Below, in pieces: positions 1-64,000 of a stretch of 64,000 nucleotides of DNA. Both the position numbers and the translations under genes were made by a program. Source of the stretch: Labia minor (Eukaryota; Arthropoda; Insecta; Dermaptera; Spongiphoridae); NCBI GenBank assembly GCA_963082975.1, contig OY720350.1:20430910-20494909 (forward strand), read 5' to 3'. The notes under the pieces were generated by a model. The model had not been told where the DNA came from. It did not search any database and saw only the letters and a list, made by a program, of their open reading frames with translations. The number at the start of each line of letters is the position of its first letter. Within the stretch, counting starts at the first letter, position 1.

Positions 1-771
1 TTTTAATAAAAATGTGTATATATATTAATGAAATTATTAATTTCAAATTAGAAATAACGTTGATATTTTATTTACAAAGAATTATTTTTTTAAGTATTTC
101 AACCGAATAAGGATAATTTTTGCTTTTTTTTCATCATTCATCTTTCATTTTTCATCTCATTCATATATATAGGTATCTTTCTTTCTTTTCTTCGACTTGT
201 AGTTCGTTCGACCGTCCTTCTGCCCTTCCTCGATTTCCCCTCCGTCTTCAGCTCACCTGAACCGCCCCCCCTCCCTCGCACCTGGTGACGTAGAAAGGTT
301 GGCATGAGTCATCGCGGTCGGGTCGATTCCCGACCAGACACACACACAAACTCACACTGACACACACGGCACATCTGCTTGCGTAAGCAGCTCAATACCT
401 CCATCTCTGTCTCTCCTCAGGCCCTTCTATCCAAAGGCCTACCAACCCCTCCCCCCTCCTTTTATCCAACCTACCCACCATCCCCCTTCCCTTCTCTTAC
501 ACTCATTAATGTTGCGTGCACCCGCTCTCTTTTGCACTTATATAACACCTGGAAGGCTTTAAATATTTGCTAGTAACCAAATTGCAAAACATCATTCCGA
601 AAATGATTTATTATTGTTAAAGCGCTAAATCATATATGAATAAGATTATAATAAATATTTTATTTTTTTTGTTATAATAACAACATTTTAAATCATTTCT
701 TATACACTAAAAGCTGCATTTTTACTTCTTATAACATCCTTTATATATATATTATCAATGGTTTTTTTTTT
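1..771. other. Intergenic, with a GC-richer unique island at about 190-560
   Basis: No gene seen. The flanks are AT-rich, but 190-560 is a pyrimidine-rich, GC-richer unique stretch with one AP-1 site and a CA-rich run near 340-365. The open frame in this stretch is low complexity (Ser/Pro/Leu) and does not look coding. A cis-regulatory role is inference from base composition and the AP-1 site. Confidence 0.4.
305..311. promoter_or_regulatory. AP-1 site TGAGTCA in full palindrome ATGAGTCAT
   Basis: Exact AP-1 (Jun/Fos-type bZIP) heptamer in the extended ATGASTCAT form, in a GC-richer unique island. The motif is seen directly; binding is inferred from the family consensus. Confidence 0.45.
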
Positions 772-1331
772 ACTATAGTACTATAATATTGCGATCACGA
801 AAATTTTCGATGTCGAGATTTTGATGTTTTGATACGTTTTGAAGGTCCCTAAGTCATTTTCTCTAAGGTTGAGAAAAATGTTTTATTTTATTTTATTTTT
901 TTTTTTGTGTGTGAGTACAAGCATTATTCAAAATTCGTAGTTTTCTATCAACTTTTAAGAAATGTAACTCATCCAGAAGAGGGTCTTTACCTACCATCTT
1001 TTGATTTTTTTCCTCTAAACTGGCCGTAAAAATAAAGATATAGGTTTGATAGTTTTTCACATGATTAAAAATTGTATAAAACTGCTTTATATAGAATTTC
1101 TGCTTGACTGAATCGCTGAAAGTACCTGAATTAATTTTTTAACACGACTGCAAATCACGCGCCAGCACGTGACGTGGTGACATCAACAAAGAGCCAAACA
1201 CGCACTGGTTCAATATATATATTTATTAATTTTTATTTTATAATTTATAATTAATTAAATTTAATTTAAATATAATATATGTTAATTAATCCAATTCAAA
1301 TTTGCGAGAAATTTGAGTGGAGACACTCCAG
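772..1331 (+). mobile_element. Helentron-like (HINE/DINE-1-like) family A, copy 1
   Basis: Begins after a T-run at a degenerate ACTATAGTACTATA, continues into the family's GCGATCACGAAAATTTTCGA block, and ends with the 3' hairpin GAGTG-GAGA-CACTC followed by CAGCTTATTTT. The sub-terminal inverted repeat before the hairpin has decayed (GCGAGAAATTT). It shares its whole middle with the copies at 20870 and 57858. No coding capacity. Confidence 0.7.
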
Positions 1332-1514
1332 CTTATTTTAGTTTGTATTTATTTTAATATATTATTATATTATATAATTAAAAACATAAAAAAATTATGA
1401 AAATAATTAATTTTAATTTTTTGTAAAAAACGATTTTTAATTATTTATTAGATCAATATTAATTAAATTTTATCTTTATTATAATTATGATTATATCATC
1501 ATATTAAAATGTTC

Positions 1515-1572
<58 letters not shown>

Positions 1573-3344
1573 ATTAAATTAAATAATTTTAAGATTTTCA
1601 AAATAACTATAAATCGAAGGCCAGTCGAATAAATAAAAAAAATAGTAATAGTTAAATGCATTTTTCATATTTTTATAAAATTTTATAGCTAATATAAACA
1701 AATAACTTTAACGTTTTAGTAAAACTATAAATAATAAAATAATATATATAAAATTTTTGGAGTTAATTTCTTTAAATAGATTATATTGATATATTTATAT
1801 ATAAACAAATTTTGATAACGACCTTATGATATATATCTTTTTCAAATGGTCTTTTAAAGTAATTTATTTGAAACGAAAACATACCTGTGATAATATCTTT
1901 CACAAATGTTTCATCTATCTGATATTATCTCTTTATTGTATATTTTTCCCATCCAGTGTTTTAATAATATAATCTCTCACCTGGTCTAACCTTTAAAATT
2001 TGAAATTTTTATTTTCATATATTATCATTTGGAAAAATTAAATATATTATATATATATATATATGTTCGTTTGTTTTCTTTTTTTATATATACATATATC
2101 TATATTATTATTTTTTTGAAATATTTAAATAACCTTAAAAAAAATTAATCGTGTAATAAAAATTATAAGATTTTTAATTAATTTTTTTCTAATTAATTAT
2201 CGATATAATTAATCAATTTTAATTTATTAAAAATTTTAAATTTCAAATAAGTTTAGTTCAATTCACTTTAGTTTTAGTTTTACAAGAATAAATTAAAATT
2301 AAACATTTAATAAATTCTACTGATGAAACCTAGATAATTAATTAATAGTTAAAAATAATAATAAATTGTATAATATAATAAATAAAAGATCAAAGGACAT
2401 GAGAAAAAAGTTAAAAAAAAATTAATTAAGAAATATAATTAATTTGTCTTAAGATCCAATCACTTATTTATTTTTTAAATTTGAATTTATTTCTCTTATA
2501 ATATATAAAATTAAAAAAATACCCACTGATTTATAGTCATACATTTAATATATTTCATTGATGGCCTTAAATCGTAGGTAATAAATTGAAAACTTCATTT
2601 TAAGTTATCAATTCTTATTAATTACATCGATGTTCGTATATCATTCATAGAATACGATATGAATATAAAGAAATAAAAGTAGTGTTTGTTTTTTTTTTGT
2701 TTTTTGTTTTTTTTTTTTTTGAAATCATTTTATCAACAGCAACAACTTTGTTATTAACAACTCAATAAATATGAAATATAATCATTATTTTATGGATTTC
2801 TCTCTAAAACAACTTTATTAATGGAGCGAACCTTCTCCCCTCTCCTTTCACCGCTGCACCCTCCTCTTCACACTTTTCGTTTAATTATTTGTCCAATGCA
2901 AATGAACGAAAGAGAACAAGTCAAGTGTAATGAGATGATCAGATATTTATCACATGAACAAATACATTAATGAAAGGGGAGAAAAGACATAACAACTATA
3001 TTATAATACAAATATCAATTATTTTACTTTTAATAATTTATTGTTTTATTCATTAAATATGTGTAGATAGTAATAAATTATTAATTTATTTATTTTCTAG
3101 TTTTGATGTGATATTATCATATTACTTTCAATATCTTATTACAAATTTAATTGTTAACATGTCTATAAAATTACAGATTTAAGAGTTTAAAATTCAGATA
3201 TATATATATATCATGGATAAACGAATAATAAATACTTTTGGGCACGGGGTGGGGAGTTAAGTTCCCTTAAACTGCACAAATATGCCACCGCGTACTTATT
3301 TTATTGTATTTTGCACACAAAAGTCTTCTTACTCAGTCATTTTT
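1332..3344. other. AT-rich sequence, no gene
   Basis: Nearly pure A/T with runs and a long TA microsatellite (about 1525-1569). A short GC-richer patch at 2820-2870 has pyrimidine runs. I see no coding, RNA or terminal-repeat signal here. Confidence 0.6.
1525..1569. repeat. (TA)n microsatellite
   Basis: Uninterrupted TA dinucleotide run of about 45 bases. Confidence 0.9.
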
Positions 3345-3692
3345 ACCAACCGACGATAGTAAGGGAAGGGTTATTTTCACACCAAATTTCACATTTTTTT
3401 ACATATCTCCACAAATCATGCACTTTGTATTGGTTTTATCCTCGGGAAAAATCATCTTCATTAGTTTTTTCTTAATTTTAAATTTTATGACGTCACCCAG
3501 CCCTTCACGACGTCACTTCCAGCGCCTCCTTATATATTATAAATAAAATAAAATTCAAAATATTTATGTTATATCCATATCGGTTTTTTATTGCATTAAT
3601 AGATACACATAAATTATTTGAAATTTTTTTCTGTAGGTGGAAATTAATTTATTTCAAACCATCGGTCGGTTCTGCGCCTGGCCACAGGTCAA
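3345..3692 (+). mobile_element. Helentron-like family B, copy 1
   Basis: Starts TTTT-ACCAACCGACGATAGT. It ends with the complementary sub-terminal repeat ATCGGTCGGT, then the hairpin CCTG-GCCA-CAGG, then TCAACTTATTTT. Inside are one exact TGACGTCA (3488) and a decayed partner (CGACGTCA, 3508) 20 bases away. The middle part with the GTCC tandem repeat is deleted relative to the copies at 24054 and 60576. Small open frames here are repeat sequence, not genes. Confidence 0.75.
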
Positions 3693-6600
3693 CTTATTTT
3701 TTTTATTTCATTTTAATTATAGAATTGCATTTTGAATTTGAAAAAATAGATCCAAATAAAAATACTTTCAAATGTAGAATTGAATATTAATTAAAAAAAA
3801 ATCATTTTGAATTGATACTCAATCTTCACTCTCTTCTTAGTACACTTTTACATAATAAAATTTTCTCCTAAAAAATCATTCAGAAAGTTAAAGAATACAT
3901 TGGTTGTGAAGCTCAAAATGATATATAAGTTGTTTGAGTCTGAAAATGAAAAAAAATTTTAAAAAAATATAGAAAGAAAGCAGGTGTATGTTAATATCTG
4001 AAAAAATTATATGTATATATTGAAGTCTATAACCCTTTAAAGAGTGGTATATAATCATTTTATACCTTTGACTTATGTTAATTAATGTCGATTATAGAGA
4101 TAAGAAAGGGTCAAATTTTTTGTTTATTTTTTTTTCTAAGGAATTCTCTCCTTTCCTACCCTCTTCTACTCGAATAATGATAATATTGATACTCCTAGAA
4201 TTTTCCAATCCCCCTATCGGAATTGAGTTTTTGGAGCATTCAAGGACAATTAATTACTACCTTTAAATGGGGATTGAAGATAAGGGTTTTGAAAATGATT
4301 TAATCAATTTTATTAACACAATCATTTATTTATAATACAAACATAATACAAATTTTTAATAATACCAAAAAATAAATTTTATTTAAATAAAAAACTGAAT
4401 AAAATTATATATTGATAAATTATTTAAATTTTTATTTTTATTGAATAAAGCACGATTAAATTATTTTATTAAAATTATATATTCTTTTGTATTTTTATAA
4501 AATTTTATGAACATATCGGAAAACACATAGAAGAGCTCATCCCATACCAATACAGTTGATCTTGTGAAACAAGTTTTCATTTTATTTCTATAATTTTTTT
4601 TTTTTTGCTAATTTCAACAAATTCTCTCATATTATTATTTTTTTTTTATATAATATACATATACATATTACTGACATGAGAATACTTGAAGTCTAAAATT
4701 ATTTCTATTGTGAATTGGACCTTGAAATTTGAAATTAAAAATACTAATATTAGATATAGGAAGCTTCAGGTCAAATATACTATATATATATTTTTTAATA
4801 TCAAAATATTCCTCTTCAAATAATTTTGTATTTTATGTACACCATTTTATTCTTCTCCAATTCCGCTTGTTGAATTTGCACATATTTAAAATTTAACGAA
4901 TTCTAAATTTTTCGGACTTTACTTTTTGTTTAGACTATCCTTTATATCCACTTGTTTTTATTTATTTATTTAATTTTTTATCTTTTTCATAATTTTTATT
5001 AATTCAATAAAGTTAAAATATCATAAAAGAATAAGATCTTATTTTTTTAAGTGTATTTATTTCTTATGCTAAAATTGAATGGAATTATTTCACCATTAGA
5101 AGTGGATTTCACACTTTGACTGATGCTATTAATTTCCTATTTATTAGCACAACACATGTCATTTAATTAGTGTATCGGTCATCGTGACTCATCCAACCCT
5201 GATGCTTATGAGATCATACCAAGCGGAGGGTATTTTTTTGAAAAAGTATATTTAAAAAAAAAATTCGGAGGTGGGGTGGGGGATAAAAGAGGAAGGGTTT
5301 TCAAGTAGAGGGTAGTTTACCCTTCTCCATTCCGCAATGATCGTGGTGACTCAGCAAACAGCTGATTTTTGTCACCCTCTTCTTCATTCCACTCGTTGCA
5401 TTGTATTTGGTACTAACAAGTAAATAGAATCAAATAGCCAAAGTGGGATGATGGGTGCAAATAGCCAGGAAGGGAGAGGAGGGAGGGTCGGTAATCGTTT
5501 GCAAATCACTCAACCACAAGTGAAAAATGGAAAAAAGGACGGGCGTTGAACGAAGGAAACTCTGGAACGTGGCGTGGCATTTTTTTTTTATTATATTCTT
5601 CTCTTTTCCGACAAACCACTTGTAGCCACCAAATTCTGTCGTAAAAAAAAGAACGAAAAATAAATCAAACGATTAAAGATAGAAAAGAATTAATCTTAAA
5701 GGGTAGATAAATTTTATTCATGGATTTGGGATTCTTTATTGATTTACCACCCCCTCCTCCCTCGCACCCTCCTCTCTTTCCAACTAACAAACAAAAAAAA
5801 AATTTATTTACCTAACAAGAATATGTCATGAATTTTTATTGTCTTTTTATGCATTCTATCCGGAATCGTGTTAAAAAAGTAATCCAAATGGGCTATAATT
5901 CAAATGGAAATTTAATTATTATTTTTTAAAAGAGAAACTCTTTTCAAGGTGTATATTTAATGTGTAAATTAATGATTATATTAAAAGAGAATAACAATTT
6001 CATTATTTCTGTTAAAATATTCACCCTGACTTCTTATATATCTTTGTAATAGAGTAATAAACTCTCATTCCCCGCATCCCTTTCATATAAGCATTATCCT
6101 GTTTTAGTATTTTATGATGGTAATATAATACAAGGAAGATTTAATTAAATGAATTCGAGAGAATTTTTTTTATTTAAAATAAAATAAATAAATCTTTGGA
6201 AATTTGAAAAATTAGTAAAAAAAAATTTCATTTTATTCTTTTAGAATTAGATTTATAATTTAACACACGGTGTACATATAAATATATATATATATATATA
6301 TATCAAACGATTGACATATTCTATTTTAAGGATATATTATTGGAGGAGGGAGTATAAGTTTCTTTTTTAAAGTAAACTTTCAATTACCCATATTCGTTTT
6401 CAATCCATCTCAATTTAATAAAAAAGATATTTTATTGTTAAAAATTTCAACTGAACTAAATAAGAAATGCTTCATATTTTCATAAATTTTTGTTCTAAAA
6501 CAAATCAGCTAAAAAAAGTAAAATTGTTCCCGAAAAATTGATAAAAAAAATCTGTGAAAACCGTTTATTACAAAATGTTCTCATTTATCACATTAAAACT

Positions 6601-8140
6601 TAATTTGATGTATTTTTTGTTATAATATTATGGTTATTTTTTAGAGCGTGAAAACTAGGAAATCTGCATTCATATTTTAATATCAATTTCTTTAATATTT
6701 ATTTAAAACATTTTATCTTTCTTTTTGAGTTTTTTTAATGATCTCAATAATTTATTTTTTTAGATATACTTATCTAATAAAATTATAAAAAAATAATAAT
6801 AATTAATTATATATAATATATATTTATTAATCTCTTTAAAACTTTAAAACAACTTAAAGACTTTAAAACAGAAAATAATATTTATTAATATTTTCTAAAC
6901 CTTTAATGAACAACAAAAATTGATAAAAATGAATTAATTCAACGGTTCATTGGATTTAGTAGTATACGTATTTGAATTTTTGCCCCTGGCAAGTAGATGA
7001 TGCAACACGCCTAACAGAGCTGTCATTTTGTTCGCCAGTTGGCGCAGTCACAGGCGAACCCCTTCTAATTTATGATAGTCTTCAGTCTTAAGTCCCTCCT
7101 TTCCTTCATTCATCTATCCAGACAAGTCATTAAATTCTACTTAAAATTGTTCTTTTTTACGAGCCTATTAATATTATTTAAATGCTTAAAGGAAAAATAA
7201 AAAAAAAAAATTTAATGAAATTTGCAAAGGAACCTCTTTTTCTAGCAACTTTGATTATTTAAAATTTAAGGATTCATTTATGATTTCTTTTTTTTATTCA
7301 ATTTAAAATTTTATTTAGTATTTGAGTAGAAATAATATTATGTAGATTAAGTTGTGTGAATCATCAACTATAAAATAATAAATAAATAAACATATTATTT
7401 AATTATTTTCGATTTTTTTTACAATAATAGATATATATATAAATATAAAATAAATTTAAAAAAAAATTATAAACAATTGTAATATTTTATCATATATTTA
7501 ATAAACATAAATTTAAAGGAAATTTTAAATATAATCAATTAATATTTCGTACAAATAAATTAAATCATTGGACAGGTTAGTGTTGTATTTATAATTTTAA
7601 TTTTAATTTTTGTTTTCTATAAAAATGAAATAAAAATTTTCTATTAAATATGTTCGTATATCTTTATTCATAATTAAGTTTTTTACTTTCTATTTTGTTT
7701 CTATTTTTTTCTGTTTTGATTGTTCTTTAATTACTCTCAGAAAGCTGAACTTTGAGGCAGTCTATATACTTGATACAATATATTGGAAAAAATCTGTTTT
7801 TCTATTTTTAATATTATTTCCATAAAGCAAAATTGAAACTAAAATATTTATTTTAAATTACTTTGTGTTATTAATTTTCTTTTCTTTATATTAAGAACAT
7901 ACAATTATATAAATATGGTTTTTATTTCAATATTTTAAAAAAAATTAATATTATTGTATATTATTTATATATTTGTGCGGTTAAAATTTCTGTCTCTCTC
8001 TCTTTTATCAATATTAATTTATTTAAAAATTCTTAACATTCAATTATATTACGTTTTCAATGATTATTTTCATTATATTCTGATAAAACCATTTCTGAAT
8101 CCAATGGTTTATAATCAAATATTTTCCAATTGAAGATTGT
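3693..8140. other. Intergenic, AT-rich with unique islands at about 5160-5600 and 6960-7110
   Basis: No gene recognised. The islands stand out by higher GC and lack of simple repeats; the first carries two AP-1 sites. The second holds GATGATGCAACACGCC-like unique sequence with no motif I can name. The rest is A/T runs, including a TA run at about 6280-6304. Confidence 0.5.
5185..5353. promoter_or_regulatory. Two AP-1 sites (TGACTCA) in a GC-richer island
   Basis: Exact TGACTCA at 5185-5191 and 5347-5353, 162 bases apart, within a roughly 420-base island that also carries GC-rich unique sequence to about 5580. Paired sites in one island make this a candidate enhancer; the role is inference. 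Confidence 0.45.
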
Positions 8141-8283
8141 TTTTCTTGGCATGCCCTAACAAACCGCTATTCGTATAAATGTATCAAGACAGACAAAACG
8201 TGCTCTGTTTTGGTTTGTTATTGTTTTTGTCCTGGAATCCGGAGCAATTGGGAGTGAAAGCGCCTTCTGGTGTCGGCCACCGA

Positions 8284-8290
8284 TGACTCA
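8284..8290. promoter_or_regulatory. AP-1 site TGACTCA in full palindrome ATGACTCAT
   Basis: Optimal 9-base AP-1 palindrome inside a unique GC-richer island at about 8140-8390. The overlapping short open frame has no recognisable domain and is not called. Confidence 0.45.
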
Positions 8291-8400
8291 TCCAAGCTCC
8301 ACACCTACACACGCACACCAACCAATAAAGGCCTTGAGGAAATTACGCAAGGTCCTTGGACTCTGAGTCTCTTTCTTTTTTCCCTCAACTTCTTGTATGC

Positions 8401-9288
8401 TCCCCTTTTATATACTTATTCTATTCTATATTATTTAAATCTTTCTCCTATCTCTTTTTTTCTCCCCCCCCTCCCTCCAAAAAAAGGTGTATTCAATATT
8501 ATAACAAAAAATAAAATATAAAAAAAAATGTTCTCTAAAAATATTTAACGATCACTCGACAAAATAGAAAATATATTTAATGAATTAAAAAAAAACAGGG
8601 GGATAATTGAAAATCCCACATTTTTCTTAAACCCTTCCCATTCAATGAATGATCCTTAATTTTATTAAAAGTCTGTTTATTACCAAATTAAATTGTTAAT
8701 TATTTTAACCTTATAATGACATTATTACTCTCTTATATAATAGTTTTAATTTTTCCGTTGTTGATCTTACTACATAGTACTACTAAATTCGATTAAAATA
8801 GTTATATTTAACAAAACTTAAAAAAAAGATAAAACTCATTACTCAACTCAAAAAAATCTTAAATATATATATATTAGAATTATTATGAATAAAAATTTTT
8901 AAAATTATATTATATATATTATATTGTATAAATTCATTTGAAATATAATACCATATATTCATCCTCTCTAATAATATCAAATTAAATAACGAAATAATTA
9001 ATTTTTCGTTCAAAAACTGAAACAGGGTAAAAATTTATTTAGAATTTTCTATTCTTTATTTATTTAATTATAATTTAAATCGTAAAGTTAATTACTATAA
9101 AATAAATCATGAATTATTTTTTATTTTGTTTTATTTTAAAGAATAAACTATTAAATGTATTTTAAATTTTTTTTTTTTAAAAATATCTTTATTTATACTA
9201 TTTTTGATTAAAATATTGTAAAAAAAAACAATTTTTTGAGAAATTAGGACGCAATGAGTAACTTTCTTTAATATCTACATATACTTAT

Positions 9289-9319
<31 letters not shown>

Positions 9320-10805
9320 TTGTCCAAATAAGCATTATTTAATATCTTTCTTATAAAAGAAAGATATTATTATAATTATTAATTATAAAAAGGTATATAT
9401 ATATATTAATAACATTCCTTTTTTTATAAAATAAAATTTTACCTATATTATTAATTCATAGGAAAACTTTATATTTTTTTTTCTTTTATTTATTAGCATT
9501 TGAAAATAATTTATTTATTCTATTTGATGAACATAAATGGCTAACATAAATAGGCGTCATAGTGACCGAGAGCCTATCTATGAGTCATTCTGCTTATCAT
9601 TTCGAGTTATGTATGTTATAATCGTCCAAGCAGTCGAAAAGGAAATCGAGTATATACCCTGACACCCCCCATATGAGGGGGAGGCAAAGTTCAATGACGT
9701 TCATTACGATAACAAAAAAAAAATAAAAGGAATGTTTTAGGGAGAAGGAAAGGAGAAGGTGGGGAATCTTATATATTAATTCTTGGATTACTAAATGAAA
9801 TAGAAAGTGAAGCGAGTCAACCGTAAACATTTGTAATGAATATTTTCACTTTAAACATTTATATAATTTAAAAAAAAATAATTTTTTTTTCTTATAAATT
9901 ATAATTTTTAAATTTTTTTTTTTTTTTTTTATTTAATGAAAAAATTATAATTTTATTTTTAAAATATATATTTTCATATGAAATATTTTCTTAAATTTTT
10001 AATTGATTTTTGTCTCGAGGAAACTAATGAAACTTTAGAAGAGAGGGTGGGAATCATACATCAGTATAGTAAAGTACATTCGAAAATAAATTAAAATTTA
10101 AAAGTTAATCTCGAACTCTATATAATATTTATCATTCATTTTTATTATTTTGACCATTGAAGAATAAATTAAAAGCATTATAAATATTTGGAACAATATC
10201 TTATCGAAAATTTTATATTACTATATATCATATGTTAAAATCAAATAAACAAGAGTTTTTCTCAAAATAATAAATAAGTAATAATAAATACACCATCGTT
10301 TTATTCTTTCTAAAACAAATAATAATTTAATTATTTTTTTTTTATTTTATAAACATGATTTTATTTATATTTATTTCCTGATGCGTCATTTGGGTGTTCT
10401 ATGCATCCGTCTGAATGAATTCATCCTCAAAAGCAAAGAGGAGAGTCTCATCAGTTTGATTTATTAAAACAGGAAACTTTTGATTATACTATTTAGATTA
10501 TTCTATTTAATATATGATTTCAAAACGGATACACTTTAAAAGGATCATTTTCAAATTAAAATAATATCAAAAAAATAAATAAATAACAAACAAACTGTAA
10601 GATATCGACGCATCTCCAAATATACAATAATAAAACTTAGAATTGAAATTTTTAATGAAAATAACAAATATAAGTATATATATTATCAAAATATTGATTT
10701 ATGTGGATTATTTATGTGGATATTATGAATTGATCAGTAATAAATTAAATTCAAAGTAGAGCAGTTTTTAAATTAAACTATAGATTTTTAATAGTCTCGA
10801 GTCTG
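8401..10805. other. Intergenic AT-rich sequence with an island at about 9540-9800
   Basis: Mostly A/T runs and TA repeats (about 9290-9318). The island at 9540-9800 is unique, GC-richer and has one AP-1 palindrome. No gene seen on either strand. Confidence 0.5.
9581..9587. promoter_or_regulatory. AP-1 site TGAGTCA in full palindrome ATGAGTCAT
   Basis: Extended AP-1 palindrome in the 9540-9800 island. Confidence 0.4.
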
Positions 10806-10990
10806 AATTTTTCTAGCTGAGGGCGGGGGTCCACTCACTGTTCGGGGACTAAATTGGAAGGCAACTTGATAAAAAGTAGCGCCTCTGTTCAAGAAAATCA
10901 AGAAAGAGGTTTAGACAACCGTTTTATTGATCATAGAACACCTTTATCCGCTTAAGCGTCAACCAACTTAAGACACAACAACTAAAAAAT
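10806..10990 (+). mobile_element. SINE fragment, same family as 48873-49140 and 61653-61720
   Basis: Shares with the reverse complement of the 48873-49140 copy the blocks CTTGATAAAAAGTAGCGCC, TCAAGAAAATCAA and CGTTTTATTGATCATAGAAC. The tRNA-like head is missing or decayed in this copy (GCTGAGGGCGGGGGTCC at its left). No coding capacity. Confidence 0.55.
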
Positions 10991-13275
10991 TAATAATAGA
11001 TAAAAAATTAAATAAATAAATAATCACAGCAAAAATAATCAAAATTATTTTATGAAAGTTCAATATAAAACCATTTGTGAAAATTTTAAAATCTATTTTA
11101 TATGATTAATTAATTATAAATAAAATATCATTTTAATTTCTATAAAGCAAACATGAAAAGGGCTCATTTATAATATAAATGTTTTCCCCAAAATATGTTT
11201 ACACTAAACATTTATCATTCATCAACGAATGACACACATCATCGGGAATGTTTTGTTTTCCTTGTCATCAATTCTGAGATTTTTGACGGCCTTCTGATGG
11301 AATCTCCTTTAAGCAATGAACGAATCAGCTCTTTTCCAATAATCAAAGAAAACAAAACAAATGATTATTTTTATATAATTTTCCGCTTCAACCACAATAC
11401 TTTATTAATAAATGAAAAATTCTTAAAATAATTATATTAATAATAATAATAATAATAATTAATGATGAAGCAATAATTGAAAAACCTAAATACGAATAGC
11501 ATAATAAAATTCTTGCAATATTTCTATGATTCACTGTTATTACTAAATGGAATATGGTTGAAAATATAAATTATATATATATAAAAAAAAAATAAAATTA
11601 TAATAACAAGAAGAAATATTTCTTTAATGATTGAAAATAAAAAAATTTATAGAGCGATAAAAATTACAGATAAATTATGATAAAGATAACTTTTCATTTA
11701 ACATCGCATTTAAGATTTAATTTTCATTTTGAACACATAAGAAAAATTTTTATTAGATTTAAAATTTTATAATTAATTCAAAATTTTAGAATACAAATAA
11801 AATTAATTATCATTTAATTTCTGATATATTCAATTTCGTATTCATTTAAAATAAAAATTATTTTTATATTTATTGATATTGATTAATTATTTGATAATAA
11901 GTAATTATATTTTTATTATAAACTAAATTTTGTTTTACAATTAGACAATATAACTTATTTGAACTGAAACAAATTAGTTATATTCTAATTTTGCTTATCT
12001 TAAATGACAAGGATACAAAAGCCAAGCAAATGTTAATAATAATAATTAATTCAAATTTAAACGTCGCAATATAATAAGATTACAATTTTTCCATTCAACA
12101 GCGAGATTAAAAATTGTATTTTGATGATGAATGGAATTATGTTAATGAAGTTTTATTTTAAATTATAATTTAATACAAAAAAAATATATATATTACATCT
12201 AATTAATCAATCAAAACACAATTTCTTATTTTATTTTTGTTTTATTTTTAAATAAAAAAAATTTTTAAATATTTTAAATATAAAAAAATATATTAAAATT
12301 AAATAAACTTTTTTTTATCCAATAAAAAAAAAAATTAAAAATACAATAATTGTTTTTTAATTTTTATAAAAAAAAATACACCTGTACTTAAAACATTGAA
12401 TTGATAAAGTAAATTGCATTTTTGTTTGCGATTGTATAAAAATATTGTATTTAAATAGACAGCTTAATAATACAATACTTTAAATTTGAAATTACATAAG
12501 AGAGTTTCTGTATATTTGTTTTTTTTTTATATTATTTCAATCGCGAAAAGACCTTCAAAGACCTTGTCACTCTCCTCGTTATTATCTCTCATGTTATTAT
12601 CTTTTAACAAGGACGCCTGGACACTTTCAATCAGGTGATAAGACTTAAAGAATTACTAGAGGAAATATTCTACTGAATTATTACAATCAGAAAACCAAAC
12701 AGACAGGCGTTTGGTAAAGTAGAATTGAAAGGCGTAGTGAGAGAATGAGAAAGAATGAAAAAAAAAAATTATTTTATGAAAAATCAATTAGTAAAAAAAA
12801 AATTTATATTTTTATCTATATGCAAAAATTTTCAACTTACTTAAATTAAGTATAAAATTAGTAATAATTTTGATTTAAAATAATAGTAATTCTATCTTAT
12901 AAAAGTTTTTAATTTTTTTCTATAGATCGAGAAAAGTTAAATAAGTTGATGGAAAAAAATTAAATATTCTTTTTTAAAAATTTTGATTATAAATTTCGAA
13001 ATTTATGATCAAAACTTGTCATTCATTTAAAATTAAATTGGTATTAAAAATTAATTTCTTTAATTTTTATTTATATATTAATGCTATTGATATTTTCCTT
13101 CACTGAATATAAATGATCTTAAAAATAACAGGAATGTTAACATTATATTAACTTTATTTTTTAAAATATCCCCCATAGATTATGATTTTTGATTATATTT
13201 TTTCTTTATTAAAAAATTTCGAAAAAATGGGAGGAACTACTAATTTATAAATAACTTTGAAGTGATTAGTTAGAT
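10991..13275. other. AT-rich intergenic, no gene
   Basis: Low-complexity A/T sequence with a TAA trinucleotide run at about 11437-11460 and a slightly GC-richer patch at 12540-12740. No domain, RNA gene or terminal repeat recognised. Confidence 0.55.
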
Positions 13276-13589
13276 CAGTGATTCTCAACCACTGTGCCGC
13301 GAGATTATGATGCTCATAAACATTTCCGACTTTTTTTCTAAATTTTTTTCAATTTGGTTCTAAAAAAAAAGGTAAAACGTTTTTGGGACTAGGCTCTTAA
13401 ACATTTCCGACTTTCTAAATAAATTTTTTCAATATGGTTCTAAAAAATAAAAATAAAAAAAGTAAACCGTTTTTGGGACCACTTTTTCCAATATGGTAAA
13501 CTTTTACACTTATCTTTTTCTTTGTGTGCCGCCAAATTTGTAAACCGTTAAAAGTGTGCCGCGGTAAAAAAAAAGGTTGAGAATTACTG
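13276..13589 (+). mobile_element. Non-autonomous hAT element, CAGTGATTCTCAACC family, copy 1
   Basis: Inverted termini CAGTGATTCTCAACC and GGTTGAGAATTACTG, flanked by a perfect 8-bp target-site duplication AGTTAGAT (13268-13275 and 13590-13597). Eight-base duplications and CAG..CTG ends are typical of hAT transposons. The interior holds a tandemly doubled block of about 80 bases (ACATTTCCGACTTT..GGTTCTAAAAAA..GTTTTTGGGAC). No transposase frame. Confidence 0.92.
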
Positions 13590-13879
13590 AGTTAGATATT
13601 GAATAGAGTGAAGGATGGTTTATAAATTGCTTACCACTTATTCCACCCTAAATAATTATATACAAAATGTACACCCTATTTTTTAAATATGATTTAAAAA
13701 GCGAGTACTAAATAATAATGTTAATAATTTTTTTTTCTAACTGATTATGCATTAGAATTATGTTTCTCAGATTTATTATTATTTTTTTTGAATAAATTTG
13801 CGATTGATTTTATTTCTCTGTATGTTCGTTGGTTATATTGTGCAATTTTTCTATCTATTTCTTTTTATTTCTTTTATTT

Positions 13880-14225
13880 TCCGACGTGAGTGTCTACGCA
13901 ATAGGAAAGTTTTGCGCGCGATAGAACCGTAATCGACGTCGAGGTACCAGATGACGTGCTGGGTCTCCTTGGCCTTGTAACAGCCATCCATCTCGAATGG
14001 AATGGTTTCGAACAGGAATGAATCTCATTGTATTCGAAGGGTTAAGCAACAGGCAGAAGGGAACACGTGTCACATCTGCCCCTCGGTTATGTGACGTCAA
14101 CCAACAACCCCCTCAAATAAAGGGATTCTCGAAACATGAATCATTTACCCTGACGCATTTAGCAAAGAAAAAAAAATGCTGGAGAGAATTTTTTATTGGC
14201 GCCAATGGGACTGTTTACCTTCAAA
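13880..14225. promoter_or_regulatory. Unique GC-richer island with CRE octamer
   Basis: About 350 bases of balanced composition in AT-rich surroundings. Contains TGACGTCA at 14092-14099 (CREB/ATF/Jun octamer) and the E-box CACGTG near 14064. Open frames cross it on both strands, but neither resembles a known domain, so I treat it as a regulatory candidate rather than a gene. Confidence 0.4.
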
Positions 14226-14513
14226 TTGTCTCTTTCACTTCCCTATTCCACCTTCACTTTTTATTATATTTGCATTATGGATCAACTATTATTTGCTTTA
14301 AAGTATATACTGATATATAGTATATACCATTAAGGAATAATCTTCATTTCAATTGATAATAGAATTTATTCTAATTCCTTTATCAGTTCTTGAATGTATT
14401 GTTCATTTAATTAATATTTAATTAATATAGAATTAGTATCAAAAAAATTTAAAAAAAAATTTTTTACTTATATGCCCACGAAATTATATATACTCCATTA
14501 TAATTATCTAGAA

Positions 14514-14799
14514 TAGTGATTCTCAACCTGGACGATAGACATCTTAAACGGGCCATTATTTGACTATACGATTTTGGGGGGCGATAAGTTATTTTTGGGG
14601 GGCGAAATCATTTTCAACTCTAAAAAAGGTCAGATGATTTTGCGATCAGGCTTTTTAAACATTTCTGTTATTTTTCAATATGGTTCTAAAAAAAAGGTAA
14701 GATGAATTTGAATTTTTATCTGTTAAAATTTATAGGGGGCGAATTATGAAGCCGGCCTTACGAAGTGGGCGTTTGGTCCAAAAAGGTTGAGAACCACAA
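14514..14799 (+). mobile_element. Non-autonomous hAT element, CAGTGATTCTCAACC family, copy 2
   Basis: Ends TAGTGATTCTCAACC and GGTTGAGAACCACAA (both outermost ends slightly mutated), with a perfect 8-bp duplication ATCTAGAA at 14506-14513 and 14800-14807. The interior keeps the ACATTTC..GGTTCTAAAAAAAAGGTAAGATG block of copy 1 but has a different left half (GGGGGGCGA). Confidence 0.92.
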
Positions 14800-15184
14800 A
14801 TCTAGAAGATTTTTTATTTATTTATTTTTATATTATATTACACATTTAAAGTACAATTAATACTCTTAAATGTCTAAAATATTCATAAACAAAATTATTC
14901 CCAATAAAATGAATGTATAATATAAATTTGCATTTATTTATAAATATTAATAAATGTTGTTCAGGATATGCAAATAAATAATTTTATTTATTTCTATAAT
15001 TTATAAATAATATATATGTATAATAAAAATTTTAAAGAGGGTTGAGGTGATTGATGCAAAGAAGCAAGGTCGAACTTGAACGAAATGATTGATTGATCAT
15101 TTAATCTTTACTTAATATATATATAATAATAATAATATATATATATATACATTTATAATTATATTCCTATTCTATATATATAAA

Positions 15185-16348
15185 TAAGGTAATGGCACCA
15201 ATAGATGACATTTTAAGCGCTCTTGTCGCTATTTTCTTTTATAAAACCGAAACTATACGTCTCACAAAAAAAATCTTTTGGTTATTATAAAGCTTATCTT
15301 ACCTTTTATCACCAGGATAAATATTTTAAACTTTTATATGAGTTTAATAGGAAATATAATTTTTTTTCAAAGTAATCAAATGGAACCTATAGATGACACC
15401 AAAAATTTTGGTGGAACTTAATGATGACAATTATGGAACCCAAAGATGACATCTACTTTTTTTCACTTCGCTTGCTCTCTTTATCTTCAACTTATTTATT
15501 TACAAAGTAAAACATCTTTCCAACACCTTGTTGCTGCTTTAACTTTAGTTATAATAAAAAAATCAGGTTTCATATAATGATACATTAGATATATTTATTG
15601 GGATTGATTTTATTTTTAGCTGATTATTATAATAAAATAAAAAATTGATTTTAAACAAATCTTTTTTTAATTATGCATTTTTAATTATACATTGAGAACA
15701 GAGTAATTTAAAAAAAATTTCAAAAAAATAGTGTATGAAGTTCTGGAACAGAAAAAAATTTTCTGACAATGAGAAACACAGCGTCACCTCTAGGTTCCTA
15801 TATCAATTCAGACATGCAACTTGGTTGAATTATATAAAATTATCTCCTCTTTACAGCTATTAATATAATAGACAATTTTTTTAAAAACCTACTTATAGCT
15901 GACATTGCTGTCATCTATAGGAAAAACAATTTTTAGGGGCACCTATAGATAACACCGTTGATAAAAAAGATACTTTTAAAAATTAGGTGTTTAAATTGAA
16001 ATGATTTATATCTATATTAAGTCTATTTTATAATGTAGTTGTTAAATTCTTGATAAATATGAATATAAAAATATAAAATACTAATTAAGAACATTAGTTA
16101 GCTTAAGGTTATCTTTAAGATTTGTTGAAAAAATCAATTGTTGACGATTCGGTCTGCTTTTCAAGTTAAAAGAAAAAAAATAGGGCGACTTATTGTATTG
16201 TTGTAGGATATCTCAGGTGGTGGAAAAGCATAACTATCATTTAAAAAAAAAAATTTCCGCGTATGTTTTAAAATTTGCTTATTTTTTTAGTTTAAATTCA
16301 AAAGTGTCATCTATAGGTGCCATGTCATCTATAGGTGCCATTACCTTA
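15185..16348. mobile_element. 1.16-kb terminal-inverted-repeat element with scattered copies of its end motif
   Basis: Ends are the 15-bp inverted repeats TAAGGTAATGGCACC and GGTGCCATTACCTTA. Next to each end and inside are about eight copies of a 17-base motif close to GGMACCTATAGATGACA. Direct copies start at 15194, 15382, 15413 and 15435; internal ones lie near 15909 (inverted) and 15937; inverted copies start at 16305 and 16323. A degenerate one lies near 15781. No transposase frame is seen, so it is probably non-autonomous. The flanks are TA-rich (TATATAAA / TATATATA), so the duplication length is unclear and the superfamily is not assigned. Confidence 0.75.
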
Positions 16349-16388
16349 TATATATATTATATAAAATCAATAAAATAAAATATCTATA

Positions 16389-16421
<33 letters not shown>

Positions 16422-17364
16422 CTTAATTTAAAATATTTTTACTTAATATTTTAAAAGTAAAAATAAATATGAAAATTTATTTCATGACATTGAAATATTT
16501 GTTTAAACATTTTCAGTCAATGCCAAAAAGAGAAAACGTATTTCAATCTTTCTTTTGTAACCGATACATAATTTACTAATTTCTATTTAAAACTCAGATA
16601 AATTGTAAAAATATTAATTTAAATAAATTAATTTTAAGAAATAATAATTGGTAATACTATATTATTATATTTATATAATTTGCTTAAAAGATAAAATAAT
16701 TATTGACAGATTTTAGCAAAAAGTGTGGTGTCAAATTTTTATTTATTAATTCAAATTAATAAAATATTGAAAATTGATTTTAATATAATCATAATTATTA
16801 ATTAATTATAATTTTTTTTATAATCATATGCTTTGTTCAATTTTTATAATAATTTTTTGATGAATTAATTAAATAATTGTGAATTTTTAATTTTTGTTTA
16901 ATCATGTAAATTAATTATTATTTATATTTATAATGTACAAACTATTTTTAGTATTAATGCTAATTTTAAATATACATTTTAAAAATAATAATAATAATAA
17001 TTTCAAAATTACTATTAAAATATTAGAGTATTAGACTTTTCTATTTTAAATCCTAATTGACAATTTTATTTTTTAAAATTATATTTTGATTTTTTTGTTT
17101 ATTAATTAATTAATTTTAATAATAATATTTTTCCTATTTATTTTTTTCCATTATATAATCAAATTCGATAAATGAAAGTTGTTTATATAAATATATTTAT
17201 GACATATAATATATACTTATTTTTATTTTATTTTTCAATTAACGTCTTTAATTTGTTAATTAATTTTATTATAAAATAAATACGGGTACCTTATCTATAT
17301 GTTTATATATTTTATTTTTATTAAAATTAATTGAGATGTCTTTCATAAATTTTTATAGAATAAG
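16349..17364. other. AT-rich intergenic, no gene
   Basis: Low-complexity A/T sequence including a TA run at about 16391-16419. Nothing else seen. Confidence 0.6.
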
Positions 17365-18056
17365 CTGGAGTGTTCCCACTCGACTATCTCGCAATTTGAA
17401 TTTGATTAAATAACATATATTATATTTAAATTAAATTTAATTAATTATAAATTATAAATTAAAATTAATAAATAATATTTATTAAACCAGCGCCTGTTTG
17501 ACTCTTAGTTGATGGCACTACGTCACGCGTTGGTGCGTTAAAAAATTAATTCTGCTACTTTCAGTAATTCAATCAAGCTGAAATTCTATATATAGCAGTT
17601 TTATACAATTTTTAATCATGTGAAAAACTATCAAACATATATCTTTATTTTAAAGAAATTCCGGTACTTTTAGCAATTCAATCACGCTGAAATTCTATAT
17701 ATAGCAGTTTTATACAATCTTTAATCATATGAAAAATTATCAAACATATATTTTTATTTTTACGGTCACTTTAGAGGAAAAAAAAATCAAAACGTTGTAG
17801 GTAATGACCCTCTTCCGGTTGAGCTACATTTCTCAAAAGTGGATAGAAAACTACAAATTTTGAATAATGCCCATGTGCCAAATTTCATGATTCTAGCTCA
17901 AATCGTTTTTGCGTAATCTTGTCTACATACATACACACAGAGACATTTTTCTCAACCTTAGTGAAAATGATTCAGGAACCTTCAAAACGTATGAAAACAT
18001 CAAAATCTCAACACCGAAAATTTTCGTGATCGCAATACTATCTCTGGCAAGATAGT
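17365..18056 (-). mobile_element. Helentron-like family A, copy 2, with internal tandem duplication
   Basis: Read on the minus strand it begins ACTATCTTGCCAGAGATAGTATTGCG and ends with CGAGATAGTCGAGTG..CACTCCAG, next to CTTATT. About 105 bases around the GAAATTCTATATATAGCAG block are present twice in tandem (about 17549-17657 and 17658-17762), which makes this the longest copy. No coding capacity. Confidence 0.75.
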
Positions 18057-18299
18057 AAAAATTATGATTAATATAAAGTATATTCATTTTTTTTAATTAA
18101 AAATTTTATATTAAAATTAAAAAAAAAAAATTGAAAGGTATAAATAAACTTTAAAAATAATAATTATTCCATTTAGGTTTTTTTTTTATTATTTTTTCAA
18201 TACATTCGAACTTTACTTTTGAAAATTTCCACTAAGTTGAACAATATTTCATCTAATATAAATAATTATTTATGCTTTACGTTGAAAATTTAACTACTA

Positions 18300-18800
18300 A
18301 CTAATGAATCATAACAAACATCCCTTATTACTCATAGTGTATTTTGACTAATTAATTACTCTCTATAGATCTTCCTTTTACAATGAATTGCAAACATGCC
18401 CCTTTGGTTTGAATGACCATTAAACAATAGTCGAACCAAATGTGAACCCTTGACTCATACATTCACAAGTGAAATAATTTTTGTCAATAGGCGTTTATGT
18501 TTATTCATAAATTTGGTTAATCTTATCATGATGAATCATATTCTGTTCCATATTGAGAATCTTTGTGCAAAAATTCTACTTGGTTCTTCTTCGTCCATTC
18601 CATCATCACCACCTGATGTTGTCTTCAGTTATGAAATCTATTATTCATACCCGTAAGAGATGAAAAAAAAAAACATTTAATGAACTTTCCTGGAATGGAA
18701 ATCGCCGATGATTCCATATCGATAACCATCTCTCAAATATGGATATATGAATGCAAAAATGAGATGACACACCCACAATTTTATTTCACGGAATTTATTT
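18300..18800. other. Unique GC-richer island
   Basis: Moderate-complexity unique sequence with an AP-1 site and no recognisable coding signal. The short open frame in it is leucine- and serine-rich without a known domain. Confidence 0.35.
18451..18457. promoter_or_regulatory. AP-1 site TGACTCA
   Basis: Exact AP-1 heptamer, followed by T (half-extended palindrome), in the island 18300-18800. Confidence 0.35.
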
Positions 18801-19033
18801 TATATATGGCGGTTGAAAATAATTGAAAAATTTGATTGATGATTAGTACATACGTATATATCGGTATATATTAATTATAGTAATCATTAAAATAATCATA
18901 TATAGTAAACTTAAATATATTCCAAATTTACAATATTCAAAATACAATTTCAAGTCAAAGTCAAAAAGTCAAAAAAAATATGTTTAAATAAATTATAAAT
19001 TAAAGTTTTTAATTATTTAAAATATAATATTTT

Positions 19034-19691
19034 TACATATCTCCACGAATCATGAATTTTGTTAACAGAAAAAAGTATTTTTAGCATAATGTCTGTGCGT
19101 CTGTCCGTCTGTCCATTGTGAATCCGTATAGACGTGTATAGCTTGAACAGTTCAACGGATTTTGATAAAATTTGGTTTATTTACTTAATGCATCAGTATC
19201 ATGAATTCATCAACTTTTGGTGTATATCCTGTTAGGGTTTACAAAGTATTAATTTTATATTCATTGTCGGAAATTTTTCACTTAAAATATAGTAGTAATT
19301 AATAATTGAGTAATTAAACTAAAAATAAAAATCAAGATATGTAATATAATTTAGTCATTTTAATTCAAGTTTTAAAAATATTTTTTTTATACTTTATATA
19401 TATATATATATCAGTTATTCTCAACCTTTACCGCGGCACACTATTAACGATTTAAAAATTTGACGGCACAAAGATAAGTGTTAAAGTTTACCATATTGAA
19501 AAAATGTGGTTCCAAAAACGGTTTACCTTTTTTTTAGAATCAAATTGAAAAAATTTAGAAAAAAAAGTCGGAAATGTTTTGGAGCCTCATAATCTCGCGG
19601 CACACTAAAGTGTCGCGGCATAGTGGTTCAGAATCACTGATATATATATGAATAATGTTGTTTGGTCGGTTCTGTGTCTGATTACAGCTCA
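19034..19691 (+). mobile_element. Helentron-like family B, copy 2, split by a hAT insertion
   Basis: Plus-strand blocks of family B run from ACATATCTCCACGAATCATG through AGTATTTTTAGCATAATGTC, a short GTCC/GTCT tract and ATTTTGATAAAATTTGG, to the 3' end TTTGGTCGGTTCTGTGTCTG. A 228-bp hAT element (19412-19639) sits inside. The first subterminal repeat is missing. With the copy at 40628 it shares a sub-family stretch ending GTCGGAAATTTTTCACTT. Confidence 0.65.
19412..19639 (+). mobile_element. Non-autonomous hAT element, CAGTGATTCTCAACC family, copy 3 (nested)
   Basis: Ends CAGTTATTCTCAACC and GGTTCAGAATCACTG, flanked by ATATATAT on both sides (an 8-bp duplication, but in TA repeat, so weak by itself). 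Same interior as copy 1 in inverted order (GGTTTACCTTTTTTTTAGAA..GTCGGAAATG). Inserted into a family B element. Confidence 0.85.
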
Positions 19692-20869
19692 TCTTTTTTA
19701 AAAAAATTTAAAATATACCTACCATAAGTAATATCAAAATTTAAAATTTATATTTTTTAATAATACAATAAAAAATTTAATTTTCATTGCTAATATATTA
19801 TTATTAATAAGTAGGCAAAAATTAAGTCCCTCAATAATTTAAAAATAAAATCTTATACAAATACATTAAAGACATTATATTTATTAACCTAATTATATTT
19901 AAAGTATCATAATTATGTAGATATATATTTCTAATTTTTAATTAATAATTTGATCTTTTACTGTTAAAGATGGTCGTTCACCATTTATATTTTAATTAAA
20001 ATTTAATTAATAAAAAAAAAATATATTAATAATTAATCAACAAGATTTAATTAATAAATATAGTGTAAAAGCTACACTCTACTAATCACGTAAACCTTAT
20101 ATTTTAAACTTTAACGAAAAGATAGCAATGACTATTAGAGTGTCAATAACTGTAACTGTTACTATATATTCTATATATTTGATTAATGAATTGTTAAAGT
20201 TAACAATGTTCTCTAAACATATTGTATCTTTTTTAATTATTTTATATATTGTAAGGGTTTCAAATTAAATTACATATTAGAAACAAATGGTTTCGGTACA
20301 TCTTTAATTTAGTTTTTTTTTATAATTTTATATTATTAAATTTATAAAATAATTATATATATATTGGGTAGATAAATAAAACCCTTCAGTCTACTTCGTC
20401 AAATATACTTTTATTTTTATAAGGATTCACTGGAAATAAAGTTTAAAAAAAAAAGTCTATTCCTTTTAGTTGGAATGTATGTTTGTTTATTAGGAAAACA
20501 ACACATAAGTTTAAAATAATAATAAAAAAAAAAAAAACTAGCGATAAACTTCTACGTTTCATTGCATGGACAACATCTTTTTTTATTTATTTATTTTAAC
20601 TTAGTCACCATATCCTTTCAAATAATTAAAAGAATCCTCTTGATTAATCACAAAGAGGTGGGAGAGGATAGGAAAAGGGAACTTATAAACATTCATATGA
20701 TTCATAATTTTTTTCCTTTAAACATTATATTTGTAAACTGTAAAAGGATATTGAGTAGGATTGAATTTTAGTTTTAAGAGCAATCGTTTCTGAATTTCCT
20801 TAGATGACCATTTCAAAGATTTTTTTTTTTGTTTGGTTTTTGTCATTAAAATATTTATTTTCAATTTTT
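19692..20869. other. AT-rich intergenic, no gene
   Basis: A/T-rich low-complexity sequence. Short open frames have no recognisable domain. Confidence 0.55.
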
Positions 20870-21463
20870 ACTATCTCGTAAGAGATAGTATTGCGATCAC
20901 GAAAATTTTCGATGTTGAGATTTTGATGTTTTTATACGTTTTGAAGGTTCCTGAATCATTTTCACTAAGGTTGAGAAAAATGTCTGTGTGTATGTGTGTA
21001 TGTATGTAGACAAGATTACGCAAAAACGGTTTGAGCTAGAATGATGAAATTTGGTACATGGACATTATTCAAAATTCATAGTTTTCTATCAACTTTTGAG
21101 AAATGTAGCTCAACCGGAAGAGGGTCATTACCTACAACGTTTTGATTTTTTTTTCCTCTAAAGTGACCGTAAAAATAAAAATATATGTTTGATAATTTTT
21201 CACATGATTAATAATTGTATAAAACTGCTATATATAGAATTTCAGCTTGATTGAATTGCTGAAAGTACCAGAATTAATTTTTTAATACTGCAAATCTCAC
21301 GCGCCAACACGTGCCATGGTGCCATCAATAAAAAGCCAAACATGCGCTGGTTTAATATTTATTATTTATAATTTATCATTAATTAAATTTAATTTAAATA
21401 TAATATATTATGTTATTTAATCCAATTCTCAAATTGCGAGATAGTCGAGTGGAGACACTCCAG
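20870..21463 (+). mobile_element. Helentron-like family A, copy 3 (most intact)
   Basis: 5' end TTTTT-ACTATCTCGTAAGAGATAGT, itself a hairpin, then GCGATCACGAAAATTTTCGA. A GT/GTAT tract lies at about 20985-21008, followed by GATGAAATTTGGTACATG and ATCAACTTTTGAGAAATG. The 3' subterminal repeat GCGAGATAGTCGAGTG, hairpin GAGTG-GAGA-CACTC and CAGCTTATTTT close it. Short subterminal inverted repeats, a central microsatellite, one 3' hairpin and no coding are the published layout of Helentron-associated elements such as DINE-1. Confidence 0.8.
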
Positions 21464-21873
21464 CTTATTTTTTATAAAATTTGAAAAGAAAAATTTGTCT
21501 AGGTATGTAAAATGAATTAAACAAAGTTAAGGCAGAAAGCCAAAAGAAATAAAATTTACCCTTTGTGATAGTTAAATCGGCCTAGTTGGCTGACCCGGTT
21601 TCCGACACTTTACTTTTCAAATGTACTAATACTTTTACTTTTAAAAAAAGTAATTTGTGAATTATTTGCAAAAAAAAAATAATATTGGTATTAAATAAAT
21701 AAACAGGGAAATCTACATAATAAACGAAAATGCGCTTATATTTAATTTATTTTAATTAAATATATAAATATATATATATATTTATACAATATATAAAAAA
21801 TGTATATAAAAGTATATGCTATATGCAATTATTTTTCAATTGTAATATATATATATATATATAATACTCTATC
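21464..21873. other. Short unique/AT-rich gap
   Basis: No gene. A GC-richer piece at about 21570-21610 (GGCCTAGTTGGCTGACCCGG) is embedded in A/T sequence. TA repeats lie near 21770 and 21848. Confidence 0.5.
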
Positions 21874-22139
21874 CAGTGATGTATTGGTAAAATAAGAAGT
21901 AAGGGAACGCATAGTGGGAGCAAAAAAAGTCCTATTTTCAGCAAACTATTTTTTTCCATATGTTTTTATTTTTTCCTATTCTTACTATACAAAATATTAA
22001 CAAACACAAAAAACGAAATTCTAAAAGTAGATTTAAGTGGGAGTTGTCGGGACATGGAAAAAGTACTGGAACGCGTTCCGGTTCTGAATAAAGGTAAGGG
22101 AACGTCGTTCCTCCGCGTTCCCCTCCCAATACACCACTG
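21874..22139 (-). mobile_element. Non-autonomous hAT element, CAGTGGTGTATTGG family, copy 1
   Basis: Termini CAGTGATGTATTGG and CCAATACACCACTG. The flanks ACTCTATC and ACTCAAAC match at 6 of 8 bases. The interior has GGAACGTCGTTCC and GGAACGCGTTCC, both near-palindromes. It is the inverted copy of the element at 53622-53893. Open frames on the minus strand are by-products of this element. Confidence 0.88.
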
Positions 22140-22144
22140 ACTCA
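22138..22144. promoter_or_regulatory. AP-1 heptamer created at a hAT border
   Basis: TGACTCA spans the element end (CACTG) and its flank (ACTCAAAC). It is probably a chance product of the insertion and is listed for completeness of the motif count. Confidence 0.15.
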
Positions 22145-22439
22145 AACAAAATTCTATTTTTTCGACTAAATAAAGAATTAAAGTTTCTATTATATTAAAA
22201 AAAAAATAAATAAATAAAATAAAATTCATGAAAAAAAATTATATATTTTCAAACTGACTTAAACGATTCCTTAAATAAATAAATAAAATATTCCACACTT
22301 TTAAATCTTTATATATGTAAATACTGTACAATTAAAATGAACAAAAGATACAATATTTATTTATTTAAAAATATATTAATATATATATAAAAGAAACTTT
22401 TCAATATGAGTTGACAATAAATTATTACTTTTGTGTTCT

Positions 22440-23440
22440 AGTCGATTTTAAGATGTTGATATGATGTCAACTAATCAGCGTCAAGTAGATGAAAGAATAG
22501 AATTTTGGCATTTAAAAAAAAAAACATAACAAATTATGAAGTTTCAAATTAGACAAGGAAGTATGGTTGGTACCAAAAAAATAAAAATTTCTCACAACTA
22601 AACGATGTTAATGGTTATATAAATAACGTTCTATTGTTCATTTCGAGTTCTATTTATCGTAGGCATTCTTTTCCCCGTAAATAGAGTAGGATGTCTTCCT
22701 TCACCTCACCCCTTTTCTCCTCACCCAACTGGGATCCAATTTTAAATTTTTCAACCCGGGTGACTAACGTCGAACGCATGTGACCAACCAACATTGAGAC
22801 AATTTCCCCCCTCATTTTCTAAATCGAAAATAAAATAGATAAACTCTTGCGATGCTAAATGCATTGCTCGGGGACACTAAAACGGTATCTTTGCTAAACT
22901 TGGCTCACCGCACGCACCCTCCTCCCCCACCCCATTGAATGATTCCACAAGGAACGATGGTGGTTGACTCGATGCCAAACGATATCGCCTCTACTTTGTT
23001 ATATAAAATGAGTTACGTTAATTAATTTTAGCAAATCCAGCACATTTAAAATTCAATTCGAATACCACAATGTGTGTTTGTGTGTGTGTGTGGGCTCGTG
23101 TGAGAAATAAATGACTCTAGGATGATTCAACTCAATTTTTTTTTTTTTTAAATGTTTATACTTTGAATTATGTTTATTTAAAAAAAAAAGACAAGGTCGA
23201 ATCGGGGATTCCTTCGTGTGATATGTACTGTGCGTCACCCACTACACTATTAAATGTTTCAGATTTATAATGATAATTTCAACACCAGTTTTCAGGGTCA
23301 AATGCGTAAATTGGAAACTATTTAATTAATAGGAAGTGGAGCTATTCACTACCTCTCCATTGATGGTTGACGCATAGATAAAAAATTAGTGTGGAACTTT
23401 TTCAAATTCCATAAAAACAAGTGCCATATTTATCCCTCCT
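22440..23440. promoter_or_regulatory. Unique GC-richer island
   Basis: About 1 kb of moderate-complexity sequence with C-rich tracts (22910-22935) and CCCGGGTGACTAACGTCG at 22756. Includes a GT/TG run near 23070-23092. No coding frame resembles a known family. Candidate cis-regulatory region by composition only. Confidence 0.3.
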
Positions 23441-23758
23441 TCTCAGTTTTAAAATAAATTGATTATTTCTAAATTTAAATTTAAATTTTCTAATATCGAA
23501 ACATTTAATTAATTGATGATAAAATGTAAAATATATATTCTTACTTTTTTTTTAATAAGAATTAATCAAATGACTTTGTTACCTTCGAATTATTATGTTA
23601 ATTTTTTTTACATATATTTTTAAATATATATTATATTTATTAATTTATTTATGTATTTATAATTTTTTTAAAAAATTTCTAATTTAATTTATAATGATTT
23701 CTTCAACAAGAAAAAAAAACATCATTTTAAAACATATTTAATTATAGTATTGAAAACA

Positions 23759-23999
23759 GGGCAGTTCTTATCAATTTTGGCCCCCTAAACCAATTAGCGT
23801 CCTAGGGCCTAGGCATTAAAATTCTGAAATATGATTTTTTAATATTCCATTGCAGTTATAAATAAAATTATTTTGTTAAATGAAGTTCCTGTTAACATAT
23901 ATATTTCATTTTTAGTTTAAGTATATTTAAATGTTGCTCATCTTTACGTTCGTGGCGCCCTTTAAGATACGGCGCCCCTGTGCTGTAGCCCAAACAGCC
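23759..23999. repeat. Degenerate GC-rich transposon-like fragment
   Basis: Left part CAGGGCAGTTCTTATC..TGGCCCCC and right part GGCGCCCTTTAAGATAC..GGCGCCCCTGTG resemble GC-rich ends of hAT-type short elements. I cannot pair the two ends convincingly, and no target duplication is clear. Confidence 0.3.
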
Positions 24000-24053
24000 A
24001 ATAGGGTTAATATAGCCTTGATTATAAAAGTGATGAGAAGTAAAAAAAATAAG

Positions 24054-24692
24054 TTGACCTGTGGCCAGGTCCGAACCGACCGACTGTTTGAAATAAATTA
24101 ATTTCCAGCTACAGAAACAATTTCAAATAATTTTAATATATCTATTAATGTAATAAAAAACAGATATGGATATAACATAAATATTTTTAATTTTATTTTA
24201 TTTATAATATATAGCAGAAGTAGCCGGCGTTGCCGGCGTTACCCGAGGCTGTGACGTCATATAATTTTAAATTAAGAAAAACATAATGAAGATGATTTTT
24301 CTCGAGGATAAAACCAATACATTCGTGGTGATATGTAAAAAAATCTCCTTATGTGAAATTTGGTGCGAAAATAACCCTTCCCTTCTTATCGTCGATCGCT
24401 AATACTACCACTTCCGGTTTCCGGATTTGCACCAAAAGTTGATCAATTCATCCCACTGATGCATTAAGTAAATATACCAAATTTCATCAAAATCCGTTAA
24501 GCCGTTCAGGCTGTACACATCTATACGGACGGACAGACGGACAGACGGACAGACGGACAGACGGACGGACAGACATCATGCTAAAAATACTTTTTTCTGT
24601 TAAGAAAATGCATGATTCGTGGAGATATGTAAAAATCTCCACATGTGAAATTTGGTGTGAAAACAATACCTCCCTTACTATCGTCGGTCGGT
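24054..24692 (-). mobile_element. Helentron-like family B, copy 3 (near full length)
   Basis: On the minus strand it starts ACCGACCGACGATAGTAAGG, passes the GTCC/GTCT tandem tract, CGGATTTTGATGAAATTTGG and ATCAACTTTTGGTGC, and ends with CGGTCGGTTCGG, hairpin CCTG-GCCA-CAGG and TCAACTTATTTT. One TGACGTCA at 24252; the second is replaced here by a GCCGGCGTT doublet. No coding capacity. Confidence 0.8.
24525..24573. repeat. GGACAGAC tandem repeat inside the family B element
   Basis: About six 8-base units close to GGACAGAC in a row. The same tract is shorter at 61056-61090 and absent at 55079-55640, so its length varies between copies. Confidence 0.85.
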
Positions 24693-27000
24693 AATTATAC
24701 TTATACATAAATAGACAACGACCTTACTTTCTCAGTAATTTTAACTATTTTAAAAGAATTGAATATAATAAAATATAATCATTAAAAACAATTAAAATTG
24801 TCCAAATAAAAAAAAATAAATAAAAAACCGAGAACAATAAATAATAGAAATTGATTAAATGAAATTAACTTAAATTTGAATATTATTGAATTATATACAT
24901 ATAATTATAATATATTAAAGGTGTATAATTTTATATTTTATTTATATTAAATAGTACAAATATACAATAAATAATATGATAAGAATTTCAATGTTAATTT
25001 ATATTGAAAAACAATGAATTTTGAAAAAATAATTTTCAGTGTCAAATTTAAATTATATTATATAATCGTTTTACAAAATGCCTTTGATTACCTTCATTCC
25101 TGTACCCCCACCTTCCCCCTCCTTCCTCAGCTTGGTAATACATATTATAGTATTTTTGTTTATGGATATATTTCATTATTAATTTCAATTCTTTTCAACA
25201 TATGTATAATTATTTTAATATTAAAATTTCCTGTATATTAACCATTTTATGTATATAAATATATAAATAAAATTAATAAACTATATTCACAAATTTATAA
25301 ACCGTTTTTTCTTTTAACAATCATCTTTAATATAGTAAATAATTCTACAATTATGGAAAAAATTATTTTGAAACATACTTTGTATATAATTCTAAATAGA
25401 TAATTTTGATTCATACATTTTGTTAAGAAATAATCAGATTTATATAGTAGAAGATGATTCAGAAGAGATTGAATATATATATCAACAGATAAGGTATCAA
25501 TTATATCAGAGATGACAAATCACTGTGTTGATATATATATATATATTCAATTGTATATTTTGAATATATATACGATATAATTAAAATTTATTTTTTTATA
25601 TAAAATAAATTTTTATAGATATTTTTTTTTTAAGTTTAAAATTTAAATTAATTTAAAAGTTATAGGAGGTTATTATTATAAATTGGAATTCTTGTTTATT
25701 GCATTTTGTAATGTTTACACTTTACTCTCATCTCTCAAATATTATTGACCTTTTTTTGGCAAGTACTTGAAAAAAAAATATAAAATATATGAAGTGACAA
25801 AATAAACTTTGCCAAGTTTGATAAATAAACCAGAAAAATATAATGAAAACAGGTGAAAAATGAATAACAAAATAATAAGATGGATTATTTATTAGAACAT
25901 TAATAATAATTGAGTATGCTTATGAGCAGAGAGTGTATAAAAAAATCCCTATTATTTTCATTCTAAAAGATGATAATAAATAATAGATGAATAATAAATA
26001 ATTAAAATATTTAATGATTTATTATAAATAATAATAAATAATAAATTATAAATTAAATATATCTTTATTCATTTTATTAATAATAATTTTTCTTTTGTTT
26101 CAGGTAAGAAAAAATTCTTTGCTTTCTAAAATCTACGCAATTTCACTTATAATGCGATGAGAATGTAAGTTTTTATTATACTATTTTGACTCTAAAACAT
26201 ATAGTGTTATTATAGTATATATCTACATATATCATCTTTTTTTAAATTTACGAGAAAAGATGAGATTCAGAATCCAAGAGAGTTATTAATTATGATACTT
26301 ATTTATAAAAATAAATATATATAATAAAATATATAATATAATAAAATATATAATATAATAAAATTAGATAATCTAAATAGAAGTTTATGATTAATTGGTC
26401 ATATATAACACAGTATTTGAACATTTGTTTTTTAAATATATACATATCTTTTATTTGGTATTACCTAATTATTCTCAATAAATTCTCAATAAATTAAAAG
26501 TAGATTTTTTATTAATATATATATATATATATATAGGTATATCATATAAATGGATTAATATTTTTAAAATAGTTATAATATTTATTTATGAGAAAGTTTG
26601 ACGTATAAAATTATATATATATAATAACGTCAATGCAAATTACTTTAATTTTTTATTTGACACTAATTATTATTTATTGAAAATTATCATTCAACATAAA
26701 GGATTAAACTCCCGTCAATAGATATTTATAATTTTCTTAAATTGAATTAATAAGTTTATATTAAATATAAATATTTATTGTATCTATGATATTTATGAAT
26801 TGATTTATTATTTATTTGATTAATGGAAATTTATATTAAAAAAAATATTTCATAAATGAAATTGAAGTCAAATTCAATATTGAAGATTAATAATTAATTA
26901 TTCTCGTAAATATTTTTTTTAGAAAATTATTAACAGTTTATATATATATATGAACAAAATATACTTTGTACAATATATATTTCAGTAAATTGTTGTATAC

Positions 27001-27036
<36 letters not shown>

Positions 27037-27762
27037 TTCATGATATAATTAAAATTTAAATGTGCAAATTGACATAGCATATCATAGTATGGAATTTTTA
27101 AAAGTGAAATTTAAATCATGTTCTGTTATGTAATATTTCCTATCACTTGTTGTTATAATACTGTGATTATATAAGTTTATAATAATAAAATACTCGCACT
27201 GCTTCTAAATTATATATGAATTAAACTTTGTCAGATGGATACAATTGACAAGGATGAATTACAAACAAGGATTCATTCAATTTGTTTTTTGTTATTTATT
27301 TTTTATTGTATTGGTTTGTTGTTTATCGCTCTTCAAGGAAATATTTAATTTTTCGATATACTATACGATATAAATGCGTTATATGTATGTTATAATCAAT
27401 GCGGAAATATTGTTTTATAAACCAATAAAAAAAATATCGCTGATTCAATAAATAATTGCTAAATACTACATATAATATAATCTACCCATGTATTTAACAT
27501 CCACATCAAGAAATGGAGACTTGAATGCACAAAAGTTTTATCCTAATTATAGATTGAAATTTATTTATTTAAATTTAGTGAAGAAAATTGTAAATTAATT
27601 CAAAAAATTTATTAATTTTTATATTTAAAGAAAATCAATTAAAAAAAATTAATTCTCCATTTTGTGTGAATTGTATCATATAATTGATATATTTTAAATA
27701 CCTATATTATTTTTTATCAATAAATTTTTAAAATATTTTTATACTCAATTAAATTAAGAATA
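24693..27762. other. AT-rich intergenic, no gene; one recursive-splice-like site
   Basis: Almost entirely A/T with TA microsatellites (27005-27032 and others). A C-rich patch lies at 25103-25130. The only non-repeat signal I see is the splice-like block at 26088-26170. Confidence 0.5.
26088..26170 (+). other. Possible recursive splice site with a 61-nt RS-exon
   Basis: A pyrimidine tract (TTTTTCTTTTGTTT) runs into CAG|GTAAGA at 26101-26109: a 3' splice site directly joined to a 5' splice site, the published form of ratchet points in long introns. A second donor, GAAT|GTAAGT, lies 61 bases on (GT at 26165). It is on the same strand as the phosphatase gene, 5.6 kb before its visible first exon. 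Function depends on an upstream exon outside the window. Confidence 0.35.
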
Positions 27763-28050
27763 GGGGCAGCATGGCTGAGTGGGTAGAGTACTAGATTTCT
27801 ACACAGGAAGCCTGAGTTCGAATCCCAGCATAGAACTCAAGATTATATATTTATTTAATTAATTAAAATAAAATTAATTTAATTAATAAATATATAAATT
27901 TAATTCAATTTAACATCGGCTGCCCCACCGAAGAAGGCAAGGGGAAACCACTTCGGTCAAATTTTCCCATGAACACCCTATGACTCCTGTGGAGTTATTA
28001 GGGCCACGACACTTCCGCTAGGAAGTTATCGACAACGAAGAACGAAGAAG
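27763..28050 (+). mobile_element. tRNA-derived SINE with 12-bp target-site duplication
   Basis: The tRNA-like head has box A TGGCTGAGTGG (27773 on) and box B GAGTTCGAATCC (27814 on). Next come an A/T near-palindrome (about 27841-27900) and a GC-rich body with GGCAAGGGGAAACCACTTCGG. The tail is a GAAGAAC repeat. A perfect duplication AAATTAAGAATA flanks it (27751-27762 and 28051-28062), proof of retroposition. GGGGCAGC at the head and GCTGCCCC at the body start are inverted. Confidence 0.93.
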
Positions 28051-28062
28051 AAATTAAGAATA

Positions 28063-29854
28063 TTGGTAGCAATATTAAACCATTGTCTTACCATTTTTAA
28101 AAAGATATTTTGAAATTTCACATATAATTTGTATTTTGTATGTAATTTTGTTTTCATTATTATTCCAATCATGATTCATTTAACTTTTCTTTTCATTTCT
28201 TTAATGTATATACAATTAAGAAACATTCAATTTTGTGTTAATAAACAATTCAAGTTTCTTATATTTAGACAATTAAATGAAAATTTAAAAAAAAAAATAT
28301 TAATATTTTTTTTTATAATATATAGATCTTTCTCTATTTTGGACCTAGAAACAATTTTTAGAAATTAATAATGTTTAGTGAAAAGCAAAATTAATCAAAA
28401 AAATTAAATAAATAAATAAATGAAAATCAATAGAAATCTATTGATTGGATAGTAAGATTAAATAGATATTATAATTGGATATTGGTAGTAGTAAAATATA
28501 CATAGCTTGATTAGATTCGCGAAACAATCTTGTTAAAGCGCTTAAGTTGAAGTTCAAGGCGTTGATTGGATTGGTTGTTTGGATTTCGGGTGTCAGGATT
28601 AAATGAATTTGAATCGCTCTCTCTCTCTCTCTTTGAATGAATGTGGATAGCGTGGTTGGATGACGCCCTTGTCGAGAGTCGTTTAGAAAGCTGCAGGTTG
28701 CCTTTGCGGAGGCGGTTCTCCTATTCAGAGCTCGATATCTCCAAATGAAACGTTCAAAACAACTCGAATTACTACATGGATACATTACAATCAGCAAAAT
28801 GACAAGAACACAATAGACAAGTTTAAATTACCATTGGAATGATAAAACACCTGCAAATGAATTCTCTCTTTTCTTGATCAAGGCTATTCTTGTCATCATC
28901 ATCATCCTTTACTAATATATTCAAATTTTATCTATCGAAATACTAGACCAAATATTATTTGGTTATTTTTGTGATATGGGTGTAACGGTATTATTTAATC
29001 TAAGAGTGGAATGGAACTTTGATTAGTGAACAATAATTGAAACAACATAAACAAACGATTTACACTTATTTGAATGTATTCGTGTAAGGTAACCGTCCTA
29101 AGCATTTACCAGCCAGGGGCGACAAACATCAGACCCTTCTCTTTGAAATTATTTCTTTTTTTTTTCTCACCGAAGGAATTTTATTCAAGAATTTTCGTTC
29201 ACCTTTGATAATTTAAAAAACGAAAGAATTTAAAAAAAAATAAAAAAATAAAAAAAAATTAAACCGACGAAAATGATGGAAAAATACCACAGTAGTTGAT
29301 ATCAGAAATACTAAAAAAAAAAATTAAATTTACATTTATTACAGAATGTGGTCTCTATTTGTATTATATTATCCTGCACATGATCCCTTAAAACAATCGA
29401 AAAAAATAACTAAAATTATATTTAATTTAGCAATTTAAATGAATAAATTTTAATTTTATCTTTACATAATTAATTTTTCTAAATATTATTTATTTATGGA
29501 TATATATATATATTTAATAATATTATTTATTTAATTTTTTAACGATATATTGAATTTTTATGGATTTTTCTTTTTCGATTTTACTAAAAGCACTATTTAA
29601 TCATCATTAGCTGATCACTAATCTTCATTTTCAAAATCTTATATCGTGAATTTATCTATTAATATTAAAATATATACTATATAAGAATATATATTGTCCT
29701 TAATAATTTATAAAATTTATTATTACCTAAAATATAATTTAAAAATTTGATTAGTGTAAAAACAATTGAATTTATTCATGAAAAATTATTTATATTATTT
29801 ATAAATTATATTAATAATGTGATACTATGTGTGGTGTGATTCATTTATTTATAA

Positions 29855-29892
<38 letters not shown>

Positions 29893-30285
29893 TAAAAACA
29901 AGATAACTTTGGTGAATAATATGTATATGTAATAAGTATACCATATTATCTATAGATAAAATAAACTTATAGTATCTTTTTAATTTTTATTATTATTATT
30001 ATTATTATTAGGTAAAATTTATGTTATCTTTTTGGATATTAAATAAATATATAAAAGAAATAGATAATACGATTTGCCATCAAATCGATACTGCCAAATA
30101 ATGTCCATAGATCCAATATAGGTATAACTTGTTTACTTATATGTTTTATTTAATTTTATTCCATATTGCAAAATCAGGGTGTAACTAATCATAAATACAT
30201 TTTCATTTTCTTATTATGATGAATCATCGGTTTTTTATCAATCTTTTGATGAACATTTCATTCTTATATATAATTCTCTCCCTAC

Positions 30286-30332
<47 letters not shown>

Positions 30333-31134
30333 AATAACTATAAAGATATATATAAAGATTAGGATATCTGATTACTAAAATAAATTTTACTCAACATAAA
30401 TTGGTGGTGAAATTTAATGATTTTTATGTATTAATACTAAATATATTAATAGTATAATTATTTTTATCAAATATATGAAACATAGAAAATTCCTTTTTAT
30501 TATTATAACGTTTTTCTTAACTTCACTTGGTGTCTGTCTCTCTGTCTGTTCGCTCTTTTGACAAATTGAAATCGATTTTTCATCGACTTTTTATTGAGAT
30601 AGACTTTTGAAGATTTTTATAGATATTTCATTCGATCCCTAGAAGGTATAGAAGAAATATAATTGAATTATAATTAATTAATTGTAATTAATTAGCGATT
30701 AATTACTTTTACTAACTAACTCCTTTTGTATTGCTCCGATTAATTTTTTTTCAACGGATTTTGAAACATAAATATTGATTTCAGGATAGATTTTCATTTT
30801 GAACGTATTTAAAAAAATTTTAAAGCATTAAAAGAAATGATGAAAATGAAATGATAAATTATTTTTTCACTTTTCTCAAAAAGTATTTATTGTTTTCCAA
30901 TGAATTTGACCCTATTAATATATTAGCCCGAGGGTTATCAAATGGCTTTGGAATGGCTCAAATCGCATCGTTAAGGAAGAGTATGTGATAGAACTGTCTT
31001 TTAAATATATAGATTCTTTGAAATATACAATACAAAAAAAAGGTAATTTTTTTTTATTTTTAATAAATTGTAAATAATTTTCATTCTTCACAAAAAATTA
31101 AATCACAATAATCATGAAACAACAACCACATTAC
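28063..31134. other. Intergenic, mostly AT-rich, no gene called
   Basis: Contains a GC-richer stretch at 28440-28880 with a CT microsatellite (28616-28633), TA repeats at 29859-29888, an ATT run (29986-30011) and a CT-then-TA compound repeat (30289-30331). The longest frame at 28438-28797 has no recognisable domain and is not called. Confidence 0.45.
30504..30612 (+). repeat. Dispersed repeat E, copy 1
   Basis: TATAACGTTTTTCTTAAC, a GTCTGTCTCTCTGTCTGTTC tract, then CAAATTGAAATCGATTTTTC. The same blocks recur at 56561-56740, where the second half is inverted. Family not recognised. Confidence 0.6.
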
Positions 31135-31275
31135 AGAGAGATTAGGGCAAGTAAACTTGAGAGATAGGTGGAGGGTAGGGATTGAATGGTTGTGGCTCAG
31201 GATAGGGATACTTGGAGAAGTGTGGTTGCTGCAGCCAAGAACTTTCGAGTTCCGTAGAGCTACAGAGATAGATAG
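31135..31275 (+). mobile_element. LINE 3' end, copy 1
   Basis: Encodes in frame a reverse-transcriptase-type C-terminal tail (AQDRDTWRSVVAAAKN) ending in a stop just before a GATA-like tail (GAGATAGATAG). Strongly similar to 42475-42590 and to the reverse of 43309-43546. Severely 5' truncated; no polymerase domain left. Confidence 0.75.
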
Positions 31276-31539
31276 AAAACAAATTAAATGTATAAATCTT
31301 TTTAAACGTATAGTTAATTGATTATTATTATTTTTATAATAAGGGTTAAGGGTTTTTTTATATAATACCAATTTTTTTAATTAATTGTTTCTCACGAATA
31401 CATTGTGTTTTTTTTTCTTATGTCCATTAAGGACATCTGTGGAAACTTTTCCATTCTCCCTGGGAATTCCTTCCTTTTCTTGAAAGATATGAAAAAAAAA
31501 AAAAAAAATTTTTGCTGATGAGATCAGCTCGGAAATGAA

Positions 31540-31744
31540 TATTTCGATGGAACATCCCCGGTTGGTGTGTGTAGTTAGGCAGCCTGGCTTATGCCTAGTG
31601 ACTGCGTAGTGTGGTGGGTATCCTTGGGCCGTGACGTCACCCGTTGGATGACACATCGGTCTAGTCATTCCCCTCCCCGAGTACTTTCCCCTTCCCTTCT
31701 CTCCCTCGGTCCAACTCGTTGGCCACGCGGCGCACTCAACGATC
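31540..31744 (+). promoter_or_regulatory. Promoter region of the DUSP10-like gene
   Basis: GC-rich, unique, TATA-less sequence just before the first exon, with an exact CRE/ATF octamer TGACGTCA at 31632-31639 and a C/T-rich stretch at 31670-31710. An initiator-like TCAGTC (31743-31748) would put the start near 31745. A second, TCAGTG, sits at 31909. The promoter role is inferred from position, composition and motifs. Confidence 0.5.
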
Positions 31745-31991
31745 AGTCAGGCGGTAGCATTCGGCATCTTCACATTATCTATTATTTAATAAACCCCGCT
31801 CGGTGCTTTTTCCGAGAGCGATTGATAAACAAAGCCTTAACAACAACAACAACAACCGTCCAATCCAGATTTGTGTTCGTGGAGAGTTGTCTCCATTGCG
31901 TGTTGTGTTCAGTGATCTTGAGCAGAGACGTGTGCTGGATCTTATGTGCCATCGGCGAATTCGTGGGCGCCTCACAGTGGCTTCACGCAAG
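31745..31991 (+). other. 5' UTR (part of exon 1)
   Basis: GC-richer, non-repetitive leader between the initiator candidate and the chosen ATG, with an ACA trinucleotide run at 31842-31856. The frame of the coding exon stays open back to 31758 but has only one other in-frame ATG (31944, C at -3). Confidence 0.45.
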
Positions 31992-32046
31992 ATGAAAAAA
32001 GACTCGCCGTGTTTGGTTTTGTCGTTCGTGTCCATCCCGCAATGGG
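31992..32046 (+). CDS. DUSP10: DUSP10-like exon 1 (coding part)
   Basis: The ATG at 31992 has A at -3 (GCAAGATG), better than the in-frame ATG at 31944, which would add 16 residues. The donor is TGGG|GTAGGT at 32046/32047, leaving one base of a Gly codon completed by GC at the start of exon 2. The 18 residues are hydrophobic (PCLVLSFVSI) and match no rhodanese sequence I know. The phase match is seen; use of this exon is inference, since no transcript can be consulted. Confidence 0.6.
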
Positions 32047-35000
32047 GTAGGTTTTTCTTGGCTCTTTCTATTCTTTTTTATCTATTTTTTTTTTCTTTCT
32101 TTTTCTTCATTTGCCTATTGTTCTCCTGTTGGATTGGCTCAAGGATAGGGCCCACGCGTGCCACTCTATAAGGCCCGGTTGGTGTGCGCTTTTAACTAGG
32201 TTGCGAAGGGCTTACTCATCGCGGCCAACATTTTGCCCCGAGCACCTCCGACTTGCTATCTTTTCCAAATAACCAAACATCCATTTACTCCCTGAATTCC
32301 ATCACCATCATAGAATTAAGAAGAATTTTGCATGATTATAATTATTTATTCATATTGATCACAATAACATTAACAACAACAACAGCAACTAAAATCAAAA
32401 CAATTTTTTAATTTTTTAAAAGGAATATAATTATAATACATTAAATATACTATCTAATCATATAAAATATATATAACAAACAAATTTCATTCACAAATGT
32501 AAACAAACATCATTTTATTATATATATATAACATAATTATATGAATTTGCAAATTTTAAATAATCACATTTTTATTTTTAATTAATGAATAAATGATATG
32601 CATTACTATTCATTAATTTTCTTCATAATCAAATCTTTTCTTTATATATATGATTGATAAAATTAATTTATATATAAGTATTTATCAAATAATATATTTT
32701 AATTGGAAGTATTATTAAATACCATTCATGTACTTCTTTTTATATTTATTTATTTATATAAATAAATAAAAAATTCGTTGAAATATATTTATATATATTA
32801 ATTAAACATTAACATCAATATTTCTATTTATTACTCATTTCGTATATTTAACTATTTTTCTTTAAAATAAATTCTCTTATTCTTTTTAGAAGAAAATCTT
32901 ATTAATATTAAATTTAAAAGATACTATTTAAAAATTTTAAATAATAATTATATGAATTTTTGATTTAAATATCCTTTGTATATATTATATATAATTTGGA
33001 AAAATTTAAAATACAATAAAGTAAATTAATGTCTATTATTTCTTATCAATTAATTAATAGTATTTATTATAATATTATTATATTTAGTATCTAAAAGATT
33101 ACTTAAAAAAATGCTTTTTCGAAAGGGTTTACATCAATTATTGTTATGCGCATTAAGAATATGCATAAATTATTATAAGCATAAAATTGATTATATACAA
33201 TCAAATGAATCCTCAATATATCTATATATCATAAAAGAATATTATTTGATTATTTGCATTTAAATAAATATTATCGCTGAATATTTTAATTCATTATTCA
33301 AAATTATATTTATTTTTATAATTTATAATAATTTAATGTAAGTAAGTAATTTAAACAAAAATATACGTAAATAAAAAAAATAAAAAAAATTTTTATAATT
33401 ATAATCTAGTTTAGCAAAATTAATAGACATTTATTAATTTATATTGATTTTTTTTTATAAGTAAATAAATATTACAATAATAAATATAAATTCTATATTT
33501 CTATGTTAAGATCTCTTTAATAATGAATTTAATTATCTCATCAAGTTTACTTACATTATAATGATCATTACATTACACAAAACTTATATAACAACGATTA
33601 TATATTATAATGTATTTACTTGATAAAAAAAAAAAAAAAAAAAAAAAAAACAACTATCTTATTACTTCGTATTTGTCTTATTTGAAAGATAGAAAGAGAG
33701 AGGGCAATCTATGAAAAAAAATAGTTTAATATATGGATTAATAAAAAAGTGTGCGTGTTTATCCGCTTAGGCAGACTCCGATGAGTCATCAAACATTGAC
33801 GCTATTGAATAGGCCAAGCCTGATGAATGACCTTATTGTCAATGATGTTTGAAGGGGAAGCCCTCTCCATTAGAAATGATTATAAACATTTTAAATCGGA
33901 ATGTGTTGTGTTTCAATTTTCCATTGATATGATTTAATATGAGCTATAAATGAATCACCAATTTACACATAACCTCATTAATTTCATATAATTAATTCAT
34001 ATTTGATGAACTTTAGGGGGAGGATTGTTTTCTATGCAAATAAACTGTAGTAGAGGAGAATTTCAATTACCATTATTATTATTTATTGGTTATTCCAGTG
34101 GTTCTCAACCTTTTTTTTTACCGCGGCACACTTTTAACGGTTTAAAAATTTGAAAAAAAGTGATCCCAAAAACGGTTTACCTTTTATTTTATTTTTTTTT
34201 AGAACCAAATTGAAACAATTTAGAAAAAAAAGTCGGAAGTCATAATCTTGCGGCGCACTGGTTGAGAATCACTATGTTATTCAATTAAATCAACCCCCCC
34301 CCCCGCCTTTCTCTCAGGTGTTGACTTCATTAATCACCTATCCCACAATTATATACTTATTATTTCTTATTATTGTACTATACATCCCAAAAGATTTATT
34401 ATTATTATTATTATTACGATGAAATGATCATAAATTAAGAAAATAGATTCATTGTAGAAACTGAATGATTGGTGATTTCAATGCGCGTTTTTTTTTCTTT
34501 TTTTGTTTATCCAGGCGGCCATCGTGAATTCCAACGCAGACACAAAGACCTCTGCGAGGACGCTTTATTACCACCGAGTGGTCGTCCCTTGGGTGCGACA
34601 TTCTCGGACCCGGCAACACCCCCGGGATCACCTACCTCCCCAGCGGCCGATATTGACGGCCACCCTGCATCCCGTGTTCTCCCCTTCCTCTACCTTGGCA
34701 ACCAACACGATGCCGAAGACCTCGCGGGTCTCAAGGCCTTAGGTGTAACCCGTGTACTCAACGTTACTTCACATCTCCCTGGATATCACGAAGACCACGG
34801 AATCACATATAAACAACTACCAGCAAGCGATTCTGGCCAACAAAACCTTAAACAGTACTTCGAGGAAGCCTTCCATTATATCGGTGAGTTATTTCTATTG
34901 ATTTCAATATAAAACTTTTTTATTAAATTAAAATATTTATAAATGTTGTGTATAGTAGTAGCATATTAAATTTACATTTTCAATTATATTTTTAAAAATT

Positions 35001-38000
35001 AATATTAATTTTATTAATAATTAATAAAAAAAATTTTAAATAAATCATTTAGGTATAGAAAATAAAATTACTATATTAAACATATTTAAAAGTACATATT
35101 TAGTTGATAATTAATTAATGGATGAGATCACAAAGAGAAAAAAATTAATGAAAAAATATAATTTAGCCTTCTAGAGAGTTTCTCTTCCCGGCAAAGGACT
35201 TCCTTAAGTATAAACTTATTAGTGAATGATATACGCATTAAAATAATATAGTAGATATTTAGTATTAAGCAGCTGTTGGGAAAGAGAAACAGCATTTGGT
35301 TTTTAAGACTTGATGACCCGTTTGGGTCAAAATGGACCAACAGTTTTTTTTTCTTCTTTTGGGTGAAAGAGAAGATGTAAGTCCCTTCCCCTCCTCTGTT
35401 TATTCTCTCAATCTCCTTCTATTCTTTTTGTTTTTTACAATTGTATTTATATTTTTTTGCAAGGTAAAATGCTAGAGAAAGTCCCTTGATGACTAATAAA
35501 TCGTGGCAAAAAAAAAATATTGCTGTTATATATATAATACTTATATTTGAAAGTTTTAAGATCTTTTTATATATATTTCAATTACTTTAATAAATATTTT
35601 TAAACATATTTCATGTTTTTTTTTTTGTTTTTTTTTTTTTGATAAAAGTAAACAAATTCGTTATCGTAAAGGGCAAGTGGGGTAAAAAGTCGCGTGACTT
35701 CAACTGTGTCGGTATGGCCTCTCATTCCCTATCAGGTGGCCCTTCTCGACAGGTAAAACGGATGAGTCATCTTTAACGACCCTTCGCATTCCAATGGGGA
35801 TGAACTTTGCTTATCTCTCACGTTAACCCTTCCAATAATCACCATCCCCCTTCTTCTTTGATGTCATTGTATTAGATTAAAAGGGAACAAATTACAAAGG
35901 GTGTGATCAAGTTTTGTATTTATTGTGATTCCATTAAATTACACAAACCTATTTGTTAACAATTCTGTTTTTGTTTTTTTTTTGCTTCTTATCTATTGAT
36001 TTTCTGAGTACCCTTGAACAATTCTTTTTCGAATGGGAATGATTTTTCAGTTAAAATTTTTTGAAAATTGAATGACCGCTTATTTAAATACAATATCTTG
36101 GCATGTATCGGACGAAAGGTGTCTCTCGTTTGTGGCTCTGAACCGGTTGGACGATGTTTTGGTATGCGACCTGGTCCGGGTGGGGCTCCTATCCGGCCTT
36201 CGCCAGGCCTTGGATCCCCACCTCCTTAAAGGGCCGAAAATACTTTTATAATAAACAATCAACTTTAAAGACACCCGCGATTTCCGGTGCTTCTAATTTG
36301 ATGACGTCACATGTAAAACAAACCCCTGAGTCAACTCCCCTTCGTTTATTTAAAAGGGTTTCTTGAATGGTTTCCTGTGATTCGATTTCCGAAGCCTTTT
36401 TACGAGATAAGATTGAAATTTAGAACGGAAACAGTTCAGCCTCCGAATGTTGAATGAATTCGCAAGGCGTGAATGAACATATAAGCTTATCGAGACCCTG
36501 ACCACGTGCAAAGCACTCATTGATGTTCGCAATTGCACTGACTGAGTCACAGTAAACGCAGAACTACCGGAAGCTACGACTTATCCATTGAGAGAGAGCA
36601 TCTCTCTCTCTCTCTCTCTCTCTCTCTTCACCTAGACCAGCTATAACGGGTCAATGTACCGTTGTTGTAAACACTTCACTTGAGAAAAATCTTATCGAAG
36701 GGAGGGCGGGAAAAGAGAGCAAGTATTTGATTGGTATATATCGCAATGACCGGAAACGTTTCGACACGGCTTTACGAACTCTGACCCTTTAGACAGGAAA
36801 TCCGATGGATAACCGCACTAGTAAGGTGAACCTTTTGGAGGGTAGGCAGAGCCCGTGCGACCGACCGTTGGGCTGGATGACTCATTTTCGTCAAACTATT
36901 CAGGATGTGAAATAATTCAAAAGGGATGGAGGGCTGTGAATCTGTGTTTGGTAGGGGGAGCGTGAGAATGCTTATCAAACCAGACTTGATGGATATTTCA
37001 ATTCGGAGTGATTACTCATCAGTGCAATTGTTTCCTCCGTTGCTGCTGGTACGTCTCGAATGAATGACTCATTCCGTTATGTAACATATGCTCCATTTAA
37101 AAAAATAAATCCCGCTCTAATTTTTTAAAAATTAATATCCAACTCCTTTAAAGGTATTTTAAGTTAAAAGGCTACATTCTAATCTTAATGGGGGCAAAAA
37201 TAGCAACCAGGCTCCCTAATACACGTGATTTCAAGACGCGCTCTTCTAAATTTAACGCCCATCCCTTTAGGAGTTGAGTCACTAGTGTTTGAGGCCATAC
37301 ACCCTGGGAGGAGCTGAGTCACCAGACTGGATCTCCCGTAGGAGTACAAATTATAAAAACTCGAAATAGATCAGGGTGTTGTTAAATCCTTGAAAAGATT
37401 GACGCATAAAAGGAATATTTGCTATCATATTTCACCCTCATCCCCCTACTCTCTAAAAAAAATGCAATTAAAATACTATCATAAGGCGTTACTGGAATTA
37501 GGTCATAAATATTTACATGAACGATTTAATTTTACACCAAGCATGACGCATTTGGGTGATCTCTTCCGTTTGATCTCTTTTTCTTTTTTTTTTTTTATTA
37601 TTATTATTTTTGAAACGTTTATTTATTTTTGCAAATTTATTGTCTGTTTTAGAGGACGCAAGGAAAACTGGCGCCACCGTAATGGTTCATTGTCAAGCTG
37701 GCATCTCAAGAAGTGCAACCATTGTCATTGCATATGTGATGCGTCATCTCTTCCTCTCCATGGTTGAAGCTTATAAACTGGTCAAACTGGCAAGACCTAT
37801 TATCTCACCGAACCTCAATTTCATGGGCCAGCTTCTTGAATTAGAACAAGCTTTAAGAGGAAATACCCAAGGTACTGCTGAGGCAGCCACAGCTGCAGTG
37901 ATTGGAGAGCCCTCCGTACCCAGTGAAACAGCCGCCTGTGCAGCACCTTCCTCATCAACACCGTCAGCCTCCTCCGACGAAAAGCCGCCGTTTCACCAGT

Positions 38001-38056
38001 GCCGTTGGGCGCAAAAACCCCCCGCCGATGAAGTGACATCCGGTTGTAGCGTGTAG
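31992..38056 (+). CDS. DUSP10: Dual-specificity MAP-kinase phosphatase, DUSP10/MKP-5-like (three exons)
   Basis: Joined from 31992-32046, 34515-34883 and 37653-38056: 828 nt, 275 residues plus stop. DUSP10/MKP-5 removes phosphate from Thr and Tyr of the activation loop of JNK and p38; the fly counterpart in function is puckered. Residues 19-32 (GGHREF..LC) match the end of the N-terminal rhodanese/MAPK-binding domain of MKPs; the rest of that domain is absent. Residues 38-70 are a linker with three S/T-P sites (T53, S57, S60). The catalytic domain spans about 72-214: VLPFLYLGN, general acid Asp124 in LPASDS, active site HCQAGISRS with Cys155 and Arg161, then the conserved RPIISPNLNFMGQLLELE. 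The tail (about 60 residues) is Ala/Ser/Pro-rich. All three exons agree in phase 1. The family is certain. DUSP10 rather than another MKP rests on the HLPGYH, QNLKQYFEEAF and PIISPNLNFMG segments. The short N-terminus suggests an alternative isoform. Confidence 0.9.
33625..33650. repeat. Poly(A) tract of 26 bases
   Basis: Uninterrupted run of A. No retroposon body is visible upstream, so its origin is not shown. Confidence 0.8.
33782..33788. promoter_or_regulatory. Intron 1 AP-1 site in palindrome ATGAGTCAT
   Basis: Extended AP-1 palindrome in a unique GC-richer island within intron 1, followed at 33833 by GTCAATGATG-type sequence. Confidence 0.5.
34096..34274 (+). mobile_element. Non-autonomous hAT element, CAGTGATTCTCAACC family, copy 4 (intronic)
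   Basis: Ends CAGTGGTTCTCAACC and GGTTGAGAATCACTA, with flanks GGTTATTC and TGTTATTC (7 of 8). The shortest copy, with one interior block instead of two. It lies 240 bases before the exon 2 acceptor and does not touch the splice signals. Confidence 0.9.
34515..34883 (+). CDS. DUSP10: DUSP10-like exon 2
   Basis: Acceptor TTTATCCAG|GC, donor ATCG|GTGAGT. Codes for residues 19-141 plus one base: the tail of the rhodanese domain, the S/T-P linker, and the first half of the catalytic domain including the general acid Asp124. GC-rich compared with the flanking introns, as expected for a conserved coding exon. Confidence 0.93.
35763..37321. promoter_or_regulatory. Intron 2 AP-1/CRE cluster (candidate enhancer)
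   Basis: Exact AP-1 heptamers start at 35763, 36327, 36543, 36878, 37065, 37275 and 37315; three of these (35763, 36878, 37065) are full ATGASTCAT palindromes. A CRE/ATF octamer TGACGTCA sits at 36302. Seven sites in 2.8 kb compares with well under one expected at this base composition. Known: the JNK phosphatase puckered in flies is induced by JNK through AP-1. Inference: an auto-feedback enhancer for this gene. Confidence 0.65.
36601..36629. repeat. (TC)n microsatellite
   Basis: CT run of about 29 bases, preceded directly by GAGAGAGAGCA (36590-36600), so the two can fold back on each other. Confidence 0.85.
37653..38056 (+). CDS. DUSP10: DUSP10-like exon 3 (terminal coding exon)
   Basis: Acceptor CTGTTTTAG|AG; the split codon gives Glu142. 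Carries the active-site loop HCQAGISRS (Cys155, Arg161, Ser162), the RPIISPNLNFMG helix region and the Ala/Ser/Pro-rich tail ending SGCSV before TAG at 38054. Using the next AG two bases later would break the frame, so this acceptor is secure. Confidence 0.94.
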
Positions 38057-38161
38057 CTACCTCGGTCCTCATCCTAAATAACTAACATACAAATTAAAAT
38101 AGAATTATTAAATTAAATAAAAAGAAAAGAGAAACTCATCAATTCATGTATTCTTAAAACT

Positions 38162-38209
38162 GACCGGTCGTCACCGAATGCGCCCCGACGCTCGGCGGAT
38201 ATTCCGGTC
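38162..38209 (+). ncRNA. GC-rich stem-loop in the 3' UTR
   Basis: GACCGG (38162-38167) pairs with CCGGTC (38204-38209). Inside, CCGA (38174) pairs with TCGG (38192), and GCG (38180) with CGC (38189) around the loop CCCCGA. A 48-base GC-rich fold in AT-rich surroundings, 105 bases after the stop. An mRNA structural element is inferred; no known class recognised. Confidence 0.45.
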
Positions 38210-38401
38210 TGAATCTAGTCAAACGGGGCTGGCTGTGGAAGTTTAATTTAAATAAAAAAAAATAAATATATATTATATATATGTATAAAATAATTGAAAA
38301 TAAAAACAATAATCCCCAAATGGCGCACAAGTCAAAAGCGTCTAATGGGTGGACAATGGCACTAAGTGTTTAGACTGAATTAAATAAAGATATATAATTG
38401 A

Positions 38402-38641
38402 TTTAAACTTCAACGATTTAGAGAAGTAGCTTCTAGATTTGATGATGATTTTTTAGAAGCCCTAGAGTTTAGTGACAATGACGGACAATGTTATTTTGAC
38501 ATACTGTTTGCAGGCCCAGGTAAAGATTTACATCCAGATTATATAATTTATCGCTTTAAAAAAAATAATATTAATAATAATAATATAAATAATATTAATA
38601 GTAAAAGCGATTTTCCTTCCTTTAATAAATCTTACATGTAA
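38402..38641 (+). other. Open frame without ATG, possible exon or decayed coding piece
   Basis: 79 open codons from a TGA (38399) to TAA (38639). The first half reads like protein (REVASRFDDDFLEALEFSDN, then GQCYFDILFAGPG); the second half is Asn-rich from AAT repeats. No start codon. Splice-like signals TTTGCAG|GCCCAG|GTAAAG occur at about 38505-38525. No family recognised. It may be an alternative last exon, a retro-copy remnant, or chance. Confidence 0.25.
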
Positions 38642-39330
38642 CTGCAAATGACAGGATTTAAAATATAAAAAGCGTCCTTCCAAATATGTTTGTAAAAAAA
38701 ATTATTTGAATAAATAATTATATATACTGTATGATGTAAACATTTATCTTCACATATGTGAATTTTAGCGAATAATTATTTGAATTTGGTTTTGTTTAGA
38801 CTTAAATGCGTTTACAATAGTTTGTACTCATCAAATCAAAATTAAAAAAAAAGATATATATCAGGGTATTTAATGGATTGTAATTCTCAGACTGTACACA
38901 AAAAAAAAATAAAAAAGATTTATATAAATAAATAAAACAAATTATAATTATACATATGATCTATATATATATATAGAAAAAGAAATTTTCAAAAATAAAT
39001 TTAATCATAGAATGAGAATAATTTAAAAAAAAAACTATGTTTTTGTATTTTTGTTCCCGAAACGTGCCTTCTTCGACAATCTCAAATATAGTTCATTAGA
39101 TTAATGAAAAAAAATTAGTGTTTTTTTCTTCTTTTGAATCCACAATCCAAAAAAAAACCTCTATGTTCTAAAACAAAAAAAATTCCCCTTCTCTCTTATA
39201 TTTTATTGATTTGTTGTGTTTATATATATATTTGAATTTTTCTCTTCATTTTTTTATAACACATTTTTGTAAATAATCTTATTCTTATCAAAAGAATGTA
39301 ATTTTTAATAAATATTTAAAAAACTATTTT

Positions 39331-40627
39331 TTTTAAACCATTTATTTTCTATTTAACACAAAAGAGAGAAGTTAAGAATCATTTATAAAACAATTATTTC
39401 TATTGAACCAACAACCCCCTGTAATAAAAATTAATAATCATTAATAAAAATGAATGTAATTCATGTTTTCATTAATAAGCAAAACCAATCAATTATGTAC
39501 ATATATATATATATATATAAATATATATAATATATATATATATAAATATAGATAAAAATACTATTTATTGAATTATGTATTATATACTTTAGCAAGGATA
39601 AAATTAATAAAAAAACAAAATTTGTTTTTTTTTTTTCATTTTGTTCATATATAAATATAAAAATATATTATACAATTATTATATTATATATATATATATA
39701 TATATATATGAATGTACCTTTTGTACAATTTAGATGAAATAATTATACACGAACAAAAGTAAAAAATAAAAACTAACATATTCAAGAAGAATAATTTCAA
39801 TGATTCAAAATGAAAAAAAAAAAAATTAAAAAAATCTTTTTACATTTAAATACTATATACTGTCTTTAAAATTTATTTATGAAAATAATAAAATAATTTT
39901 ATTTTTTAAATCTTATCGTTTTTCTTTTTTTTCAACCTTTATTTATTTTTATTTTTTAATAATTTGAATGAAATATATTTATTTTAAAATTTAATTAGAA
40001 TCTTTTTGAGGTTATAGGCAACAGAAAATAGTGTTTCATCCATGACACTTTATCCTGCATAGTGCATCTTCAATTTTAATGAATTACTCGAAATTATAAT
40101 AATTAATTTTCACAAGAGTGATTCGAGTTGAGAGTTGATTTATTATCTAATCTATATCATTCAGAAAAAATAGGTTATTTGAATAAGAATTTAAACAGGT
40201 TGAAGTATTTTAATTAATATTTTAATTTCAAAAATATAAGAAAAAATAGGTAGTTATACGAGTATATACTTGTGTATGTAATTTTATATTTTTATGATGT
40301 TTTTTTTTTTACTTAATCATCCAAAAAGATAAGATACCAGTTAACATGATTTGATCATCAGTAAAAAGCATTCTAATTATAAATTATTAATTTAACAAGT
40401 TAGTTATGGTTTTTATAATTTTCATCATATAAAAAAAATATTACAAATTTACAAGATTTAATTTATTTTTATTATTATTATTTATTATATCATATTTATT
40501 TATTTTACCTATATTTTAATTTAATATTTTTGGTATTTAATTATCAAATGAGATCATTAAATGGCCTTTAGATATATTATTAAATATATTATTACTATAT
40601 AAATAATAATCTTTTTTTAAAAAAAAA
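39331..40627. other. AT-rich intergenic, no gene
   Basis: TA microsatellites (for example about 39690-39709) and A/T runs. Nothing else supported. Confidence 0.6.
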
Positions 40628-40692
40628 TGAGCTGTGGCCAGGCACAGAACCATCCGACGATTTTAAATAAATTAATTTCCAATCAACATTAC

Positions 40693-40724
<32 letters not shown>

Positions 40725-41058
40725 AAATAAAAAAAAAATATATTTTAAAAATTGAATTAAAATGAATAAATTATATTATATTGTTTGTTTTTTTAGTTTA
40801 ATTACTAAATTATTAATTACTATTATATTTTAAGTGAAAAATTTCCGACAATGAATATAAAATTAATACTTTGTAAACTATCACAGGATATATACCAAAA
40901 GTTGATGAATTCATGCTACTGATGCATTAAGTAAATATGCCAAATTTTATCAAAATCCGTTGAGCTGGTCAAGCTGTACATGTCTATACAGACACACAAT
41001 GGACCGACAGACAGACATCATGCTAAAAATACTTTTTTCTGTTAACAAAATTCATGAT
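40628..41058 (-). mobile_element. Helentron-like family B, copy 4 (diverged subfamily)
   Basis: Read on the plus strand: GAGCTGTGGCCAGGCACAGAA (the hairpin end), a TA insertion at about 40693-40718, GACAATGAATATAAAATTAA, CAAAAGTTGATGAATTCATG, a short CCGACAGACAGACATC tract and AGTATTTTTAGCATGATGTC (complement). It lacks the ACCGACC terminus. Shares with copy 2 (19034) a stretch other copies lack. Confidence 0.65.
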
Positions 41059-41269
41059 ATAATTAAATGATATAATATAATATTAGATATATTAAAAAGA
41101 AAAATTTAATTTTTTTTTTTTTTGATTTTCTAGTATTTTCGAGTATTTTAAAAATTTAATCATCCTTTTAGTGATATAAACAATATGATTAAGAAATTGA
41201 AATCTGAAATATATATATATATATATATATATCATATCATTAAATAAATGTAAATAGATATATAGAATC

Positions 41270-41530
41270 TGTGTTATTTGAACTGGTGAATATAAAAGGG
41301 GTAGGGTCTGTTATAATTGCAATTAAACGTTGTTTGTTTATCTAATCGTGTGATAAACTTGAGCTGCTGATCTCATCAAACAAAAGGGAAGGTAGCAACA
41401 ATTCGACGAATTCAATTTGCACTCTTCGAGGGTAATTTTACAGAGACGGATCTCTTTTTCTTTCTTTCTTGCTTTGCTGCAGCTGAGAATGCATGAGTCA
41501 TTGGGAACTCCATGGCACTCGATTTAACTC
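41270..41530. promoter_or_regulatory. Unique GC-richer island downstream of the gene, with AP-1 palindrome
   Basis: ATGAGTCAT at 41493-41501, near GCTGCAGCTGAG and TTGCAATTAAACG. A second GC-richer patch follows at about 41820-41950. No gene recognised. Candidate distal enhancer by composition and motif. Confidence 0.4.
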
Positions 41531-42474
41531 CCTGTTCCTAACTATAGAAATAGAATGCGTTCGTTTTTCTTTGAATAAAGTCGATTTGATTTATGTTATG
41601 TCTTCAGAATTCACTTTATTAATAATTAACAAACGCGCACAGTTAAATGTTTGGGTAATATATTATTTCGATCGGTTAGTAAAATAAAAAAAAAATAAAA
41701 AATAAAAATCAAAATCAAATCAAAACAAGAAGAAAAAGAAATGATTTCTGGCGGCTGTTCAAACGAGGCTAAATTTAAAAAGCAATAACAAGAACACAGA
41801 TTGATCTCGATGCTCAAATGCAACAGGTGGCACCCCTTCCCTTTGCCATTTTACGAGAATGACGCCACTCTGTCTGCCAGGAGCGTTCTGTTTCCGATTT
41901 CAAACAACAAATGAACCATTTTAATTGCCTCCTACCTTTCAACCATTTCACTTAGAAGACATTAATTTTTCACTTTAACAAAAAAAAAAAAAAAAAAAGA
42001 AATTGAATGATTTATATTAGAAACGAATAAAATAAATTTAATTAATAAACTCAAAATTATGCCAAATGATTCGGAAAATATCGATACTTCAATGATTTCT
42101 CGCCAATATTTATATAACCACACACACACACATACATTTCTATATTTGTAAAGTTGATTTCCACTTTACCACAACTTAAAAATTAAATAAACTAATATCA
42201 AATGTGTATCAATCTACTTTCAATTAACTTAACTTATCCAAAAAAAAACTATAAATTAATAAAATTGATACAAAGAAATAATTAATTATTTATAAAAAAA
42301 AAAAAATTTGCAAATTAAATTAAAATAAATGAATTTAAATTGTAAATTTAAACTAAAAATTTCGGAAAGCTTAAAAAAAAATAGTTAATTAATTAACTAT
42401 TAAATTTACCTAAATAAATTCACTAAACAAAATTCCAAACATTTATAATTTTTCTATAATTTCTTCTCTCGCGA

Positions 42475-42590
42475 AAGAGATTGGAGAGGGAAGGAGTTGG
42501 ATGGTTTAGAATCAGGATAGGGACACTTGAATAAATGTGATTGCTGCCGTCAAGAACTTTCGAGTTCCGGAGAGCCACAGAGATAGAGAT
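42475..42590 (+). mobile_element. LINE 3' end, copy 2
   Basis: About 115 bases closely matching 31135-31275 (CAAGAACTTTCGAGTTCCGG..CACAGAGATAGAGATA). Reading frame broken. Only the 3' tail is present. Confidence 0.7.
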
Positions 42591-43295
42591 AATTTCTTCT
42601 CACCAATTGTGAAAAAAAAATATTTATTATATAATATTAATTAGTCAGTTTTTTTTTAAATTATTGAACAAAGTAAAATATACATACCTATCTAGTTGTT
42701 TAAATATAATTCATATTTCTTTTATTTTTAAAGATATCTTAAAGTATTTATTTATTTAATATCATTTTATCTAAAGTAATTATATAAATAAAGGTAAATT
42801 TCCATTCATTATTTAATAATGAACCTATTACTCAACAGAATCTACACTATCTATATAATTAAGCAACACACTAATAATCACGATAATATATGATATTAAT
42901 TTAAATAAATGAATAAACAAAGAATTTAACAATTTCATTAATATATATTAATAATGAAATATAAATAACAACATTGTAAAAATCAAAATCACTGTTAGTT
43001 GATGAAAAATGAATATGAAATTAAAATTAACGAATTAGTGGAAAACTTACACGTTCTATTTTATTCCATGTCTCATATTTTTAAATATTGTATACACATA
43101 CCTATATCCATTTTTATACCTATATTAATATAAAAGTATAAAAATTATCTTATTTTTGTAATAAATATTATAAAAATGAAGGAAATGAAAAAAATGAAAA
43201 AAATCACAATAACTTGATGAATTTTTAATAAAATATTTTTTTAAGATATTTAAAAATAAATAAATTTTTAGTAAAAATCTAGAAAAGGTACTATT
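42591..43295. other. AT-rich intergenic, no gene
   Basis: A/T-rich sequence with no recognised feature. Confidence 0.6.
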
Positions 43296-43308
43296 ATATA
43301 ATAGAATA

Positions 43309-43546
43309 GAATAAACTATCTCTGTGGTTCTACGGAACTCGCAAGTTCTTGGCCGCAACAATTTTTCCAAGAATTCCTGATCCATAACCATCCAACTCCT
43401 ACCTTCTCCTATCTCTTTCACGTTCCTTCCTACATTGTCCACCCACTGCGTCCTTGGTCTTCCAAGCGGACGTTTCCCAATCCGTCTCCCCAAATATATT
43501 TTTCTCCATTCTTTCCTCACCCATTTTAGCCACGTGCCCTCCTGCC
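43309..43546 (-). mobile_element. LINE 3' end, copy 3, with 13-bp target-site duplication
   Basis: 5'-truncated, 238 bases. The minus strand encodes a non-LTR C-terminal segment (LGRRIGKRPLGRPRTQWVDN, then VGRNVKEIG). Flanked by ATATAATAGAATA at 43296-43308 and 43547-43559. The tail is GATAGTTTATTC without poly(A), as in RTE-type elements with short simple tails; the clade is inference. A 131-codon frame continues past the element into A/T sequence and is not a gene. Confidence 0.85.
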
Positions 43547-43559
43547 ATATAATAGAATA

Positions 43560-44483
43560 TAAATAAATATATACATTTATAGAAAATGTATATTATTAAG
43601 TCGATATATTAAAAATTTCATTATATTTAATAACATAATCCTATATCTATATTAAATATTAAATTTAAGATCTTTCTTTTTTAAAATAAAATACAAATAT
43701 AAAGTTATTTTTTTTAAAATAAATAAATATTGATTTTTCTTCTTTTTTCAAAAAAAAAACAATTTTTTTATCTGTATGTGTGAATAAATCAAATCTAATA
43801 ATTTAAAGTATTAATGTAAATTTAAAATTAATCATTGGTTCATGAAATTTCATACAAATATTTTCTATTATTACAACATTGAACTGGCTAACGGCTAATC
43901 AAAGATGATATCATAAGAATCGATGGATGGTTTCAGCAGTATAGAACTGTTAGGATTGGTTAATACTAAATGGAATGCACATTGGCACGATGCAATTAAT
44001 AGTAGTCATGGTCAGAGACAATCGTCATTAAGCATGTCGACAATAAAAGATTAATTCACTTTGGACTAGGTCAAAAGGAGAAAGCAAAAATTACTAACAC
44101 CTGATATGATATTTTAATTTGTATGCAATCAATTCATCAACTTAAACTCAAAAAAAAAAAAAATAAATAAATAAATAATTCAAAATCTAAAATTCTTCAA
44201 ATGAATAGAAAAATAAAAATTTAATTTTATTTTTAAAAAATAATAATCTTATTTTTAGTTTGAATTTATTTAGAATATTAATTCGATTTATATTAAATCT
44301 TTATATTTTTAGAAATGTTAATAAAATTCTAAAAAATAAAAATGTTAAAAAAATTAAGAAATGAATCAATATTGAAATAAAAAAATCTGACAATGTTAGG
44401 TAAAAATAAATACTCAATAAAGATAATTATCTTATCTTATTATGCTAGCTAAAATTGTATATATGTATTTATCTATATATATT
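43560..44483. other. AT-rich intergenic with a short unique patch
   Basis: Mostly A/T runs. 43880-44100 is somewhat GC-richer and unique (GGCACGATGCAATTAATAG). No gene seen. Confidence 0.5.
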
Positions 44484-44661
44484 GGTTCTCAAAAACCGCT
44501 CTAACGATTTTTTTCAAATTCACACTAGATATAGTATTTATAAAGAAAAATTAAGTTTTATTGATGATATCTCTTGAAACATACAGCTTCATTATTAATT
44601 TCTTAATTGAAAATTATATATGGAAAACGTCAAAATTTTTAATACTGCCTGCTAAGACAGT
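44484..44661 (-). mobile_element. Fragment of a third Helentron-like family (C)
   Basis: On the minus strand it begins TTTTTTT-ACTGTCTTAGCAGGCAGT, a 5' hairpin parallel to family A's ACTATCTCGTAAGAGATAGT, followed by ATTAAAAATTTTGACG. It ends near GGTTTTTGAGAACC with no 3' hairpin visible. Related in layout, not in detail, to family A. Confidence 0.4.
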
Positions 44662-44686
44662 AAAAAAATGACAATTTTTTATCTAA

Positions 44687-44760
44687 ATACATATAGTCCA
44701 GCGGTTGGACTGATGTTTTAACGAGTGGATTTCGTCGGTTCGAAACTCGCCGGGTGAATC
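44687..44760 (+). repeat. tRNA-like sequence, possible SINE head
   Basis: Box A match TAGTCCAGCGG (44694 on) and an imperfect box B GGTTCGAAACT at the usual distance. The acceptor and T stems do not pair, so it is not a working tRNA gene. Probably a SINE head or chance. Confidence 0.3.
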
Positions 44761-45155
44761 GTTATTTAAAAATGAAAATAATGATTTTGTTATTTTTTTT
44801 TCTTTTTATCTATTGTTTACTTTTTAATAAATTACTATTCTATATTTATTTATTCATTGTTCTTTTATTAATAAAGTTTTAGATAGTTTTATAAGTTTTA
44901 ATATTTTTTCAATAAAATATTATTCAATATATTTATTAATATTATTTTATTTATTATTATTGAGTACCCGAAGTTCCATTCATTTTAATCAGATTGATGC
45001 AATGATGCAACAGTTAATAATTGTAATATTGTAATAAATTTCTATCTTGAAAATTGTTACATATTATTCAGGATATTTTAAAAACTATTTCTTTCTTTAA
45101 TTAATATTCATTTTTTCTATAAGTCAGATATATTTCCAAATATTAAATAATTTTT

Positions 45156-45636
45156 GAAGTGAAAACTTCTTTAGCGGCGTTGAGCACTTTTGCGGGATGG
45201 GGAAAAAGTATAGAACTCGCGTGATCGTGACCAACACCATGAAACCATCTGCTTTCAAATTTCTTATAACAGAGCGCGAAATTTGAATTGTCATTAGAAC
45301 TGTTTTATAAATTATCTCTAACATATAAATATATATTTATTATGTAAAGTTCATTTCATATATACATATATAATCAAAATTATACGAAATGAACTTCACA
45401 TAATAAATATATATTTTATGTTAGAGATAAGAATTATAAAACAGTTCGTATTGCAATATTTTAAACAAAGTTGTGTATTTATATATATATAAATATAAGT
45501 TACAAATTTGTTTAAAATATATGTTTAAAATAATATATAAGTTATATATATATACATGCATATGAAATTCATCTTTCTCGTGAAATAGCGCGAATTTCGT
45601 CTGTTTTAAAATTTCTTACGCAGAAGTTTTCACTTC
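45156..45636. mobile_element. Foldback-type palindromic element
   Basis: Outer inverted repeats GAAGTGAAAACTTC at both ends, each itself a hairpin. Inner inverted arms of about 62 bases (45297-45358 and 45386-45447) with a 27-base spacer. The left interior (45171-45290) is GC-richer: GCGGCGTTGAGCACTTTTGC. No coding recognised and no target duplication defined. Confidence 0.55.
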
Positions 45637-45917
45637 TGTCGGCCAGTCCCACGACTGCCAATTTTGCTTTTTTAATTCCGAAAAGCTGCAAAGCACGTTT
45701 TTTTGTCTTTAGTTTGTTTTATAACCACTTGGGGCGCTAAACAGTTTTTCAAAAAAACACTATAGAAAAAAAATATATGTACCTATATATTATATATTTA
45801 TGTATTATTGAGGAGCACAAGTTCATTAATTTTAATCAGATTGATGCAAATGTGTAACATTTAATAATTGTAATAAATAATTAAAGAATTGTGTATCAAT
45901 ATTTTTTAAAGGGTAGA

Positions 45918-46021
45918 GCGAGAGCTCGGTGTCCCAGGTATTAATATTACCAGCCAAATCCAATAATAATGAATCATTTTTTTTAACTTAAGTACCGAGC
46001 CGAGGCTCGGGGTCCCGGTAC
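45918..46021. repeat. Pair of short repeats with a GC-rich hairpin
   Basis: GAGAGCTCGGTGTCCCAGGTA (first copy, 20-base core) recurs as GAGGCTCGGGGTCCCGGTAC. Around the second copy AGTACCG pairs with CGGTACT and GAGCC with GGCTC. Function unknown. Confidence 0.4.
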
Positions 46022-48067
46022 TGAATGATAAAGGTATTATTTTTCTATTATTAAAAAGAAAAGACAATCTTTAAGAAATCTCTTGATATCTTCATATCTA
46101 AACAATAACGAAGCAATATTTTTGACATGGATGATTCATTTATGTCATCATAACAAAGTGGATGACCAAGGTTGGGTGCGGTTTCGAGACCGAAATAAGT
46201 AAATAATTTAAAAACAATGATTGTAGGAGATGGAATCGATAATTTACGGACATACCCTTAACATCTCGATTCCCCTTTTCAATTCGAAATAATTGATCAT
46301 AGAAAATGATTATAATATTGAATACCTAACCTAAAAGGGTTATGAGTTAGTAGAATAAAATAAATTTATTTGAATTATTTTAGAGAAAGTAAACTACAAA
46401 CTAACTAAGTAACTAATATTAATTAAGATTATTCTGTATTATTTTATTTTAATTTTCTAATCAATTAAATTTATATTATTAATTAATTATTTTAGTTAAT
46501 AATTAATAAGAATGCTTAGAAAGAATGTCGTGGTGCTTTATGTCTAAAACTTTAGTTTTTGAGCCTCCAACTCGTCGACATTCAAAAATACCTCCCAAGA
46601 CAATATTCATGTCAATATTTCGATAGGTATATATAATACTAGTTGGTTTGTCGACAAGTATCATGACTTTTATAAAATAATAAGATTGTTAAATTTATAT
46701 TTTTTTTAATTTTATATGTAGAAAGATAATGATTTTGTGATTCTCCTAGTTTAAAAAGTTTTTTTTTTCAAAAATCCGTTCTCTGAGAAATATTTTAAAT
46801 TTATTTTAATCATACAGATATATAGATCTCTCAACCCTACCCAGTCCAATCATCCTCAAGCAGGGTCATTGGTGAATGGATGGATGGATATATATATATA
46901 TAAGAGAACCTCGCAGCCAAGAAGACATCAGTCGCACACTCCGATTCGCCTGCACAATCCGCGAGCTGCCTATTCTAAATTTCCCACATAAATATATACA
47001 ATTAATCTATAATAATAATACAACACATATAATAAAATGATAAATAATTAAAAAATCGAAGTGAAGAAATTAAAGAAACTACAAAGATTTTCATTAAACC
47101 AAATTAATATTAATTGAACAATTATTAAGCTTATTTGTATATTATTGGTATAACTCTTTAAATTTAGCAACCTACTTTTATATATTATTTTTATTATAAT
47201 ATTTAATTAATACAAATAATATTATATTATTCTAATGGTCTAACTTGGTGGTTCAGAATAATATATTAAAAATAAGAATGATTCAAATATTTCTAAAAAG
47301 ATATAAAAAAAACTGAAAAGAAAATCAAATAAACGGCTTCTAGAAATTTTCCTTAAACAAAAACAAATAATACAAATTAGAAAAGGATCTCTAGGACGTT
47401 TGAAATATAGGTTAGATTCGCAAAAATTCCGATGATGAAGTTTTTTCCCTGAACGATCATGAAAATGAAAATAAACATACGTCAGATGTGGGGAGAGAGG
47501 ATTAATTATCAACACGAGTGTGTCCTTTAAAAAAAATAATAAAAAAAAACATAAACCCTGGAGCTATGGTTGATAAAGGAAAAGAAAAAGTAAAAGAGGA
47601 AAATCTTTGGGTCTTTTTGATGTTCTAATGAGTGCTTCAAATAAACATTTGAGTCATTGGCATCGCTGGACGAATGCTCGGCAACATTCTTGCTAAAGGC
47701 CTTTTACGTCAACAAATTCCGTTCGAGGAACTAGGGTCAATTCACGCGAGGGATGGAATGTCCTGATTGATCCTCGCTTATTATTATGACTGATTGATTT
47801 GAAATACGTCAAATTTTCATCATTGAATTGCCGATTGAAAACACTTGGAAATGATAGAGAATGAAAACGATTGAGGAATGAATTATTTCTAAGTTTAATA
47901 AAACAGTCAACACTCTTCATGACTGTAATATATAATACAAATATTAAATCAAATCTATCTTTAGTAAGATTAAATCATTAATATCGGATAAATAGAGAGG
48001 CTGCTTGAAACTTTTTTATATATATATATATATAAAATGTATTAAAATATTATTTTTTAGACATTTA
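46022..48067. other. Intergenic with unique islands at about 46110-46270, 46830-46990 and 47560-47920
   Basis: No gene supported. The 46830-46990 patch (CATCCTCAAGCAGGGTCATT, then CGCAGCCAAGAAGACATC) looks like a retroelement remnant but I cannot name it. The 47560-47920 island carries an AP-1 site and a CACGCGAG stretch. Confidence 0.4.
47650..47656. promoter_or_regulatory. AP-1 site TGAGTCA
   Basis: Exact heptamer followed by T, inside the 47560-47920 unique island. Confidence 0.35.
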
Positions 48068-48075
48068 GGTTTATA

Positions 48076-48771
48076 CAGTGGCGTACCTAGAACTTTTGCC
48101 GCCCGGGGCGATCTCGAGTTTGCCGCCCTTTTTATTATAAGTCAATCAAATAGTGGTTTTTATAAATTAATACACATAAATAAATTATTAAGTTATTTAA
48201 TCAATATTAATTAATACACAGAGAGTAAATTTTTTTATACATATTTGTATGCACTCGTAAACATATTTATATAATATTTACTCTTCTAGCTTTCATACTA
48301 GAAAAATCGTGTATAATGCTCTCAAAATTTATATTATTTGTAATTTCTTGTTCTATTGACAATATTGCAAGATTTTGTAGTCTTAATCGACTTATTTTAG
48401 AACGAAGATAATTATGCAGAACAAAATCTTAAAGATGCGTTTACGAATTCAACGAATTTTAATGAATACAATAAAATAAAATTATTATCCTGTTCTTGGA
48501 ATTAGAATTCAAAATTTACACTAAAATGCATTTATATACACCGAGGAATAATATTCGAAATCATATAGTTGATCATAATTTATATAAATCAAATAGTAAA
48601 CTTATAATAATCATAATAATAATTTATTATTCAAGAAAGAAAAAAAATAAATATGAAATGAATAAGTTGCTTTTTACAACTATAACTAAATATAAAAAAT
48701 GCCGCCCCAAGATAAGTGCCGCCCGGTGCGGACCGCACCCACCGCCCCCCCCCCCCTTAGGTATGCCACTG
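48076..48771 (+). mobile_element. Non-autonomous hAT element, CAGTGGCGTACCTAG type
   Basis: 696 bases. Ends CAGTGGCGTACCTAG and CTTAGGTATGCCACTG, with an 8-bp duplication GGTTTATA / GGTTTACA (48068-48075 and 48772-48779). Subterminal GCCGCCCGGGGCG on the left and GCCGCCCGGTGCGG on the right. The interior is A/T-rich without a transposase frame; only one copy here. Confidence 0.93.
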
Positions 48772-48872
48772 GGTTTACATTATATAAAGTTTCTATAATT
48801 TGTTTTTCTTCTAAATAATGACTTATACAAGTAAATAAGACTCTAATATAGTTGATTAATAAATAAAATAAA

Positions 48873-49140
48873 CTGACTTTTTACGTACTACACAAGGACA
48901 TATCAAGTCGGTTATATCAATTAGGTGACTTATGATCAGTAGAACGGTCAACCTTTGATTGATTTTCTTGATCAGTGGTGCTGCTTTTTATCAAATAGCT
49001 TCCCAATGTTGATCCGGGAGGCTGGGTTGACTCCGACCCATAGACTCCAGCTAAAGAAATTTCCTTGCCAAGCCCGGCACTTAAACCCGGGACCACGAAA
49101 ATGTGAGCCAGCTACGCTATCTCCCACCCTGCGGCGCCTT
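48873..49140 (-). mobile_element. tRNA-derived SINE, full-length-like copy
   Basis: On the minus strand: GGTGGGAGATAGCGTAGCTG contains a perfect box A consensus (TAGCGTAGCTG, complement of 49109-49119). Degenerate box B GGTTTAAGTGC is the complement of 49077-49087. The body holds CTATGGGTCGGAGTCAACCC and TTGATAAAAAGCAGCACC, and the 3' end CTACTGATCATAAGTC..GTCCTTGTGTAGTACG. Related to 10806-10990 and 61653-61720. Different from the SINE at 27763. Confidence 0.75.
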
Positions 49141-51184
49141 CCAAAACCAAAAATAAACAAACAAAATCATTATTCACCCAATGGCTAATAAATAACAAAA
49201 TTAAAAAAATAACATGTTTTATTCATACACTTTAAATTAGATTCAAAATCAAACTTTAGCCAAATATCAATTAATAAAATTTATTACGTTTTAATTTTTT
49301 TTTTTTCATATATTGGACCAAAGAATTTAAAACTATCTTGACCTTTTACACATTTATTTAGTAATATATCATATTAAATGTTATATATCATATTATGATT
49401 TTGTGAAGTTTGAATTCACAGTTAAATAATTTAACTGATCACTCCATTAAGTAATTTTGCTTGATATTTTATTTAATACAATTATTAAATAAGTTATTCA
49501 AAAATTGAGACAGTTATAAATCAAATTCTTCATTTCGAAATTGATAAGAGTTTAAAATTAATAATAATAATATTTGGTGAGAGAGTCGCAGTATAAAAAT
49601 GGCATCACCCAGCGAATATTTTTTTTTTGTCTTTTTTTTTAAATTTGAAGAGAAATAGCAAAATTTAATTTTTCTAACTTATTAATAGCTCATATTAAAA
49701 TATCTTATTTAAAAATAACTTTTGCATACTTAAAGTTATATCTATAACTTCTTTAACTTTTAGTTGATGTTAAGATTAGATTATATAAATCTACAGTCTC
49801 AAGAGAACTAACATTTGTTGCGTTATTGTGGCGTATAAGTAAAAGTACTAATGAAAGAAAAGAGTACAGTTTATAAATTATTATATTAAATAAGATGTTT
49901 TTTTTCAAAGTTAAATGTTTAATAAGTTAAATTCATTGATTGAAAACAATTAAAATAATTTTGTTGAAAAATTAGACATGCCGTATTCATTTAATTTTAT
50001 CTTCAAAATACTCTTAATAAATCAATCAATATAATAATTTTTAAAACCATTATCAAGCGGTTTTGGAAGATAACTTATGTTTTGTTATTCCAGTTTGTTA
50101 TCTGGTGTCGAGGGCTAAAATTAGGTTTCTTTTATTTATTTATTTATTCTAATCTAGTATGAGTTAGCCCCTTTACAACCACTCTAATAGTATTTATAAA
50201 TGTGGATAAGATCATCGATACAGGGCATTAAGCAGTGTTGGGAGACAACTTTGTTTGTTAGTCCGGTTTGTTTGTCTGATGTCGATGACTGATTTATCTT
50301 AAATTTATTTATATATTATAGTAAGGGGACTCTAAAAGTTTTATTTTTTATTTATAGTAATTTATTATTTTTTGTTTATTATTTATTTAATTTATTTAAT
50401 TTATTTATCTTTTTTTTTAAAAAAAAATCATGTTTATAAAGATAAACTTACATGCTAATAATAATGCAATAGTTTTTGATTATTTCATCCTTATCCTATT
50501 CATAAGAATAATAATTATTTATTTCAATTAATTAGATTTATTATAATACTTTTTTTCATATTGGCTTATTCTATTAAAATTATTTCTTCTTTCTCTATTA
50601 CTTGAAAATATATGCCTAATTTATATTTCATTGAAAATATAAATTTAAAGAAATGATTGGATTACGATCTCGAGATTTTATTTTTTATTTTTTTATTTTT
50701 TTTTTTTATTTATAAATATTAATTAAACTAATATTTGGAAAAATATAAATTAAGAATCTAAAGAATATTTTGGAATATCAATATTTATTAATCTCTTAAC
50801 TTTTTTAAGTACTTTAAACTGTGTTATTTCATAGTCCAGTTGAACAAACATTCTAATACGTTTAAAGATATAATTTCCTGTTGATTTGGACAAATAATTA
50901 CTAATCATTTCATTGCTTATACACTGACAACTGAATAATCTTAAATTTAAATGAGAAATCCTAACAACATATCCTTCTTTGAAATCAATTAACAAAATTA
51001 AAATGATTTCCGGTAATTTTAAATAAAAAAATGTTCTAAATAAATATAAATTATTTTCTTCCTGTATTCATGTTTTTTTCGATTTTTTTTTTTTTGGTTT
51101 ATTATCTTGTTATCTATATTCTTTTTATTTTTCTTAATATCTGTTCTTAATACTTTCCTATAATTATAAATAGTTATATATAGG
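49141..51184. other. AT-rich intergenic; duplicated 60-base unit inside
   Basis: No gene. A unit of about 60 bases occurs at about 50050-50115 and again at 50227-50290. A tract GAGAGTCGCAGTATAAAAAT at 49580 is slightly GC-richer. Otherwise A/T runs. Confidence 0.5.
50046..50290. repeat. Local duplication with a paired stem
   Basis: Copy 1 has AGATAAC (50068) pairing with GTTATCT (50097). Copy 2 has AGACAA (50243) pairing with TTGTCT (50272). The A-to-G type changes keep the stem paired. Confidence 0.45.
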
Positions 51185-51477
51185 TAAGGTGACCAAACGC
51201 ACCGTTTTTCCGGGATTGTCCCGTTTTTAGGTGCTCTTTCCCGGAGTCCCGAAAAAAGTCTTCGGGACAGCCTATTGTCCCATTTTTTAAATATTTAGGA
51301 CATTTCGTACTTTTTTCAAAATTTTTTCAATTTGCTTCTAAATAAAAGGTAAGATAAAACATTTTCTGGACTAAGCTTTTGAACATTTCCGAATTTTTTA
51401 CTAAATTTTTCTCAAGTTGGTTCTAAAAAAAAAGGTAAAATGTTCCGATTTGGTGTTTTCAAAATATGGTCACCCTA
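51185..51477 (+). mobile_element. Non-autonomous hAT-like element, TAGGGTGACCA type
   Basis: Ends TAAGGTGACCA and TGGTCACCCTA, with CCGGGATTGTCCCG and TTCGGGACAG in the left part. The flanks TATATAGG / TATATATA match at 6 of 8 in TA-rich sequence. The right half shares the ACATTTCCGA..GGTTCTAAAAAAAAAGG block with the CAGTGATTCTCAACC family, although the ends differ. Confidence 0.75.
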
Positions 51478-51716
51478 TATATATAGAATTTATATAATAA
51501 TAAATGTTATTATAATCGATCTAAATAATTATTCAAAATACAGATTTTAAAAGATGTACACTTTTTAAAAACAAACATTTTGAAAATTAGTATGTGTTTA
51601 TGTGTGTGTGTGTTGTAGTTAATAATATTATTCTCTTTTGAGTTAAAGATTCCATCACAGAAGACACACACGAAGAAGAAAGGGAGATAAGATTAATATC
51701 TATAAATGAGCAGTAA

Positions 51717-51770
51717 GGCGGCGATTCTCAATCTATGAGGTGCGCCACACTAGAATGGTGCGAGGCTAAA
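51717..51770 (+). mobile_element. Solo end of a hAT element
   Basis: GGCGATTCTCAATCTATGAG and GGTGCGCCACACTAG resemble the left terminus of CAGTGATTCTCAACC-type hATs. No matching right end was found downstream. Confidence 0.4.
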
Positions 51771-52089
51771 ATATCCAAGAGAAAATATTATTTTAAAAAA
51801 TTGATTAACAGACTGAAAGAAAAGCACCTATACGCAAAATAAAAACTCTTGTTTTGGCAGCTAATTAAAAATAATTTAAAAACATTGAATTGCAAAACAC
51901 TGTAGTATGAGAAATGACTTATGTGATTGAATTTTTTTAATAGGTTTATACGATTTTCGCATTTTTTTTATAATTAGTTTCAGTTAAACATTCAAAGCTT
52001 CAAATATAAACTTCAATATGAAGATCTAAACAAATAAACGAAATCATTGGGAGAATAATAATTTTAATTTGAGGTGATATTTTTTTTTT

Positions 52090-52627
52090 GTAATTCTTTA
52101 TAAAACAGGGAGCTTCGGGGATATGGATGAAACTTTGGTAGTGGTTTCCATTTTTAATTCCAAAGAAAATTTCCTTATTAAAAACTTATCGGTCTCTTCT
52201 AGTTTACAAGATAAAATTTGCGTATAACAATTTGCGTATAAATCCATTGATATACTATTTAGCTACTATGTTTCATTCATTTGGCCAGTAGAGGGTTCCA
52301 CTAATTTTCGGGTGGTTGGGGATGGTTCAGTTCGGTTTGGATATATGAAAATTAAAAAAATTAATTAATTAAATAATTTTTCTATATCCAAAACGAACCG
52401 TGAATAAGTGAATAATTAGTGAATTAGATAATAAAACATTACTTAATAGCTCCATATTTCGAAATCCATACCAGCTAATTTGTCAAACTTAAAAATTTTT
52501 TATCTTCTAAACTAGAAGAGACTGAGAAATATTGCAAAAGGAAAGTTTCTTTTGAATTAAAAACGGATTCCACTAGCAAAATTTCATCTAAATCCCTGAA
52601 GCTTCCTGTTTTAAAAACAATTACCTT
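52090..52627. mobile_element. Long-inverted-repeat element D, copy 1
   Basis: Two arms of about 130 bases in opposite orientation. The left runs from AAAACAGGGAGCTTCGGGG through GGATGAAACTTTGGTAG to CTCTTCTAGTTTAC. The right runs from CTAAACTAGAAGAGAC to CCCTGAAGCTTCCTGTTTT and CAATTACC. The centre (CCAGTAGAGGGTTCCAC) is shared with 56849-57382. Non-coding; a MITE or foldback type. Confidence 0.7.
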
Positions 52628-53621
52628 TTTTTTAGCAATTTGAATTCTGTAACATTTAACATCTCAAAGTAAATTAAAATTTGAATATTGCCAAGAAAAT
52701 TTCAATCTATTTATCACTTTTATTTATATTCCATTTCATTATTATTTTTTTCTAAAATAAATTAATTATTCAATTTTTCAGAACATTTAGTTAAATTACA
52801 ATTAAAATGGTCTTAAACAAATAACTATTAAAAAATAAATAAATAAATTATCACCTTATTAATGCATTATGTATGTTTTATGTATTATTTAAAAAAAAAT
52901 CAAACTAATAATTCTAAATTTTAAAATCAATCAGCCGAGAATACATATAAATAAAAGATAAAATAATCTGTGAATAAATACATTTCAAATCATATACACG
53001 TATGTATTATTTATATATGGATATAATGGAGTATTTATAAGAAATTAATAAACATTATTAAACGTTTGGTCAATATTCATGAACTACATGTAGATATTCT
53101 TTTGAGGAGTCACTCTTTCGTCCTGGAAATGAATTCATTGTTTATTCATGAATGAATGGTTTAAGTATATAAGTCATTGGACTTTCATTTTCAAATGACG
53201 TCACCTATAAACTTAAGATATAAGTGATATTAAATAATTATTTATTAGGATGATAACATATTTACTTAAGTAATATAGGATAAATAATAAATGAAGGAAT
53301 GGAAGCATTTAATATCCAAAATGGCGATACAAACAAAATTCAAATGAAAGCATTTCATCATGTATTTTGAAAATTAATTTGCTTGTTAAATTTTACTTCT
53401 ATTCAAAAGTTCAAATTTGAAACATTTCAACATAAATACTTACACTTTTAGTAATATATTTAAAATATTTAAATTAATTTCATATAAAGTATATCTAGTT
53501 TATCTGAATTACGATTATCTCTCGATTTATTCATGTTCATTATTATATTATTATTATATTATCCTCTCTTACATTCATATAATATAATCAGTAATATAAT
53601 AGTTAAACACTAAGATAAATT
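52628..53621. other. AT-rich intergenic with an island at about 53090-53220
   Basis: No gene. The island holds a CRE octamer at 53196 and TTTCGTCCTGGAAATGAATT. The rest is A/T-rich. Confidence 0.45.
53196..53203. promoter_or_regulatory. CRE/ATF octamer TGACGTCA (non-repeat)
   Basis: Exact palindromic octamer in unique sequence at the edge of the 53090-53220 island, not part of a family B element. Confidence 0.4.
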
Positions 53622-53893
53622 CAGTGGTTTATTGGGAGGGGAACGCGGGGGAACGACGTTCCCTTACCTTTATTTAGAACCGGAACGCGTTCCAATACTT
53701 TTTCATGCACCGACAACTCCCACTTAAATCTATGTACTTTTAGAATTTCTTTTTTTGTGTTCGTAAATATTTTGTATAGTAAGAATAAGAAAAAATAAAA
53801 ACTTATATGGAAAAAAATAGTTTGCTGAAAATAGGACTTTTTTTTGCTCCCACAATGCGTTCCCTTACTTCTTATTTTACCAATAAATCACTG
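53622..53893 (+). mobile_element. Non-autonomous hAT element, CAGTGGTGTATTGG family, copy 2
   Basis: Ends CAGTGGTTTATTGG and CCAATAAATCACTG, flanked by GATAAATT / GATAAATA (7 of 8). The interior matches the reverse complement of 21874-22139 along its length (GGAACGACGTTCCC, GGAACGCGTTCC). Confidence 0.92.
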
Positions 53894-55078
53894 GATAAAT
53901 ATAATACTAAAAATATACTAATAAAATTTTATATTCTGAAGATAAGCAAATTTTAAATTATTTTCAAGATGGTGGGGGTTAGTTAGTTTTCCGAATTTAT
54001 AAAATATTTATTTAATATTTACAATTAAAATTTTCGTTTTTTTTTCGTACATTCAGTTTGAAATTAATGAAAACAAATTCTATTATAGACATTTCTATTC
54101 AATTATTTGGAAACTTTTCTAAGAAATTCTTTAGACTGAATTGTATAGTAAATGTATTTTCTTTTATTTAACGGTTGAATAAATAATAGAAGCTGAGCAA
54201 AAACCAGGTGACTCATGGAAGGGGATCTTTTGAGAGACATCCGTATAATTTAAAGGGGAAATTCATCTATTGTGTTCTTTGGGACTGGAAGATATCAAAA
54301 CAACCCCTGGCAAGAGATGAAAACAAAAATTTGAAAAATTTGGACTATTATATTGGAGGTGAAAACAAAAATTTGAAATTTTTGAAATGTTATATTGGAT
54401 GTTAAAATATAGGTATTAGTCTTAAAAAAAAAATTGATTAATAATTTATTCATTATCCAGTATCCAATATTTGAATAATTATTTAAAAAAAAATTACTTC
54501 AAATGCCCTAATTCTTTATTTAATTTTGTTTTATTTTAAATTTAAATTAAATTATATTTAAATTAAGTGGATAAAAAGCTAATCGTTAGCAATCATCGTA
54601 TGATAAATAAGTAAGAATTGTGAATTGATTTAAGGTGAAGAATTTGGAAATGTTTTAATTAACAAATTTAATAGGAATATAATCTTTGTTTTTTATTTAA
54701 AATTGAATATCAATTAAAATAGATCATCTTTTGTTTCTAATCTAATATAGATTATGCAAATTCATTGCATGAATGTTGAGAAATGTGGATGAATGTTGTA
54801 TTATTTATTAATTTATTTATAAGAATCATTGTTTGTCAAATAGAAAGATAAGTATTATTCACAATTAAATGTAAATTAAATTAAGTGTTCTATTAACAAA
54901 GAATTATGAAATGTTTTTTTTTCTTTAATATCTTAACACATTTAAAAATCTATATTTATAAATAAGTAATCAGAACCCTTTGACAATATAAATGAAAAAA
55001 TTGTAAAATACCATAACGTCCATTGGAATTTTTTTTTTACAATTTGTTACTTTGAAGATAGATTTAAAAATTAATAAG
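53894..55078. other. AT-rich intergenic with one AP-1 patch
   Basis: 54190-54320 is a GC-richer unique patch with TGACTCA at 54209-54215. It holds a small frame with two copies of GAAAACAAAAATTTGAA (54320 and 54360). Otherwise A/T-rich; no gene. Confidence 0.45.
54209..54215. promoter_or_regulatory. AP-1 site TGACTCA
   Basis: Exact heptamer followed by T, in a short unique patch. Confidence 0.3.
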
Positions 55079-55640
55079 TTGACCTGTGGCCAGGCGCAGA
55101 ACCGACCGACGGTTTGAAATAAATTAATTTCCAGCTACAGAAACAATTTCAAATAATTTAAATGTATCTATTAATCCAATAAAAAACAGATATGGATATA
55201 ACATAAATATTCTTAATTTTATTTTATTTATAATATATAAGGAGGCGCTAGCTGTGACGTCATGAGGGCTTGGTGACGTCATATAATTTTAAATTAAGAA
55301 AAAACTAATGAAGATGATTTTTCCCGAGGATAAAACCAATACAAAGTGGAGATTTGTAAAAAATCTCATGTGAAATTTGGTGTGAAAATAACCCTTCCCT
55401 TTCTATCGTCGATCGGTAATACTACTACTTCTGGTTTCCGGATCTACACCAAAAGTTGATCAATTCATCATACTGATGCATTAAGTAAATACAACAAATT
55501 TCATCAAAGTTGAGCCGTTCAAGCTGTACACATCTAACTTTTTTCTGTTTAGAAAATGCATGATTCGTGGAGATATGTAAAAATCTCCACATGTGAAATT
55601 TGGTGTGAAAACAATACCTCCCTTACTATCGTCGGTCGGT
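55079..55640 (-). mobile_element. Helentron-like family B, copy 5 (tandem tract deleted)
   Basis: Minus strand: TTTTTACCGACCGACG start, CATATCTCCACGAATCATGC, then a deletion that removes the GTCC tract (about 55535). Ends CCGTCGGTCGGT, hairpin CCTG-GCCA-CAGG, TCAACTTATT. Two TGACGTCA octamers start at 55255 and 55274. Confidence 0.8.
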
Positions 55641-56560
55641 AAAAATTTAAAATATTTTGGCACAATAAACTGTAAATGAAGAAATATTAATTTATTATAT
55701 ATAAGAAAAATTAAATATAATTTTATTGATAAAATAAAATTAAAAAATTAAAATCAATATTTTAAGTTTTTTAAATATTATATTTTTATATATTATAGTT
55801 TATTGTACGATATATTATATAAATTTTTACTATATAATCAACAATTCTGTAAGTATATTTAAAAAAAAAATTTATTGAAACATTTGAACAAGAATTGAAA
55901 ATTTCATTCCTTTAACATTTTAATACACAGACATAAAAAAAATGCATTATCTCAAATTTTTTTTTACAATTTCTTCAGTATATTTTGTATATTTGTAGAT
56001 ATAATGTAAGTAGGTAAATCAATGATTTAAACAGGAGATGAGTTATAATCTCTATTACTAATCCATCGTTTTTAAAATAATTATCTCTAATTATAGATAA
56101 ATTTCAATTGAAAATAAAATCCAAATATTTTGTCTGATTCTTTATGTATGTCTTCAAACTAATAATTATACCGAATGGTTTAGATAGTATATATCCTGAA
56201 AACAGCCAATAAAAAGGATAAGATTTTATATTCTGGATTCTTGGAATATCATCTATGCATATTCACACCAATATTCCTACATTTTTCTTAAATGATGTAA
56301 AAAAGCAAAAAAAAAATAAATAATTATATAATTTCATGATTTCTTTTATTAAAAAGAACTAAAATTTACCAAATCAATTTAAAAAGTCCTTGGGAATTAT
56401 GAGTCACATTTTTACAATTTATTGATTATTTACTAATAAATAATTCATTTTATTTTAAATTTACATATTTTATTTTAATTTTGATTTTTTTGAAAATAAA
56501 AATACAATTTGTCAACACATCTTAAAACAAAAAGGTAGCTGTTTTAAATAAATTATTTTT
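55641..56560. other. AT-rich intergenic, no gene
   Basis: A/T-rich. One AP-1 heptamer at 56400-56406 (TGAGTCA) in a poorly distinct context. Nothing else seen. Confidence 0.5.
56400..56406. promoter_or_regulatory. AP-1 site TGAGTCA
   Basis: Exact heptamer in AT-rich sequence without an obvious island; weak candidate. Confidence 0.2.
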
Positions 56561-56740
56561 TATAACGTTTTTCTTAACCTCATTTGGCGTCTGTCTCTCT
56601 GTCTGTTCGCTCTTTTATTTTATAATATTATAATTATAATTATAATAAATCAAGATATACAAAATGAAATAAAATATAAAACTTTTCAAAAGTCTTTCTC
56701 AATAAAAAGTCGATGAAAAATCGATTTCAATTTGTCAATC
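56561..56740 (+). repeat. Dispersed repeat E, copy 2, with inverted inner segment
   Basis: The first 55 bases match 30504-30558. Then, instead of continuing, the block TCGATGAAAAATCGATTTCA appears in inverted orientation. The inverted piece is bordered by TTATAATTATAATAAATCAA on one side and its complement on the other. Confidence 0.55.
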
Positions 56741-56848
56741 TTGATTTATTATAATTATAAACTTTTCTCTTAATACTGCCACTCAAGTTTAAGAGTTTAA
56801 AAATTAATAACAACTTCTAAGTATAATAATAAATTATGCCTATTGTTT

Positions 56849-57382
56849 ATATATTTATTATTTTTTTATTTCAATTTTTTACATTCAATTTTCTGGTAAT
56901 TGTTCACAAAATGGAAAGCTTCAAGGATTTGGACGAAACTTTGCCAAAGGATTACTTTTTTAATTCTAAAGAAACTTTACTTTTACAATATTTCTCGATC
57001 TCTTCTAGTTTACGAGATAAAAATTATTAAAATTTGCATATAAATCCATTGATATACTATTTAGCTATCATGTTTTATTCATTTAGCCAGAAGAGGGCTC
57101 CACTAATTTTCTTGGGGTGAGGGCGTTTAGTTCGATTTGGATATATGAAAATTAAAAAATTAACTGCTCATTCATAAATAGTTTATCTGTCAAAATTTAA
57201 TAATTTTTATCTCGTAAACTAGAATAGACCGATAAATATGCAATAAGGAAAGTTTTTTGGAATTAAAAACGGAATCCACTGGCAAAGTTTCATCCAAATC
57301 CCTGACACTTCCCGTTTTGTAAACAATTACCAGAAAATTGAATGTAAAAAATTGAAATAAGAAAATAATAAAAATATAAATA
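56849..57382. mobile_element. Long-inverted-repeat element D, copy 2
   Basis: The outer arms ATTTCAATTTTTTACATTCA and AATGTAAAAAATTGAAAT, with CTGGTAATTG / CAATTACCAG, extend to about 56849 and 57382. The arms total roughly 200 bases. The centre is shared with copy 1 (AATCCATTGATATACTATTT, then AGAGGG). The 64-codon frame inside is part of the palindrome. Confidence 0.75.
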
Positions 57383-57857
57383 AATAAAATTTTTATTAAA
57401 ATAAATATAAGTAAATATGTTTCAGTAGGATTAAGTTTATGATAGAGTGAGGGTGATAGGGAAGAGGGGAGGGGGAATGAGAGTGATGGTTGTAAGAAGA
57501 ATAAATTATTTTAAATTCATATCATCTGATTACATCTCTTTTTTAACTGACAATCATTTATTTATTTATCTTTTTAACTAATCAAACAAATATTAAATGT
57601 AAGCATGATGAACTTGTATTGAGTAAATATTTAGATATCTGTAGATGAGTAGATATTTAGATATTAGTATAAAGCACGTTTCAAAAATATTTAATTGAAA
57701 CAATGAACATACCTACGTAGATATTTAAAAAAAAATATATGAAAATAAGAGAGACTAAATTATTCTACCAAATTTTAAGGATTTTAAAATTAAAAGAGAA
57801 AAAGTAATTAATAGTATGTTAACGGTATTTTTAGATTCTATCAATATGATTATTTTT
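57383..57857. other. AT-rich intergenic, no gene
   Basis: Includes a purine-rich patch (GGGAAGAGGGGAGGGGG near 57459). No other feature. Confidence 0.55.
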
Positions 57858-57960
57858 ACTATCTCGTAAGATCACGAAAATTTTCGATGTTGAGATTTTG
57901 ATGTTTTTATACGTTTTGAAGGTTCCTGAATCATTTTCACTAAGGTTGAGAAAAATGTCT

Positions 57961-57996
<36 letters not shown>

Positions 57997-58436
57997 AACC
58001 AAGATTACGGACAAAACGGTTTGAGCCAGAATGATGAAATTTGGTACATGAGCATTATTCAAAATTCATAGTTTTCTATCAACTTTTGAGAAATGTAGCT
58101 CAACCGGAAGAGGGTCATTACCTACAACGTTTTGATTTTTGACTGTAAAAATAAAGATATATGTTTGATAATTTTTCACATGATTAATAATTGTATAAAA
58201 CTGCTATATATAGAATTTCAGCTTGATTGATTCGCTGAAATTACCAGAATTAATTTTTTAACCCTGCAAATCCCACACGCCAACACGTGTAGTGGTGCCA
58301 TCAACAAAAAGCCAAACATGCGCTGGTTTAATATTTATTATTTATAATTTATAATTAATTATGAATTTAATTTAAATATAATATATGTTATTTAATCCAA
58401 TTCAAATTGCGAGATAGTCGAGTGGAGACACTCCAG
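57858..58436 (+). mobile_element. Helentron-like family A, copy 4
   Basis: ACTATCTCG start after TTTTT, with loss of the second half of the 5' hairpin. A GT microsatellite lies at 57964-57992, then GATGAAATTTGGTACATG. Ends CGAGATAGTCGAGTGGAGAC and ACTCCAGCTAATTTT. Confidence 0.8.
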
Positions 58437-58739
58437 CTAATTTTAATTTTATATAGATATAAAATTGATTACTTTCATATAATAGAAACACAGACCTCTT
58501 CTAATAAATATACATTCTTGAATTTTTCATTATTTTATTAAATACTCAAAAGTGCAAATGAATAAATATTTTTGAAAAGAGAAATAAAAATAGTAGTAAA
58601 AATCTGTCTACAAAATAGAAAGGTATTTTAAATTAGGAAAGTAAAGTGAAAATTAAACAAGAATAAAAAAAATCGAGTTCATATGAATTTGTAAAGAAGA
58701 ACAAAAGAAGACAAAAAAAAAATATTAATAATAATGAAA

Positions 58740-58990
58740 TGCCAGGTAGTCTAGGTGCACGGGTCGTTTACCGGACGTGGGATGATGCAAACCGGGGCAT
58801 TCCTTCCAAGTGAGGTTTTCTTTTCTTCTCATACCATAGAATCACACATACACACACACACACACACACACTTTTATATGTATGGTCGTTTTGATGATAG
58901 ACTCGGTCATTTGGATAATTTTGAGAAGTTTGTATAAATCTCCTTGACCAAGGCTTTCAACCTTTGCCATCTGAGTCATCCTACTTATAC
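58740..58990. promoter_or_regulatory. Unique GC-richer island with AP-1 site and CA repeat
   Basis: GTGCACGGGTCGTTTACCGG at 58755, a CA run at about 58851-58871, and TGAGTCA at 58972-58978 followed by T. Open frames on both strands are short and include the CA repeat, so I do not call a gene. Confidence 0.4.
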
Positions 58991-59517
58991 ACATCAATAT
59001 ATCTATATATATGCATGCATACATGTATATTTACATTGATTTCTTACACATTTATTTCCAATTTAAATGTAGACAACAAAAGTGAAAAACTCACCTGGTG
59101 ATATCATCTATAGAATGCATTAAATTAATTCCATTCCCTTTAACAAGACATTATATATTTATGTTATTTTATTTTATTTTTTTTAAATTTTTTTTTTATT
59201 TTAATAAAAAATATATTGGATGCAATAGACAATATTTTCTTGGTTAATACAATTTTAATACTATTAAAAATATCGAGAACTATTATATTTTTAATAAAAT
59301 AAATCATCCTACGCATAAATTCAAGGTCATTCGTTAGACACGAAATAATTTCTATTATAGATAGATTGAAATCTAAAAGTGAAATAAAAGAAACTTTTTT
59401 TTTATATATATTTGAAATTATATTTATAATAATTTTTTAATCTATTTTAAAATTTATTTATGTTAATTAATAAAAAAAAATATAGATTTCATAATTTAAA
59501 TTTATATACATATTTTT
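58991..59517. other. AT-rich intergenic, no gene
   Basis: A/T-rich sequence with no recognised feature. Confidence 0.6.
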
Positions 59518-59873
59518 ACTATCTCGCCAGAGGTCATTACTTACCACGTTTTGATTTTTTTTTCTTCTAAAGTGACCGTAAAAATAAAGATATATGTTTG
59601 ATAATTTTTCACATGATTAATAATTGTATAAAACTGCTATATATAGAATTTCAGCTTGATTGAATTGCTGAAAGTATCAGAATTAATTTTTTAACAATGC
59701 AAATCTCACACGCCAACACGTGACGTGGTGCCATCAACAAAGAGCCAAACTCGCGCTGGTTTAATAATTATTATTTATTAATTTTAATTTATAATTTAAT
59801 TAATTTAATTTAAATTAATATATGTTATTTAATCCAATTCAAATTGCGAGATAGTCGAGTGGAGACACTCCAG
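59518..59873 (+). mobile_element. Helentron-like family A, copy 5 (internal deletion)
   Basis: 5' terminus ACTATCTCGCCAG joined directly to the internal AGGTCATTACTTACCACG block, so about 240 bases including the microsatellite are missing. The 3' end CGAGATAGTCGAGTGGAGAC and ACTCCAG is intact. Confidence 0.8.
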
Positions 59874-60575
59874 ATTTTTGTAAATGTTGTTCTAAAATTT
59901 ATAATAAAAAAATTATTTATAAAATCCATTTAAAATAAAAAAAAAAAAAAAAAATTATCCCAAAAAAGAGAATTCAGATTTGAATTGAAATTTATTCTCC
60001 TGGATGGATAGGCCGCTAGCAATACGATTGAACGGATATAATTTCGTTTCAAAATAACAACAAGAAAACAACAATTTTTAAATTACGTATGAACTTATAC
60101 TTTTATTTAAATATTTTTCTTAATCTAATATATTAACTGTAAATCTGATCCTTCATTTATTTAAACATTTTATTAATAATTCTTAAATAAGAAATTGTTA
60201 TTTATTTTAATAAGGTGTATTATATTATTAAAAGTAAAACGCATTAGTATTAATAACTGCAAAAAAAAAAACAACAAATTTTGCTGATTTAGTAAATGAG
60301 ACTGGCATATAAGATTTCATAATATTTGTTTACAAATGCGAAATCTTATTCGATAAAATGAATCATAAAGTCTATTCTACGAATTGAATTCATCCATTTA
60401 CAATATACAGTAATGGATGGATTAGATTATAGATATGTAATAAGAAATAGAAATGATTATTTAAATTATTTTCTCTAGAAAGAGAAGATTTTCAGAATAC
60501 AAAAATCAAAGTAAAATATAGGAGTATATGATTATGTACCATATATTTAAAATTACTTTATCTACTTTAAATAAG
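59874..60575. other. AT-rich intergenic, no gene
   Basis: A/T-rich with a short GC-richer patch at 60000-60050 (GGATAGGCCGCTAGCAATAC). No feature recognised. Confidence 0.55.
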
Positions 60576-61209
60576 TTGACCTGTGGCCAGGTCCGAACCG
60601 ACCGACGGTTTGAAATAAATTAATTTCCAGCTACAGAAACAATTTCAAATAATTTTAATATATCTATTAATGTAATAAAAAACAGATAGGCATACATAAA
60701 TAATAAATATAAACATTTTTAATTTTATTTTATTTATAATATATATGCAAGACCAGGCTGTGACGTCATGAATAGCTGGATGACGTCATATAATTTTAAA
60801 TCAAGAAAAAACTAATAAATATGATTTTTCTCGAGGATAAAACCAATACAAAGTGCATGATTCGTGCTGATATATAAAAAAATCTCCTTTGGTGTGAAAA
60901 TAACCCTTTCCTTCCTATCGTCGATCGCTAATACTACCACTTCCGGTTTCCGGAATTGCACCAAAAGTTGATCAATTCATCCCACTGATGCATTAAGTAA
61001 ATATACCAAATTTCATCAAAATCGGTTGAGCCGTTCAGGCTGTACACATCTATACGGACGGACAGACGGACCGACAGACGGACGGACAGACATCATGCTA
61101 AAAATACTTTTTTCTGTTTAGAAAATGCATGATTCGTGGAGATATGTAAAAATCTCCACATGTGAAATTTGGTGTGAAAACAATACCTCCCTTACTAACG
61201 TCGGTCTGT
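60576..61209 (-). mobile_element. Helentron-like family B, copy 6 (near full length)
   Basis: Minus strand: TTTTTACAGACCGACG, GTCC/GTCT tandem (complement of 61056-61090), CGATTTTGATGAAATTTGG and ATCAACTTTTGGTGC. Then CCGGAAACCGGAAGTGG, CCGTCGGTCGGTTCGG, hairpin CCTG-GCCA-CAGG, TCAACTTATTT. TGACGTCA at 60761 and 60781, exactly 20 bases apart. Confidence 0.82.
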
Positions 61210-61217
61210 AAAAATAC

Positions 61218-61219
<2 letters not shown>

Positions 61220-61252
<33 letters not shown>
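61220..61252. repeat. (AAT)n microsatellite
   Basis: Eleven or so ATA/AAT units directly beside the family B element border. Confidence 0.85.
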
Positions 61253-61318
61253 GTAAAAAATAAAATTAAATAAATTCAATCATTAATATGAAATAATTCC
61301 AGTAGCTAATGAGTTAAG

Positions 61319-61325
61319 TGACTCA
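61319..61325. promoter_or_regulatory. AP-1 site TGACTCA
   Basis: Exact heptamer in AT-rich sequence (AAGTGACTCAGAATGACTT). Confidence 0.25.
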
Positions 61326-61652
61326 GAATGACTTGTTAAACAAATTCAATAAATATATCATGCGATCAGCGAGTGTTTTTGTATTTATTAATTTATTTAT
61401 TTTTGAATATTTATAACTTTTAAAGAAAACAATAGAGACATTGCATAATTAGATGTGTAATTATTTTATTATACTTTGCCCTATTGAATATTACCAAATT
61501 TTCGTTTTCGATTTCCTTTTTTTTTTAATTTGTTTTTAATTTATTATAATATTTCATTTGATGTTTTTTACAAAGGTAATATTTTTGGAAAACATCAAAA
61601 AAATAAATTTATATAAGTTTTTGGAAGATCTTGTTAAGATTGTGTGAAAGGA

Positions 61653-61720
61653 TCCGTTTTACTGATCATAGAACACCTTTACCTCGACTTGATTGGTACT
61701 GTCCTTTTGTAGTATGAACA
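61653..61720 (+). mobile_element. SINE 3' fragment, family of 48873-49140
   Basis: CCGTTTTACTGATCATAGAA, CTCGACTTGAT and GTCCTTTTGTAGTATG match the 3' end of the SINE at 48873-49140 (minus) and part of 10806-10990. Confidence 0.5.
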
Positions 61721-61989
61721 AAAGTCAGAGGATTTTTGATTTCAACAACCATATTCCTACATCCGTTCCTATTTTGAGATATTTCCATTCAATTCTCAAT
61801 TCCTATCCTCTCTCATCGGTTTTTTTCCAATTGATTTCTCTACTATCTTTTATAATAATATTATTATATATCGAGTTGCCTTTTTGACTTGAATCACACA
61901 AGCATTTTTATATCTTCTTTTAATAATCTTTTATGTTCAATCCACTCTCTGAAATGTATCAATCCACTTTCTATTATTAATTTAGGAAA

Positions 61990-62440
61990 AGAGGGCGGAG
62001 CCAAAAAGAGGAAGTTAGGAAAACAATAATTCCCCCCTTCGATTTAAGTGAATGTTCTTGTCAAAGGGATGACACGTCCTAAACTATCCAATTTGTGGGA
62101 TAAACTTGAATGGTGTGGTGGGGTGAATCCCTTGCATTCAATTGGCCTTATTTCGGCTTATCTGTTTCGATACACTCGTTTATGTTAGTGAATCAGCTTT
62201 GGAGTGTGTGCGGTGGATGTGTCAATGAAGGGGGTGGGGTGGGGGTGGGGGGTGAGCAGGCAAGGGTGCTAATCGACGTTCAAAACACAGCCGCCATCTG
62301 CCCCACTTGACGTCATCGGTGACAGCAGCCACCCCAAAGAAATTTCAGTTCAGGGGTCGTCATGGAATATAAGATTCGGGAAGGGATGGAGAAGGGGGAA
62401 GAGGGGGTTAACCGCCACTGTACATTTAATGATCCAACGC
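61990..62440. promoter_or_regulatory. Unique GC-rich island with CRE octamer
   Basis: The GC-richest part of the right end: G-rich GGGGTGGGGGTGGGG at about 62233, GCCGCCATCTGCCCC, TGACGTCA at 62308-62315, then GGTGACAGCAGCC. The open frame across it is Gly/Val low complexity and not called. Confidence 0.4.
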
Positions 62441-63166
62441 CTTTTTAAAATCCTATGATTAATTAACTAGCAAGTGATCATTTCATTTTTACTCAGCATT
62501 AAAATTATATTTAAAAAGTTATTATTAGAGAATTTACAGATGGGGAAGGAGAGGGGGATTTGGTGATGATAAGCATTTCTAATAGGTTTAATGACTTGCA
62601 TCATAAAATCCACAATGAATGCATTGAATTATAATTCAATAGAAATTATACTTCTTTTTTAAGAAATCAATTAATCAAAAAAAAGTATAGTAGTATAACA
62701 TTTAGGTATGATTTTCAATTTTTAGATGAATAAAAAATTGAAAATTATTATACCATTATATTGATAAAGATTTTTCTTACTTTTATACAGTAATATATAA
62801 ATAGATAAAAATCATTTTAAAATTATAATTAAAGATAAAAAAAAGAATAAAAATAAAATTCAGCTGAAACTTTGTTTTGTAAGGGTTTCATTTTTAATCT
62901 AATAAAAATATTGAATGAACTTTAAGTACTTAAATCATATTATATATATATTAATATGATTTTAGTTTCTATTCAAGATATAGAAATTTAATGATACTGA
63001 TGTATAACTTTAATTCTTGTTTTCAAGTTTTTCATATTCTTTTTGAAATTTTCAATTTTTTTTTCGACCCTTTTTGCCTGAAAAGTTAAAAAAAAATTAT
63101 TTTAAATAAATGTCTACAATTAGGAGAAGAATTAAAGTGTTTTAAGTAAAAATTCAATTTCATTTT
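62441..63166. other. AT-rich intergenic, no gene
   Basis: A/T-rich sequence. Nothing further supported. Confidence 0.6.
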
Positions 63167-63444
63167 TAATTTAAATGTATCTATTAATCCAATAAAAAAC
63201 AGATATGGATATAACATAAATATTTTTAATTTTATTTTATTTATAATATATAAGGAGCCGCTGTCTGTGACGTCATGAAGGGCTGGGTGACGTCATATAA
63301 TTTTAAATTAAGAAAAAACTAATGAAGATGATTTTTCCCGAGGATAAAACCAATACAAAGTGCATCATTCGTGGAGATATGTATAAATCTCCACATGTGA
63401 AATTTGCTGTGAAAACAACACCTCCCTTAATATCGTCGGTCGGT
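63167..63444 (-). mobile_element. Helentron-like family B, copy 7 (truncated)
   Basis: Minus strand: TTTTTTACCGACCGACGATA start, CATATCTCCACGAATGATGC, two TGACGTCA octamers (63268 and 63288, 20 bases apart). Ends before the subterminal repeat and hairpin. The middle with the tandem tract is also missing. Confidence 0.75.
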
Positions 63445-64000
63445 AAAAAACAACTCTAATATTCCCTAAATAATTGTGTTACTATTTTTTTTTTAATTGT
63501 ACAATATGGTTCATCTTTTCAAAATTATTTTTATTTTATTTTTTTTAATTAAATTAAGAATAAAAACATAAGGTGAAGGGATAGATAAAAAAAACATTTT
63601 TATTAATCTTATCACAGAAATTATCATAATTTTTAATTAAGTTCTTTCTTTTTTTGATTTTTTAAACAAATATAAAAATATGTAAAAGTATTCATTATTT
63701 AATTATTTTTTTTTTACTAATAGTGTATTTATGATAAATTTACTTATTTATTGATCATGATTCGATAATATAACAATACAATAAAAATATTTTATTTAGT
63801 GCATACAGATTTCAATCAATGTGTGTGTGTGTGGCTTTACTTAATTACCCCACTCGCATCGAAACAATTTGTTATCATCGACCTTCTATGAAGGACAACA
63901 AACGAGAGATAATGGAAACTGATTATCATCAATCTACTTGCATGAATCATACACAAGTTTTTAAACTATCTTAAGATAAAAGAAAATAAAATAAGATAAA
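63445..64000. other. AT-rich intergenic to the window end
   Basis: A/T-rich with a GT run near 63820. A GC-richer unique patch lies at about 63840-63950 (CCACTCGCATCG, CGACCTTCTATGAAGGAC). No gene seen. Confidence 0.5.

Follow-up and report, generated by a model that had tools for sequence, protein, structure and literature searches.

Locally dense AP-1 sites in the introns of a DUSP10/MKP-5-type phosphatase gene, a candidate for JNK negative feedback

A review describes the fly gene puckered (puc) as the orthologue of DUSP10 and as an established target of AP-1 that takes part in a negative feedback loop (PMC8197226), in agreement with the original prediction for the locus analyzed here, which had named puckered as a known AP-1 target. 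AP-1 motifs are also reported in the regulatory regions of tested genes including puc, according to a second study (PMC4610234). A further AP-1-dependent element of the fly is BRV-B, a damage-responsive WNT (wg/Wnt6) enhancer. Deletion of three predicted AP-1 sites abolished the damage response of BRV-B, according to the report on this element (PMC4786413).

The locus was analyzed in a window, the whole stretch of 64,000 nucleotides of Labia minor DNA considered here (coordinate x is genome base 20430909 + x on contig C9, and negative values lie upstream of the window). The window covers most of a gene whose splice signals, continuous reading frame and homologous domains place it in the DUSP10/MKP-5 type. 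The gene lies on the forward strand and spans 58 kb from start codon to stop codon, starting 20 kb ahead of the window. The rhodanese exon at -19.9 kb (coding part -19880 to -19247, inside ORF L026:21-824) is 19 kb upstream of the window edge and was beyond the view of the original prediction. It matches PF00581 (E 3.5e-7), and its top PDB matches are the DUSP10 chains 2ouc and 3tg1 (E 5.5e-28 and 6.8e-28), followed by DUSP16 (1.8e-10). Intron 1 starts at -19246, has a total length of 53.8 kb and occupies positions 1..34514 of the window. Its donor, G/GTAAGT at -19247, and its acceptor at 34515 are both in phase 1. The catalytic exons are found at 34.5 and 37.7 kb. Exon 2 (34515..34883) encodes the linker and the first half of the DSPc catalytic domain; alone, it matches positions 1-68 of the 133 of PF00782 with E 2.2e-7 and 31.2 bits, just below the family cut-off of 33.5. 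Intron 2 (34884..37652) is again in phase 1. Exon 3 (37653..38056) encodes the second half of the DSPc domain and the C-terminus through the stop codon. It matches PF00782 above the cut-off (E 2.6e-24), carries the HCxxGxSRS motif of DSPc phosphatases as HCQAGISRS, and has DUSP10 chains as its top PDB matches (E 3.4e-26). With phase-matched donors and acceptors, the predicted joins of the three exons give a single open frame of 468 amino acids. Among the best-scoring DSPc places listed elsewhere in the genome, none of the 14 resembles this gene by eye. Rfam gave no matches.

The domain order is shared with DUSP10 (MKP-5), and the best PDB matches of the rhodanese exon and the main catalytic exon assign the phosphatase gene of the original prediction to the DUSP10 type. 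Features of the present gene that may set it apart are its AT-rich surroundings, coding introns that measure 53.8 and 2.8 kb, and densely placed AP-1 sites. By orthology, the gene is likely the counterpart of fly puckered. A probable difference from puckered is the rhodanese (MAPK-binding) exon; fly Puc is not known to have a rhodanese domain.

The AP-1 sites had been counted by hand in the original prediction. Every one of the 21 TGASTCA starts listed there is exact; the list omits no site and includes no false one, and the total of eight ATGASTCAT is borne out. The claimed excess is real. The whole genome of 604,477,936 bases contains 45,646 TGASTCA and 4,142 ATGASTCAT, or 4.83 and 0.44 per 64 kb, so that the 21 and 8 sites of the window compare with 4.8 and 0.44 expected. 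Markov models of order 0-2 give expectations of 3.3-6.1 and 0.46-0.69 for the window. When the window was shuffled with dinucleotides kept within 150-, 300- or 1000-base blocks (100 shuffles each), the means were 3.5-4.3 for TGASTCA, with a highest single value of 10, and 0.43-0.55 for ATGASTCAT, with a highest value of 5. Of the seven-base words with four A/T, which form 2,240 classes, TGASTCA ranks third, and the top two are simple-repeat words. In the genome as a whole, ATGASTCAT outnumbers its reversed control threefold (4,142 vs 1,368). The span from start to stop codon holds 20 TGASTCA and 10 ATGASTCAT, above the genomic background of 4.38 and 0.40, while ACTSAGT, the reversed word, is not in excess there (3 vs 2.07 expected). 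The entire intron 1 carries 13 TGASTCA, seven of them within ATGASTCAT.

The densest part of the gene is intron 2, 2.8 kb long and located between the catalytic exons. It contains seven AP-1 sites (35763, 36327, 36543, 36878, 37065, 37275 and 37315), where 0.21 would be expected from the genome mean; three of them are ATGASTCAT, and a CRE is found at 36302. The introns of this gene carry locally dense consensus AP-1 sites, and we propose intron 2 as a core enhancer. Like BRV-B, it would be a short element with several clustered AP-1 sites (PMC4786413). BRV-B belongs to another gene, whereas the seven sites here lie in one intron. The triple spacing of 36878-37275, which was picked post hoc, occurs four times in the genome including its own occurrence, and once for the reversed control. 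Other sites are spread over the window. AP-1 sites within ATGAGTCAT are found at 305..311, where local GC is 0.58 over 207 bases, at 33782..33788, 0.7 kb ahead of exon 2, and at 41494..41500, 3.4 kb past the stop codon. Two sites lie at 5185 and 5347 (5185..5353), and another two, at 8284 and 9581 (8284..9587), are within ATGASTCAT by exact count and self-comparison.

A combined code of AP-1 with other factors was rejected after a test of 23 motifs in the DNA up to 200 bases from each of the gene's 19 AP-1 sites outside repeats. GAGAGAG was conspicuous (15 vs 3.3 expected, P 2e-6) but is a simple-repeat word. TTRCGCAA (2 vs 0.05, P 0.0012) barely survives the 23-fold correction, with two sites only. 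Neither GGAATG (9 vs 3.6, P 0.012) nor the SRF word (2 vs 0.24, P 0.025) survives it. Near the same sites, the Grainyhead words gave no signal (2 vs 0.62 and 2 vs 1.63 expected), and counts of the STAT words were 0 and 0.

The intronic sites probably serve as AP-1-responsive elements that give JNK negative feedback on this DUSP10-type gene, by analogy with puckered. Stress would activate JNK, which would activate Jun/Fos (AP-1). Binding of AP-1 to the intronic elements would then raise transcription of the phosphatase, which in turn would switch off JNK and probably also p38. With puckered, the gene shares a catalytic domain of the DUSP10 type, the presence of AP-1 motifs in regulatory DNA and the expected JNK negative feedback (PMC8197226, PMC4610234). 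There is good evidence for a pattern of AP-1 sites that is of the expected kind and fits the textbook feedback loop.

AP-1 marks enhancers generally, and gene-associated non-repeat islands might be AP-1-rich throughout the genome, the window being a rich one picked post hoc. Several observations point this way. The 100-kb flanks contain 21 and 17 TGASTCA vs 7.6 expected each, which sums to 38 vs 15.1, or 2.5-fold over the genome mean. In non-repeat sequence of GC 0.4-0.5, the flanks have 1.6 AP-1 sites per kb vs 2.0 in the window. Compared with its own neighbourhood, the gene shows only a modest excess of TGASTCA (20 vs 11.0 expected, P 0.023). The 14 other DSPc loci carry about twice the genome mean (7 TGASTCA vs 3.4 expected in 44.7 kb), and AP-1 words are overdispersed on contig C1. 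With clumping allowed, about 0.3 windows as rich in the 9-mer and about 3 with 21 TGASTCA are expected per genome, as estimated from one end of C1 and, for TGASTCA, from a single 1.8-Mb stretch. Against such a neighbourhood effect, the 9-mer alone stays strong: of the 13 ATGASTCAT outside repeats in the surrounding 264 kb, 10 are inside the 58-kb gene (P 0.00018, vs a modest P 0.041 for the 7-mer), and the 44.7 kb of the other DSPc loci contain none. The 264 kb hold 59 AP-1 sites and 16 ATGASTCAT. On C1, the 50 ATGASTCAT listed in the first 8 Mb reach at most 4 per 64 kb and 6 per 264 kb, vs 8 and 16 here, and the 100 TGASTCA listed in the first 1.8 Mb reach at most 11 and 30, vs 21 and 59 here. 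The densest short cluster in these listed parts of C1, with five sites in 1.6 kb, has four of the five in a tandem/inverted repeat. The GC-rich islands of the 264 kb number 29, of which seven repeat and three coding islands were dropped. Among those kept, an AP-1 site is present in 5/9 in the gene and 3/10 outside it, and an AP-1 site or CRE in 7/9 and 4/10. This comparison favors a concentration of AP-1 sites in the gene and is suggestive, not decisive. We consider the neighbourhood effect rather unlikely. The AP-1 excess is centered on the gene, but the original prediction of a domain of at least 60 kb is not supported as a sharply bounded one: the flanks are themselves AP-1-rich, and there is a 2.8-kb core within a start-to-stop span of 58 kb.

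The AP-1 words are common to several bZIP factors, and the sites could be used by other dimers, such as ATF3, CncC/Maf or ATF2/CREB, giving general stress control instead of JNK feedback. The site at 5347 reads TGACTCAGC, which is also read on the opposite strand at 37315, and which we take to fit a CncC/Maf (antioxidant-type) element. CREs are found in the intron-2 core at 36302 and at -19887, touching the start codon. On the other side, eight of the 21 sites are ATGASTCAT, the AP-1 optimum, and the gene is not enriched in CREs outside repeats: four lie between start and stop codon and seven outside in the 264 kb, including the one touching the start codon (P 0.31). Control by other bZIP dimers appears quite improbable.

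The CRE excess claimed together with the AP-1 excess did not hold. The five named TGACGTCA octamers exist among 13 in the window. Self-comparison, whether of the window or of the surrounding 264 kb, gives no match for any of the five, and they exceed the 0.2-0.3 expected from base composition alone. Nevertheless, TGACGTCA has 64,351 copies in the genome vs 1,670 for the reversed word, and most copies examined belong to a dispersed repeat; the CRE half of the pattern was rejected. The window count is ordinary for the genome (13 vs 6.8 expected), and the gene, with eight copies in all vs 6.17 expected, does not stand out as a CRE-regulated locus. Among the first 100 places of TGACGTCA listed, 62 are in pairs exactly 20 bases apart (counted by eye), as in the repeat. 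According to self-comparison and the genome listing, a typical copy of this repeat has two TGACGTCA octamers spaced by 20 bp. One copy lies at 60526..61224 on the forward strand; the other window copies are at 3339-3709, 24037-24701, 55067-55646 and 63155-63461. A repeat artefact accounts for most CREs (8/13 in the window in the five copies of this one family, and 30/41 in the 264 kb) and touches 9/59 AP-1 sites of the 264 kb and 3/16 ATGASTCAT, including 3/4 in the downstream flank, but it has next to no chance of explaining the AP-1 excess, as 20/21 window AP-1 sites are outside repeats by self-comparison and a genome-wide search with the core segment 36250-37350, which refutes it there, found a single copy.

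A GC-rich non-repeat island on the forward strand at 31529..32189 adjoins the AP-1-loaded intron 2 region. It has a CRE at 31632 and an initiator-like TCAGTC at 31743, with no TATA. A weak proposal is that it acts as an alternative promoter and supplies the opening exon of a short form lacking the rhodanese domain. The candidate exon ending at 32046 is in phase with exon 2, and its open frame is longer than any other of its kind. Since the same frame test is passed by 4 of the 13 donor-like sites in GC-rich islands, 32046 included, this exon is weak and was set aside. A broader proposal is that the 58-kb gene is among the densest unique AP-1 loci of the genome and has two promoters, a far-upstream one for the long rhodanese form and the CRE island at 31.5-32.2 kb for a puckered-like short form; we regard it as a long shot. 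If it were true, JNK activity would produce a feedback phosphatase with a kinase specificity unlike that of the resting form.

The CRE octamer in this genome mainly flags a repeat family and is a warning against reading it as CREB/ATF control. Simple consensus counts set against whole-genome totals can locate a likely enhancer to the kilobase. For JNK feedback through the DUSP10-type gene, these counts suggest that the puckered type of wiring, with AP-1 sites inside the gene of a JNK phosphatase, is present in this 604-Mb genome.

The gene at this locus encodes a phosphatase of the DUSP10/MKP-5 type. Exons 2 (34515-34883) and 3 (37653-38056) together form its DSPc domain, and DUSP10 chains are the best PDB match of exon 3. 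The rhodanese exon (PF00581), which lies outside the window at -19991 to -19247 with coding from -19880, aligns with the N-terminal domain of DUSP10 (E 5.5e-28). All three exons have phase 1 joins and consensus splice sites, and make one frame of 468 amino acids. Read by eye, the 14 other DSPc places listed among the best-scoring candidates of the genome are unlike DUSP10. The original prediction of a JNK/p38-type phosphatase was right on the kind of gene, of which JNK and p38 would be the likely substrates. Since a possible acceptor, found by eye, precedes exon 1, the gene may have an upstream non-coding exon and promoter, and the islands of the upstream flank may be part of its 5' end. A GC-rich island at 31529-32189 carries a CRE octamer, an initiator-like TCAGTC and a frame able to splice in phase to exon 2; given a chance control, it is a weak candidate for an alternative promoter of a rhodanese-less form. 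On the minus strand at 125884 to 127711, open frames show cysteine patterns that seem to resemble those of chitin-binding (peritrophin) domains, perhaps of the next gene downstream.

AP-1 sites are in excess at this gene, and on this point too the original interpretation was right. From start to stop codon (57,937 bases) there are 20 TGASTCA and 10 ATGASTCAT, where the genome mean predicts 4.38 and 0.40, while the reversed 7-mer occurs 3 times against 2.07 expected. A recount of the 64-kb window agreed with every one of the 21 TGASTCA positions predicted, with none missing, and with the total of eight ATGASTCAT. The mean of the whole assembly (604,477,936 bases; window G000:C9:20430910-20494909) gives 4.83 and 0.44 per 64 kb (Poisson P 4.7e-8 and 2.3e-8), based on 45,646 TGASTCA (reversed control 21,602) and 4,142 ATGASTCAT (1,368). 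Within the window, the 7-mer and 9-mer expectations are 3.3-6.1 and 0.46-0.69 by Markov models, and 3.5-4.3 and 0.43-0.55 by shuffling confined to short blocks, which preserves GC-rich islands. TGASTCA is outnumbered by just two of the 2,240 seven-base classes with four A/T, both of them simple-repeat words. When clumping is allowed, with dispersion from the first stretch of contig C1, one contig end (28 bins for the 7-mer, 125 for the 9-mer), about 3 windows per genome are expected at 21 TGASTCA and about 0.3 at eight ATGASTCAT. The sites listed for that stretch reach at most 11 and 4 per 64 kb. In its densest short cluster (C1:612380-613791), four of five TGASTCA fall within a tandem/inverted repeat; the 0.5 kb at C1:613278-613791 hold four TGASTCA in a tandem and inverted repeat whose units measure about 337 bases.

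Intron 1 holds 13 TGASTCA and 7 ATGASTCAT. Intron 2, of 2,769 bases, holds 7 (0.21 expected) and 3 (0.02 expected), and its core at 36250-37350 has a single match in the whole genome. Without intron 2, the window retains 14 TGASTCA against 4.62 expected and 5 ATGASTCAT against 0.42. The spacing of the triple 36878-37065-37275, picked post hoc, has 4 genomic matches counting itself (reversed control 1). Among the part of the search results judged, on titles and abstract openings, no paper described this intronic cluster.

The AP-1 excess is not confined to the gene, which argues against a gene-only reading. The 100-kb flanks hold 21 and 17 TGASTCA (38 against 15.1 expected), and in non-repeat sequence of GC 0.4-0.5 their density, 1.6/kb, is near the 2.0/kb of the window. 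The 14 other DSPc loci (44.7 kb) also hold 7 TGASTCA against 3.4 expected, but no ATGASTCAT. Against its neighbourhood, the gene has a small excess of TGASTCA (P 0.023; non-repeat only, 0.041), whereas that of ATGASTCAT is clear (P 0.00055; non-repeat only, 0.00018). By self-comparison, repeats contain 1 of the 21 AP-1 sites of the window (22138) and 9 of 59 in the 264 kb of window and flanks.

The CRE octamer TGACGTCA was also predicted to be in locus-wide excess, and this part was wrong. The positions of the five CREs originally placed outside repeats are correct; these five, which may include decayed repeat copies, exceed the base-composition expectation. The window total is 13, against 0.2-0.3 (Markov), 0.20-0.34 (shuffles) and 6.81 from the genome mean (Poisson P 0.022). 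It cannot be counted as an excess over the genome, because self-comparison places 8 of the 13, and 30 of 41 in 264 kb, in repeats. Non-repeat CREs number 4 from start to stop codon, against 7 in the remaining sequence (P 0.31); one of the 7, at -19887, shares one base with the start codon. The dispersed repeat, about 0.65 kb, typically carries two octamers spaced 20 bases, and its end presumably resembles the tail of an RTE-type LINE. It has 13 places with at least 500 aligned bases in 264 kb, query copy counted, plus fragments; copies in the window are at 3339-3709, 24037-24701, 55067-55646, 60526-61224 and 63155-63461. An apparent tandem triplication lies at about 144000 to 157000, where three units resembling one another recur at intervals of about 5.7 kb; every unit contains the CRE repeat and a single ATGASTCAT. 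Genome-wide there are 64,351 octamers against 1,670 reversed (38-fold); a repeat that may have multiplied perfect CRE octamers to tens of thousands merits separate study.

A review describes fly puckered as the DUSP10 orthologue and an AP-1 target within a feedback loop (PMC8197226), and AP-1 motifs are reported for the regulatory regions of tested genes including puc (PMC4610234). The present gene is probably the orthologue of puckered. An intronic element of the size proposed here is plausible, because a fly damage-responsive WNT enhancer lost its response once three predicted AP-1 sites were removed (PMC4786413). The proposed feedback regulation of the gene by AP-1 would begin with activation of AP-1 by JNK. 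AP-1 would then bind putative elements in the introns, with 35.7-37.4 kb as their centre, and induce the gene; the phosphatase level would rise, and JNK would then be shut off.
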